64,000 bases of DNA from Laccaria trichodermophora (taxonomy: Eukaryota > Basidiomycota > Agaricomycetes > Agaricales > Hydnangiaceae): positions 496,001-560,000 of the forward strand of contig JACTVC010000001.1 in assembly GCA_018417955.1 (NCBI GenBank). Direction: 5' to 3'. Below the pieces are notes generated by a model. It was given only the letters and a program-made list of their open reading frames with translations. It made no database searches and had not been told where the DNA came from. Position 1 is the stretch's first letter. Each line of letters starts with the position of its first letter. Below are positions 1-64,000 of the stretch, one piece after another. The position numbers were made by a program, and so were the translations under genes.

Positions 1-166
1 CGGCCTCTCCAGACAGAGGATTGGAATCGGTACTTGAAGTTTCCTCGATTCTCCTGCCTGCTGCGAAAATGGCAGATAGGACTTCGGGGGGAAAGGTGCA
101 TATCGGTGACTCGTCATCTTGCAGAAGTTCTTTACTACCATGTTTCTTGTGCGCTCGTGAGGCCAT
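1..166 (-). CDS. F-box-like domain protein, N-terminal fragment (runs off left edge)
   Basis: The minus strand has an ATG at 166 and stays open to base 1, about 55 codons. The visible part has a basic, hydrophilic start followed by ICTFPPEVLSAIFAAG, which fits the first helix of the F-box-like domain common in Agaricomycetes (a leucine/proline-rich PxEVLxxIF core). Such proteins usually link substrates to SCF ubiquitin ligases, often with a variable C-terminal half, which would lie outside this window. The same strand continues with the Bli-3 and Tim17 genes upstream. The call rests on one short motif, so another protein with a similar helix cannot be excluded. Confidence 0.5.
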   Translation of the reverse strand, partial: MASRAHKKHGSKELLQDDESPICTFPPEVLSAIFAAGRRIEETSSTDSNPLSGEA

Positions 167-611
167 TCTTCGTTATCCTGGTGATACGTCTGTAATGTTT
201 GAACAATTGTATGGCACAAGGAACTAGGCCTCACTGGGATGATGTGGTTGTATTCCTGATCAGCAAGTTGATCTATAGGTTGATGATATGGGGTTGTCGA
301 TTAGCCTTACCTCACATCGGAAACCCTTTGCGGTATGAGTTACGGCAATCGCACCTCAAGGCTGTAACGGGCGCCTCCGAAGCAGACATATGCCGTGTGG
401 GTGACACATACAGACTAGTTCGACGCGGACCCAGCACCAAATTGGTGGTAACGACTCGGCCCAGACCTGCAAACAAAATCAGTTTTGTCTTTCGCATTTA
501 CTGGGCACTGCTGCTGGTTTTCAGATCATAAATCCCACCAATCTATACCAGAAACAACGTTCAAACTTATTTAGTACATGTATGCTGGTGCTTGACTAGT
601 ATAAGATCTGA
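167..611. other. Intergenic stretch, no supported gene
   Basis: Short open frames exist on both strands but none has a recognisable motif or a convincing splice pattern. It probably holds the promoter of the F-box-like gene and the 3' UTR of the Bli-3-like gene. Confidence 0.5.
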
Positions 612-1476
612 TCACTTGATGATTGATAGCTGGATCTAAGAAGACCGAATTGTGTCAGAAAACTGATAAGATACCAAAAGCTACAAAGGAAGCTACTCAC
701 CTCATCTTGCGAAATAGTCCGAAGCTCTCCAGGGCATGCTACCTTCCCCGTCCCAGCACCAATTTCGACATCCTGTGCCCTACCCTTCGTGGTGTACCAA
801 TATCTAATTTCATCAGGGACAACTTCGATCACAGATACTCGAGGGTCGTTTTCGTCGCCCCTGTGGATACCATCCCCAAGATCTCCAAACCAAGACGCAG
901 TCCTGCCGTTCAATCAGCAACCTCACGGGTAGGTAATGAAGGTCAACAAAAGCTAACGCTGGAGTCCAGTGCTTCTTGATTTCTTGCCGGTCTTGAATGA
1001 TTCTAGCCTTTCCAGAGAAGCTGTTGTGGCACTGAATAACATTGTAGTCACTGCAGCCGAAGGAGGACGTACGAAGCCCAGTTGGTCGTCTCTGGATTTA
1101 AAAAGCTGACATTCACATGGGCGTCATTTTGAATCTCCTCAAATTTGTGTGAGACATTGTTTGCAATGAAGAGCAACGAAAGATCCATTTCGCTTGAAGC
1201 TACGGACAACGTGAGTATCCTCAAGTTTTGGCTATGCGTGTCAGTTACGATGGACTGGGTTCATGGCCCTCGAATGAATGTGGCCATCAGTCCCGCGTGT
1301 AGTAAGCATTGCGGTATTCGTTGATTTGATTATTTTCTTGAGGTCTACGTATGGCAAAGTATTCAGTACGCATACAGACAACTCAGGAAATGAGCCGCAC
1401 CAATAATTTTCTCATCCAGCGTCTTTCTATTATCCTTTGCCTGAGTTGAATATGGATCAAGGCTTATGGAAGACAT
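612..1476 (-). CDS. Bli-3-like FMN-binding split-barrel protein (pyridoxamine-phosphate-oxidase-like)
   Basis: The gene reads on the minus strand from ATG 1476 to TGA 612-614 through about six exons with introns near 50 bp. Exon 1 is 1401-1476. Family landmarks appear in order: GHIHSRAMNP, FIANNVSHKFEEI, DAHVNVSFLNPETTNWAS, SGKARIIQDR, SWFGDLGDGIHRGD, DPRVSVIEVVPDEIRYW and CPGELRTIS. The short last exon ends in EIQLSIIK. This matches the fungal blue-light-inducible Bli-3 / general stress protein 26 family, a flavin split barrel whose substrate is poorly known. The protein is about 205 residues, normal for the family. The intron after HSRAMNP is assigned to a GTAACT donor, the least certain junction. 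It is probably a cytosolic FMN-dependent oxidoreductase. Confidence 0.8.
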
Positions 1477-1857
1477 GGTCGTTCAGTTGAAACGAGAGAC
1501 ATTGCAAAAGCAGTATTTATGCGATTCATGACGTCACCTCCAATTGAATCACGTGGTCTTTTGCCAGCATTGTGAGTATTGCTTTGGAAATTTTGATAGG
1601 ACCACACAAGGAGCCTTGAATGAAAACGAAAAGCAAAGGCGGAGTTGAGACGATGCAATGAATCCGTTTTGAATTGGCGTGGAATAAGCCATGTCTACAA
1701 GTTTGACAGCGAGTGGGTTCTTGGATCTACGCGAATATCACGGTGGTAGCCGCTGGAGTGGTAACGCCGCCCTCGAAAACCTTGACTCTATGTCATGAAA
1801 TGGGGTGATTAATAGAAGGGAGGAACATGGAGATATATAATATAAGTGTGTGCGTGT
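1477..1857. other. Intergenic stretch between Bli-3-like gene and Tim17
   Basis: No open frame here has family motifs. It should contain the Bli-3-like promoter and the Tim17 3' UTR. A short minus-strand open frame at 1464-1658 overlaps the Bli-3 start and looks like chance. Confidence 0.5.
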
Positions 1858-2575
1858 CTATTGCATTCCAGGAATAGATGATGAGTGTTCGGATTGTGGT
1901 GTCATGCCTGCTGGTACTGTAATGGAAAAAGTCATTGCCGCTCGTGCGAAAGGATAATAACAGGACTCACGCGGTGCCATCTGTGGCCGTTGACCTTCAC
2001 TAAACACTCTCGATACTAGCACACCAACACCCTCAAATACACCCAAAAGAATACCGCAAGCGATTGCAGAGCCCAAGGCCGATCTAGGACCACCTATTGA
2101 ATTGAAAAATCAGCCCAAATTCCACGACGGTTGAGTAAACAGTAAAGCTATTCACTCCGGAGGGCCAGACAGCCACCTGTCATAAAACCAGATATAATTG
2201 CATTCCATGCGTCCTCTTTTTGCCGCCAGCCTTTGACGGCGCAGTCAAATGTCGAGAACATACCACCCCATACACCAAAGTTTCCACCTGTGACGGGTGC
2301 GCGTGCTTTCATTGAGGAGATGGCACCAACGAAACGTTCTCCCTGAAGAAAAGTCAGACGGTCAGAATGACATGAAGATGAAAAAGATACGGACCCTTGG
2401 AGAATTTCTGGCACCTTTTATGCCATACCATATGCCACCACCAACTGCACCCATAGAGAAAGCACCGCCAAAATCGTTGAGGATGACCCACGGGCTGTGA
2501 TGGTAGTGAGATGTGTGTCAAACAGCGAGAACTGTGCACTTGCCAGGGGTCTCGTGTGTGATCAGCGTGCGACAT
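1858..2575 (-). CDS. TIM17: Tim17, core subunit of the TIM23 mitochondrial protein import channel
   Basis: The minus-strand ATG at 2573-2575 opens with [10 protein letters not shown], then [88 protein letters not shown] and EGQRPQMAP. These are near-diagnostic for Tim17, with the glycine-rich transmembrane segments and the conserved FDC and GGC cysteines. Tim17 sits in the inner mitochondrial membrane and forms the presequence translocation path with Tim23. At least four introns are present. The first (2495-2543) starts GCAAGT and ends AG, so it is a GC-AG intron, and no GT alternative keeps the conserved DPCPWVI reading. Another intron uses an unusual GTCCGT donor. The C-terminus after QMAP is a short lineage-specific tail. 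Confidence 0.95.
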
Positions 2576-2768
2576 GTCAGTGAAGTGTGAGGGGAGGGGA
2601 GATTATTTTGAACGGAATACAGATACTCAGCAGTGGGAGAATGAAACTTTTCCTTTGCCAAGCGGCACGTGGAGAGTACATCACGTGATGATGGACGCGA
2701 CATTAAATAGACGAGTTGAACTCGGTTCCAAGTTGAACTCGAGTTGGCTGGTTCTGCTTCAAATTATC
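2576..2768. promoter_or_regulatory. Shared divergent promoter region, Tim17 / zf-4CXXC_R1 gene
   Basis: The Tim17 ATG (2575, minus) and the proposed ATG of the plus-strand gene (2769) leave about 190 bp. The plus frame stays open upstream to another ATG at 2574 that overlaps the Tim17 start codon, so the start of the plus gene could lie further left. No clear TATA box stands out. Confidence 0.45.
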
Positions 2769-5227
2769 ATGACACCAGCGCGCGCCGTTGCTCAGCGTCT
2801 CAACAATGCCTTTGTTTCCGTTCCACCGTCTCCCATCAGCCTTGACCAATATCGTCCTCTCAAGGGAACCCAGCTTCACGCGTCGACCAAGCTGAAAGAA
2901 AACATCCCTCTACCGCCATTTTATGTCTCCATCCTGCAATCCTACCCATCTTCCTCATCACTCAAACGAAAGATGGATGATCGCGACCAACCACCCCACA
3001 CTGTCGCGTCTGCTACAAAGAAGGCTAAGCACACGGTGACTAGCTCCTCGACGGCCAAACAGACCCAACATGCCCCAGAGGAAGAGTATCCAAACGGTTT
3101 CATTTACTGTCACCAATGCAACAGGAAACGCGACCTCCAAGGTAAGTTTTTGTACCCCTCCTCTGCCATATATTCACCTTGTGCATAGTCAGTATTCAAT
3201 GTACCTCACTCAAGCCACGGGCGACTGCTGCAGGTGCGCAGGAAAGGCGCTGCCTTGTAAAATATTGCAAATCTTGCTTGATGAATCATTATGGGGAAAG
3301 TGTGGATAATATCAAAGCTCAGACTCGAAATGCCAGAACACAGTTTGGGCACGTTGTCGGTGAGGGATACATCTTCAAGCGAGTATCTCATTAGCGGCAT
3401 AGCATCTTCTCGCATTTATATCTGCTCTTGCACAGATGCCCTCGCTGCAGAGATATCTGTGATTGTTCCAAGTGCAAGAGAGCAAAGGGTCTCGAACCTT
3501 CGAGGTACGTTGATTGAACAAGCTATATCTGAAATCGTGCTCCCGACTCACCATCATGGGGAACTTAAGCAGCGTACTGCAGGGAGAAGCTGATAATCCG
3601 AAACGGGAAAAGAAGTCCAAACCCCAGGTTATCAAAGAAACTGCCGTCACGCCTGCTGTCAAAAAGGCTACTTTGGAGAAATCTAAGCCTAAAGCTCTCC
3701 CGACGCTCAAATGGACAGCAATTCTCGCGAACCTCAGTCAAGCGGAAGCAGAAGAGCGTATATGCATTCGCGAGTTCATTCAGAGGTTTGGCAGAATTAT
3801 GGACCCACCAATAGCCAAGGCTCACCTGGAGGAGCTGGAAGCGATCGCGGGACGGAAGAAGCTACGGGATGATAATGACGAGTTGGCGGGCTGGATCAGT
3901 GAGCCATGCCTGAAGGCAATCGTTCTGGGCCTCTTGGAGTGCCTTGCCAATGATCATGAAAACAATATCGCGAAAGTGAGTACTTTGGCTATGCTCACCA
4001 ACCTCAGAAAAACTTGAATGACTCTCAGATGATCAAAATACACGTTAAAGAATTGCGTTCCGCTGGTATGAATTTGAACAAAATATGGAAAATCCTCGCC
4101 GACATGCGTGAAACGATTGCAAACTCAACTTCAAATGAAGTATTGGGACGGCCGCAGGCTGTCTTGACGTTTCCTGACCCTCTTCCGCCACCTGCATCGG
4201 CCAACATACGCGCAACTCGTAGTATTGCCGGAACATCCACCACCTCTGTATGCCATACCGCGCAAATGATTCCTATCATCATCTCGCTCATCGACCTTGC
4301 GCTGGAAACCGCTGCAGTGCGCGAAGAAATGGACCAAGGGATCAAGGATAGTAAAGATGCTGCAAGGGATGCCAGGGAAGCGGCCAAGCGGGAGAATGAC
4401 CAGTGGGAGCAAGCTCGCAAGCCCGCGGAACATAACGTGATAAAGACGACCAATAAGGGAAAAGAGAAAGATGCTAAACAGACACAGGAGGTAAGTTTGC
4501 TAAGTAAATTGCCACTTGGCCCTATGGATAACGAAAGGACATACAGACTGCAGAGAAGAGAATGTTACACAAGGCTCGTCTATTGAACATTGACAACGCA
4601 CTGAAAATCGTGACGTCTGGATTTGCCCCACGGTTCTCGGCGTTGGGCGCAGACCATGAAGGTCGGATGTATTATGCTCTAAGACCTGGATATTCAGAAC
4701 GGGAGGCTGCACTCGAATACCTAGAGGCACTGTCCAGCGATAAGCCCACGAAGGTGAAGAGGAAAGCTCGCAACATTGGCGGCACAAACCGTGAGGAGCT
4801 AACAGAGTGGTCCTGGTTTATCGCTGTGTGGGGGAAGAAGCCCCAGGCAAGACCAGCCCGGACGGCAGGCGATGACAAAAGTTCCGATGGCGAAGGTGGG
4901 GAAAGCTGGTGGGCATTGGGGGAGTCCGAGGAGATCTTGAAGATTGCGGATTGGATTACTATCAAATGCGGCTTGGAGGATGAGGAGGACGTGACTGCAG
5001 CTCCATCATCATCCACACCAAAACTAAACAAACGCAAAATGGACGAACTCAAGCAGCTTGTGATAGATCTGAGAGAGTATGCAGGCCTTCTGGAGTGGAG
5101 GTCGCGAGAAACACTGCACAATGAGCTTCGCACTTTAGAAGACAAGGGATTGGAACAGCAACGGATTGATGCACAAGGAATACCCAGGGCCGCTCCCATT
5201 CCGACCTCGCGATTTTACGGGGCGTAG
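2769..5227 (+). CDS. zf-4CXXC_R1 zinc-finger nuclear protein with DDT/WHIM-like C-terminal region
   Basis: ATG 2769 begins a basic, Ser/Pro-rich stretch, then a cysteine-rich domain spread over exons: FIYCHQCNRKRDLQ, VSIQCTSLK, RRCLVKYCKSCLMNHYGES and CPRCRDICDCSKCKRAKG. This spacing fits the R1/CDCA7 zinc finger (zf-4CXXC_R1). The C-terminal half has TAILANLSQAEAEERICIRE and, later, LGADHEGRMYYALRPG, which resemble DDT and WHIM modules of chromatin-remodelling subunits. In between are an Ala/Lys/Glu-rich helical stretch and acidic tracts. The frame ends TAG 5225-5227. Intron 3379-3435 appears to be GC-AG (GCGAGT donor), because no GT donor keeps the CPRCRDIC frame. A role in chromatin or DNA-methylation-linked regulation is inferred from CDCA7-type relatives only. 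Confidence 0.75.
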
Positions 5228-5292
5228 CTCGCCGACAACTGGTTTGTTAACATACATTCACACTGATACTTGCAACCATTAGTACTTACATA

Positions 5293-5374
5293 TTTGACAT
5301 CGCTATTGCACATACCTTCGAAGTAACCCACGATTTGACATCGCTATTGCACATACCTCCCAAGTAACCCACGA
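5293..5374. repeat. 41-bp direct tandem duplication, two copies
   Basis: A unit starting TTTGACATCGCTATTGCACA is present twice in tandem (from 5293 and from 5334) with two base differences. It lies between the convergent 3' ends of the zinc-finger and Sws1 genes, probably in UTR sequence. Confidence 0.85.
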
Positions 5375-5382
5375 TTGCACCA

Positions 5383-5968
5383 CTATCCCCCAATGGATAA
5401 CTGTTTGTTGAAGAGTTCAATGAGAGAATCTGCTGTAACATAGCGTTCGATGCATCGGGATAATTTGACTGCAAGGCGGGTGGCCAGAACGTGTTTACAC
5501 TGTATAGCCAAGGTAGTACTGTCGTCAAACCAACGAACGCAGTAGAAAAAAAGTCAAACCATGAGATGAGTGCGACACAATAAGACTGCATAGGCGAAGG
5601 CAGGGCAAGAGCAAAAGTAGGGGACAGGGGCCGTCGTCAAGTCAAGCAGAACGTTGTAAGTTGTCGTGGACCCAAGAACTTCGTATTCCAACTGGCGCCA
5701 TGAAGTGACATACTTTATGACTGGTCTCCATGTGAGCCAGAAAGACAGGCCCGAGGACTTTCTAAGCCTTACTATTTTCGCGGTCAACGAGATCCAGTGC
5801 TGCGACCACAAGGGTTTCTGGGAAAATGGAGTTCAGTTTCGCTATAGACTGGTCAGACACTGGTATTTTCTTCAGGCTCAGGAACAGCACAAGCAAACGG
5901 GTGCACGTACGCGTATCAGTTTCGACGATGGACTCGATGATTGCGTCGGCGAGACATAGATCGGACAT
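5383..5968 (-). CDS. Sws1/ZSWIM7-like SWIM zinc-finger protein
   Basis: From ATG 5968 to TAG 5383-5385, three exons give about 157 residues. The middle exon reads IIKYVTSWRQLEYEVLGSTT and YFCSCPAFAYAVLL, and the last exon begins CKHVLATRLAVKLS. Together these form the C-x-C...C-x-H SWIM finger across a splice junction. Size, domain position and the CPAFAYAV...CKHVLA wording fit Sws1/ZSWIM7, the partner of Rad51 paralogues in Shu complexes that promote homologous recombination. A frame extension to 5989 would need a TTG start, so the internal ATG (MSDLCLAD) is preferred. The gene starts only 28 bp from the Trm11 start. Confidence 0.8.
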
Positions 5969-5996
5969 GACTGAGTCGGCGCCAAACAACCTTTTT
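5969..5996. promoter_or_regulatory. 28-bp gap between divergent Sws1-like and Trm11 start codons
   Basis: The start codons at 5968 (minus) and 5997 (plus) leave 28 bp. Promoter elements and 5' UTRs of each gene must overlap the other gene's coding sequence, unless one start is misplaced. Confidence 0.6.
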
Positions 5997-7894
5997 ATGA
6001 TGCATTCATATCTTTTCCAATTTGCCCAAGTTCATCATGAATTTAGACTCCCAGAGCTCAGCTCCATTGCTGAGCTCCATGGCTTTTCGCTCTCGCTCCC
6101 ACCTCAACCAGAACATCGCGATCCTACGAGGCCATTCATGGTCATTGACTTAGAAGACGAAGAACATGCAAGAATTTTAGCTCGTAGATGTATCTTAATC
6201 AAGTACGTTGTGGCGCACGCCTCTGCACAGATATCAATATCGATTGGGTATTTATTGAGAAAACAGATCCGTCTTTGTATTCTACGGACAAGGGTTTAAT
6301 TACGACGAACTTCATGCTGCGAATCGAACACACCAAGGCGACTGGTCGCGCTTCACCCATGACACCTCTTTTCGCTTTCTTGTAACAGCCTACAACCATA
6401 AGATCCCCCAGACAAGACAAAGGGAGGTTATTGAAAGTTTCTCTTACATGGGATTTCTCGGAAAGATCGACCTGAAGAACCCAGATATAATTTTAACTTG
6501 TTTTGAAGAATGTGCGCTGCACCTCTTATCAGCTATTACCGGCCTGTCTCACGAATTTCAGACGTTGACTGTCGTGGGACTACTCGAGAAAAGCACGAAG
6601 GAGATGGCCACTTTCGAGAGGTGTTTTTTGGCAGGCTGGTATGTCTGCTCACCATTGTTTCCGTTGAGTTTAATCGGTCACAGTTGGAAGAAGGTTCCGC
6701 TCGTCTTTTGATTGCTAAATTTGACGTCAAGAAGAGGAACTACTACGGAAATACGAGTATGGAGTCCGAAATATCACTGTTAATGGCCAATCAAACTCTG
6801 GTATGTTTGACATAATTGAAAATGTCATATCTTCCAAGCACTTTTGCTCTCGTAGGCCGCGCCCGGAAAACTATTGTACGACCCCTTTATGGGAACGGGC
6901 AGTATGGCGTACGTGAGTGACCGATTGAGCATCCAAAGCTGTCGGTCTGACACACGGTGTAGCCCACGGCACATTTTGGGGCCATGGTATTTGGCTCGGA
7001 TATTGATGGCCGTCAAATGAGAGGAAAGGGTGAGCTATTGCTATTGCTCCAAGCCCCAATTTGCCAATTCTTTGGTCAGAAAAAATTCCAGGTGTGATAC
7101 GCGCAGCTACGCAGTACGGCGTTGCCTCGCGAATCCTTGGCCTTTCGACTTTCGACGTCACTCGGAATCCATGGAGGTGTGGGGAACTATTCGATGCAAT
7201 TGTCACCGATCCTCCTTGTAGGCGACCGTTCAAATTATTTCAAACATCCACGCTCTAACCGCATTGGCTTATCAGACGGAGTTCGAGCTGGTGCAAAACG
7301 CCTAGGGCGAAAAAAGGAACTTATCCCTACCCAACGAGACCTGTGCATGCAGTACAGCCTGTCTGGTCGTCCGTCAGTCCCATTCCTTTTCGGCGTCTAC
7401 TAATGCAGACACACCCCGCTTTCAAACTATAGAGACGATCAGCCCTATATCCCTCCTACCAGACCTTACGAACTTTCCCATCTGGCAGCTGACCTGGTCA
7501 TCCTCGCCCGACACCTCTTGAGACCTGGGGGCCGACTGGTTTTCTTCCTCCCGACAGTCACAGAGGAATACGAGGAAGTTGATGTTTCTACGATGGTCTG
7601 CGAGGGAATGGATGTCATCGCCAACTCTTTGCAAGACTTCGGTTCATGGGGTCGCAGGGCGAGCAGATTTTCCTTTCTGCACCCTTTGGTTTTGGAGAAT
7701 TAATTTTTTTTGAATAGTTGGTAACAATCAAGAAAACTACGTCTCAAATATATCCCCGCCCGACGTTCGATACCATTTCAAAGAGTGGTACGGAACATGT
7801 TCCTGCGCACAGGGACTTCCGAGAGAAGTACTTCCAGGGATTCAAGCCGCAGAAAGACGAATCACTTGAGACCTCTGCAACTACTTCAGTCTGA
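5997..7894 (+). CDS. TRM11: Trm11, catalytic subunit of tRNA (guanine10-N2) methyltransferase
   Basis: ATG 5997 opens with MMHSYLFQFAQVHHEFRLPE, then ELHGFSLSLPPQ and EDEEHARILARRCILIK, the N-terminal NFLD/THUMP-like half of Trm11. The methyltransferase half is split among short exons: NYYGNTSMESEISLLMANQT, KLLYDPFMGTGSMAY (motif I), FGAMVFGSDIDGRQMRGKG, GVIRAATQYGVASRILGLST, FDVTRNPWRCGELFDAIVTD and DPPYGVRAGAKRLGRKK. The DPPY catalytic motif is rebuilt across an intron near 7217-7275. A later exon has HLLRPGGRLVFFLPTVTEEY, and the last exon ends TGA 7892-7894. With Trm112, the enzyme makes m2G10 in tRNA. About eight introns are inferred, all conserving the family reading. Confidence 0.9.
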
Positions 7895-8151
7895 ATGGCA
7901 TTATGTGAAGGGATTGTGAACGACGGAGAGTAAGGAAGAAAGTTAGAACAGTGGCAATAAGATTTGAGGTGGGTATAGAGTTTCGTTAATTACATATACA
8001 TATGAGTGACCTTGTGTGGGCGCGTTTCGTGGTGATACATACATGATGGTCAATCCCAAAGCAAGTCAAAACACCACAATCGACGGTAGTCATCACCTAC
8101 CGCCTTCGAACATCCCATGGAAAAAAATAAAAAATGGTTTTGAGCCCGACT

Positions 8152-10270
8152 TCATGCTGCTTGCGCTGATAGAGCCTCTTGCAATTTCAGTTCATCTAAT
8201 TGCTTCCGTTTTTGTACGCCTCGGATGAGTAAGACCGTGGATGCAGCGACGATGACGAAGACACCGTTGAAGACGAGTGCACGGTACATGTTTAGCGGTG
8301 GGGATGCGTTTGGGCCTGCACGAAGAGCGCCTTGAGCTATAGAATGAAATGGCGTCAGTGGTAGTTACAGGTACGAGGTTGAGAGCAAGCGGACAAAGGA
8401 CGAAGACAACACCAAATAAATTTCCCCTGTTTCGTTGCGTCAACATTGAAATAGGAACCATAAAAACCCAGACATACGTGAACCATAGAATGGCCGAGCT
8501 TCCATCGGCATTTCTAGTTAACTCACAGGCTAACTCAAGGCTAACAGGGAGCATGGTTACAGAGGAGACCCCAATGAGAGTCATGATGGCAAACAAGCCT
8601 CCGATGTTATGCGGTTTCACTGAGAAAAAAATATTGTTAGGACACCTCACAGAAGAATGTTGCATACCGGCCCAAATGAGTGCTAGCCAGCCCACTCCAA
8701 CGATGGGGACAAGAACTTTGCTGGTGACAGCCAAGTGATAGGTGAACACGCGGTCGAATAGCGGGGCAGTGACGATGGCGCTGACTATTCCTGTCAAGAG
8801 CATGCAGGCTCCCAGAAATCCACTTTCGTCGGCCGAGTAGCCCATGGGTTGCTATCAAGCAAGACCTGTTAATTTTTGTGGGAATTTGAAACAAAGTGAG
8901 CTTCACAAGAATTTGTGCTGACAGGATGGCAAATGTATTCGACCTGTTGAATGTTATAAAAAAATACACCCGTCTGGGAGTAATAAGAAAGGACTGACGC
9001 TGCAACGAGCGCTCCAAAGATAATCACAACAATACAGAAGTCAAAACGTTCTTGTTTTGACATTTGCGCCTTTCGATCGGTCGGCAGGCCAAGAATGGCC
9101 CGCACTAGTGATATAAGCGAGGGCGAATCCTTAGAGCCAGCATACGCTGCCACAAGTGTGGTGTAAGATCTAGACGAAAGATTTTTGACAAATGGCTAGG
9201 TGAACGTACTGGGAGGTGTTGGTGGGGCCTTCCCAACCAGCAATGCGAATGGTGTTGCAGCGGTAGACAAAATTCCAAGAACCAAAATCTGTCAAAAATT
9301 TGTCAGAAGTAGAAAACAAAAAAAGCGAAATGACGATGCACTGATTGTCTTGTATCTCCTACAAGAGGACTTATCAGTTGTCCTACTGCACCACCTACGG
9401 GGTTGGCTGACGTTACAGGTCAGATAACAACATCTGTGTCGTCTACTGCAGCAATACTTACCAATTGCGAGGATCATAGTGGCCGTTGTTCGTCCTTTCA
9501 AGCCAAACCATGTTTCAGAATATTTTGGACCAAGAACCTGATACACGGGCTGGGCGATCGAGGCAAAAAGCTGGGGGAGAACATCAATGGGAATTTCAAA
9601 ATCATAAAATGGGCATGACGAACTTGGCCAACCATGAGAAGGGCGTATGCACTCTTGGGAGAGAGAGATTTCGAAGTTCCTGCGTATCTTATCCAAGCCG
9701 ACAGAATCATAGCTACGGCTCCAATGTCGCACTGGAAGTCCTTAGTATAAACAATTGAGATAAGAAGGGAGAAATAAACCTACACATCTACGAATTCCAT
9801 ATCTCTGGACGATGTGGGGGATTACCAGTGCGACGGGCAAGTAAATGAGGGCCACGATATTCCCTAGCCAATTAACTTGGTCAAGGGTGATATGAAATTC
9901 CTTGGCCACTTGACGGAAAGGTGATGAGTCACGGCATAGATATTTAAGCTAGCAGACTCACTGTTGTTGGAGATGGGGCCAAACCACGGCCACGACATCG
10001 CAGAAATGATGTTTAAGACAACCTGCGTTCCCGTTAGCTGACCAGATGAGGCATAGTTCTCGACTTCACCAGCCCAACGACCCCGAAAAAACGACGACGG
10101 TAAAGGCGGTACACTGGTTGACTTTGAGTGACCGCGTTTTTGCTGCTGCCGCCATTGTCTGTGGCGTCATGATGCAGAGTGGGTTCAGCTTGGACTTGAT
10201 CGAGGAGGGAAAGAACAGAGGAAATTTGCTGCTTCTTGTCGTCGACTGACGTGACGTTCTCCGGATCCAT
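8152..10270 (-). CDS. MFS transporter of the FLVCR/DIRC2-like family
   Basis: ATG 10268-10270 starts a hydrophilic N-terminus of about 60 residues, then LYRRRFFGVVGLV and many hydrophobic segments: SWPWFGPISNN, LDQVNWLGNIVALIYLPVAL, SAWIRYAGTSKSLSPKS, FASIAQPVYQVLGPKYSETW, ANPVGGAVGQLISPLVGD, LGILSTAATPFALLVG, GYSADESGFLGACMLLTGI and APLFDRVFTYHLAVTSK. These fit the fungal FLVCR-like branch (relatives move haem, choline or metabolites). The last exon reads LNMYRALVFNGVFVIVAAST and a basic tail, ending TGA 8152-8154. About eight short introns are needed. Twelve membrane helices are expected. The substrate cannot be read from the sequence. Confidence 0.85.
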
Positions 10271-10576
10271 TACCGTTGGTCAGAACTTGTAGGGTGGTTT
10301 TGAAACAGGGTGGAAATTGGGTGATGCAAAGCATGTGCGAAGGCGTGAGTAATAGTTATATAGACAGTTGCTCCGTTCTGATCTGTAGTAAATGAAACGA
10401 GCGCAACTCCTTTCCTCGTACTCAAATCCCACATAAAAATTATCGATTTTGTGGGAGATGGCTTATGAGAAGAGCGTCAACCAAGCGTCAACCAAAGTCT
10501 AAAGTTCCTGTCGCTGGCGTTATGCACATGGACACGTGCACAAGTATTCGGCAACTCTCTTCCTTTCACCGTCCAT
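10271..10576. promoter_or_regulatory. Divergent promoter region, transporter / WBP4-like gene
   Basis: About 306 bp separate two divergent start codons. No recognisable motif was identified beyond a short repeat, GTCAACCAA, near 10,478-10,496. Confidence 0.4.
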
Positions 10577-11725
10577 ATGAGTGAATACTGGGTCTCCAAA
10601 AAGAGGTACTTTTGCAAGTACTGTGAGATATACATCGCGGACGATGCCCCTTCTCGACAGCAGCACGAGAATGGCCTTCGACACAAGGGAAATGTCGAGC
10701 GTTTCATCCGAGGAATATACAAGTCGGGAGAGAAGCAAAAGAAGGATCTAGAAGAGGAAAAGAGGGAGATGGCAAGGGTGGAACGGGTAATGTCTTGATT
10801 TCAGGGAGAATACTTTGCCTCCTCACATACTTTACAGGCTGCAAATGCTGCTTTTGCACAGGATGTCGGCGCGGGCATCGCAAAACTTACGAGTGCGGCT
10901 CCTTCTACGTCTAAAGCTCCTTCGAAACCTCTCCCCAAACCCTCTAATCCATTCGCCAATTACTCCACCGCAGAATCCCTTGGATACACTGACCCTGATG
11001 CCGACAGAATTGCCGCCGAGCTGAAGCAACGTCAATCACAGGGTGTCGCTGGCGAGTGGGAGATCGTCACACTACCCACGCAAACTTCTACATCCTCAAC
11101 TCCTGGAGCATTGATTGACGCCGGCGTCAAGCGAGAAGCTGATGCCGCGCTGCCTGATGAAGAGGACAGTCGCAGTTTCAAGTTGCGTAAAAAGACACTG
11201 ACAGGCTTCGGCGAAATCTATGATCCTGGGCTCATACCTATAAAGCTGAAAAAGAAGGAGGAAGACTCCTGCACAACATCACCGACCTCAACGCCCCAGA
11301 TTTCAGCTTCACCATCGGCTCTTCCGACTCAGTTGCCAAAATGGAAAAGTCTCCAATTGAAAGGAACACCAGCCGGGGAACAGCAAAATAAAGAGGCTGA
11401 CGTTGAGAAGCCGGACGTGAAACCCGACGTTGCCATTGAACATGCCCATTTGTCTTCGACTTCTGCTCCAACACCCCGCGCATCAAAGTGGGTGAAGAGT
11501 CAATGGAGTTCAGCTTCAGAACCCACAAAAATGGAGGATACTTCCCCACCATTTTTGGGTGTCGATGAAGCCAAAAGCGAAGACGTTGCCCCTTCATATG
11601 CCAAAATTGAAGAGACCCTGCCCGACCTCTCCTCTTCAAATCTGGATGTCAGCTCTTCTGCAGGGAGCCTTTTTCGTAAACGCAAAGCGCCTGCGGGAGC
11701 TGGAAGGGGGCGGCGTCAGATATGA
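10577..11725 (+). CDS. WBP4-like U1-type zinc-finger splicing factor
   Basis: ATG 10577 opens with MSEYWVSKKRYFCKYCEIYI, then DAPSRQQHENGLRHKGNVER, a C-x2-C...H-x5-H U1C-type finger at residues 13-40. A charged coiled segment follows (KQKKDLEEEKREMARVER). This layout matches WBP4/FBP21, a spliceosomal protein of complexes A and B. One intron after VER (GTAATG donor) leads to AANAAFAQDVGAG. The rest is low-complexity with a short conserved-looking segment, GEWEIVTLP, and a basic end (FRKRKAPAGAGRGRRQI). Total length is about 365 residues. No clear WW domain is visible; many fungal members also lack obvious ones. Confidence 0.75.
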
Positions 11726-12185
11726 AAATGTTGGCCAACTTCCTTTCTCCGTGTTTTTTTTTGTCGTGAAGTAGTCCAATATAATTGAAAAGATCGCCTG
11801 AAGGCGGAATAATATTAAAAACGATGGTTTGACATCTTTGAGGGTCATTTGTCAATAACGTACTACATAGTACTTGAGTCTTGTGGACAGCCCGGTGATA
11901 CTACAACAAAAGATTGGGACACCCGATATAATTCTGCTCAGGATCTCGTTCGATAGATATGCAAATTAAAATTACACTGGTCAAAATAGTGAATACTTGG
12001 AGGGGTCCATTGTCCGGGCTGAGTCGTCACCGATCTGGTAGGTACACAAGATAAAGGGTATCCTTTTGTACATTGAGGTATGAGGGTAGTAGAAATCCGA
12101 GAGCGACGAGAGCAAGCGAACAAAAAGAGGCGAAAGCGCCGATGCGACGCCCTAATTGGAAATGGAAAACATCAAGAAAAGCAAT
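11726..12185. other. Convergent 3' region between WBP4-like and Smr genes
   Basis: No supported gene. It is AT-rich, with short poly-T and AATATAAT-like runs suited to 3' ends on both strands. Confidence 0.5.
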
Positions 12186-14223
12186 TCAAGGAGGAAGCGA
12201 CAATATCAGTACGCCGGTATTTCTTACATCTACACGGCATGGTATCTTTTGTCTTTACCAAATATAAAAGTGAGCATGCAAGTAAGAAGCGGTTTAACCA
12301 ATGGACGAACCTTTCCATTTCCCTTTGAACCACAGCCTTTAATATCGCACGGCCGCCGACAGAATGGAGACCCTTTCCAACGATAACCCGTAGAGAGCCT
12401 TGTCCTCTCTCTAGTGCCATCCGTAGAGCGGATTCCGTCTTTTCGATGGCCTCTCCAGGACGCAGTCCATGCACGTCGATAGTATCTGGCTTCTGCTTTG
12501 CATATATATTGCGCGCTGCAAAAGGAGATAGCAAGACCGATTAATATGAAGACGCCTTGGACATAAGCGTCAAGAACGGACCTGCGTAGTGTCGCCTCGC
12601 AGCACTTTGATGAAGCTTCAACACCCGCGCCTCCGATTCCCTGAGCTTTCCTTTCAATTTCAACGCATCAGTAATCCTTGACTCGCTCAACGCAAGTCTC
12701 CACTCCGCGTCCAACCTCGAACGTTCTTTCTCCTCGTTCTTGGCATCCTCTCGGAACTTCTCAGCCTTCCGTGTCAGCTTAGTAGGGGCAGGCGACGAAA
12801 GTATGCTCGACTCGTCCCCTTCAGTGTGGAGTGTCTCTGGGTCTGAAAGGGCACCTGGGTCGGGATCGGGAACATTGTCATCGTCAGGGGCATCCGATTC
12901 TCTATCAGGTTCTGCAGCCACGTCATTCCTAAGAAGAGCGCTCGAGATAACCTCCGGAGCTTGGAGAATGGTAAATTCAGTCCAGGCAGGTGCTTGCAGA
13001 GTCAACCTCGCTGCTATGGTGCCAAAAGAAACTTGTTGCGATGACCCTTGCTCACTGGCCTTCAGTTGCTCGTCTAAGACAAGGGGGGATAATTCTCCCA
13101 CCGTATGTTTGTCAGCGATGGGTGTTTGAAGTTCGTCATTGTCCAGATCCGTTTCAACGCCTGGTCCCCACTCCGGAGACGAAGGACCAGGGGTTCGAAG
13201 CTCGTCCCTGGTCTCAAAGGGAGTGGGACTGTCGGATTCCCACATGCTCCGGGTCGTGGCATTGGGGACATGCATAAGGGTATGATCGGTGCGTGATTGG
13301 GAGTAAGGCGCGGCTGTGTCAACATCCTCGTCATGATGCCATTTGCTGCGCATTTGAACGTATTGTATGCTGGCGTTGGGAACGGGTATTGGAACAGCGG
13401 TCATCGTGGCTGAGGGTGCATAAAATGTGCCACCGTTGCGAGTTTCTTGAATCACATTGACTTCCTCCACGACAAGTTCGGGATTCGGAGGAGTAATTTC
13501 TTCTCTAGATGGCATTTCTGCAATGGTCGATAGTCGGTTGGGAGTGCTTTGAAGCTCGATTCCGTCTGAAGGGGCACTCTCAGGAGGGGTAGCGAGATGG
13601 ACAGGTTTACTGGGGGGCGAACCTGACTCTGCTTCCCGGTCAAGGAAAGAAGCCAGGCCCGAAGGAGGCCGAGCCGTTGGGGGACTCTCGATAAGTTGGA
13701 GTTGAACAGGAATGGGAGACGGAGAGAAACCCTCCGAGCCACCATGTAGAAAGAAACTGGGGGGAGAAGCAGGTCTTTCTGCAGGGTGTTGGGGTGTCGC
13801 AGATTGTGGAGGTTGTGCGGGAAGAAATGGAGGGGTGGATGAGTGAGGTTGAACTGGATCAGGAGTATGGTACACTCGTATATGAGAGGGGAGGGTGGTA
13901 GATTTCTTCTGGCGTCGCTCGCGCTTCGCTGCATGTCGAAGGGTTCTTCCTGGGGTCATGGACTCTGAAACGATGACCCCAAGTGTAGTCCACAGCACGA
14001 CCATAGCCAACCTTGTAATGTTCGCTGAGACTAATAGATCGACGGTAAGTCGCAGGCCATAGGCCAAATAGTGATCCACTGGGGTTGACGATCTACTTGA
14101 TAGTTGATGCACAACGACTCCTTCCCAGAGGCCAAGCAGAACGGGGCTGAGGTTGCCTAGGAGTTGGTTGTGAAGGAATAGGCGGAGACCAAGGCCAGTC
14201 AAGATAGAGAGAGAGAGGTCCAT
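12186..14223 (-). CDS. DUF1771-Smr domain protein with N-terminal membrane segments
   Basis: ATG 14221-14223 starts MDLSLSILTGLGLRLFLHNQ. Hydrophobic runs follow (LSPVLLGLWEGVVVHQL, ITRLAMVVLWTTLGVIV), suggesting two or three membrane segments in the first 90 residues. A long Pro/Ser-rich, acidic middle comes next. Near the end, KAEKFREDAKNEEKERSRLD and LKGKLRESEARVLKLHQSAA form the DUF1771 helix that usually precedes Smr. After one intron the Smr domain reads IDVHGLRPGEAIEKTESALR and VIVGKGLHS; after a last intron, IPCRVDVRNTGVLILSLPP. Smr domains are nucleases or RNA-binding modules. A GTG upstream at 14277 could extend the frame, but ATG is preferred. The membrane anchor is unusual for this family. 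Confidence 0.75.
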
Positions 14224-14548
14224 TGCGTGATATCTGTGAGTCGCAGTCGAAGAATGTACATGGCAATGAGGGGCCACGATGAACCTGCGTGGGGTGTGTT
14301 ATAGCTTATAAGCAGCAACTGAACGAGGCCTCGTGTTGGAACATATGACAGAAATGAAAACCACGCTCGAAAGACAAATCTAGACAGCCAATAAGAAGCT
14401 TTGTGAGCTCCGCTGGAACTGAAGACGCCGTCACTGTTAGGTATCGCTTAGGTATCGCTGAGAGAGAACGTTGTTCCAGCGTTGTTCAGCGCCAGTCGGC
14501 CAGTGCTTGCTCTTGGTACAAGTGTGTGAATGACGGCACGGACACGTG
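14224..14548. promoter_or_regulatory. Divergent promoter region, Smr gene / chitin synthase
   Basis: About 325 bp between divergent starts. A direct repeat, TAGGTATCGCT, occurs twice near 14,438-14,459. No other motif is recognised. Confidence 0.4.
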
Positions 14549-17500
14549 ATGAACGCGTTCAACCAATTGCAGGACATCCTCAGTTCAACGACCATGGCGG
14601 TGAGCAGGAAACCGCCCCCAAGAATTCAGACGCCGGTTGGCGACTCGGGAGGTTCAATTAACTCGAATCAACCAGCGGACCCACGACTCACACGATACTC
14701 CCTTTCTGACGCGCCCAGACAGCCCCCAGTCGTCAACGAACCCGTGAATAAAGATCTCGACAATAACATTAACACCACCGTATACCAAAGCTACTCCCAA
14801 GCCGCCCAGAACGACCCATTTTACGACCCAGGAAGCCACAGTCCCGTATCCACCGCAGAGCACAGCGCCCGCTCGTATCACGACCAACAACTACCTGCTG
14901 AATATCATCCATATCAACCAGGTCAATATTTAGCTCCAATCATTACTGGCGAGACACTACAGCTAGATGAAATTATTGGTTCGGCACCCGCCCCAGTAAT
15001 TCACGCCCCAGACCCATTCCACGACCCATCAACGCCTGTAGCTTCACTCTCCCCAGGCTACTATTATGACCAAGACTACCACCCACCATCTAATCACTCT
15101 TACTTGTCTTATGAACCAGAGGGTCTTCCCGCAGGTTCCGATTTCGACCATTTTCAACATGATGCCGAAGCTTATGCCTCAGGCAACTATTCTCGTAACT
15201 CATACCGCCCCCCACGATCTCGCTCACCCACGCCTGCCGTAGACGATGAGGATTATTTTGTTGTAGGAAACGAGAGCGTGCATTACACAGGGGATCCCAA
15301 CGGCGATACTGAAAAGCCTGTGTATCAATATGCAGACTACTCAAACCAATACGTTGCATCAGGCCAAACAATTGTGTATGACCCAGAGCCTGAAACCCCA
15401 ACCTCGACCCTGTACTCCCTTCCACCCGAAATACTCACAGAGACGCGTCACTTTGGTCCTGCGCCCACTGGCCGTGTACTGCGCCGCCACAAGACCAAAA
15501 AGCGCGTGCAGCTGACGAACGGAAATCTCGTCGTCGAGCTTCCTGTTCCGCCAAAGCTGGTTCTTCCTTGGCGGGGAGAGGCAGAGACAATGCAGACTCG
15601 GTACACTGCGGTAACATGTGACCCCGACGAGTTCGAAAAGAAAGGCTTCTTTCTGAGACAGAACGAAAGTGGAAGGAGGACGGAACTGTTTATTGTGATC
15701 ACTATGTACAACGTGAGTTGTTCCCTCTTTCTTCTTCTTCATTGATCAAAACTGCATCCATATCACTATGACAGGAAGACGAAGTTCTATTTTGTCGGAC
15801 TATGTATGGGGTTATGAGGAATATTGCCCACCTCTGTACGCGTAAGAACTCGCAAACATGGGGCCCGAACGCTTGGGAAAAGGTATTGCAATCTCCCTGC
15901 GTGCTCTCTCATGCCCAAATCTAATCATGCACAGGTTGTTGTCTGCATTGTTGCCGACGGACGCAAAAAGATTCACCCACGTGTTCTCGACTGCCTCACT
16001 CTCCTTGGGGTCTATCAACCCGGTGACCATATGAAGAACATGGTTAATAACAAGGAAGTCACAGCCCATTTGTTTGAATATACCTCCTCCTTTGCCCTAG
16101 ACTCTAATCTCCACTTTCGCTATCCGGACAAAGGGATTGTTCCCACCCAGATTATATTTTGTATGAAGGAGAAAAACCAGAAGAAGATTAATAGTCATAG
16201 ATGGTTTTTTAATGCCTTCGCGCCGATGTTGCAGGTGTGTTAGATGGCTTTTTGGCAGTATTCGAGCTCATTTTATTTAGCCGAACGTTTGTGTTCTATT
16301 GGATGTTGGCACACGCCCAGGGAACAACAGCATATACCGCCTTTGGAAGGCATTCGACGTGAATTCTAGCGTGGGTGGTGCTTGTGGAGAGATATCAACG
16401 TACAAAGGGAAAAATTGGTCTCTTCTTTTGAATCCGCTAGGTGAGCATTTGTCTCTCTCAGATAATTCACGCTTACAATATGTCTTTCAGTCGCGGCCCA
16501 AAATTTTGAGTACAAGATCAGCTGTATATTAGACAAGCCTACCGAGTCCATGTTTGGCTATATTAGCGTCCTCGTGAGCACCCTCTTCGGTTTATTGCAT
16601 CATGGCTGACAACTTGTAGCCGGGAGCGTTCTCGGCTTATAGGTGTGTCGAATTCGCAGGAGCCATCTCAATCAGTAATTCAACAGGGACATAGATACAT
16701 TGCATTACAGAATGACGAATTTGGGGTTGGGCCACTGGCTTCATATTTCAAGGGTGAAGTATTGCACGGCCGCGATACGGACATCTTTACGTCGAATATG
16801 TGTGGGTGGTCTCGAATTTGTTTTGCACTTTCATTCTCATATTTTTGGAGCCAACAGATCTCGCAGAGGATGTAAGTTTGTTCACCCAAAACCAAGGTGT
16901 CTACTTACCCTTCAACTTAGCGTATTTTGTGCTTTGAGCTCGTCGCCAAAGCTAATTCCAGCTGGTGCGGTATCTCCATTATGCTCCAGTCATTTTGAAA
17001 GAAATTCATCTTTCTAGGGTTTTGAAGTACGTCAAGGGCGCCATCGGCGAGACAGATGTCCCAGATGCACTCCCAGAGTTTATCGGTCAGCGGCGACGAT
17101 GGTTAAACGGGTCCTTTTTCGCCGCTACGTATGCTATCGCTCACGTTGGTCAGATAATGCGCTCTGGGCACAGTTTTGCGCGTAAGGTAGTATTGATGGC
17201 GGAGACGGCTTATAACATCGTCAACTTGGTGTTCTCGTGGTTTAGCATTGTGAGTGGTCATTGTTTTTGATCAGAGTATTTGTTGATTTGGTCTTGGTTT
17301 GAAGGGAAACTTTTATTTGTTCTTCGTAGGTTGTTTTAGTTCGTGAGCATCATTCTGCGGTTGATGCGATGAAGGTCAGGTCGTTCTCACTTCGTCATTG
17401 GAAGATGAATCCTTTGGTATAACGGGCATCAAATATTTCAACACGTTCGTCCAGGTGAGCAGTTTGCTTAGCTACTGTCTAGCATTTTCATCACTCATTG

Positions 17501-18638
17501 CATGAAGTACGTCATGGCGTCTATGGTCGTGGCCTGTTTTCTTTTCTCGATGGGTAACAAGCCACAAGCGTAAGCTTACGTTCCCTATGAAGTTCCCCGC
17601 CAATGTCACTTATGCGGTTTCAGTGCAAAGATAAAATATAAGACAACAGCCATCATTCTAAGCGTGCTCATGCTCTACATGATTATTGCATCCATCATCT
17701 GCGGCATCCAGGCCGGTAAGCAGGGTGGCGCAGCAAATTCAGTCATGCTTCTAAGTGTACTCGTCACATATGGATGTGGGTTCTTGCTTTCATCTCCTAT
17801 TGTTTGGTATTTGTTCTGAGCCTTCATATTCAGTGTACGCGTTCAGCAGTCTCTTGGCCTTCGACCCCTGGCATATGTTCACTAGCTTCATACCATACAT
17901 GCTTCTTTCACCCACGTACATCAACATTCTGAATATGTGGGTAATCTTTGACCACGAGCTCCATCTTATAGGCTGATATCGCTTTTCAAATCAGTTATGC
18001 ATTCTCTAATCTTGACGATGTGCGTCTTTCATTCTTATTTTTTTCTTACCTCATCGATACAAATATTTTATCATGGCAGATCTCATGGGGTACAAAACAA
18101 GACTCCACTCCAGAGAGAGATCTGGGAGCCGTCATCCAAGATAGTCACTCTCAAGTTGACGTCGAGATGCTTACTGAGGCCGCAGACGTAAATAGTATTT
18201 ATGAGGAGGCGCTCATGAATCTCCGGGATCGTGTACCTGTGGAAAAGACCCAGGGTAAAGGGTTGCCTACCCTGGCCGAAAAGGAGGCTAACGCAAAAGA
18301 CTATTATGCGAATGTGAGGACGAACGTCCTATTGGCGTGGGTCCTGTCCAACGTATGTGTTTTTTCCCTTTCCTTTCTTTGTCTCAGCCACTTTATTGCG
18401 TTCAGGGCTTGTTGTTGGTTGGCATTCTTGGCGGGGTGCAGTCATCGGACACGTTTAGCGTCCAGGCGGGTGTGAATAGGACCAAGGCATATCTGCTTTT
18501 TATTCTTGCTTTTACGGCAATCACTAATTCAGTCGTGGGTGTATATTGTTCTCATTTACATCTCAAATGGCTGATACCATCTTTCAGCGCTTTGCTGGGT
18601 CAACTTTATATTTGCTTGCGCGACTTGTTACAGGGTAA
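14549..18638 (+). CDS. CHS: Chitin synthase (class I/II type, division 1)
   Basis: ATG 14549 begins a Pro/Tyr/Asp-rich, disordered N-terminus of about 300 residues. [20 protein letters not shown] follows, the chitin synthase N-terminal domain. The catalytic region carries [70 protein letters not shown] and [20 protein letters not shown], so the D..D..EDR..QRRRW residues are present. Membrane segments follow ([40 protein letters not shown]), then SWGTK and a C-terminal pair ending TAITN...[13 protein letters not shown] 18636-18638. A dozen or more introns of about 50 bp are required, and several motifs (AYR/YIAL, NMY/LAED) form only across junctions. It makes cell-wall chitin from UDP-GlcNAc at the plasma membrane. 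Confidence 0.9.
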
Positions 18639-19080
18639 ACTAGACGGATATATGCGCTGTTGTATGTTACCACAAACTTCTACTATTATATATCCTATCT
18701 CAGCTTATATAACTTGAAAGTACCCATGCATTGGTGCTTTCATGTGTAAATTATTGTATTCGCCTTCCAATTTGAATCAGAGTTTTTTGCAATGGCACGG
18801 AATTTCGACGCGAGTCTGACGAGAAAGATGTCTAGGACAAGCCTTCAAGCCTGCACCTTATACCTTTGCGCCATGCACTACTATCGGTACGTAAACGCCG
18901 TCCGTGAATTGGAAAGTTCAGGGATTTGTCCGGGGTGCACAACGGCGAGGTACCACCCCACAAATTTGAGACGGATTCGCCGGACCGTATTTAGCGGGCC
19001 GTTAGACCGGGTTTGCGTGTTGGACTTATTTATATCTTGGACTTTGGACTTTGTCTATCACCCCACACCTCCCTCCAACG
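18639..19080. other. Intergenic stretch upstream of the aldolase gene
   Basis: An open frame passes through into the aldolase region but lacks family motifs and is not in the aldolase frame. The stretch likely holds the chitin synthase 3' UTR and the aldolase promoter. Confidence 0.5.
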
Positions 19081-20330
19081 ATGTCACCCAACAGCACCAA
19101 CGGCGTTCACTCAATATCTCGACCCCTCAATCCAGGTATCTATGCCCCTATTCCTTCCTTCTTCCTCCCAGGAAGCGAAGATCTTGGTGCGCATTCTTAG
19201 CTTCGCGGTCCTTCGCTCAGCTCATCGTCCCTGCAGACATTCCATCGTTCAAAACCCATGTCGTCCGCATCGCATCTGCGGGGGTCGGGCCCCTTATTGC
19301 TGGTTCGATGGGAGAGGCAATCCACCTGTCGCATGTTGAGCGTGTGCAATTGATCCAGGAGGCACGTAAAGCATTGGACGAAGCCGGTCTTGTGAACGTG
19401 CCCCTTATTGCTGGGACTGGTGCTGGGAGTACCAGAGAAACTATCCAACTTACCAATGAGGCAGCAGAAGCCGGGGCGGATTACGCCATTGTCATTGCGA
19501 GTGGGTACTTTGCCGGCGCGTTGGCAGGCAATCGTGAAGCGCTCCGGGCATTTTGGGTAGAAGTTTCAAAAAAGAGTCCAATCCCAATCATGATTTACAA
19601 CTGTTGGTTGCCCGCTTTTCGGTTATAATTTTCGCTGAGCCGTTTTTGTCTAGATCCTGGAGCAAGCGGGGGCATAGATGTGGATTCTGATCTTATTACT
19701 GAACTTGCCACCAGCTGTTCGAACATTTGTGGAGTGAAACTCACGTGCGTCGTAGACTTGTTTCCTCAAGTTACTGCAATTGACTATCCCTAAAGATGCG
19801 GCAACGTTGGTAAACTGACGAGAATCGCGAACGTTGTGTGCGACGCGAGCTTCGCATTGGCGTATCCTCGCAAGGATCCCCAAGCACCTTTCCTTGTTTT
19901 GGGCGGGTTCATAGACTTTCTGATTCCGTCAAGTTACGTGAACGCACATGGTGCTATCACCGGTCTGGGGAACGTTGCACCTGTAAGTGTGTATTTGCTA
20001 TGCCTTGGACAATAATTGACGCTATGTGCCCAACAGCATGCGATTGCGAAGCTCTTTGCGCTTACGGAAGCATCGAAGCAAGATGCAACGCTGCTTCCCG
20101 AAGCGCTACGGTTGCAAGGAATCATTGCGCGTGCAGACTGTACGATTGCGAAGGCGTCGATTGCGGGAACGAAATATCTTTTGGAGAAGTTGTATGGGTA
20201 CGGTGGAGTTCCACGGAAACCTCTTGTTGGGATTGATGATCGTGCGGGACAAGCGCTGTGGCATCACCCGCACACACAAGCGCTTATTGAACTTGAGAAG
20301 ATTGTATCACATGACCATAAACTTACATAA
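19081..20330 (+). CDS. DapA-family class I aldolase (4-hydroxy-2-oxoglutarate aldolase-like)
   Basis: ATG 19081 begins MSPNSTNGVHSISRPLNPGI, then YAPIPSFFLPGSEDL. After an intron come AGVGPLIAGSMGEAIHLSHV (the GxxGE substrate loop), PLIAGTGAGSTRETIQLTNE and GADYAIVIASGYFAG. IPIMIYN joins YPGASGG, giving the catalytic Tyr, and NICGVKLT gives the Schiff-base Lys. The end reads SIAGTKYLLEKLYGYGGVPR, TAA 20328-20330. About five introns are present. Fungi make lysine by the aminoadipate route, so a role in hydroxy-oxoglutarate or deoxy-sugar-acid breakdown (HOGA1/Lra4-like) is more likely than lysine synthesis. Exact substrate unknown. Confidence 0.85.
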
Positions 20331-20388
20331 ACCTCTATCAAGTCACTACTGTATCTCTTCGAGTCACTTTCAAGTCCTGGTCACTATC

Positions 20389-21717
20389 ATGAACGACGTC
20401 GACGTTACTTCTCCACTAGCCCTCTCATTCCCTGCTATTCTTCGCAATCCAGGTCTTGCTCACCTCAACCTGGCAAAGAAACGACAACTTCAACAGCGCG
20501 ACCAGAACGAAGGCAAGCGTTGGCTCAGACGGAAAGATAACGGTCCGCTTCTTCTCCATAACCTTCTCTGTGTTTGCCAATATCTTCCGTCTGATAGCCC
20601 GCTTCGCCGGGAACCCCCATGTCATCGCCGCGACCAAGAGCGATTATGTCCTACATCCCCAACAAGCCCGCGCTACATTCCCAGAGCCTCTCCCTTCCTT
20701 CCTTCCACGCACCGCAAAGGTGCCTGCCATTACCCCGCCCACCACTGACCCCGCCTCGGCTAATGCGGGTCGATTTTCCCTCAGCTTGAAAGGCATGCGA
20801 AAGGAGCTGAGGAGGTCTGGGGGTAGAGCCGAAGCTCTTGTAAGGGACATCGAGACCGAGATGGTTGAATGGCTGAGACAGGGTGGGACTCTTCTCGCCC
20901 CTAGCAGGGGTGTAGACAGCCAACCCGTGAACGATGATATGCATGGAACCCCTGTAGGAGAGACGGGCTCCATCACAGAGGTCTCTCGGACCCCATTGCA
21001 GCTCATTTGGCGCATCTCTGACGATGCCTTCGCACGTTACGTGGTACATTGCTGTGCCCGATACCATGAAGTTGTCAGCTTCAGTAGGTTGCTTTTTCTT
21101 CTATTTTAATTATGCTCACTCTTTTTACAGGTAAAGGGGATTCTGATCAGCGACTTACTTATCTGCTTCGTCCGAATGTCACAAGGCCAGACCACCACGC
21201 CGCAGTAACACTCGACACCCCCCCAGTTACTGACGTGGATTACTCCTCCAATCCTGACTTGGACACCGATGACAACATTGATTCGGACTTCATAACAGAC
21301 CGAGAACTAGAATCTGATGTCGATGTTGCCGAACCCACTCTACCAGCAATGGCCGTGTCACCGCGCATCAGCTCATCTGATGATTCATGGTCCCTCGTCG
21401 GCGACGCCGACATCGAGGAGGCAGACATTCTAGAAGTGGAATCTCAAGTTGAGGCTCCATCGCTATCACCATCATCACCTTTACAAGGGCCCACTCAGGA
21501 AGAACTTGAACCAGCCGATGTCGCCAGTGCCCGCCGTGCGCACCCATTCAGTTTGTGCAGACCACACCCGCTACGTTTTTCCCGCCGCGCCACGCGTTCA
21601 GCGTCTTCGCCTTCACGCTCTCCTGCTCGTACTCCAGCCCGATGGAAAAGCCAAACAAAGAGACATATTGACCTGGTGGGAGGGAGAGTGAGTTTCTATC
21701 ATTATTTGTTCTCGTGA
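20389..21717 (+). CDS. R3H-associated N-terminal domain protein (fungal)
   Basis: ATG 20389 begins MNDVDVTSPLALSFPAILRN, then LAKKRQLQQRDQNEGKRWLR and RRKDN. A 53-bp intron follows (GTCCGC donor, TAG acceptor). The next exon reads ARFAGNPHVIAATKSDYVLH and RFSLSLKGMRKELRRSGGRA. A second intron joins HEVVSFS to KGDSDQRLTYLLRP. The RRKDN-ARF-NPH start fits the R3H-associated N-terminal domain of fungal proteins of unknown role. The C-terminal third is acidic, then Arg/Ser-rich, and ends VSFYHYLFS. No R3H motif itself is seen. The gene follows the aldolase by 58 bp on the same strand. Confidence 0.65.
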
Positions 21718-22099
21718 TTATCGGTTGTCCAAAATATTGTATCATCATCTTGGTCTCTCTCTTATAACGAAGGGAGTCTTAGTCGATATTAGCCCCGCTT
21801 TATAGCCCAGTGTATCAATATCAGATAGAATTCACTTGAATATTGTAGAAACCCCGCAGTGACTCCAGTTACGCTATAGCGCCTGTGTATCGGGAACCGG
21901 TTGTGACTGATACCTTTTTTTCCTCTACGTACCTCTGGCTGTTGACATACCGTCGGCTAACCTATCGTTGTCATCCTTTCACCGTGACGGACGTCTTCGC
22001 TCTCGTTTTTGATCATTGGTGAGAGTGCGAGGAGGGGCAAAGTAACACTTTATATACTTCTACCCAAAAACTTATCTAAGTATATCTTTCAACTTGCTT
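21718..22099. other. Intergenic stretch at the gene-dense / repeat-rich boundary
   Basis: No supported gene or repeat was found. Right of this point gene density drops and decayed copies and transposons begin. Confidence 0.45.
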
Positions 22100-22961
22100 T
22101 CAACCGTCAACCTCATCTTCAACATTCACCCGGCATTGAAGCCAATCCTGCATTTTCGAACCAGTCGCCCAGACATCGCATGAATCGTCTAGGCTATCAG
22201 GATCAAGAATCGGAGTGACAACGTAGTATTCCCCCCTCACTGCACTGGAGCCGTAGTCTTTGATGCGAACCGACTGGACTCCATTCTCCTCGCCGTCGTC
22301 ATAAGAAAGAATGTCTCCAACGCGGATCAACTGAGATGGGCGCGTGAATATATCCTCGTTTAATGCTGCTTGATATTGCAGATTTGCTGATTGAAATCCT
22401 GGGTTATCGTGCAGCCAAATTTCTAACCTGCATAAGTACAGAGTCTTGAACTCAAGACACATTTGCAACCAAAAAAAATCACTACTTACGCCGATTGCAC
22501 GCTGTCCCTCTCGATCTCTGCTGCCTGATCTTGATCTGGAATCCATGGAAGTAGTTTACGGGAGATGAATTGAATTCCAAGAGAGGCAGTGAAGGAGACT
22601 TGGTACAAGCTATGAGTCGACCTCCGAGTCACTGTTCTACCATATGTAACTCATTGGAAAAGATACGCACTCAGGTGGACACTGGACAGTGCGAGATCTC
22701 CTTCAAATCGGCATCACAAATCTTGTTGCAACTTTTGTAAAATGCATGAACATTTTCTATCGTAAAGGGCGATGGAGGGAACACAGGATTGTCAGCAGAG
22801 AGTTTCTCCAACCCATAGTCACAGACTTGGGTAAGTGTATATTGGAGTTCTTTCTTGAGGATGTCGCTGCATTTTTGCCAGATGACTTTGTAGTGAGTTA
22901 GTTTCTCAGTGGTGATTTCTGAAAAGTTTGGTTCATCATATGCAGGTGCAGTGACGTCCAT
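22100..22961 (-). CDS. Unrecognised protein, copy A of a two-member local family
   Basis: ATG 22959-22961 starts MDVTAPAYDEPNFSEITTEK, then LTHYKVIWQKCSDILKKELQ and PPSPFTIENVHAFYKSCNKI. A middle exon reads LYQVSFTASLGIQFIS. The last exon reads LEIWLHDNPGFQ and VQSVRIKDYGSSAVRGEYYV, TGA 22100-22102. Every segment has a counterpart in the gene at 31,610-32,391 in the same order and with the same intron positions, which supports real coding. I recognise no known domain. An in-frame TGA sits right at the expected end of exon 1 (HCPVST then stop), one base out of phase with copy B, so copy A may use another donor or be damaged. Confidence 0.55.
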
Positions 22962-23014
22962 GATTGAGCTGAGGAAGGAGAGGCTTGACTCTCAGTACTT
23001 CTATATACCCCGAG

Positions 23015-23110
23015 AGGGGCACGGTGGCTCAGGTGGCACCATCGTTTGTCTGGCTTGGGTCTGCAAGGTCTAAGTTCGATCCCCCGCATGTGGAAAACAA
23101 ATTAGACACC
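23015..23110 (+). mobile_element. tRNA-derived SINE candidate (pol III A and B boxes)
   Basis: TGGCTCAGGTGG near 23,027 resembles box A and AGTTCGATCCCC near 23,074 resembles box B, about 47 bp apart, as in tRNA-type promoters. The flanks do not fold into a clean acceptor stem, so a SINE head is likelier than a working tRNA gene. The 3' end is not defined. It sits just upstream of the copy A gene. Confidence 0.4.
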
Positions 23111-24050
23111 ATGTGCATTCAACGCCCCCGGGAGACGCCGAGACGGGTCAGGTGTATGGGAAGGTGACGCGGTCTGTTGTATAGACCCTGATGCCGAATA
23201 TGATGTACCCACGCCCCCCAATCACAATGATATCACGGCTACGTTTACTCCTCTTATCTTGGAAAAAGAAGATTTGCCGAAGAAGCAGACTGGAAGGCTT
23301 GGGACGGGCCCTAGTGGCTGACAAATGATGTGCGAAAATCACAGAGTTGAGGCTGGTAAGCCAGTCCCCTTGCTGATCAACAAATACCAATATGCCGAAA
23401 GGTTGGGTTATTCCACACATCTACCGATTAGGCCTGAACGAAAATCTGAGGGGGCATGAGGCCTCTGCTTGAGGAAAGAACTAAGGTCAAATGGGGTTAG
23501 TCTTACAGGGTTAGGGGGTTTCCCCACAAGAATGCCCGCCGGCGATAGCCACATGATGGTGTGCCATGAGATCTAGGTGTGGTGATAAGGTAGCTCAGGG
23601 AGTAAAAGAAGCAATCAAGTTCCTATGCTTGTAAGAGTTAAGCCATGGGCCCCCCTGAAAGTCCTGATTAGTGTTACAAACGGAAAGTCATGAAAGCGGG
23701 CATAAATGGCAGGACAGTTATGTAGTTTAGGTAGCTCATACCCATGAAAAGTCCCGGTCTACATACTATCGTCATGTAACGTGATCGTTAGATTATCTCC
23801 GAATAATCATTGACATACACATACCCCCGAGATGTCTGACTTGTGGCTTACCAAATAAATGTCTTACCCTAGTGTCGTCACAAATTTCGTGTTTGCTTCT
23901 GTTGTCAGGGTTTTTTTGTCACGCATAAGGTCAGCGATTTCGCGAGGAGAAACAGATTTCTCTTCATGTGTGGACGACTCGAATGCGAACGCAGACCGGC
24001 ACCCAAAAATGGAACCCTGGCCCTAACCCCCATCCGTGGCCACCAGTTTG
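23111..24050. other. Stretch with no supported gene
   Basis: Only short, motif-free open frames occur. The sequence has scattered GGTTAGGGGG-type and purine-rich tracts but no repeat unit was recognised. Confidence 0.45.
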
Positions 24051-24059
24051 TCGTTGTCA

Positions 24060-24520
24060 TCGTCGCTGCTGCAGTTCCACTTGCCTTGCTCATCGCTTTG
24101 CCCACGTCCTCCGTCAAGCGCTTTGCCAGTGCTGACTGTGATAATCTCGTCAAGATCCCATGAGGATACGCAATCATGGGCCGAGGAGAGGACGCTAGAA
24201 AGTCACACTTCATGGGTGCGAGACGTAGCGTGGGCTCCAGATGTTGGCCTTCCAAGAATTACATTGCATCTGCCTTGCAGGACAAGACAGTTCTCATCTG
24301 CACAAAGGACACTCCCACCGCCCTATGGGTAAACTTTGGGTTGACATCCCTCACACCTACCTCCGGCGCACCCCCTCCACCTGGCAAATTCCCTGATGTC
24401 ATTGGGCATGTGTCATGGAATCTTGCTGGAACTAGCTTGCCATCAGCTGTGGAGATGGTAGGGCGACCTTCTGGAAGAAGAACCTGAAGGGCATCTGGGA
24501 GTGTGTCAGTGATACGAACA
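24060..24520 (+). pseudogene. Decayed SEC13-like WD40 fragment
   Basis: Pieces of Sec13 are readable in shifting frames: SVKRFASADCDNLVKI (from about 24,112), DTQSWAEERTLESHTSWVRD and VAWAPDVGLPR, QDKTVLICTKDTPTALWVN, GKFPDVIGHVSWNLAG and NLKGIWECVS. A stop follows LVKIP, and frame changes occur near 24,160, 24,255 and 24,450, so no intact product is possible. Sec13 is a COPII coat and nuclear pore subunit and should exist intact elsewhere in the genome. Only the central to C-terminal blades are present. Whether it arose by retroposition or DNA duplication cannot be told from this fragment. Confidence 0.75.
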
Positions 24521-24926
24521 GCTAAACCAATGGTGACTGTAATGGTGCGTGCTTGTAGACTGGATGAGATACTACTTTTCTATCAGAGCGCCTTTCGTCC
24601 ATGATGTGATCCCGCAAGCCATGCCCCTTTGCTAATTGTCCACAGAACAACGGTCTGAGTCATGGCTGACATGCGGTGATTCTCAACAATGCCCATTGCA
24701 ACTCTTCTGGATTCAACCATGCGTTAATTTCAGCGTCAAGGACGTTTCCAAACCTCAAAACAAATCTTGGAGGAGGCTTCCAATTCATTCTTGTCGAAAG
24801 CGTGCATCAACTTTTTGGCGTTAATCTATTGAACCCCAAACACACCCAAGGTGCAGCCACTCGGCCCACAGGCGAACTTCAAACGAGTTTTTGGCCCTTT
24901 GGTCTCTCAAAAGTGTATCATTTCAT
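24521..24926. other. Stretch with no supported gene
   Basis: Short open frames only; none shows family motifs. Confidence 0.4.
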
Positions 24927-25716
24927 TTACATGACGAACAAGTAAAAACTATTTAAGCTTAGGTGAGTTGCATCGCAAAATAATATGTGGCAAGGATGGG
25001 ATAAGTAAGACAAGAGAAAAGGAGGGAGTTGAGCAAAAATAGTGGCTGAGGGGGGAGGGGTGACTTTGCTGGCGGACTCAGGCCGTCTCCAGTTGGCGGG
25101 ATCTCGAGAGGTGGCGAAAGCTCCCTGGTGCTGTGTCCAAGGTGGGAGATCATGTGAACCTTGACCAGCTGGCCAACCTGTGGGCATTGCCTGTCCCAAT
25201 GCTGCGGGCTGGCCTGCTGGCTGCGAGAGTTGGAGGGGTGTGGGTCCAATGAGGCCAGGTGAGTACATGCCTCCCAGCTGAAAGGCATCTTGGATGATCA
25301 TTACTGCTGGTTGGGGAACACTGAACATTTGCAGTCGTCGAATACAAGTTGGCAATATCCCACGCGGCTGTATTTCAAGCAGGCCTATCATGTCAAACCA
25401 AATGTTGGCAGGAAGAGTTACGCGCTGCCAGACAGAGTACTGGATGGGGGTGTAGTGTCGTGCTTGAAAGTAGGCAGTTATGCGATGGTATATGTCCGCT
25501 AAGGGAGATTAGTTCGTAAATATATGGATGCATCACACGAGGTATTGTAAACTTACTGCGCCGATGTGCCCAACCTGCTGGAAGGGCCGCTTCGACCTTG
25601 GCGACTGTTAAGTCAAATGAAATGCCGTACATGCCATATGGTAAGGCATTGATGTGGGCAGGAAGAGCTGGTTGGGCCACGACAGCATGGAATGGCGGAA
25701 CGTTTGGATTCGCCAT
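24927..25716 (-). CDS. VapD-like protein (Cas2/VapD endoribonuclease fold) with proline-rich tail
   Basis: ATG 25714-25716 opens a 40-residue Pro/Ala-rich leader. Then YGMYGISFDL gives the first strand with the Asp position typical of VapD/Cas2 folds. After one intron (GTAAGT to TAG, about 56 bp) come IYHRITAYFQ, YTPIQYSVWQ and a helix-strand segment ending IRRLQMFSV. This order (beta strand with FDL, helix with Y..I, a Q-x-SV strand, then a final hydrophobic strand) matches the VapD family, whose bacterial members are RNases in toxin-antitoxin loci. A Gln/Pro-rich tail of about 80 residues follows and may contain an unrecognised intron. Function in a fungus is unknown. The call is from motif order only. 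Confidence 0.5.
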
Positions 25717-25992
25717 TAGGCTGCAAAACTGAGAATTCTAATTACATCTTTTGTGCAGTGGCCAACTTAAATAAAAATCTGTTGGTCTGACTGTGTACGT
25801 TTTTTTCTTTCTTGCGGTATAAGGATCTGAGAAAAAGAAGCTCCTGGGGAGCTTCGAGAACTGAATCGTTCTTGATCAGCACACACTAATTAAATGCAAC
25901 AAAGATAATTCTTTACTATTTTGGTAGAATTCCTCAAGTAGGCTGATCCAGCAAATTATTCACATCCGATCTCGTCTGTTCATGCGTTTTCC

Positions 25993-26343
25993 CTACTCGT
26001 TCCCTCCGCTAGAAACACTCTTCGTCGGCACGAGAACGTACCCACTACGGTTGGCGAGCAGGGTCAGGTCTGTTCGAAGCCTGATAGAGTCTGATCCGAG
26101 AAAATTTGACAGGTGCTTGGGGTCTTTGTCACCGCTTCCAACGTATTCACAATGAATATACCATTCAAGTGTCACATAATTCGGGTAAAGCATAGTAGGG
26201 CTTAGCAATAGAATTTGAACAGTGGAAGTGGGGAAACTGGAAAACTGGGCGATTATTTTACTGAGCACGTGTGCTGGGAGCACACTCATCACTGGTAGGC
26301 CAGAAAGTACAATTGCAATCAAATTGCAATGAATGTTGCGCAT
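25993..26343 (-). CDS. Hypothetical small protein, 116 residues
   Basis: ATG 26341-26343 opens a single frame to a stop at 25993. The start is hydrophobic (LIAIVLSGLPVMSVLPAHVL) and the end basic. No family is recognised. It ends inside a region that includes one arm of a 26-bp inverted repeat. It could be an exon of a larger decayed gene or a chance open frame. Confidence 0.25.
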   Translation of the reverse strand: MRNIHCNLIAIVLSGLPVMSVLPAHVLSKIIAQFSSFPTSTVQILLLSPTMLYPNYVTLEWYIHCEYVGSGDKDPKHLSNFLGSDSIRLRTDLTLLANRSGYVLVPTKSVSSGGNE

Positions 26344-27120
26344 CAGTTTGGGCGTGCAAGATCAGCGGCAAGGATCTGGAGCATAAAGACCTTTTAACTA
26401 ACTAGCTTTCTTTGTGCGTTTGTCAATGTTGCAGCAATACACAGCTGGTGTTACGGATGAAATTGCGACGAAAAATTGAAGCCGACTATCGATTTTGTGA
26501 GTGACGGAAAGTAATCAAGACGTGAACGTCAATATTGAGCAAGAGTTGTCCTTGGCAAATTAAATTTTCGAGAGGAGAGAAAGACAAGGCCAACGGCGTA
26601 TCTTCGATTTTTGTAATTAGATCCAGACAGGTATTCACGTCATGACACTAATTCTGCTTGGATAGTAGATGGCTAGGCTGAAATACTGACCAGGGGATGT
26701 TCTGTGGGTGGCAATCCTCCTACAAGTGGCATCCTCGAGCAGCTGACTCTGGTGCCTGCGGTTTGAAGAGCAAAGGGTAAGTCCGCTCGAACATTCGAGC
26801 ACTGTGATTTTATTATTACTAATTGCCAATAACTACGTGAATATCCTTCAAGTTGCCCTCAACTTGGACCAATGGTTGGAGACCCAACGCTTGAGTAACG
26901 GCACTAAAAACCTCTGTTTAGCACATGCAAACGCTGAAAAGTACAAGTACTCAGTGATTGTCTACCCAATACAGGGAATAAATTGTTCATATTAAAAAGA
27001 ATTATATTAAATTGTGAGGATAAATGTCACGGTCTTCGATACGTGGACCCCGGCGATATAAATATGACTTCTTATAACTTTTGGAAGTCAAAATAGACCT
27101 GACCCTGCTCGCCAACCGTA
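26046..27120. repeat. Perfect 26-bp inverted repeat, arms about 1.05 kb apart
   Basis: The arm at 26,046-26,071 (starting TACGGTTGGCGAGC) is the exact reverse complement of 27,095-27,120. No target-site duplication flanks the arms and no transposase lies between them. Nothing else in the interval explains it. Confidence 0.7.
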
Positions 27121-27627
27121 ACCCGCTCGGTTCGAAGCGCCGCCAGGCGCGATCTTTCGCAATGCGTCACGCTTTCGTCTCTCCTTCTCACTTTCGCATG
27201 ACAGGAAATATTCTTCTCGGCGGGTAGTGCTTCGGCGTGAGGACCCGAGGGTGATTATATGGGGTTCCAGTGTGAATGGTAGACGAATTAGTTGTTGAGG
27301 ACATGTACTCACTTGAGGAGTTATCAAGTCTGGTAAGGGATGTCTGTCGGGCGGAAGTTGAACCTGGATGTTGTGAAGATAAGCTTGAATCGATCCGAGT
27401 GTAGACTTGGCTATGCGAACGCACCCTACTCTGAGACTGGGTGATTTGATGAGTGGGACATTGGCTGTGGCGGCGTAAACTAGATCGAACGATAAACCGC
27501 GCCTGTGCGGATCTAGAAAAGTTTTTACATTGTTCTGGCATATCTGTGGCCGATATTGGAGTTCAAGGAAGTTGGACGTCGGAGTGAGGGCTAGAACCTG
27601 TGGCGAAGGCAAGCTCAGAGATAACAA
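27088..27627 (-). CDS. Possible exon of an unrecognised gene
   Basis: A minus-strand open frame without an ATG start reads ALTPTSNFLELQYRPQICQN, FLDPHRRGLSFDLVYAATAN and LRVGCVRIAKSTLGSIQAYL, then DLITPQ followed by a good GTGAGT donor near 27,315. A plausible CAG acceptor lies near 27,603. Base composition looks coding-like but no family is recognised, and no partner exons could be joined with confidence. Confidence 0.25.
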   Translation of the reverse strand: MLSLSLPSPQVLALTPTSNFLELQYRPQICQNNVKTFLDPHRRGLSFDLVYAATANVPLIKSPSLRVGCVRIAKSTLGSIQAYLHNIQVQLPPDRHPLPDLITPQVSTCPQQLIRLPFTLEPHIITLGSSRRSTTRREEYFLSCESEKERRKRDALRKIAPGGASNRAGYGWRAGSGLF

Positions 27628-27949
27628 CTTCAGATCCTAACTTGGTCCTAACAGATCGCTTAGCGGCGCAAGTGCCAGTCCCTGACTCTGTTCAAAATGA
27701 TGTACTATGCATTCCTCCTGTATAATCTTCTATACTATGCCCTATCAGCAATTTGGCAGACCCTCTGAGTCGGCACTTTGTTGATCTCGAATCTAAACTT
27801 ACCACAAAATATCACAAAATTTGATACAGGGCCTCCTGAGTATAATCCAACTTATTTCCGCTTTTTTTCGTCAAAAAAAACAAAGAAATGGCGAAGTTTT
27901 GTTTTTTGTCACATTCATACGCCTGTGTATCACGCAAAGCCCAGGTCAT

Positions 27950-30900
27950 TGGATGGCAGTGTAGTGAGACCATCGTCCACCACACCCCAGTCAATGTCTT
28001 CGTCATCGGCAGGCTCGCGTTCTCCGTCTCCTTTGACCCCGGAACCATCTGACTGGCTTGATTTGATTCCGTTGCTATTCAACGCGACCTTGACCTCAGT
28101 CCTTGCCTCTTCGTGGTGCCTCTCCATGCATCCAACAAAGTCTTCACTCCCTCCTTGGGAATCAGATCCTTTGCTCTACCAAACGCCACACAAGTCAGAA
28201 GAGAATCAAATGCTTTGTTTGGATGAACAGCATGCCTACGACGAGTATGCTTATCATCACTCTCTCCCGCCGTTGTCATTGCTGAATCTTTGTTTTTAGC
28301 TCACCTCCTGGATTTAGTTCTCTCCTCATCATTCGAGCACAAGCCCTGATAACTCACATTCCTCGCTGGGAGTGCTCACCTTTCGAACAGGCAACCTGTT
28401 GGTTCCATCGCACAACGGGCCAGTATCCTTGACGAAACCAATCCCCCCACCTGCTTCCCTTCCACGCAGACAGTATTCACCAAATATCAACCAGAGGGTC
28501 GTATACCCTCCAAAAGAGTTATGTTACAAGTATGTAGGTTATTCACCTTTGACACTCTGCTCCAGGCAAAACGAGTCATGAAGAAACTTGCTGCGCGAGT
28601 TCGGCCAGCACGGTCAGAGTCAGACTCTGCCGAGCTTCAAATAGCAAATCTTCGAAAGGCAAGCAGTACGAAGACATGACTAGCATCATTCAGTTCAATT
28701 GTGCCAAGGTTCTCAACTTCTCAACAGTGTGGTATTGCCTCTTCGTATTACATGTTACTGTAGACATCACTGGGAGAAGGTTGGCTTCAATGTCCACTGG
28801 ATCACATCAGACATATCGTCGGTTCCAGGTCCATAAGACCCATCATGATTACAGACGATCACAAGACATTGAGTTTGGCAAACACTCGCCTTGGAGAACT
28901 GATCAGCAGAAAATTATGAGTGGTCAAGTTGGTGGAACCTCGCAGGATGTTTCGGTGGTTGATGCTGCCGCTCTTCAAGAAGAAAGAAGGATGCTTCCAC
29001 CAGCAACGGAAGAAAGTGGCTGAAACCTTACGATTCCTTGGTCAAGCCGAATCGAATTTCGCGGGAAGGAAGCATATCAAGTGCTCCTTCACCTAACACT
29101 TCCTATTCTCCCTTACCCACGACCAGATCACCCACTCCTTCTGCCCTTCACAATATCTTTCCCACAGATGGCGGTTTGTTGGCACATCCACCACCATTGG
29201 TATATCCAGGTCGAAGCTCCAACACCTCTTCGCCAGATACTCTTGCTACGCCTCTTGACCATAATCCTGATGTGTTAATGCCAGAAGCTTCTTGACCAGT
29301 TTCTCATGCCCCACCACTGCACTCTTTACCCTTGCACATACCCCCTATGATGATGTCCACCCAATCACACGCCATGCCCTACATGTTCTTCGATCGAAAT
29401 TAGTAGCCGATGCAGATGCAGATACCTACGATTCACCGCTTAGTCCCTAATATGGGTCCTACATATGGCAGCACTGAGGTTACAGTTCTTGGTGCAATTT
29501 TCCACCCATCAATTCAACTCAACTGTATTTTCGGTGATGCGGTAGCAAGCTCAACCCAAAGATGGAGCAATAACATGCTAATCTGTGTGCTTCCACCTTG
29601 AGTGATGCCAGGTGTGGTTGCTGTATGGTTCGATGGATTCCCAAAGACCGATGACCAGCCCAACTCGCCGCCATCTCTGTTCACATACTCTGACGAATCA
29701 GACAGGGCACTGTGAGTGGAACCCTTCATTTCTAAAAGACAGGTATACTGAACATTGTGTTTTAGTATGGAGCTAGCTTTGCAAGTTGTTTGATTGAAAA
29801 TGACAGGCAAGATTGAGGACGCGAAGAATGTCGCCATGAGAATTGTTGACTGCCGGAAGCAAAGGTGGTGACACACAGGGAGATAACAGTAACATGATGC
29901 AGTTGGCTTCTACAGTTTCTTCGGCTCGGGATCTTCGGCCAATCCTTTTCCGACAGGGAGGTGAATCTGACAACTTTGAAAAACTTATCGTCGATTTCCT
30001 TCCCATTCTGGACACTCCTATGGGCTCATTTGCGCCTGAGTCCATTTCAACTCGCGACGCTATATCGTTTGCATCACAGAGTGGGCAAACCCTGCTCCAC
30101 CTGTCCACGTTGCTGAGACTTTCAACCTTGTTGAGATTTTTTGATTGGTCACGAATTGATCTGGACGCTCGCGACCGCAATGGATGCACCACATTGCACT
30201 TTGCAGGTATTTCCCAATCCAAACATTGTGCAAATATTTTGATAGAAGATGCGGAAATTGTAAATGCACTTGGGAAGACGCCCAAGGAAGTCTCTGTCCC
30301 TGGCTTTTTCGCTGACATCAATCCTACGATTATGCTGCTGGACAGCGATTCCGATCATTACGATGATGACGAAGAAGCCGATTGGGGGGATGCAGAAGAA
30401 GATGCAGATTTGCAGGTTCATAGGGGCTTGTTGAAACACAGTTCAAATCGCACCCTTTGAAGGATGGCTACACCTTCTGGAAGGGCAACCCCACTACATT
30501 CTGTGAACGTCTCGCAAGCTCCCACGCCTCCCCCTATGGCTACGATTTTGGACAAGGTAATCAGGGGAAATGAAAAGGCCAAGTGGGCGTCTGAAACGGT
30601 CAATGACAAGCAGGCCGCTTCTTTTATGGAAGAAATGATTCAGAAGACACTTGCGCAATTCCCTGCACCTCAAGGCATAATTCCGAACATTCCCCAGCTC
30701 CCTTTGCCTCACTTGCCTAATCTCAATGGTCTACCTGGTATGCCATGGGGTGCTTTGCCTCACCCCAAGGTTTTCCTGCCTGGATGGCCATCTTTCTTCA
30801 TCTGTGTGTCGTTTGTTCACCTGAAGTCCTCATCACAAACCAAACTCACATTTTTTCTGAAGTTTCTGTGTTTGTTTTGCAGTTGGCTGGTACAAGAAGG

Positions 30901-31404
30901 CATCGACCTTGTTCTGGAATAGGGGTGTCACCATATCCAATGGGTCGCATTTCGGCAACAGATGAAGTCGATGCCGAACTGGCTTGGAGGTCTTGAGACG
31001 AGCCTGGTACAGACTCTCCCTTAGCTGCGTGGGGGGCATAGACAGGTGGTGGTATTTCTTCTGTCTGCTGTCTGGCAGTTGTTGCTACAGCCAATGTAAC
31101 CCACTTATCCCAAGTCGCGCGCCATTCTTGCGCTGCTCTAATGGCACCTGCTCCCACAGACTTCCCTGCATCTTCTTCTCCCTTGTGACCATCGGCAGCC
31201 ACGTTTTCGCCACCAACTGAATGTTACTGTTATTCTGGTTACCAATTCTCTTTTGTGCATCCTTTCCTCTTGACTTGCCTCGCACTATTTTACATGCTGA
31301 TCCATGGCCTCAGTTTCTATGCTGTGGGCCCTCCACAATGTGTTCACTTTGTTTTTCATGTGGTCAAGTTAGCACTCCCACTTAAAGGAACATTTTGCAC
31401 TTAG
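27950..31404 (+). pseudogene. Decayed SPT23/MGA2-like transcription factor (IPT/TIG plus ankyrin, membrane-tethered)
   Basis: Landmarks run in order on the plus strand: SAGSRSPSPLTPEPSDW (about 28,000), AKRVMKKLAARVRPARSESD (28,565), TSIIQFNCAKVLNFST (28,680), IVGSRSIRPIMITDDHK (28,815), IHRLVPNMGPTYGSTEVTVL (IPT/TIG, 29,430), GQTLLHLSTL and LDARDRNGCTTLHFAG (ankyrin, 30,080-30,210), DDDEEADWGD, then LPHLPNLNGLPGMPWGAL. A C-terminal tail HVVKLALPLKG lies at 31,355. One 230-codon frame is cut by TGA 29293, TAG TAG 29401-29406 and TGA 29599. An intron (GTGAGT...TTTTAG, 29,712-29,765) is retained, so the copy is DNA-derived. The segment at 30,840-31,210 is inverted. Family members are cleaved at the ER to control fatty-acid desaturation. 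Confidence 0.8.
30840..31210 (-). pseudogene. Inverted internal segment of the SPT23/MGA2-like pseudogene
   Basis: On the minus strand this piece reads GAGAIRAAQEWRATWDKWVT, PPPVYAPHAAKG, RPIGYGDTPIPEQ and VDAFLYQPTAKQTQKLQKK. In the family these segments lie between the PWGAL region and the C-terminal transmembrane segment. Here both neighbours (30,740 and 31,355) are on the plus strand, so an inversion of about 400 bp has happened inside the pseudogene. Breakpoints fall near 30,800-30,840 and 31,210-31,260. Confidence 0.75.
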
Positions 31405-31609
31405 ATGTGGATGTTCCTTCTTAATTTTCTGACCCTCAGTCTTTTTCACTCATTGCCGGAGTCTCATCGATTGTGTTCCCCATTCCCTGTGCCCCATATT
31501 TATTCCAGCGCACCAATAACGATCTTGTATTCTGAGGATTGTAGCACCAGATTGCATATGCTTGCATCTCCATTTTTTCTTGTGTGAGATAAACATTAAG
31601 CTATTCAAG

Positions 31610-32391
31610 TCATTCCTCAACCCGGTGTTCAATCCACCTCTGCATCTCATCTGCGGTCACCTCACTATCACGTGAACCATCATCAATATCAAGACCAAGG
31701 ATTGAGGTGACGACGTAATATTCTCCTTTGAGAATGCTCGTTCTGTGATCCTTGATGCGAACAGTCTGAATTATGTTGTTGTTGTCATTGTAGCGAAGGG
31801 TCTCATCAGGATATATGCCAATATCCGATATCACCTCCTTCACTACTGGATGTTGTGGGTTATTGTTCAACCACGTTTCCAACCTACACCATTTGTCAAA
31901 TCCAGACAAAAAACCAAAGAATAAGTACTTACGCCATCTGCACCCCATTTCTCTCAATTTCTCCTGCCTGTACTTGATTTGGGAGGGAAAGAAGCAGTCT
32001 ATGGGAGATGAACTGGATGCCGAGGGATGCAGCGAAGGAAACTCGGTATAAGCTATGGGTGTGAGCCAGCATTGCACAGAATGAATTGGATAAAGACTTA
32101 CTCCAGTGTAGAGCGAGGCTTCGTGTTGCAGATCCTGTCGCAACTTTCATAGAAGGTGTGAACATTTTGGATGGTAAAGGGTGGGGAAGGAAAGGTGGGG
32201 TTGTTGTTGGGGTTTGACTGCCATTTCTGCAAAGCAACGTTACAGAGTCGGTTTAGCCCTACCTCATTAGAGCGGTGTTTTCTATTGAGCATGTCTGCAC
32301 ACTCTTGCCATACAATTTTATACTGTGAAAGCCTTTCGGCGGTGAGGTTGGCGAAGTTGGGTTCATTGTGTGCAAGTGCAGCGACGTCCAT
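31610..32391 (-). CDS. Unrecognised protein, copy B of a two-member local family
   Basis: ATG 32389-32391 starts MDVAALAHNEPNFANLTAER, then LSQYKIVWQECADMLNRKHR and PPFTIQNVHTFYESCDRICN. A middle exon reads YRVSFAASLGIQFISHRLLL and EIERNGVQMA. The last exon reads LETWLNNNPQHPV and IQTVRIKDHRTSILKGEYYV, TGA 31610-31612. Donors GTAAGT occur after exons 1 and 2 with good acceptors (CCCATAG, TGTAG). All splice phases keep the frame, unlike copy A. Product is about 210 residues, no signal peptide, no known domain recognised. It is likely a lineage-restricted gene. Confidence 0.6.
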
Positions 32392-32488
32392 GACTGATCT
32401 AGGATGAGCGGACGGTTCAGATGGACGCAAATATATGGATTGCACATGGCCATGTGACTCTCGCAGTCTTAGGGAAAGTTAAAGTATT

Positions 32489-33899
32489 CAAGGGGGTCCT
32501 AGGATTTAAAAAATAGACCTGGGGTCGATTTTTTTTTTTAAGCCCTACTAGCTTGACCTACCTACCTACGTAATCAGGCACGTGTCCATATATGGTAAGA
32601 TGATGTCATCACTGTGATCACTTTGTCCCTTGACTTGTGCCAGATGCCTCGATTTTCAACGAAATGCAATGTAGATGATACTGGAATATAGGTGAGTAAC
32701 TTGTAATTTCTGTATGGAATATATTCTTACCCATTGTGTTTCACAGCCAAGCCTCTTACATTTGGTTCTTTTTGAGGTTGGCAAGTCCGATGGCTCCACA
32801 CTGTATCTGAACTTTGCAATCAGGGCATACAGTGTATCCAAGGGGTATGTTGGAATTTGCCAGGGGACATGATGTAGGGGGGGTGGGGGAGAGAAATTGA
32901 GCCTTAAACGAATTTTTTGTTTACATTGTCCAATAGCTTTGGAAGGCTGACGTCAATGATTAGAATACTTTTCAACTATTTTTTTTTACCCTTTTCTCAC
33001 ATAACTTGAAGGAGGACAAGGTGTTTAATTTGTACATCTTCATGTTTTCACTATGGAAACCTTCTAAACAGTAAATCCATGGCATTGAGTACTCGTTACT
33101 GTGTGGCACATGCAAAGTCAATGTCAAAATTGGCTTCTGTGGAGGCGCAAACATGTCAATAGCACAAAACTCCGAGCTCTAGGAATTTGTGACCTATCTC
33201 AATGCCTAAAGGGATGGCTGATGATTGTCTTACCCAATATTCTATGCATCTGAACTTTGAGTTTGAGGATGGTGATGGGAGTTTACTGACCAACTTCTCA
33301 ACCAGATAACTGGCTTTGGTATGGCACCTGAGGTTATGACAGAATTTATCTGGCATGAGCCTCATGGGATGGATGGATTTTGTTGTTGCATTTTGAAGGA
33401 CACCAATATAAATAGAACTCAGGGCCCACCTAAAATGGAAATAGATACCTAATCAGGATGGGAGGGGAGGGGGGGACAGTCAAATTTGACCTTATACGAA
33501 AAATACAACATCGTGTACTAAACAAATTTTTTACATACCCCTTGGGTGTATCCATTAGACATGGGTTGCTAAACAACTTGTCAGTAACTTCTAATTGATA
33601 TTTGGTGACTGTACTTCTGTAGTTGCACCAGCTTCCATTGCTCCGCTTTTAGGATGGGCTTCGTTGGGGCTTTGTGATTGGTGGAGAAATTTTATGATTT
33701 ATATAACACTTGAATATCATTGAATTCTGACTGATCTACATGTTCTGGAGTGAATTGGCACTACAAACCTGCAAGGTATGGCCTTCCAGGCCTGTTTTGA
33801 AATACTTTTGTAGAGGGTTCCAATTTTTTTTTTTCTGGGCCTGCGGCCGACCTACCTACCCAACCCCCAGTCAGACTTTGGAATCCTAAGACCCCCTTG
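32489..33899. mobile_element. Non-autonomous hAT-like DNA transposon, 1.4 kb
   Basis: The ends are inverted repeats, CAAGGGGGTCCTAGGATT on the left and its near-exact complement AATCCTAAGACCCCCTTG on the right. They are flanked by a perfect 8-bp duplication AAAGTATT (32,481-32,488 and 33,900-33,907). An 8-bp duplication and CA-GGGG-type ends fit hAT elements. Inside are poly-T tracts followed by CCTACCTACC-type runs near each end and no transposase motif, so it would depend on an enzyme encoded elsewhere. Confidence 0.75.
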
Positions 33900-34149
33900 A
33901 AAGTATTTGAACAGCATACGTGCCCTTCGAAGCTGGAATTCTGGGCCTCTGCAAAAGCACTCTTACAGAAAGGTCACGGGGTAGCCGATAAATGATCCAG
34001 TCTTTCGACTACACTGCCAAATGTATGAAATGTAGCCGTCAGATTTTAAAGTTTCATAGATAACACGGGTTGATTCACGTGAGAGAGATATGAAGTCAGC
34101 TTTGCCACAGCTGAGATATTTCATGAAAGCTCAGCTGATTGGCATATGT

Positions 34150-34436
34150 GCCTACAAGTTATTCGGGTGGTTGTAAATCCATCCACCATGTTTTCTTTCA
34201 GCTGTTTAGCACATGCTCAAATATAATCTTCAGGCAGTAGTAAATCCATTCACCATGTTTTTTTTCAGTTGTTTACCACATGCTCAAACATAATCTTCAG
34301 GTGGTAGTAAATCCATCCACCAGGTTTTTTTCCAGCTGGTTAGCACATGCTCAGATATAATCTTCAGGTGGCAGTAAATCCATACACCAGGTTTTCTTCA
34401 GCTGGCTAGCATGTGCTCAAATATGATCTTCATAAA
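34150..34436. repeat. 67-bp tandem repeat, about four copies
   Basis: The motif GTAAATCCATCCACCA recurs at exact 67-bp steps (TAAATCC at 34,174, 34,241, 34,308 and 34,375). Units also share CAGCTG-TTAGCACATGCTC and ATAATCTTCAGG. The array stops just before the 5' LTR of the next element. Confidence 0.9.
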
Positions 34437-34469
34437 GTTGCACACCTGCTCTCAAGGTATTGCTCCACC

Positions 34470-34788
34470 TGTGATATAGGATTGGAAGGGAATGCCCAGA
34501 GGCCATAGTCAAACAGTGGTATATAGCTAGATTTGGATATCTTACATAATATATTGATCTTTTGTCTTGAACCACCATCTTGTCAGCAGTCTTGCCATCC
34601 TCTTGCACTACATGTAGTGCTTTGTATATCTGTACTTCCTACAGTATGCATAATCATGTTGGGCCAGCTGAGTATCTTGTAACTGCTCATTGCTCACTCA
34701 TGGGTGTTGATCCCAGATCCACCCATTCTTGCCTCCTCCTTCCCTCTTGGCTTCAGCTATGCGAGAAGTTCAGAGTGAACGCTTCACA
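34470..34788 (+). repeat. 5' LTR of the non-coding LTR element (319 bp)
   Basis: Starts TGTGATATAGG and ends CTTCACA; matched by 38,027-38,345 with five substitutions and no length change. Confidence 0.9.
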
Positions 34789-35509
34789 ATGGTGGGGGCA
34801 CCGCGGACTTCACCAAAGCATGGTTGAAGTCTGCATTTCTTGGTAGAGGGAGAGCTGGAGAGTTGTGGGAATGCGCCAGCTCATCACAGGAGGAACCTTA
34901 GCATGGATGGTAGCTGCTGCTCGCACACTTTGCGGCAGGCTTACTACTTCATGTGAAAGGGCTCATCCATCCTTCAGTTGGATGAACCATTGACTTTAGC
35001 TTGTGCTTGCACAGCTGGTTGAGGTTTGTTTGATTGGGTTGCTGCGCTGACTCTAAGCAGCTGGGCTTTGGGATTTCGCGACTACGGGCCTGAAGTCTAC
35101 TGTGAGGAGAGTTCCTACTCACCTATGTCTGGATTCCGCGACTATGCGACCATTGACTTGGTGAGGAGGTTGCCCACAACCAGTGTCGCCTGCTGCTTTG
35201 CGCTGCTTCACTGTCTCTCAGACTCCACCTGTTCCTCAACCATCTCCCTTGTCTTTTAGCATCTAGGCCTCTCAAGAACAGCCAGATGTTCATTGACATC
35301 CCTCCAGTTCAGTCTACTGCTCTGGAAATTATGTGCTATGCCCTACTATGCTTCTCTCCCAATCCTTGCTCTTTTCTTGCTTGAGGAATGAGTGTTCTCA
35401 TCCTCCTTACTTCTCTATGAACTCCCTGGAATGGCTCTTCTTGGTTTCTGAATGGTTAGAAGGGTTTGGAGTGGTTTTGGGTTGGATGGGGTTGATGGGA
35501 CATCAACAT

Positions 35510-36470
35510 GGGACTTATTCACATTATAACTCGCCAACCGATGCCCCGATTGCTCTCGTCTCTTTTGCGCTGGGAAGCCCTCGTTCATACCTTTCTTTGG
35601 ACCCCATGAACTCGCCAAACGGTCGCGTATTGGCTGCGCTTCACCTACTTCAGCCTGGTATGACCAAAATGAACATATCTCGTCCGTTCTCGGCGAGATC
35701 CTCGTCGTTCCTTTTGTTCTTTGGCTCGTTTTGAAGCCACGGTCAATGCGCTTTTGGGAAGCCCTCATACGCGTCAAACGGACGAGCGGTTCCTGTGTTA
35801 CAGCACCATCCCTCCAACAACCACTTACATGTGACTTGTTCATGTCATATCTCGCCAACTGATGCCCCGATTGCGCTCATCCTTTTTGCGTTGGAAAGCC
35901 CTCATTCACACCTTTCTGTGGACTCCCTGAACTCGCCAAACGGTCACCTATTGGCGGTGCTTCGCCTAGTTCAGCCTGGTATGACCAAGATGAGCATGTT
36001 TCATCCATTCTCGGCGAGATCTTCGTCGTACCTTTCGTTCTTTGGTTCGTTTTAAAGCCACGGTCAATGCGCTTCTGGGAAGCCCTCATACGCGTCAAAC
36101 GGACGAGCGGTTCTCGTGTCACAGCACCATCCCTCCAACAACCATTTGCATGTGACTTGTTCATGTCATATCTCGCCAACCAACGCCCCGATTGCTCTCG
36201 TCTCTTTTGCGCTGAGAAGCTCTCGTTCATACCTTTCTTTGGACCCCATGAACTCGCCAAACGGTCACATATTGGCTGTGCTTCGCCTAGTTCAGCCTGG
36301 TATGACCAAGATGATCATATTTCGTCCGTTCTCAGCGAGATCTTCGTCGCCCCTTTCGTTCTTTGGTTTGTTTTAAAGCCACGATCAATGCGCTTCTGGG
36401 AAGCTCTTATACGCGCCAAACGGACGAGCGGTCCTTGTGTTACAGTGCCATCTCTTCAACAACCATCTCC
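35510..36470. repeat. 321-bp tandem repeat, three copies
   Basis: TCGCCAAC begins comparable positions at 35,531, 35,852 and 36,173, an exact 321-bp step (107 codons). The minus strand stays open across most of a unit and reads a charged peptide (for example LTRMRASQKRIDRGFK), but no start, family or domain supports a protein. Confidence 0.9.
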
Positions 36471-36844
36471 CCATTCCTATTGTTATAACCTGCTCGCATC
36501 GGACGTTCTATAGCTCGTTTTAAACGTTGGATTCGTACCTTTCCGACGCACCTATTTACGTCGATAACGGACGACAGCCTGGTCTGCAGTATGCATTTAC
36601 TCCAGAACTGCAGTTTCTGGGTATCACCTCGCTATCTCGACTTCCACGGCTCGTCACGATACGCGAATTATACCGTTGGAAAGGTGTCGTTCGTGGCTTT
36701 CGAACGGGTATTTGATCTCCAGGAACGGGCCAGAAATCACTACGCTATGCTCAAACGCATTTTTGGCTACCTCAGGATCTCCCCTCTATTTGGGGTGTTA
36801 AGACTTGATTGGAGGACTCTTATGGGCAGGGGAGACACCTCAAC

Positions 36845-37225
36845 TGGTTGAGAGTTGCTGCTCGCGCATTACGCGGCGGACTCTTCTTCAGTCATGGTAA
36901 CCTTCTGGCTCCATCAGAAGGCTGATTGCTGCTTGCGCGTTGCGCGGCAGATCAGTGTGGAGGAGTTGCAGCTCGCGCATTACGCGGCGGACTCTTCTTC
37001 AATCATGGTAACCTTCTGGGTCCCTCAGAAGTACTGATTGCTGCTCGCATGTTACGCGGCGGATCAGTGTTGAGGAGTTGCTGCTCGCACATTATGTGGT
37101 GGACTCTTCTTCAATCATGGTAACCTTCTGGCTCCTGATTGCAGCTCACATGTTTTGCAGCGGATCAGTGTTGAGGAGTTGCTGCTTGCACATTATGCAG
37201 CAGACTCTTCTTCAATCATGGTAAC
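36845..37225. repeat. About 111-bp tandem repeat, four copies
   Basis: GGACTCTTCTTC followed by ATCATGGTAACCTT recurs near 36,878, 36,990, 37,101 and 37,202, steps of 112, 111 and 101 bp. It lies within the interior of the non-coding LTR element. Confidence 0.85.
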
Positions 37226-37494
37226 CTTAAAGATTGCTGCTTGTGTGTTGCATGGCCTGTGTCCACTCTGGGGGGCAAAATTTATGACAAGATTTTTTTC
37301 CCCTCCTTTCCTTTGACCTCTTATCATTCCTACCCAACATGGCACCACCTTTACCCACTCAGACACCAACTTAGGATCACAGCTTGTAATTTTCCACTGC
37401 ACGATCTCTTCGCCTCTATCCTCCCTGGCTTGATTCTTGAGATTCACACACTGGAAAAGTGGGGGGCTGTAGGGGAGTATAGGTGGAAGATGGG

Positions 37495-37735
37495 AGGAGA
37501 GGCGCAAGCCTCTATCCCATTACATGCTCCCCATGTCCAGACGACACACCACAATGGAAGCAAGCTACATCATCTTGATGGGTAGAGGGAGTTGAGTTGG
37601 GATCAACAATCTGAGTGGAGAGGCGCAAGCCTCTATCACACTATACATGTCTTATACCCAGACCACAAGTATGATGGAAGCATGCTACACCATCTTGATG
37701 GGGAAAGGCAATGGAGTTGGGATGGATGACCTGGA
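37495..37735. repeat. About 121-bp direct duplication inside the LTR element
   Basis: GGCGCAAGCCTCTATC followed by a GGAAGCA-GCTAC-CATCTTGATGGG segment occurs from about 37,501 and again from about 37,621, with moderate divergence. Confidence 0.75.
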
Positions 37736-38026
37736 AGCCATCCACTTGCATGGTTTCCCAGTACTCATGGTTATACATCACTAAAGAGAGAATGGGAGGA
37801 TCATATGGGTATTTCTGGGTTAAGCTGGGAGCTTACAGTGACCAGCTTTCCAGATAGCAAATTATTTGGGGCCAAATTTTTTCTTTCTTTTATTCATCTT
37901 CTTTGCTTTGCTACCTTTTGGTCTCATTTTATCCTGATATTCACTCTGGGGGGCAAGAGGATTTCTATTCTATTATTCTTCCCCACCATTGTTTTCCTTA
38001 CATGCCCTCTGGACATTGGGGGGCTT

Positions 38027-38345
38027 TGTGATATAGGATTGGAAGGGAATGCCCAGAGGCCATAGTCAAACAGTGGTATATAGCTAGATTTGGATATCTT
38101 ACATAATATATTGATCTTTTGTCTTGAACCACCACCTTGTCAGCAGTCTTGCCATCCTCTTGCACTACATGTAGTGCTTTGTATAACTGTACTTCCTACA
38201 GTATGCATAATCATGTTGGGCCAGCGGAGTATCTTGTAACTGCTCATTGCTCACTCATGGGTGTTGATCCCAGATCCACCCATCCTTGCCTCCTCCTTCC
38301 CTCTTGGCTTCAGCTATGTGAGAAGTTCAGAGTGAACGCTTCACA
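38027..38345 (+). repeat. 3' LTR of the non-coding LTR element (319 bp)
   Basis: Same ends as the 5' LTR. Immediately followed by a GTCGT-rich simple repeat rather than a target duplication. Confidence 0.9.
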
Positions 38346-38580
38346 GTCGTTGTCGCGTGTCATTGTCGCATGTCATCGTCGTTGTCGCGTGTCATCGTTG
38401 TTGTGTGTCGTTGTTGTTGCGTGTCATCGTTGTCGTGTGTCGTCGTCCTCGCGCGTTGTTGACACGTCATCGTGTCGTCGGCCTTGGTGGTGGTAGTGGG
38501 CCGTCGTTGGCATTGGTGGGGTGTTGTTGCGTGGGGTTGCCGTTGTCGTGGGGTTGCCGTTGTCGTGAGGTCGGTTTGAA
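38346..38580. repeat. GT-rich degenerate simple repeat (GTCGTTGTCGCGTGTCAT-like)
   Basis: Imperfect repeats of GTCGTTGT, GCGTGTCATC and GGGGTTGCCGTTGTCGT cover the stretch. Open frames on both strands are by-products of the repeat. Confidence 0.8.
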
Positions 38581-38740
38581 TGATGTGGGGTGGTTGGGTG
38601 TGTCGAACGAGGTTGGATGTGGGAAGGTGGTGGTGGAAGACGAAAGACAAGGACGTGGCAACAAAGCCAACGTGTTTGGCCAGCCTTCGGAACGTGCTGG
38701 GAGCGAGGGTATATGATGTGTGAAAGTTGTGTATATAATA

Positions 38741-38868
38741 AAGCCTTCATGGTGTAGTGGTTTATTGTGATGTAAAAAGTTGCCCAAGTGATCAAGTGTT
38801 CAATTCCTGCTCATGCCATTCTTTTTTCTTTGTCTAATAATAATAACAATAATAAATAAACAGAAATT
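38741..38868 (+). mobile_element. tRNA-derived SINE candidate with TAA-rich tail
   Basis: TGGTGTAGTGGTTTATTG resembles a tRNA A box (Glu/Asp-type wording) and AAGTGTTCAATTCCTGC a B box, about 50 bp apart. CATGCCATTC and a T-run follow, then an AT-rich tail of TAATAATAA units. The arms do not form a clean cloverleaf, so it is called a SINE head rather than a tRNA. Confidence 0.55.
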
Positions 38869-38877
38869 GTAAACTCC

Positions 38878-39066
38878 TGCTGGACTCCATCTGGAGTCTG
38901 GCTGGTTGACTGTGTTATGAGGTGGAGTCCATGCAGTCCAGATGGTGGACCTGGAGTCCAGGTGGATCCTAGACTAACATTTGGCTGGGTTGCCACCAAA
39001 GAAAAAATCTGGATGAACAGCAGTAATCCATCTGGAGTCTGCTGGAGTCCATCTGGAGTCCAACTG
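38878..39066. repeat. Cluster of CTGGAGTCCA-like short repeats
   Basis: TGGAGTCCA, CTGGAGTC or CCATCTGGAGTC occurs about ten times in 190 bp in loose order. The word is close to its own complement (TGGACTCCA). No other feature explains the density. Confidence 0.75.
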
Positions 39067-39719
39067 GAATATGTGGAGAAGTGTAAAGTCCTCCACAGAA
39101 CGGAAGTGTTCAAAAGAAGTGTCTGACTTACCCTTCTCCAAGGCCCAAGTCAATAAATCTGCCTCTCAAACGATGGTAGGCGGCTGTGGCCAGCTTCAGG
39201 ATCATCGCTGGGGCTCAGGGCAAGGGTGGAGAACACCCAAGCATGCGTACTTCTCGCTTGCAGATAACGGACCCCTGCCTGGGGATGGCTCCCTCGTCTG
39301 CGGCATCATCATTGCCTGCGCACTGTTCACGGTGGTTGAAACCGCATAAATGCCTTTCTGTCATTTGGTCATAGCCCAAAGAGATGGCTGAACAGCACTT
39401 CACGTACCATGCAAACCCTCCTGCTTGCTCCCTTATCACCTCTGCCTTATTTCACCTTCAAGCAGCGCTGAGGTAAGTTGAGCCGGATGTAGTGAGGATG
39501 ATCGCAATTTGCAAGGTGTAAGAAATAGGTGTAAATTGTGACTATATGTGACCTTCAGCTTTCCACTTAAACAATATTTGTAGCAAGACATGCAATGTTG
39601 AGTGATATATAGATATTACAGGTATTAGAATTTAGCCATAGGTCATCGCAGCAATGTCAATCCTCATCCCAGCCTCCTCAACCTCAGTCTCAACCGTCTG
39701 CAGCTAAGGGCAACAGGCT
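39067..39719. other. Stretch with no supported gene
   Basis: Open frames here carry no recognised motif. If the deaminase and KDZ genes belong to one transposon, its left terminus should lie in or left of this stretch; I did not find a convincing end. Confidence 0.4.
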
Positions 39720-42700
39720 TCAAGGTGGAGGGATACCCAAGTCTCCCGAACCTTCACCCTTCTGCTTGGAAAGGGCAGCAAATCGAAAGATAGCAGGGTC
39801 CTGGGTTTCGTGAGCGGGCTCACTGCTGTCGGAAGAAAGTCGATGTGAGCCATTGGACTTAGCACATTTCCGAAACAAAGCTGAGTGGTCTAGAAATTCA
39901 ACAAGCTCGCATCGCAACAAGTTCCCAAAATGACTGTTCATTGATTTCACAAAGTCCTCTGGAAGCCATGGGGGGAGAGTGCAAGCTGAAACGGTATTGT
40001 GATGGCCTCTTACGACGAATGGCTTCCCTCCAGCAGACAGGAGGGAGAGCAGATAATGACACACTGGGCAGCAGAGTTTTGATATTCCAATAATTGGTCC
40101 AAAACCCTTTTAAAATAAATGAGACTCTAATGATAAAAACAAGTCGGTGTGCAACCCACCTTCATCTGTGCCAATATATCTCTGCTGAAAGTCGCTGTCT
40201 TGTCAAGAAGGCTTGCAAGACAAGCCTCGCAATGCAGCGTGCCCTTAAACTTACTTTGAGACGTCTCCAGAGAACCAAAAAGCTCACAGCTTGCCGACAG
40301 CGACTTGATATCTTCAGTGATTTTGCTAGATTCAATGACAGAAGCATTAAGCGCTTCAAGCAGTTTCGTTGCGGATGCGCTCCAGCCCTCAAATGTGCAG
40401 CGAATCAGTTGCGAAAGTGCAGTTTTGATCTCCCTTATATCGCTGGAGGTCGGACCATTAGGCCTGCCAGTCCAGCGCTTCTTGATACCCCTAATGAGAG
40501 AGGAATATTTAAAACCCTCCTGAAGAAAATCAAGTATCTCGTGGTTGGTTATGATGGCTTGGGATTTATGGAGAGAGGTCGCTGTGGTTGTTGTGGGAAA
40601 TAATGTCGGGTCCATGAGGAGCTCCTTCCATGGGAGTAAACGTTCGTCCATGGGTGGGGTGACCAAGACCTGAATAGAGATAGTGTGGTGTACGAAACTT
40701 GGCCCAGTGACATATGTAAGGAGAATATCTGCTGCATTGAAATGGGCTACCATGAGCCTGAGCCAGTCAAGAAAAGATCGCCACAGCGGCATCTTGATGC
40801 CATCTACTTCAACAAAACACTAGTGGCTACCACTGTTTATCATAATACTAAGGCATATGCCTAGAGCTAAATATCTATATCTCAAGCATAATTATGAAAG
40901 GCCTTTCATTTGACTTGCTTATGTCTCTCATTCATTTAAATGCTGGGCTTCACTCATAAGTTGTAGGAGAATTACCCTTGTGAATTTCATAAAGGTGGCT
41001 GGCAATTTCATTGCAGATTTTCATACTTATCTCTCAGTATTTCATTCTGAATTTCATATTTATCCCCACTGTTTTCATTGTGACTTTTCATTCTTCAGCT
41101 CTCAAGATTTCATTCTGAATTTCATACTTATCCCCACTGCTTTCATTGCAACTTTTCATTATTCAGCTGACAGAATTTCATTCTGAATTTCATATTTATC
41201 CCCACTGCTTTCATTGCAACTTTTCATTATTCAGCTCTCAATATTTCATTCTGAATGTTATACTTATCCCCACTGCTTTTATTGTGACTTTTCATTATTC
41301 AGCTCTCAACATTTCAATCTGAATTTCATATTTATTCCCACTGCTTTCATTGCGACTTTTCATTATTCAGCTCTCAGTATTTCATTCTGAATTTTGTATT
41401 TATCCCCACTGTTTTCATTGCAACTTTTCATATTTACCCCCAATATTTTCATTGGGATTGTTCAGATGTATCCCACATGTCAGGGTCCATGCAATGGGCT
41501 TCCATGGAAGTGGTCACATGACCAGTTACCAAAAATGGTCAAAAACAAAAGTTGTAGCCCTACAGTGTAGCTTCCCAAATCTGTTTGAATTGTATTCTGA
41601 AGTGCTCCCATTGTGGAGGTATGAGGTAAAGGAATGTCAAAAGTGTCGCGTTTTTTTTTGTATTTTGTGTTTTTCTCTATGAAAACAAAACCAAATAACA
41701 TGATTTCAGTATATTTAGAAAGCTAAAAGAAAGGGCTACAATTATTGTATCATGGGAAAAATGACCAAAAAAGGAAGGTGCATGCCCTACTATAACAGTC
41801 AGATATATGACAACAAAAAAGTCGGACTTATACTACATAGTTTACTGATGCACTATAAAAGACTACAAAAGTTGCACTTAGACTACAAAGTTAGGGTTAG
41901 GGCCAAAAGGTTATCTTGACTACAAAGTTTGTACTGTTTTCTTTTTGAAACTACAAAAGTTTGTAGTGTGCGCTTTTTCATTAGAAAAGTGTGTAGTGTC
42001 CGCTTTTTGAGACTACAAAAGTTTGTAGTGTGCGCTTTTTCATTAGAAAAGTTTGTAGTGTCCGCTTTTTAAGACTACAAAAGTTTGTAGTGTGCGCTTT
42101 TTCATTAGAAAAGTTTGTAGTGTCCGCTTTTTGAGACTACAAAAGTTTGTGGTGTCATCCTTTTCATTTAAAAAAGTTTGTAGTTGACATGTAGTTTAGG
42201 GTGTCTTTGGCCCTATCTATGTTATGGGATGAGGTTGAAGGATTGCCAGTGCTGCAGTATTAGTATTTGACATCATGCACTGTGGCTGAAGGATTGACAT
42301 GATATCATGAGTTTTTGACTTGATGCCCAAGTGGGCTTTTACACTGTCTGCTTTCACATTGATAGCTACTGGCCTGTCCCAAACATAGTCAACTTTGATA
42401 CAGCTCTTTGAGGGCTGTAAGATGATGGGCTGATTCACCCTTTGAGGTGTTCTAGGTCATGTTCTAAGTTGACTATGTATTGAGTAGATATTAACATAAA
42501 TAGCCTTCTCTAGATTCAAAGCCAACTTGGGCAAGATGTGATATATAATGGGCTGATTCATCCTTTGAGGTGTCTTTAAGTCAGGTCATGTTGCAAGCTG
42601 ACCATGTCTTGGGTAGATATCAACATGAATAGTCTTCTCTAGCTTGAAAGACACCTTGGGCATGATGTGAGAAACTGATGATATATACAGTGATGTCAAT

Positions 42701-45700
42701 CCTTCAGCCATATTTCCATATGAACTCACAATTATGTTTTCAGATAGCACAGTAGGTATCAATGGCCTTTCCTACTGTGAAAGACAACTTGTGCATGATG
42801 TCAAATACCAATGCTGCACCACTGGCAATCCTTCAACCTCATCCCATGACATAGATAGGGCCAAAGACACCATAAACTACATGTCAACTACAAACTTTTT
42901 TAAATGAAAAGGCAGACACTACAAACTCTTCTAATGAAAAAGTGCACACTACAAACTTTTGTAGTCTTAAAAAGTGGACACTACAAACTTTTTTTTAATG
43001 AGAAAGCAGACAGTACAAACATTTGTAGTCTTAAAAAGCGGACACTACAAACTTTTCTAATGAAAAAGCGCACACTACAAACATTTGTAGTCTCAAAAAG
43101 CGGACACTACACACTTTTCTAATGAAAAAGCGCACACTACAAACTTTTGTAGTTTCAAAAAGAAAACAGTACAAACTTTGTAGTCAAGATAACCTTTTGG
43201 CCCTAACTCTAACTTTGTAGTCTGAGTGCAACTTTTGTAGTCTTTTATAATGCATCAGTAAACTGTGTAGTATAAGTCTGACTTTTTTGTTGTCATATAT
43301 CTGACTGTTATAGTAGGGCATGCACCTTCCTTTTTTGGTCATTTTTCCCATGATACAATAATTGTAGCCCTTTCTTTTAGCTTTCTAAATATATTGAAAT
43401 CATGTTATTTGGTTTTGTTTTCATAGAGAAAAACACAAAATACAAAAAAAAACGCGACACTTTTGACATTCCTTTACCTCATATCTCCACAATGGGAGCA
43501 CTTCAGAATACAATTCAAACAGATTTGGGAAGCTACACTGTAGAGCTACAACTTTTGTTTTTGGCCATTTTTGGTAACTGGTCATGTGACCACTTCCATG
43601 GAAGCCCATTGCATGGACCCTGATATGTGGGATACATCTGAACAATCCTAATGAAAATATTGGGGGTAAATATGAAAAGTTGCAATGAAAACAGTGGGGA
43701 TAAATATGAAATTCAGAATGAAATACTGAGAGCTGAATAATGAAAAGTCACAATGAAAGCAGTGGGGGTAAATACAAAATTCAGAATGAAATACTGAGAG
43801 CTGAATAATGAAAAATCGCAATGAAAGCAGTGGGAATAAATATGAAATTCAGATTGAAATGTTGAGAGCTGAATAATGAAAAGTCACAATGAAAGCAGTG
43901 GGAATAAATATGAAATTCAGAATGAAATACTGAGAGCTGAATAATGAAAAGTCACAATGAAAGCAGTGGGGATAAGTATAACATTCAGAATGAAATATTG
44001 AGAGCTGAATAATGAAAAGTTGCAATGAAAGCAGTGGGGATAAATATGAAATTCAGAATGAAATTCTGTCAGCTGAATAATGAAAAGTTGCAATGAAAGC
44101 AATGGGGATAAGTATGAAATTCAGAATGAAAAGTCACAATGAAAACAGTGGGGATAAATATGAAATTCAGAATGAAATACTGAGAGATAAGTATGAAAAT
44201 CTGCAATGAAATTGCCAGCCACCTTTATGAAATTCACAAGGGTAATTCTCCTACAACTTATGAGTGAAGCCCAGCATTTAAATGAATGAGAGACATAAGC
44301 AAGTCAAATGAAAGGCCTTTCATAATTATGCTTGAGATATAGATATTTAGCTCTAGGCATATGCCTTGGTATTATGATAAAAGTGGTAGCCACCAGTCGA
44401 CAAAAGGTTGGACCACGTTGAGATCTTTGTTGGGTTCCTCCTGCTCTTCACCAGGCGCTGGTGTTGGCATTGTGATTTTGCTGCCGAGGTTCAAGCTCCT
44501 GAGCAAAGGAGCAATCATTTTCAGGTGCATTGGGAGGGCAGCACCTTTAGTGAGCCTATGAAGTGCATATCCATATATGACGACGCGCTCCACTTCGTCT
44601 TTGATATTCTGGGGGCTCTGAGTTGAATCCTTCAGCCCACGCCGGTAATTCACCAGTACCTTCAAAGATGACTGAAAGCATAGCAGGAGCTGCACCAACA
44701 ATTGATGAAACTCCAGGCATGTGTCTTGGGTGTAGAGCCGAAAGGCACTGCAGCCCTCGATGGCCAATGGCACGTTGGTTTTCTCCATTATTTTTGGGAT
44801 TGAGATGTGGAGCACTGGAGCTGCAAGTGGCAGGAAGGTGGTCAGGAATAGTATATCACTTTCAGCCCCCTCTTTTTGCTCCTGATCAAGCTTAGACTCT
44901 TCGAATGTAAAGGTCTGTATTTGTTTCAGGGCCTCAATAAGGGGCACTGACAAAGTCTTGTGGTCTAGCTGATGAATCATCTTCAGGTAACAAGTGGCAA
45001 CAACGTAGCATAGAAGGCGGGCAGAGTCATCGCTGGAGGATTTTGCAGGACCTTCGGCAGAGTGCCTCTTCATAGTAAGCAACCTGCCCAGGATCCATAG
45101 GTGCCTGGACATGGTCGAGTGGCTCCTATTGTATAGAAGGCGAAAACTGATAAGCATGTACTCCAGTAAGATTACACTGCCCTCACCAGTATTGGTCAAC
45201 CCACAGCTTTAGCTCATCGTCAGCCAACTCGAGGGCAGCCAAGGTCCCTGCATCATTGATGATGGGTTTTCCGACTGGGAGGTTCATTTCTTTACTATCC
45301 TGACGATAATTCTGGGTGAAGAGAAGATGCCAAATTTGGGACGTGAGTCCTGGCTGGGGCGGTGTAATAGCAGGGACCTCGATGGCAGGGGCTTGGGTGC
45401 AGGCAGTGATCTCAAGCACCTCAGAAGTGCGCTTCGTTACAATTGCAACGACCTCATTCTCCATGACGGCGATAGTAGAAAATGCGTTGGATATCTTGAG
45501 TTCCATGCAATCTGGTTGAGGTTGCTTCGATGGTGTAACCTGGAACTTCCGCTGCTGTTGTATCGGCTCAAGCAATGCGGTAATGGTGCGGAATGCAAGA
45601 ATGTTTTTTGTGATCTCATTAGATTCGTCTGTGGTCTGAGGGACGCTAGGTGGGGCACCACTAGGCGGGTTGTTGTTCAATGTATCCTGTGTGTGCCAGG

Positions 45701-46023
45701 CTTGTACACCGCTGTGAGGTTCATCGCTGTTCTTGCCCCGATTAAAGATTCCTGACGCTTTGTGGAGGATACTTCTCATTATGTAGAATCTGATCGAGTT
45801 CAAAGGATCAAGCAGCAAAACCAATGGACCAATATGAGGGACCAAGCTTCGATTAAGCCCTAATAACAGGCATTAGCTCGAGTTAGACAGGGAGAATAAG
45901 AAGAATACATACAACCTTGAAGAGGATGGTTGGTGAATGGTGGCTTAGCGACGTCGGAGTTACATAATATGTCCACTCAATAGCCGATAGATCGCAATCA
46001 CATTCGCCTTTCTCCATTGTCAT
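39720..46023 (-). pseudogene. OTT_1508-like deaminase gene, split by palindromic element 1
   Basis: Minus-strand exons run from a provisional ATG at 46021-46023 to TGA 39720-39722. The N-terminal part reads VVWLNRSLVPHIGPLVLLLD (across an intron). A middle exon (45,150-44,406) includes SRHLWILGRLL and LVQLLLCFQSSLKVLVNYRR. Its end, NVVQPFV, continues in frame past the 3.6-kb insertion (40,818-44,399) as EVDGIKMPLWRSFLDWLRL. The C-terminal exons carry LHCEACLASLL (H-x-E) and, after an intron, GISKLCCPVCHYLLSLL (CPxxC), the zinc site of the deaminase fold. PPWLPEDFVKSMNSHFG follows. This fits the fungal OTT_1508-like deaminases, probably acting on nucleic acid or nucleotide bases; the substrate is unknown. 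Apart from the insertion I see no stop. It diverges from the KDZ transposase. Confidence 0.7.
40818..44399. mobile_element. Giant palindromic element 1 (3.58 kb)
   Basis: The left end CACTAGTGGCTACCAC and right end GTGGTAGCCACCAGTCG are inverted, with 6-bp ACAAAA repeats outside (40,812-40,817; 44,400-44,405). The arms (about 40,818-42,290 and 42,810-44,399) are near-identical reverse complements around a loop of about 500 bp. From the outside in, each arm has: the end segment; a TTTCATT-rich array (TATCCCCACTGCTTTCATTG units); a block of about 300 bp shared with elements 2 and 4 (GGTCACATGACC to GGAAGGTGCATGCCCTA); and a hairpin-unit array (ACTACAAAAGTTTGTAGTGT). No transposase is encoded. 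It sits inside the deaminase exon, whose frame is restored by its removal. Confidence 0.9.
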
Positions 46024-46183
46024 CTTCTCCACTTTCAAACCTAATGAAGGTCAGTCATAAAATGATCTGAAAAAGCTAAGGTTGCTGAGAATTCCGATGA
46101 ACACAGACTGAATCAAGCCAAACGACGAATTTCCTTTTTGGAAAACTGACTCCTCCTGCCTCTGTGACAGAATCTCTTCAATA
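46024..46183. promoter_or_regulatory. 160-bp divergent promoter region, deaminase / KDZ transposase
   Basis: It lies between the provisional deaminase ATG (46023, minus) and the KDZ ATG (46184, plus). No core element is recognised. The short spacing suggests the two genes are expressed together, if both starts are right. Confidence 0.45.
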
Positions 46184-46277
46184 ATGGGAAAAGGGCGCAC
46201 GGCGCAAACTGCATTGCCTGACTGTGAGTTTCTTTCATGCTGTTTATATATATTCAAGACTTAAGATACAAACTATC
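46184..46277 (+). pseudogene. KDZ transposase, 5' piece (exon 1 and start of exon 2)
   Basis: ATG 46184 begins MGKGRTAQTALPD (46,184-46,223). A 42-bp intron (GTGAGT...TTAAG, 46,224-46,265) leads to a codon completed across the junction and then TNY before the Gypsy insertion at 46,278. The frame continues exactly at 56,557 as QSVVELSDDCKK. The small exon is inferred from splice phase and context, so it is less certain than the downstream pieces. Confidence 0.55.
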
Positions 46278-46649
46278 TGTGAAACCGCAGTGTCGTCCTG
46301 GACTTCTTGAGGAATCCGTGAGCGAACGGAGTCAGAGGCGGAGTTAGGGAACGTGATTGGGAATAGAGTTGGTGGCGCTGTTCCGGATGGCAGAAGAGCG
46401 CCTAAGTTGTCCTGTAACCCCGAACTGGGGGCGCTGTCACCTGGCGCAGGGCTCTGATATCCCAGAGGGGAGGCGTAAGGCTGCCTAGCCACTAACCATA
46501 TTCGTGACCCAATCCACATGTTATATAAATGTCATGGTTAAAGGTAAAGTATCTACAGACGTACAAGACATTATATAATGTAACAAAACAATAGTAAATA
46601 CGATGGTTCAAGATCATGTAAGAGGTAGGGATAGCCGTACACCGTTACA
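46278..46649 (-). repeat. 3' LTR of the Gypsy-type element (372 bp)
   Basis: It differs from the other LTR at six sites, all CpG in one copy and TpG or CpA in the other (for example GAGCG/GAGTG, CCCAG/CCCGG, GTCAT/GTCGT). Confidence 0.95.
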
Positions 46650-46752
46650 AAGCCCCCCCATGAGACTGGAGCATCGTCAAAAATTCTGTAAATGAATGTC
46701 AGAACCACCTCTGTTTGCGTCATCGATGTTCCTCCTGTTCTTCGTCCCTTCT

Positions 46753-47339
46753 TCATATATTCTGGATCCTGTTTCCTGAACATCTACCCCGTTTGGTTTT
46801 CTTCCATGTCACCTCCTCGACCTGTCCCTCTTCCTCCTCGTCATCGCCGCTGGGATCACCTGGCTTCCAAGGGTTATCGTACTGCACAGGGTCCAACACT
46901 AGAGGTCCCGTCGGAGCCATCACATTACCCATGGTTCCTGCATACGAGTCGTCGACTTCTGTGGGGTTTATTGGCAAGACGAATTCCACTTCCATGGAAT
47001 CATCGGAAATTAACTGGTCGGCCAGGGAAGGTGTCAAGGTGTCCGATAATCGTGCAGACAAGTCACGAGGGTGCGCAAGGTGGGAGGAAAGCGGGATGGA
47101 CTCAACTGGGTCACTTAGCCTGGCAGCGAGATCGTTGGTCATCCTGGACATGAAGGTGGGTGGTGACTCCGTTAAAGGGGAAGGAGTCGAGGGCATGGTT
47201 ACCCTGTCCGAGATACGCAAGGCAAGGGATGAGACGGGTTCAATTACGGAGGTGATGAGCGGTGAAGACCATGGAACAGGAAGAGAAGGATTCGGCATCG
47301 TCACTGGAAGCGTCGCTGCCACAGGCCAAGGTAAAAGAG
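46753..47339 (-). pseudogene. Gag C-terminal piece of the Gypsy-type element
   Basis: A minus-strand frame, open from the edge of palindrome 2 to a stop at 46,753, reads ALLPWPVAATLPVTMPN, DSMEVEFVLPINPTEVDDSY and an acidic tract GDDEEEEGQVEEVTWKK. It carries on from the gag piece at 52,307-52,480 (ALYYRNHRS). No zinc knuckle and no protease active site are seen before the 3' LTR. Confidence 0.6.
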
Positions 47340-50300
47340 CATTAGTGGCTACCATTTAAATCATATAAAACTGGCAACTGTCAGCACAGTCATTTATTTG
47401 CAGCCAAGGTGTTTTATGATATGAAATGCCTAGGCAAACTTATGAAATCATTTCAATTTCATTTTCCTAGCCTATGTCATTTATCCCAGCTCCCTGTCAA
47501 TCATTCCAACCTTGATTTCATTTCCATTTCATTTGCTATTTCATTTGCTATTTCATTCCTACCCAGCCCTATATTTCATTGCTTGCCTGGTGCTGTATTT
47601 CATTGCTTCCTAGTGCGATGTTTTAGCTATTTCATTCCTACCCAGCCCTATATTTCATTGCTTGCCTGGTGCCATATTTCATTGCTTCCTAGTGTGATGT
47701 TTTAGCTATTTCATTCCTACCCAGCCCTATATTTCATTGCTTGCCTGGTGCCATATTTCATTGCTTCCTAGTGCGATGTTTTAGCTATTTCATTCCTACC
47801 CAGCCCTATATTTCATTGCTTGCCTGGTACCATATTTCATTGCTTCCTAGCGCGATGTTTTAGCTATTTCATTCCTACCCAGCCCTATATTTCATTGATT
47901 TCCTGGTGCTATATTTCATTGCTCCCTAGTGCGATGTTTTAGCTATTTCATTCCTACCCAGCCCTATATTTCATTGATTTCCTGGTGCTATATTTCATTG
48001 CTTCCTAGTGCGATGTTTTAGCTATTTCATTCCTACCCAGCCCTATATTTCATTGCTTGCCTGGTACCATATTTCATTGCTTCCTAGTGCGATGTTTTAG
48101 CTATTTCATTCCTACCCAGCCCCATATTTCATTGCTTGCCTGGTGCCATATTTCATTGCTTCCTAGTGCGATGTTTTAGCTATTTCATTCCTACCCAGCC
48201 CTATATTTCATTGATTTCCTGGTGCTATATTTCATTGCTCTCCTAGTGCGATGTTTTAGTGATTTCATTTCTTCCTGGCCTCATATTTCATTGCCTGCTT
48301 ACCTTGATGTTTTAGCCATTTCATTTCTACCTAATCCCATATTTCATTACTTGCCTGGGGCTATATTTCATTGCTTTCCTGGTGCAATGTTTTAGGCATT
48401 TCATTTTTTGTCAGGGATATTTCATTTCTTGCCTTGGGATATTTCACATCCATTTCATTCCTTGCCTGGGGCAATTTCATACCTACCCTACTGTGCCTCC
48501 TCACTGTTTCCCACACTCTGCTCACTGTTTTCAGGGTCCAAAAGCGCACTTCTAAATATGGAAATGTGCGCTTTTCTAAAAGAAAAATAGCAATAAAATA
48601 GGGAAAATATATGGGATGGTAGTACTCAAATTTGCAAGATTTGTATTTGTCAGGGTCCATTGGGGGATATCATGATATTGGTCACATGACCAATTACCAA
48701 AAATGGTCAAAAAATGAAAGTTGTAGCCCTACACCGTAGCTTCCTGAATCTGTTTAAATTATGTTCTGAAGTGCTCCCCTTGTGGATATATGAGGTAAAG
48801 GAATCCCAAAAGTGTCGTGTTTTTTTTTTGTTTTTTGCATTTTTCTCCATGAAAACAAAACCAAACAATATGATTTCAGTATATTTAGAAAGTTAAAAGA
48901 AAGAGCTACAGTTATTGTATCGTGGGGAAAATGACCAAAAAAGGAAGGTGCATGCCCTAGAAAAGGAATTGTCAGATATAGACTACCAAGTTTACTGATA
49001 GACTACAAAAAAGTTGGACTCAGACTATAAGGTTTACTGATAGACTACAAAAGACTACAAAAGTCAGACTTAGACTACCAAGTTTACTGATAGACTGCAA
49101 AAGTCAGATATAGACTACAAATTTCACTGATACACTACAAAGTTAGGGTTAGGGCTAAAAGGTTATCCAATAGCCCATCCATCCCATACATGGCACATAT
49201 TATGCAAAAGAGAGCATAAATGCCATTATAAAAGGTTGTTCTGTCCACTTTTGTGATTAGAAAAGTTTGTAGTGTCTGCTTTTTAGACTACAAAAGTTTG
49301 TAGTGTGTGCTTTTTTATTGGAAATAAAAGGTTGTCCTGTCCAATTTCATCATTAGAAAAGTTTGTAGTGTCCACTTTTGACTACAAAAGTTTGTAGTGT
49401 CCGCTTTTTTATTGGAAAAGTTTGTAGTGTCTGCTTTTTCATTGAAAAAGTGTGTAGTGTCTGCTTTTTTAGACTACAAAAGTTTGTAGTGTGTGCTTTT
49501 TTATTGGAAAAGTTTGGAAAAGTGTGTAGTGTCTACTTTTTCATTGAAAAAGTCTGTAGTGTCCGCTTTTTCAGACTACAAAAGTTTGTAGTGTCTGCTT
49601 TTTGAGACTACAAAAGTGTTTAGTTGGCATGTAAATGATGGTGTCCTTCGCCCTGTTTATGTTATGGGGATGAGATTGAAGGATTGACATGATCTTACAT
49701 ATTGCCAATGCTGCAGCATTACATTTTGACATCATGCACAAGTTGTCTTTCACATTAGGAAAGGCTATTCCAAACCTTTCATATTGGTACCTACAATCCT
49801 ATGTCAAAACATAATTATAAATTTATGTGGGGATATCGCTGGAGTATTGCCATGACTCTGTCAAGCCAGAGGAGGCCATTCATGTTGATATCTACTGTTT
49901 TGTCTCAATACATGGTCAACTTACAACATGATCTAACTTGAGGACAGCTCCAAGGATGAATTAGCTTATCATTCTATAGCACTCAAAGACCTGATATCCA
50001 AGTTGACTGACTATGTTTGGGACATGCCAGTAGCTATCAATGTGAAAGCAGGCATGATGTAAAAAAGTGATAATGTGGCAATAACAATATGAAAAATCAT
50101 GGCAATCCTTCAGCCATATCCCCACATGAATGTATAATTATGTTTGACATAGGATTGTAGGTACCAATATGAAAGGTTTGGAATAGCCTTTCCTAATGTG
50201 AAAGACAACTTGTGCATGATGTCAAAATGTAATGCTGCAGCATTGGCAATATGTAAGATCATGTCAATCCTTCAATCTCATCCCCATAACATAAACAGGG

Positions 50301-52306
50301 CGAAGGACACCATCATTTACATGCCAACTAAACACTTTTGTAGTCTCAAAAAGCAGACACTACAAACTTTTGTAGTCTGAAAAAGCGGACACTACAGACT
50401 TTTTCAATGAAAAAGTAGACACTACACACTTTTCCAAACTTTTCCAATAAAAAAGCACACACTACAAACTTTTGTAGTCTAAAAAAGCAGACACTACACA
50501 CTTTTTCAATGAAAAAGCAGACACTACAAACTTTTCCAATAAAAAAGCGGACACTACAAACTTTTGTAGTCAAAAGTGGACACTACAAACTTTTCTAATG
50601 ATGAAATTGGACAGGACAACCTTTTATTTCCAATAAAAAAGCACACACTACAAACTTTTGTAGTCTAAAAAGCAGACACTACAAACTTTTCTAATCACAA
50701 AAGTGGACAGAACAACCTTTTATAATGGCATTTATGCTCTCTTTTGCATAATATGTGCCATGTATGGGATGGATGGGCTATTGGATAACCTTTTAGCCCT
50801 AACCCTAACTTTGTAGTGTATCAGTGAAATTTGTAGTCTATATCTGACTTTTGCAGTCTATCAGTAAACTTGGTAGTCTAAGTCTGACTTTTGTAGTCTT
50901 TTGTAGTCTATCAGTAAACCTTATAGTCTGAGTCCAACTTTTTTGTAGTCTATCAGTAAACTTGGTAGTCTATATCTGACAATTCCTTTTCTAGGGCATG
51001 CACCTTCCTTTTTTGGTCATTTTCCCCACGATACAATAACTGTAGCCCTTTCTTTTAACTTTCTAAATATACTGAAATCATATTGTTTGGTTTTGTTTTC
51101 ATGGAGAAAAATGCAAAAAACAAAAAAAAAACACGACACTTTTGGGATTCCTTTACCTCATATATCCACAAGGGGAGCACTTCAGAACATAATTTAAACA
51201 GATTCAGGAAGCTACGGTGTAGGGCTACAACTTTCATTTTTTGACCATTTTTGGTAATTGGTCATGTGACCAATATCATGATATCCCCCAATGGACCCTG
51301 ACAAATACAAATCTTGCAAATTTGAGTACTACCATCCCATATATTTTCCCTATTTTATTGCTATTTTTCTTTTAGAAAAGCGCACATTTCCATATTTAGA
51401 AGTGCGCTTTTGGACCCTGAAAACAGTGAGCAGAGTGTGGGAAACAGTGAGGAGGCACAGTAGGGTAGGTATGAAATTGCCCCAGGCAAGGAATGAAATG
51501 GATGTGAAATATCCCAAGGCAAGAAATGAAATATCCCTGACAAAAAAATGAAATGACTAAAACATCGCACCAGGAAAGCAATGAAATATAGCCCAAGGCA
51601 AGTAATGAAATGGCTAAAACATCAAGGTAAGCAGGCAATGAAATATGAGGCCAGGAAGAAATGAAATCATTAAAACATCGCACTAGGAGAGCAATGAAAT
51701 ATAGCACCAGGAAATTAATGAAATATAGGGCTGGGGAGAAATGAAATGACTAAAACATCGCACTAGGAAGCAATGAAATATGGCACCAGGCAAGCAATGA
51801 AATATAGGGCTGGGTAGGAATGAAATGGCTAAAACATCACACCAGGAAGCAATGAAATATGGCACCAGGCAAGCAATGAAATATAGGGCTGGGTAGGAAT
51901 GAAATGGCTAAAACATCGCACCAGGAAGGAATGAAATACATCACAAGGCAAGCAATGAAATATAGGGCTGGGTAGGAATGAAATGGCTAAAACATCGCAC
52001 CAGGAAGCAATGAAATACATCACCAGGCAAGCAATGAAATATTGGGCTGGGTAGGAATGAAATGGCTAAAACATCGCACCAGGAAGCAATGAAATACAGC
52101 ACCAGGCAAGCAATGAAATGGAAATGAAATCAAGGTTTGAATGATTGACATGGAGCTGGGATAAATGACATAGGCTAGGAAAATGAAATTGAAATGATTT
52201 CATAAGTTTGCCTAGGCATTTCATATCATAAAAAACCTTGGCTGCAAATAAATGACTGTGCTGACAGTTGCCTATTTTATATGATTTAAATGGTAGGTAC
52301 CACTCC
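47340..52306. mobile_element. Giant palindromic element 2 (about 4.97 kb)
   Basis: Left end CATTAGTGGCTACCATTTAA; the right end is its degenerate complement TGGTAGGTACCACTC. The arms (about 47,340-49,830 and 50,130-52,306) hold: a 79-bp tandem array (CCTACCCAGCCCTATATTTC start; about eight steps on the left, fewer on the right); the shared block of about 300 bp; and the TACAAAAGTTTGTAG array. Short frames in opposite arms encode identical 60- and 75-residue strings, so stretches are identical at DNA level. TTAGGGTTAGGG lies once per arm (49,143; its complement near 50,805). Unlike the other elements no target duplication is visible (AAAGAG against GAACGG). Confidence 0.85.
47520..48420. repeat. 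79-bp tandem array, left arm of element 2
   Basis: CCTACCCAG repeats at 47,558, 47,637 and 47,716 and onward, about eight steps, decaying to the right. Its mirror image in the right arm (about 51,540-52,130) has fewer copies. Confidence 0.9.
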
Positions 52307-53320
52307 GAACGGTGGTTCCTATAGTACAGCGCTGGCTTCCTATTTCTTTCAGCCTGCTGCCAGGAGGTCAATAAACTGTTCTTCATTCGTTTGGCTATGG
52401 ATTGAACGGAGAGAATCGCGGGGCAGATGGTTTCGTTAAGGTATTGGGACCATTCTACAGGTTGGTGTCGCAAAATGTGAGCAACAGCGGTAGGGCCGTC
52501 TTCTTCGTCAGGATGGAGGAAGTGGTGGTGTCAAATACGACGCTGAATATACTCCAGCAGGCTCTCTTGTTCATGACCCTTATTGCGGAAGGTCATCTCA
52601 TCGAACTCAAAAGTTCGTTCTCGCACCCATTCCTCATCCAGGAAATGAGCTTGAATGCCTACCATCATGTTATCCCAGCTGCTTGAGAAATAAGTTCGAT
52701 CTGGGGTTGGTAGGGTCTCCCACCAACTAAGAGCATAAGAAGTCCATTTGAATGGGGCAAGGTGAGCTATGCCCTCTTTCATTTTGGGGCCTAAAGTGGC
52801 CAAGAAGCCCATTCTGCTCAAGTAATCTATGGCAGTCTCTCCAGCGCCATCCCATTCAGGCAGGATATTGGCATTCAGTTTATGATTGATTTGCCATTCT
52901 TCGGGAGTTCGCCACTATGGAGGGTAGTTTGGGTCTTGTGGGTCAGGATTATTATTGTTCCCGTCCCCACCTCCACTGCCACCTCCTCCACCACCAGGCT
53001 CGCCTCCTCCTCCTCCTCCTCCTCCTCCTCCGTTGCCTCGAGGAGGAGCATACCAACTGCTGGGAGGGGGGTTGCTCTGTGGGGGGTTACCCCTTCGACC
53101 CGAGTTGTTACCATTACCGGAAGAGGAGGATCCTCCTGACGGGGGTCCTCTGTTACTACGAGCAGGGGTCCTTCCTTGCTCTTGGTTGTCGTTGGTTCGT
53201 TCGACAGGCCTGGAGCTATTTTGACTATTTCTGTTACGGAAGACATAGCTGGTCCACGCCTTAGGGCTTGGTATGCGCATGTTCGATGCCGCAGGCACCC
53301 TCGTTTCATTATTGTTGAGT
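52307..53320 (-). pseudogene. Gag central piece of the Gypsy-type element
   Basis: Minus-strand frames read PAASNMRIPSPKAWTSYVF, a Gly/Pro/Asn-rich linker with a poly-Gly run, LPEWDGAGETAIDYLSRMG, LPTPDRTYFSSSWDNMMVGI, AHFLDEEWVRERTFEFDEMT and NLLEYIQRRI-like wording (SLLEYIQRRI), then ALYYRNHRS. The W...D..F...W........FL..W.....F..M pattern is typical of Retrotrans_gag (capsid) domains. The N-terminal side joins seamlessly to the piece beyond element 3. Confidence 0.75.
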
Positions 53321-54149
53321 CACTAGTAGCTGCACTCTACATCGATGTATTTATGGCAGCTGCCGTGGCAAAACTTGATCAGCTACCGTGAGGGAATGAA
53401 ATGAAATTTCATTGATTCACAGCACCCATTTCATTCAAAATGATTCATTCTGTTTCATTGATTCACGGCAACTGTTTCATTCATTTCATTTCATTGATTC
53501 ACAGAAATTCCTTCATTTTTCATTTCATTCCACCACGGCAACTGTTTCATTCATTCCTTTATTGTTAGAGCTGGGAAAATTATTATGTAATTGATGTAAA
53601 ATATTAAAGTGCCTTATTTGGCAACAGTATGCCTATCTTGTTATGTATTTGAGCCTCAAATGCAAAAGTACTCCCATATGGCCTCCCACACCACTGCAGT
53701 AGGGCACAACACATATCAGGCATAATTGTATATTATTTCCTTATTTAGGTGTGTATTAAAACATCGAAATTGTTGCCTGAAAGATTGAAACAAAAATGAA
53801 ATAAAGAATGAAACAAAAATTCCATGGTAAGAATGAAACAAAAAATGAAACAAAGAATGAAATAGTTGCCAGGAACAAATGAAACAGAATAAACTTCATT
53901 CTTCCTGGTAGGAATGAAGAAAGGATTGAAATGAAATGGAATGAAACAAAAACGATTTCATTCTCCATGGCAATGAATGAAAAAAAATGAAACAGTTGCC
54001 GGGAATGAATGAAACAGAATAAATTATCTCAAATGAAACAGGTGCCGTGAATGAATGAAAACTTTGCATTTCATTCATTCACGGTAGCTGATCAAGTTTT
54101 TTTATGGCAGCTGCCATAACTACATCATGTAATTGGCAGCTACCAGTCA
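53321..54149. mobile_element. Palindromic element 3 (829 bp)
   Basis: Left end CACTAGTAGCTGCACTCTAC and right end GGCAGCTACCAGTCA, flanked by TTGAGT (53,315-53,320; 54,150-54,155). The arms pair over GGCAGCTGCC and TTGATCAGCTACCGTGA, then hold TTTCATTGATTCACGGCAAC-type repeats. It is a compact relative of elements 1, 2 and 4. Removing it with one TTGAGT restores the gag frame (NSGLN then NNETRVPAAS). Its first 150 bp match the partial element at 63,851 with a single difference. Confidence 0.85.
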
Positions 54150-56400
54150 TTGAGTCCTGAATTTACTGTATCAGGACCATTATTGGTAGTGGCAGTCCTT
54201 TTGGAAGGAGGTCCTACGGCGGACACACCGACTCTTCCTAATCCCGGTAGTCGAGTTACAGGATGTTTTCTGGACAATAGCACGGAAATGAAATTAGGGA
54301 TAGGAGGCTCAGTCGCAAATCGGACACCTTGACCTTCACTTGCTGCGTGGTTTCGCGCGATAGGAGGTCCTGTAGTAGAAGCAGTCGAACTACTGGAGGA
54401 GGCAGACTTAACTCCATCGTTATCCCTTAGTACGCGGGGTCGGTGTACCGAGAATTGCTGGGGTTTAGGGTGATCTTTATACGCTCTATCATGCAAATAT
54501 GCAGCGATTTCGACCAAGTCTTCCAGCATTTGATTGAAGTACTCCGGTCGGGCTAGCAGTTTCCCAACTTCCTTCCTAGCTGATCCAGTACTGTAGAGAG
54601 ACCGTAGGGACGATCTAGAAGATTCGTAGGAACTAATAGACATTTTATCTGTCTCTGCTCCGTACATTCGCATGAGAGCGTTGATCTCTCATACGAGATG
54701 CCCCTGGATGGTTCATACGCAGCGAAGTCCTTTATCGCGGAGCCTATAAATTCCCATCGACAATCCCGAGGCGTTTTATACACCATTTCGATGGCACACC
54801 TTAAACGGTCGCATTCAGACTTTTCTTGACCAGGTAATACACCATCGATAGCTCCTAGAGGCACTAGTAAGTCTTCATCCACAGCGGGGTTGAAGGTTCT
54901 GAACATTCGGTTCGCGGACTCCGAGATGGGTTCCACCCAAATAGGTATACTCTTTACTTCCTCGATGTCATAGAAAACTGAATGGAATGGAGAGGAATCT
55001 ACGAATATTCCCGACGTCTTCCTATGATGTTCATCATGTCCATGGCAGTTCTCATGATCGTGATGACTTTCAAGTTCATCCTGGTTCGGAGACGAAGTCC
55101 TAGTCTCGTCATCAGCATTCGTTGAGGGCGTTGGGTTTGAAGGAGCTGTGTGTTGAGATGCGCTACTGTAGGTAGGTTTGCCCTTCGCCTTGTTGACGTT
55201 GGAGGGTCTGGAGTTGCTCGCGCTCCGAGGAGCAGCGGGTGACTTTGTCGCACTCCCAGAGGGCGCGGGCATTCGACTCGCGCTTGTAGAAGCAGTGGGG
55301 TTCGAGGGGTTTTCGGAGTGAGGTCCTACGAGCACAGGTCCTGTATTGGGTAGCGGGTTGTTATTCGTAGAGGGAACAGAGTCGGGGTCAGGTTCCTCCG
55401 TCATAGCTACTCCTTTTCCTTTTTTCTTTGTCGTCAATGGGGTCACGATTTCGTGGCTAGCGGAGTTGTTCGTATTGCGCACTTTAGCTCTAGAGCTTTC
55501 GTCTCCAGCAGCGGGGGTCAGCGAGCTCATTGGAGAGAGAGGTAAGGAGGTCTGCTGGCAGCCACCGGGTTTAAATGGAGGCGGCTGATGGTCTGGGCGT
55601 AGGCACGGTGGGTACCCTTCAGGGTTCATGGTTGCTAGGGTCGTCCATGCTAGGGAGTTATAGCCGTCAGAGCCTCGAGTCTTGTCATTACTCGCGCATA
55701 TGCAGCGGGCATAGCTCGTTTCGTTTGGGAGAGAGGGTAGTATATCGTAGTTTAGGGATTTAGGCACGATCTGGACAATCGAAGACGAGGAGTCGTCGCT
55801 CCGTTGGAATGAGTTGCTACCTTTGAAAGCAGCGTATAATCACGCTATGGTAGGTTCAGGAATGGAGTGGACGGTGTGATGTTCCGAAGACTCGTCACTG
55901 CATAACGTCGTCAAGAACAATGTATCGTCGTTCTGCCAGGAAGTCCTGTTACCCTCGAAAGCAGCGGGTTTTCGCGCTAACGAGGGTACTGTGACAGTTC
56001 GGCTGGCTGGGTCAGTGGGATGCTCATCTTCGTCTGGTTGGGGAATTGTAAAGATGGTTGGTTCTCTGGGAATCGTCGTGAGTCGACGGATTTCGAAGAT
56101 TAGACTCACCTTGGGTCGGCTCTGCAAACTCCTGCACTCAAGGACTTCATCTTGATGAAGTCCACGGTGCCCCCACCATTGTGAAACCGCAGTGTCGTCC
56201 TGGACTTCTTGAGGAATCCGTGAGCGAACGGAGTCAGAGGCGGAGTTAGGGAACGTGATTGGGAATAGAGTTGGTGGCGCTGTTCCGGATGGCAGAAGAG
56301 TGCCTAAGTTGTCCTGTAACCCCAAACTGGGGGCGCTGTCACCTGGCGCAGGGCTCTGATATCCCGGAGGGGAGGCGTAAGGCTGCCTAGCCGCTAACCA
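54150..56400 (-). pseudogene. Gag N-terminal piece of the Gypsy-type element
   Basis: The minus-strand frame starts in or near the 5' LTR and includes WWGHRGLHQDEVLECRSLQS, TVTVPSLARKPAAFEGNRTS, a TGA at about 55,840 where the frame continues as LYAAFKGSNSFQRSDD, then RMFRTFNPAVDEDLLVPLGA and KTPRDCRWEFIGSAIKDFAA. A one-base frame change near 54,690 precedes MRMYGAETDKMSISSYE, which runs on to element 3. With a stop and a frameshift this copy is inactive. Confidence 0.7.
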
Positions 56401-56551
56401 TATTCGTGACCCAATCCACATGTTATATAAATGTCGTGGTTAAAGGTAAAGTATCTACAGACATACAAGACATTATATAATGTAACAAAACAATAGTAAA
56501 TACGATGGTTCAAGATCATGTAAGAGGTAGGGATAGCCGTACACCGTTACA
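56180..56551 (-). repeat. 5' LTR of the Gypsy-type element (372 bp)
   Basis: Identical in length to the copy at 46,278-46,649, with six CpG-site transitions. The target duplication CTATC follows at 56,552-56,556. Confidence 0.95.
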
Positions 56552-56556
56552 CTATC

Positions 56557-57347
56557 AATCAGTTGTAGAGTTGTCGGATGACTGCAAGAAGGTTCAATGT
56601 AACATATGCGAAGCACTGTGTGGGCAAAATAACGGTTGGATCAAGAAAGAAAGTTTAACTTATCACTTGAAGTCGGATGTTCATGCCCGTTCTGTCTGTG
56701 CCCTGCAGGATAGGGACACTATTCGAACCGCTGGGGAACAGTCTTTGCAAGAAGAAAGCGCCATTGAGAGCATGGACTTCGCTACATTGTCTTCAGCAAT
56801 GGAACTGGCAGTGATGACGAAGGCACCTGTTTCCAAACGAAGTATGGAAGAACAAGAAATGTGGGATGACAGCGCATTTCTCAATGAGACCTTCAGTGCA
56901 GGAATCGACCATACAGCTGCTGCAGCTGAAGAAAGGAGGCGCGTGGAGAAAGAAGCCACCAATTTTGATCTCTGGCACAGTGCTGATTTTCTTCCTGAAG
57001 AAGACCCAAACGATGGCGAATTACTGCTTGATGAACTGGAACAGGACAATATCCTGATCGAGTTGCTACGGAATGCACATCTGTATATCTCTCGATTTCG
57101 TTCATAGGGTTCAATTCATCTCATATTTTGGATAGACTTGAATGCTCCTGAAGGGGCTGACATACTTGACGAGGAGGCGCAAGGTTGCACAAGTCGACCT
57201 GAAGCGTCTGAAGCTTGGTCGCCATACGAATCCAAGATGGTGAGTTGACCCTTCGACACACAGATCAACAATCACTAAGTATGCTCTCCATTCCTTGTAT
57301 CTAGATGTTTCTCCTTGACACTCTGGACAACCTTCCCAGAATGCGCA
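56557..57347 (+). pseudogene. KDZ transposase, N-terminal piece with C2H2-like finger
   Basis: After the Gypsy target duplication the frame reads QSVVELSDDCKKVQCNICEA, LCGQNNGWIKKESLTYHLKS and DVHARSVCALQ, a C-x2-C...H-x5-H finger likely used for end binding. Long acidic helices follow (EEQEMWDDSAFLNETFSAGI, DPNDGELLLDELEQDNILIE). Two introns lead to LNAPEGADILDEEAQG, AWSPYESKM and FLLDTLDNLPRM, where palindromic element 4 interrupts. The wording matches the N-terminal half of Agaricomycete KDZ (Kyakuja-Dileera-Zisupton) transposases. Confidence 0.75.
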
Positions 57348-60300
57348 CTAGTGGCTACCACTAGTTATCATATAAAACAGGTAACTGCCTATAGGTCCCT
57401 GTGTATCCATCCACACTCTTTATGATAGGGAATCATTACTGTTACCATGTTTTTTCATTATCATAAAGGCTGCGCTTTTTCATTAAGTGTAGGCAAGGTT
57501 TTGGGCCTCCCTCATAAGGTAGCCTGTGGTTATCATTACCAATTTCATATCTTTTCAAAGCCATATCATTGCAATTTTCATTAGTTGTCTGGCAAGTATC
57601 ATTGGATATTTCATTAACTACATGGGTGATATCATTTTGCGATTTTCAATGGTTACTTTGGCAATATCATTGGAAATTTCATAAGCTACTTGGGCAATAT
57701 CATTGCGATTTTCATAAATTATGTGGCCAGTATCATTGGAAATTTCATTAGCTGGTTGTGCAATATCATTGGCAATTTCATTAGCTACTTGGGCGACATC
57801 ATTGCGATTTTCATTAGCTACTTGGGCAATATCATTGTGATTTTCATTAGCTCCTTTGGCAATATCATTGGAAATTTTATTAGTTACTTGGGCAATATCA
57901 TTGTGATTTTCATTAGCTACTTGGGCGACATCATTGTGATTTTCATTAGCTACTTGGGCAATATCATTGCGATTTTCATTAACTACTTGGGCAATATTAT
58001 TGGTGATTTTTAGTAATCAGGAGAGTGGTCACATGACCAAACTCCAAAAGGGGTCAAAAAAACCAAAGTTGTAGCCCTGCACTGTAGCTTCCCAAATCTG
58101 TTTGAATTATGTTCTGAAGTGCTCCTGTTGTGGAGATATGAGGTAAGTGAATGTCAAAAGTGTCGCATTTTTTTTTTGTTTTTTGTGTTTTTCTCCATGA
58201 AAACAAAACCAAATAACATAATTTCAGTATATTTAGAAAGCTAAAAGAAAGGGCTACAATTATTGTATCATGGGAAAAATGACCAAAAAAGGAAGGTGCA
58301 TGCTCTACTATAAGATTCAGATATAGATTTACTGATAGACTACAAAAAAGTCGGACTTAGACTACACAGTTTACTGATACCCTATAAAAGACTACAAAAG
58401 TCAGACTTAGACTATAAAGTTTGCTGATAGACTACAAAAGACTACAAAGTTTACTAATACACTACAAAAGACTACCAAATTTACTGATAAACTACAAAAA
58501 AGTCAGACTTAGACTACAAAGTTTACTGATAGACTATAAAAGACTACAAAAGTCGGACTTAGACTACAAAAGCTTAGATTTACACTACAAAGTTAGAGTT
58601 AAGGTCAAAAGGTTATCTTGACTACAAAGTTTGTAGTGTCTGCTTTTTGTCATTAGAAAAGTTTGTAGTGTCCGCTTTTTGTCATTACAAAGGTTTGTAG
58701 TGTGCGCTTTTTCATTAGAAAAGTTTGTAGTGACCACTTTTTGAGACTACAAAAGTTTGTAGTGTGCGCTTTTTCATTAGAAACATTTGTAGTGTCCGCT
58801 TTTTTTGTAATTACAAAGGTTTGTAGTGTGCGCTTTTTCATTAGAAAAGTTTGTAGTGTCTGCTTTGTTTATCATTACAATGGTTTGTAGTGTGTGCTTA
58901 TTCATTAGAAAAGTTGGCAGTCTGTTTTTTGGGACTACAAAATCTTGTAGTGTGTGCTTTTTTATTAGAAGAGTTTGTAGCGTCTACTTTTTCATTTAAA
59001 AAGTTTGTAGTTGACATGTAGATTATGGTGTCTCCATCTATGTTATGGGGATGAGGTTGAAGGATTGCCATCATATGCCAGTGCTGCAGCATTAGTTTTT
59101 GGCATCATCCACAAGTTGTCTTTCACATTAGGAAAAGCCTTTCATATTGATACCTCATGTGAGGATATGGCTGAATGATTGACATGACTTTACAAATTGC
59201 TATTGCAACATCATCAGTCTCTCACATCATTCCCAAGTTGGCTATCAAGCTACAGGACACTATTCATGTTGATACCTACTCAATACATGCTCAACTTACA
59301 ACATGACCTCACTTAAAGACACCTCCAAGGATGAATCAACTCATCATCCTATAGCCCTCAAAGAGCTGTATCAAAGTTGACTATGCTTGGGACAGTGTGA
59401 GAGCCAACTTGGTCATGATGTCAAAAACTGGTGATGTCATGTCAATCCTTCAGCCATCCCCACATGAACTTACAATTATGTTTTAAGATATGACAGTAGG
59501 TAGTAATATGAAAGGCTGAGTCCTAAGGTGAAAGACAACTTGTGGATGATGCCAAAAACTAATGCTGCAGCACTGGCATATGATGGCAATCCTTCAACCT
59601 CATCCCCATAACATAGATGGAGACACCATAATCTACATGTCAACTACAAACTTTTTAAATGAAAAAGTAGACACTACAAACTCTTCTAATAAAAAAGCAC
59701 ACACTACAAGATTTTGTAGTCTCAAAACAGACACTGCCAACTTTTCTAATGAATAAGCACACACTACAAACCATTGTAATGATAAACAAAGCAGACACTA
59801 CAAACTTTTCTAATGAAAAAGTGCACACTACAAACCTTTGTAATTACAAAAAAAGCGGACACTACAAATGTTTCTAATGAAAAAGCGCACACTACAAACT
59901 TTTGTAGTCTCAAAAAGTGGTCACTACAAACTTTTCTAATGAAAAAGCGCACACTACAAACCTTTGTAATGACAAAAAGCGGACACTACAAACTTTTCTA
60001 ATGACAAAAAGCAGACACTACAAACTTTGTAGTCAAGATAACCTTTTGACCTTAACTCTAACTTTGTAGTGTAAATCTAAGCTTTTGTAGTCTAAGTCCG
60101 ACTTTTGTAGTCTTTTATAGTCTATCAGTAAACTTTGTAGTCTAAGTCTGACTTTTTTGTAGTCTATCAGTAAATTTGGTAGTCTTTTGTAGTGTATTAG
60201 TAAACTTTGTAGTCTTTTGTAGTCTATCAGCAAACTTTATAGTCTAAGTCTGACTTTTGTAGTCTTTTATAGGGTATCAGTAAACTGTGTAGTCTAAGTC

Positions 60301-62067
60301 CGACTTTTTTGTAGTCTATCAGTAAATCTATATCTGAATCTTATAGTAGAGCATGCACCTTCCTTTTTTGGTCATTTTTCCCATGATACAATAATTGTAG
60401 CCCTTTCTTTTAGCTTTCTAAATATACTGAAATTATGTTATTTGGTTTTGTTTTCATGGAGAAAAACACAAAAAACAAAAAAAAAATGCGACACTTTTGA
60501 CATTCACTTACCTCATATCTCCACAACAGGAGCACTTCAGAACATAATTCAAACAGATTTGGGAAGCTACAGTGCAGGGCTACAACTTTGGTTTTTTTGA
60601 CCCCTTTTGGAGTTTGGTCATGTGACCACTCTCCTGATTACTAAAAATCACCAATAATATTGCCCAAGTAGTTAATGAAAATCGCAATGATGTTGCCCAA
60701 GTAGCCAATGAAATTTCCAATGATATTGCCAAAGGAGCCAATGAAAATCGCAATGATATTGCCCAAGTAGCTAATGAAAATTGCAATGATGTCACCCAAG
60801 TAGCTAATGAAATTGCCAATGATATTGCCCAAGTAACTAATGAAATTTCCAATGATATTGCCAAAGGAGCTAATGAAAATCACAATGATATTGCCCCAGT
60901 AGCTAATGAAAATCACAATGATATTGCCCAAGTAACTAATAAAATTTCCAATGATATTGCCAAAGGAGCTAATGAAAATCACAATGATATTGCCCAAGTA
61001 GCTAATGAAATTGCCAATGATATTGCACAACCAGCTAATGAAATTTCCAATGATACTGGCCACATAATTTATGAAAATCGCAATGATATTGCTCAAGTAG
61101 CTAATGAAAATCACAATGATGTCGCCCAAGTAGCTAATGAAATTGCCAATGATATTGCATAACCAGCTAATGAAATTTCCAATGATACTGGCCACATAAT
61201 TTATGAAAATCGCAATGATATTGCCCAAGTAGCTAATGAAAATCACAATGATGTCGCCCCAGTAGCTAATGAAAATCACAATGATATTGCCCAAGTAACT
61301 AATAAAATTTCCAATGATATTGCCAAAGAAGCTAATGAAAATCACAATGATATTGCCCAAGTAGCTAATGAAAATCACAATGATGTTGCCCAAGTAGCTA
61401 ATGAAATTGCCAATGATATTGCCCAAGTAGCTAATGAAAATCACAATGATATTGCGCAAGTAATTAATATAATTTCCAATGATATTGCCAAAGGAGCTAA
61501 TGAAAATCGCAATGATATTGCCCAAGTAGCTAATGAAAATCGCAATGATATTGTCCAAGTTGCTAATGAAAATCACAATGATATTGCCCCAGTAGCTAAT
61601 GGAAATCACAATGATGTTGCCCAAGTAGCTAATGAAATTGCCAATGATATTGCACAACCAGCTAATGAAATTTCCAATGATACTGGCCACATAATTTATG
61701 AAAATCGCAATGATATTGCCCAAGTAGCTTATGAAATTTCCAATGATATTGCCAAAGTAACCATTGAAAATTGCAAAATGATATCACCCATGTAGCTAAT
61801 GAAATATCCAATGATACTCGCCAGACAACTAATGAAAATTGCAATGATATGGCTTTGAAAAGATATGAAATTGGTAATGATAACCACAGGCTACCTTATG
61901 AGGGAGGCCCAAAACCTTGCCTACACTTAATGAAAAAGTGCAGCCTTTATGATAATGAAAAAACATGGTAACAGTAATGATTCCCTATCATAAAGAGTGT
62001 GGATGGATACACAGGGACCTATAGGCAGTTACCTGTTTTATATGATAAAAGTGGTAGCCACCAGTCG
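57348..62067. mobile_element. Giant palindromic element 4 (4.72 kb) with unequal arrays
   Basis: Left end CACTAGTGGCTACCACTAG and right end GTGGTAGCCACCAGTCG, flanked by AATGCG (57,342-57,347; 62,068-62,073; GAATGCG if the preceding base is counted). Arms: end segment; a 33-bp array (GCTACTTGGGCAATATCATT start); the shared block of about 300 bp; the TACAAAAGTTTGTAG array; then a central unpaired loop near 59,150-59,530. The 33-bp array is about 0.43 kb in the left arm (57,590-58,020) and about 1.14 kb in the right (60,655-61,800). Removing the element with one repeat joins LPRM to RVSNSIMNIFLWVLRKAG, restoring the transposase frame. Confidence 0.9.
60655..61800. repeat. Expanded 33-bp tandem array, right arm of element 4
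   Basis: Units of CCCAAGTAGCTAATGAAA and ATCGCAATGATATTG alternate with variants (CCAAAGGAGCTAATG; CCACATAATTTATG). The minus strand is open for about 360 codons of an 11-residue repeat (IISYLGN/IFISYLG-like), which is explained by the 33-bp period and not taken as a gene. Confidence 0.9.
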
Positions 62068-62073
62068 AATGCG

Positions 62074-63850
62074 AGTTTCAAACTCGATTATGAACATATT
62101 TCTCTGGGTACTTCGCAAAGCAGGCGCTCGAGATGTCCCCTCTTTACACCACCTTCGTCAGGTACAGACTTCTCTCTGGAAGTCATCAGGGGTGCCAACC
62201 GTGCAGCACAAGTCCCCTAAAGGAAACATCTATTCCATGAACGATCCGTGTACCCTAGTGGCTATGGTGCGCAATACAACTGTCTTTATGCTGCATGAAA
62301 CTAATCCATTCTATTTTAGGACTGGGCCAATCCCTTAGTATGCGGTCATATCCGTCGTTATCCAGTAATTCCCCTGGACAGCATTATTTCTGAGGTTTAT
62401 CATGCTCAGAAATGGCGGAAGGATGTCGATCGACATACATTAAGCCCTATGTACGATGCTGGCAACCACCACTACTACATTGATGAACTTGCCCACCTCA
62501 AAAATGGCAATTTTATTATTCCAGTGCGATGGCTAGAGGACACCGAAGGAAACGTCTTTGCGGATGCATATGCTGTTGCTTTTGATGACCAAGTATGGGC
62601 TTTCCACTTGCGATTAGACTTCGATATTGATGGGTGTGGCAGTTTGTCGCCAGTGTTGTTGATGACAATGTGATTTTAGTGAAGTCGTTGGATTTGCAGG
62701 ACAATTTGTTAGACTTGATGGATTGGGGCTGGCTTCCCACCTGGAGCAGTGAGTTGCATGTGTGATCTACGTCGTAAAGCCTGTTTATGAGAAATAGGTC
62801 AAACCATCGAATCTGGATATCCAGCACGTATGCCTAATCCTGACCGCGCGCTAGCAGAAGGAGATCCCCTATACACCAGCTGGATTGATGTCTTCGGTGA
62901 CGACGTGTCTGGAAACAGATCAAAGAGCTGGAATAAACACTGGAATACCTACATCAGCCATTGAAACCTACCCCAAAAGCTTCTTCAGCAGGAATTCCAT
63001 GTACATTTCGTCTCAACGTCACCAGTTGCCAGTGTTTCTGAGCAGTTCCATGGGATTAAGCAGGTTATCGAGTATGTCAAAGTTGCTGTAGTGCAGCTCT
63101 GGGATTAAATAACTAGTAGAGCAACACATAAGAAGCCTGTGAAGGTTCGTCATGGCACTTCAGGAACACAAGTGCGGTTCAAGATCTATGCCAACTCCGG
63201 CCCAGGAGACAACCCCGCCCAGAGCGAAGTCTGTGGCCACATCGGTGGAAATGGAAACCACCCCTGCAGGAAATGCTTTGTTGGCGGGACGCAGCAAGAT
63301 AAAGAAACCGATATTGGGTTCCATAGCCTCTTCAAGGTAGATCAGTACTTTTTCTCGTTGCCTGTACTTACTTACTTGAGATATCCAGGCCAGTGTTGCT
63401 CGTTCCGCAAAAGGGATCCTCTTGGATGTCAAATCCCAGGTTGAACTGGCCTGTCTGGGTATCGCCCAGAATGTACAGAACCGGCAGACTAAGAATGGTG
63501 TCAAAGATGCCTATACCCAATTCTGGATTGATGACCTTATAGCTCGTGTGCGAATACTGCGCAAGAACCACCCTGAACGGACCACACTTGATATCCAGGC
63601 GGAACTATTGACCTGGGTACATGAGCACGAAAATGACATCTATAACCCCTTTTTAACATTGGACGGTGAGAGCTTCCCAGAAATATGCAGTTGCCATCTG
63701 ACTAAATCTGACAGGGTTCAACCCGCCTATTGATACGCCTGTCGAAATCCTTCACACCATTCTTCTGGGTGTCGTCAAATACTTGTGGCATGGCTCACAT
63801 ACCCCATGGACAGCGAGTCAAAAACAAATCTATGCTGTTCACTTGCAATC
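62074..63850 (+). pseudogene. KDZ transposase, central catalytic piece
   Basis: In order: RVSNSIMNIFLWVLRKAGAR, HHLRQVQTSLWKSSGVPT, an intron, [74 protein letters not shown] and [20 protein letters not shown]. Then YISH is followed by TGA (62,962-62,964) and [38 protein letters not shown] (a C/H zinc cluster), QFWIDDLIARVRILRKNHPE and [20 protein letters not shown] with LWHGSHTPW. These are hallmark strings of basidiomycete KDZ transposases. Six or so introns are inferred. The in-frame TGA (CGA or similar expected) and the insertions make this copy inactive. It is cut again at 63,851. Confidence 0.85.
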
Positions 63851-64000
63851 CACTAGTAGCTGCACTCTACATCGATGTATTTATGGCAGCTGCCATGGCA
63901 AAACTTGATCAGCTACCGTGAGGGAATGAAATGAAATTTCATTGATTCACAGCACCCATTTCATTCAAAATGATTCATTCTGTTTCATTGATTCACGGCA
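63851..64000. mobile_element. Palindromic element 3-type copy, left end only (runs off right edge)
   Basis: The last 150 bp of the window match 53,321-53,470 with one difference (GCCATGG here, GCCGTGG there). It begins CACTAGTAGC directly after the transposase codon string for YAVHLQ, so it is a separate insertion into the KDZ gene. Its right half lies outside the window. Confidence 0.85.

Follow-up and report, generated by a model that had tools for sequence, protein, structure and literature searches.

How can a mobile element be moved that is palindromic over kilobases and encodes no recognisable protein, and how do its two arms stay alike? Both questions are raised by the DNA analysed here, a window of 64,000 bp from Laccaria trichodermophora (contig JACTVC010000001.1, positions 496,001 to 560,000), which holds four complete elements and the start of a fifth (E1 to E5; Table 1). 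An earlier note on this DNA had described them as a family of giant palindromic mobile elements with one terminal sequence in common, moved by an enzyme acting in trans. We consider it highly probable that E1, E2 and E4 belong, as non-autonomous DNA transposons, to the KDZ (Kyakuja-Dileera-Zisupton) lineage, with a KDZ transposase acting in trans and an architecture like that of Foldback and Galileo elements. The little-studied KDZ transposases would then gain giant Foldback/Galileo-like non-autonomous partners. The elements also provide a natural test of how palindromes, which are expected to be unstable, stay intact.

Elements in the window and their anatomy

Table 1. Coordinates of the elements and their parts (window positions).
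Feature	Position	Strand	Description
E1	40818-44398	+	Palindromic, non-autonomous, 3581 bp; left end of 5' type, right end of 3' type
E1 target duplication	left 40811-40817; right 44399-44405	+ (left)	AACAAAA left, GACAAAA right; 6/7 match
E1 left-arm array	41006-41453	+	68-bp unit, inward TTTCATT motifs; right-arm array 43672-44131
E1 core module, left copy	41509-41807	+	Inverted right copy 43296-43594
E2	47340-52305	+	Palindromic, non-autonomous, 4966 bp; without matching target duplication
E2 left-arm array	47547-48298	+	79-bp unit; right-arm array 51631-52119
E2 core module, left copy	48679-48982	+	Inverted right copy 50969-51272
E3	53321-54148	+	MITE-like, 828 bp; arms ~212 bp at 79%; flanks GTTGAGT/ATTGAGT, 6/7
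E4	57346-62066	+	Palindromic, non-autonomous, 4721 bp; exact 7-bp duplication
E4 target duplication	left 57339-57345; right 62067-62073	+ (left)	GAATGCG; exact
E4 left-arm array	57563-58010	+	33-bp unit and multiples
E4 right-arm array	60644-61850	-	36.5 copies of 33-bp unit; 2.7x the length of the left array
E4 core module, left copy	58019-58335	+	Right copy 60319-60635, inverted, identical
E5	63851-64000	+	Start of 828-bp E3-family element; whole in locus L061, exact duplication TGCAATC

E1 to E4 lie where they had been placed, with their ends corrected to 44398, 52305, 54148 and, for E4, 57346-62066. E1, E2 and E4 are long inverted repeats, as described, and their longest ungapped arms are 1089 nt at 95%, 1405 nt at 100% and 1497 nt at 95% identity; E3, with its short arms, is not palindromic from end to end. 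Mirrored inverted-repeat coverage is 0.75 for E1, 0.91 for E2, 0.53 for E4 and 0.51 for E3. The arms are near-identical in their cores only, the two arrays of E4 differing in length (448 vs 1207 bp). The size of E1, E2, E4 and of their palindromic copies (2.4-6 kb) does set these apart from ordinary MITEs; E3 and E5, which are MITE-like with arms matching at ~80%, are of ordinary MITE size, and E5 is not a partial element, since the whole of it is present just beyond the window edge.

The E1/E2/E4-type intervals have a mirrored coverage of 0.53-0.99. Made up for the most part of inverted repeat, and with tandem arrays inside the arms of the window elements, they have the architecture of Foldback elements. 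Coverage is lower in L015 (0.37), in L031 (0.33), in L028 (0), which is a chimera, and in three long intervals (C12, C76 and L071, 0.02-0.20). The E4 core module has 745 candidate places in the genome at first look, 40 of which were scored.

That the palindromes encode no recognisable protein was borne out by the longer open frames scanned in and around the elements. Three inside E4 are translated array, and their Pfam matches all fall below the curated cut-offs; Pfam gave no match for an open frame extending into E2, and found nothing when ten open frames around the elements were scanned. A search of Rfam at the gathering threshold found no match in 40800-64000. As the earlier note suggested, inverted arms of this length could in addition be a source of siRNAs for RNA silencing.

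Common termini and target-site duplications

The terminal sequence is common to the family, as had been claimed: the 15-base pattern SACTRSTRGCTRCCA has 355 exact matches in the 59 Mb searched, against 1 for the reversed pattern. The termini read CA..TC, the 3' terminus being ..CAGTC, and 52 of 56 paired intervals carry one 5' and one 3' end; none of the 4 with like ends has a matching duplication. Exact 7-bp duplications flank 39 of the 52 fetched intervals having one end of each type, compared with 0 of 2652 mismatched flank pairs in the control. From the same tips no exact duplication of 6, 8 or 9 bp was found (0/52), and when the boundary was moved by one base on either side the eighth base matched in 11/39 and 8/39, near one in four. 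Further genomic copies that share these ends and duplications are therefore present, whereas their absence would have spoken against a family of mobile elements. The duplications that the earlier note had read as 6 bp in three elements are real, and the comparison of many copies rules out that length in favour of 7 bp, exact in E4 and matching at 6/7 in E1 and E3. The flanks of E2 (AAAAGAG/CGAACGG) differ at 4 positions and form no duplication. Membership of CACTA, for which duplications of 2-3 bp are expected, was rejected because the duplication here is 7 bp long.

Empty sites are evidence of insertion, which is clear in the case of E3 (98%) and weaker for E4 and E1. Together with the exact duplications, the differing 5' and 3' tips and the unequal arrays, they argue against the inverted repeats being assembly artefacts caused by unsplit hairpin reads or misjoins. 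This explanation is extremely improbable and is rejected for the family, although L040, both ends of which are of the 5' type and whose flanks are in part inverted-symmetric (246/298), may be an artefact, and contig C75 repeats an element and near flanks of C23.

Transposase-coding elements with the same ends

The earlier note was right that an enzyme has to act in trans. KDZ-coding elements with the same ends exist; none with close ends was found for E1, E2 or E3. One, on C3 (744725-755617, 10.9 kb), has both tips, an exact flanking duplication (CAGGAAG) and array-bearing inverted arms of ~775 bp at 79%. It encodes CxC2 (PF18803, E=1.5e-40) and, split over two frames with E=3.6e-40 for one and 8.2e-4 for the other, KDZ (PF18758); for its C-terminal frame, Laccaria amethystina, at 62% identity, is the only organism named among 120 listed relatives. 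A second, on C18 (630098-641863), has a KDZ match of 137.3 bits with one stop inside it (PF18758) and CxC2 at E=4.2e-41 (PF18803). Both thus have the KDZ transposase domain and the CxC-type zinc cluster of the KDZ superfamily, and Pfam scans of their listed frames found no other transposase. These relatives are ~11-12 kb long, with CxC2 and KDZ placed between long, array-filled terminal repeats (~0.8-1 kb). Matching duplications are absent in two of the three KDZ-coding elements examined (C18 and C77, the KDZ coding of the latter being placed by coordinates only).

Over 168 bases, the end of the C18 element is 98% identical to that of the palindromic L016 and 97% to that of L015, both of which have exact duplications. 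The C18 element also matches the arm of E4 at 77% over 1374 columns, and its end matches that of E4 at 87%. Past the tip, the identity of the C3 element to E1 is 72% (118 columns) and to E4 74-75% (95-96 columns), and E2 and E3 gave no match to it. The palindromes are assigned to KDZ because of the same-tipped C3 element and the 97-98% end match of the C18 element, and a KDZ transposase is most likely what moves them, a step that we infer from these sequences.

It is improbable that another superfamily (P/Galileo-like, 7-bp hAT or CACTA) moves the palindromes and that the likeness of their ends to those of KDZ elements reflects convergence or capture. Duplications of 7 bp are also made by Galileo (PMC3573991, in the text available) and by fungal hAT7 (PMC12730594, likewise), the elements start with the five bases CACTA, reminiscent of the superfamily of that name, and the C3 ends beyond the tip are as distant as given above. 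Against this stand the KDZ coding within two elements having the same 5' and 3' tips, the near-identity of the C18 end to the ends of two palindromes, and the want of any other transposase in the listed frames of these two elements; EnSpm/CACTA duplications are given as 3 bp in the accessible part of PMC12730594, vs 7 bp here.

The arrays are alike in both kinds of element. Inward TTTCATT motifs in the two arms number 18/20 in E1, 39/26 in E2, 11/11 in E4, 33/31 in the C3 element and 21/22 in the C18 element, with 0-1 on the opposite strand of the same arms; the background is 12 on both strands in window positions 1-40000. L071 (9.7 kb, mirrored coverage 0.02) has an exact duplication but only 1 and 4 motifs. 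Since KDZ-coding elements with these ends bear the same array-filled terminal repeats, the anatomy of the palindromes has a source in the genome. Neither of the KDZ elements that were read contains the common core module, which therefore has a source other than those.

Two further candidates were discarded. At C8:138112, which had been taken for a parent of E3, a KDZ match lies close to an end of E3 type. The element there is a palindrome of E3 type, 3933 bp long and mirrored at 96.1% over 3931 bases, whose left end overlaps the KDZ match; it is no autonomous parent. TET/JBP does not lie within the C3 element, as 0 of 76 genome matches fall inside and the nearest is 1.4 kb outside.

Relation to known systems

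The KDZ-coding elements share a KDZ transposase and a length of ~9-11 kb with Kyakuja and the KDZ elements of Cryptococcus, and the CxC zinc cluster with the latter. According to the accessible text of PMC12730594, Kyakuja of Agaricomycotina has 7-bp duplications, CA..TG termini and no terminal inverted repeats. The 7-bp duplications and the 5' terminus CA agree with this, whereas the array-filled inverted repeats of ~0.8-1 kb and the 3' terminus ..CAGTC do not; because of the CA..TC termini and long inverted repeats, the elements are filed as KDZ only and not as Kyakuja. KDZ1-3 of Cryptococcus have repeats of 139-241 bp, CxC1 and duplications of 4-8 bp (PMC12810828, in the part available). 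Zisupton makes 8-bp duplications (PMC12730594, as far as accessible), a length found exact in none of the 52 intervals here. Palindromic derivatives are not named in the available text of either KDZ paper (PMC12730594, PMC12810828), and a literature search with partial journal coverage found no report of them.

Likenesses to Galileo, on the available text of PMC3573991, are the long, internally repetitive terminal repeats, copies consisting of two repeats only, 7-bp duplications, chimeric copies between non-matching 7-mers, and chromosomal inversions. Galileo belongs to the P superfamily and to Drosophila, a host of a different kingdom, and a conserved difference between 5' and 3' tips was not found in that text. 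Like the Foldback element Tetris, the palindromes are modular and non-autonomous, with tandem repeats in long inverted arms, and as Tetris is related to a MITE that shares its tips, so the large palindromes are to E3 (PMC4079207, abstract). They differ in being fungal and linked to KDZ; the abstract identifies no autonomous partner for Tetris. Like MITEs, they lack coding capacity and have ends in common with a transposase-coding element, which fits E3; E1, E2, E4 and their palindromic copies differ in size and in that inverted symmetry extends, in most of them, over the greater part of the element.

Sameness of the sister arms

In most copies examined the halves are nearly identical, yet the two tips stay different. 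Sister cores differ at 16 of 7599 sites (0.2%) within 25 elements, compared with a median of 8.1% between different elements. Variants private to one element occur in both arms 34 times and in one arm 9 times; L017 and L018 contribute 14 of the 34. It is unlikely that the arms are alike without conversion, either because the copies are young and were born with identical arms or because assembler or polisher collapsed them. Polishing can equalise repeats, the nearest other core lies at 0-2.6% for 24 of 26 copies, and the private variants of E1 are all in one arm (4, with 0 in both). However, the isolated L017 and L018 still have identical sister cores (0 vs 6.0% and 0 vs 7.5% to the nearest), variants in both arms outnumber those in one, the arrays of E4 are unlike the product of a folded read, and E3-family copies in the same assembly retain, at many columns, differences between their arms that are fixed in all of them (18 of 18).

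A possible mechanism

We propose that the palindromes retain two array-bearing arms together with the common core and centre. Supplied in trans, a KDZ transposase would recognise two tips, CACTAGTGGCTACC of the 5' type and GACTGGTGGCTACC of the 3' type, and its cut, staggered by 7 bp, would allow the element to insert; the TTTCATT arrays may bind the transposase or a host factor. The system would thus define a pair of unlike tips, a cut of 7 bp and a repeated motif that is a candidate for binding. Arm-to-arm gene conversion, or recombination through a hairpin or cruciform, could keep the arms equal. The outermost ~20 bp would stay unlike because the two tips must differ, and may either be spared by conversion or, once converted, be selected against.

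More tentatively, and with considerable doubt, the transposons may homogenise themselves. During each move or after it, the kilobase arms would be recopied onto each other by way of an intermediate (hairpin, cruciform or gap repair) that arises in KDZ transposition, and the palindrome would thereby be rebuilt; the outermost ~20 bp would be excluded because one 5' and one 3' tip are needed for transposition. If true, this would be a mode of DNA transposition that maintains palindromes, and an engine for making inversions in fungi.

Recent movement and a possible rearrangement

L033 and L034 (3244 bp) are identical once one of them is reverse-complemented, and each has a different exact duplication; the pair records a recent jump. 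Copies may also rearrange chromosomes. On C56, between 1791118 and 1820335, one pair of copies encloses 20 kb, and their target duplications are swapped, the pattern expected from an inversion; the enclosed stretch appears to be inverted, the swapped duplications probably being the trace of this event. In a scan for swapped duplications among 14 flank entries of duplication-less elements, only L010/L011 fit at 0-1 mismatch, and two further pairs fit at 2 mismatches.

Sample, ends and target duplications

The palindromic elements are real, abundant and recently mobile; most probably they represent a new variant, of foldback type, among elements mobilised by KDZ. The genome-wide end search proposed in the earlier note, run over 59 Mb in 77 contigs, found other copies with the same ends and target duplications. 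Copies were picked from four end searches (40 scored candidates each), mainly at sites with two facing ends, single-ended hits being largely left out. Stretches without a pair of recognised ends were dropped (L045, L062, L067, L068 and L021/L022 on C5), L001-L008 were left out, and the C8 and C77 elements were handled separately. The resulting set holds 56 paired intervals, four of them within the window, which spans C1:496001-560000. L013 and L014 are one element with near flanks, present on two contigs, which suggests a haplotig or duplicate contig.

The shared terminal sequence claimed earlier is borne out by 355 genome occurrences of SACTRSTRGCTRCCA versus one of the reversed pattern. One 5'-type and one 3'-type end are present in 52 of the 56 intervals, and 39 of these 52 have exact 7-bp duplications when the true right end of the C3 element is used (E3 family 17/18, E2 family 3/7, others 19/27). 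None is exact at 6, 8 or 9 bp measured from the same tips; the target duplications claimed earlier exist, but their 6-bp length does not stand. One mismatch is seen in four intervals (L046, L047 and the window's E1 and E3), two in L039 and three or more in eight. When left flanks were compared with the right flanks of other copies, 0 of 2652 pairs were exact and one had a single mismatch. Flanks of the like-ended intervals L013, L014, L028 and L040 differ at 5-7 positions. L028, an E1-type end joined to an E4-type end, is a subfamily chimera; L040, with two 5'-type ends, is either an inverted duplication on a large scale or a product of folded assembly.

Coordinates and properties of the elements, empty sites and other features
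Feature	Location	Arms, flanks or match	Inward TTTCATT per arm (opposite)
E1	window 40818-44398		18 + 20 (0)
E2	window 47340-52305		39 + 26 (0 and 1)
E3, MITE-like	window 53321-54148		9 + 7 (2 and 2)
E4	window 57346-62066		11 + 11 (0)
C3 KDZ element (L069/L070)	C3:744725-755617	tips CACTAGTGGCTACC and GACTGGTGGCTACC; CAGGAAG on either side; arms ~775 bp, 79%	33 + 31 (0)
C18 KDZ element	C18:630098-641863	arms 943 bp, 97.6%	21 + 22 (0)
C77 KDZ element	C77:1407156-1419227	KDZ at 1415785	
L072, E3-type	C8:138457-142389	3933 bp; palindromic over 3931 bases, 96.1%; flanks AACAAGT/GACAAGT (6/7)	
L013/L014	C75 (25.8 kb) and C23:1586203-1590484		
L033, L034	C19:474026-489144	identical over 3244 bp	
L011, E4-type	C56, within 1791118-1820335	5' flank TCTCTGC, 3' flank TGTCGCC	
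L010, E4-type	C56, within 1791118-1820335	5' flank TGTTGCC, 3' flank TCTCTGC	
L040	C76:396282-400170	flanks partly inverted-symmetric, 246/298	
E3 joined flanks	C49:142294-142593	98%, 300/300 bases	
E4 joined flanks	C56:1189130-1189408	76%, bases 15-300	
E4 joined flanks	C45:1821841-1822119	75%, bases 15-300	
E1 joined flanks	C56:1191422-1191610	85%, bases 1-189	
372-bp repeat	window 46278-46649 and 56180-56551	98.4% identical	
321-bp unit, three in tandem	window 35506-36466	87% matches	
Chitin-synthase frame	window 14534-15745	51-55% identity to the named relatives	

Element anatomy and shared modules

The long inverted repeats described for E1, E2 and E4 are present. By self-BLAST, mirrored coverage is 0.69-0.99 in E1-, E2- and E4-type intervals, apart from the window's E4 (0.53), L015 (0.37), L031 (0.33) and the chimera L028 (0). 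It is 0.02-0.20 in the long intervals on C12, C18, C76 and C3 and in L071, all of which except L071 have other sequence between terminal arms. Arms of the E3 family (18 intervals) measure ~174-239 bp at 77.6-80.2% identity and make up 0.44-0.59 of element length. L072, a near full-length E3-type palindrome, stands at the margin of a match to KDZ transposase. The palindromes may act as siRNA sources.

TTTCATT points almost exclusively inward in the arms, as counted in 11 elements, both these elements and the arm lengths being of our own choosing; L071 is the exception (1 and 4). Shuffled sequences average at most 0.70 per arm, window positions 1-40000 hold 12 on both strands, and the interiors of the C3 and C18 elements hold 3 (8893 bp) and 6 (8966 bp). 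The array units differ (68 bp in E1, 79 bp in E2, 33 bp in E4), so the motif is what the arrays have in common, and it may be bound by the transposase. E1-, E2- and E4-type elements share a 317-base core, one per arm where whole; a first look gave 745 candidate genome places, and all 40 scored were at 90% or above. The core was not found in the C3 or C18 KDZ elements, both of which were compared. Centres of E1 and E2 match that of E4 at ~70-78% in longer stretches.

Empty sites and recent movement

Empty sites were sought for E1, E3 and E4. The joined E3 flanks match one place on C49 without interruption, five further places at 83-88% and, among the matches listed, eleven at 65-74% over parts; on C14 they match at 98% with ~4 kb between, parting at bases 181-188. 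The joined E4 flanks are matched across the junction at base 150 on C56, C45 and also C51 (78%, bases 108-300). The E1 match on C56 likewise spans the junction, and 25 bases on a second match (79%) covers bases 152-300, bases 152-189 being matched twice.

Two pairs bear on recent movement and REARRANGEMENT. L033 and L034, ~12 kb apart, are identical and have exact duplications of different sequence; at least one insertion must therefore be very recent, and the pair is a very recent local transposition. L011 and L010 lie in opposite orientations with ~20 kb between, and swapping their flanks yields one exact and one 6/7 duplication, consistent with the two elements having recombined and inverted the stretch between them.

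KDZ-coding elements

KDZ in fungi was reportedly first described by Iyer and colleagues in 2014. PF18758 (KDZ) has at least 182 matches here, with 150 of its 355 candidates scored, against none in 14 control genomes; with 76 TET/JBP matches, the genome is rich in KDZ and TET genes. The C3 element, whose arms are composed of TTTCATT arrays, contains CxC2 and KDZ frames, as does the C18 element, with one stop within its KDZ match. A 222-base end of the C18 element is 98% identical to L016 and 97% to L015 (168 bases each), both of which have exact target duplications, and 87% identical to the window's E4 over 222 bases. The C77 element has such ends, which alone were read, its KDZ being placed by coordinates. 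A duplication is present in one of these three (C3); the two flanks of the C77 element do not match each other, nor do those of the C18 element. Judged from these sequences, a KDZ transposase is likely the enzyme of the elements.

Homogeneity of the arms

Among 38 elements longer than 1.5 kb, both cores were sufficiently long in 26, and in 24 of these no core of another element is closer than the sister core, whichever arm is taken; the exceptions are the window's E1 (one arm) and L030 (both arms). The L033 and L034 cores tie because the elements are identical. Sister arms differ at 16 of 7599 aligned core sites (25 elements, L033 excluded), and left arms of different elements by a median of 8.1% over 300 pairs, which cross several families and whose nearest neighbours are often only 0-2.6% apart. 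Element-private variants number 34 in two arms and 9 in one; L017 (9), L018 (5) and L034 (4) supply 18 of the 34, and the window's E1 shows the opposite trend (0 two-arm, 4 one-arm). Arm identity could alternatively reflect recent common origin, or assembly.

In columns 26-180 the arms of 18 E3-family copies differ in 18.1% of cells, mainly fixed, versus 0.4% in nine E1-type and six E4-type elements (9 of 14 E1-type intervals; 6 of 9 with E4-type ends, L015-L018 excluded). The two ends are unlike at tip positions 1 and 5 in all E3-, E1- and E4-type elements compared, because intervals were selected for one end of each type. Beyond the search pattern, the ends differ at positions 18-19 in nearly all E4-type elements, and at position 18 in nearly all E1-type elements too; these differences, with the 52 of 56 unlike-ended intervals, are the selection-independent tip evidence. 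We read the pattern as probable arm-to-arm conversion that spares the tips or is selected against there.

Comparison with known systems

Comparison drew on portions of PMC12730594, PMC12810828, PMC12510652, PMC3573991 and PMC4079207. As described there, Kyakuja has 7-bp duplications, CA..TG termini and no inverted repeats, and Zisupton 8-bp duplications (both PMC12730594). The Laccaria lineage shares the 7-bp duplication and CA start with Kyakuja but departs from that description in its long inverted repeats and in ending ..CAGTC; we therefore file it in KDZ, with the group unnamed. As far as these portions go, its behaviour parallels that of Galileo and Foldback elements, and the signature of L028, a chimera flanked by non-matching 7-mers, is also described for Galileo (PMC3573991). 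Nothing found here supports membership of the P superfamily, which lay outside the scope of the search.

Other features of the window

The 372-bp repeat lies in inter-element DNA. The 321-bp tandem copies have no relation to the palindromic elements; a frame there resembles, by eye, one at C76:347584-348363. Among the 120 relatives listed for the chitin-synthase frame, those that are named belong to the Agaricales and point to a probable agaric host: Psilocybe, Sphagnurus, Collybia, Termitomyces and Blastosporella.
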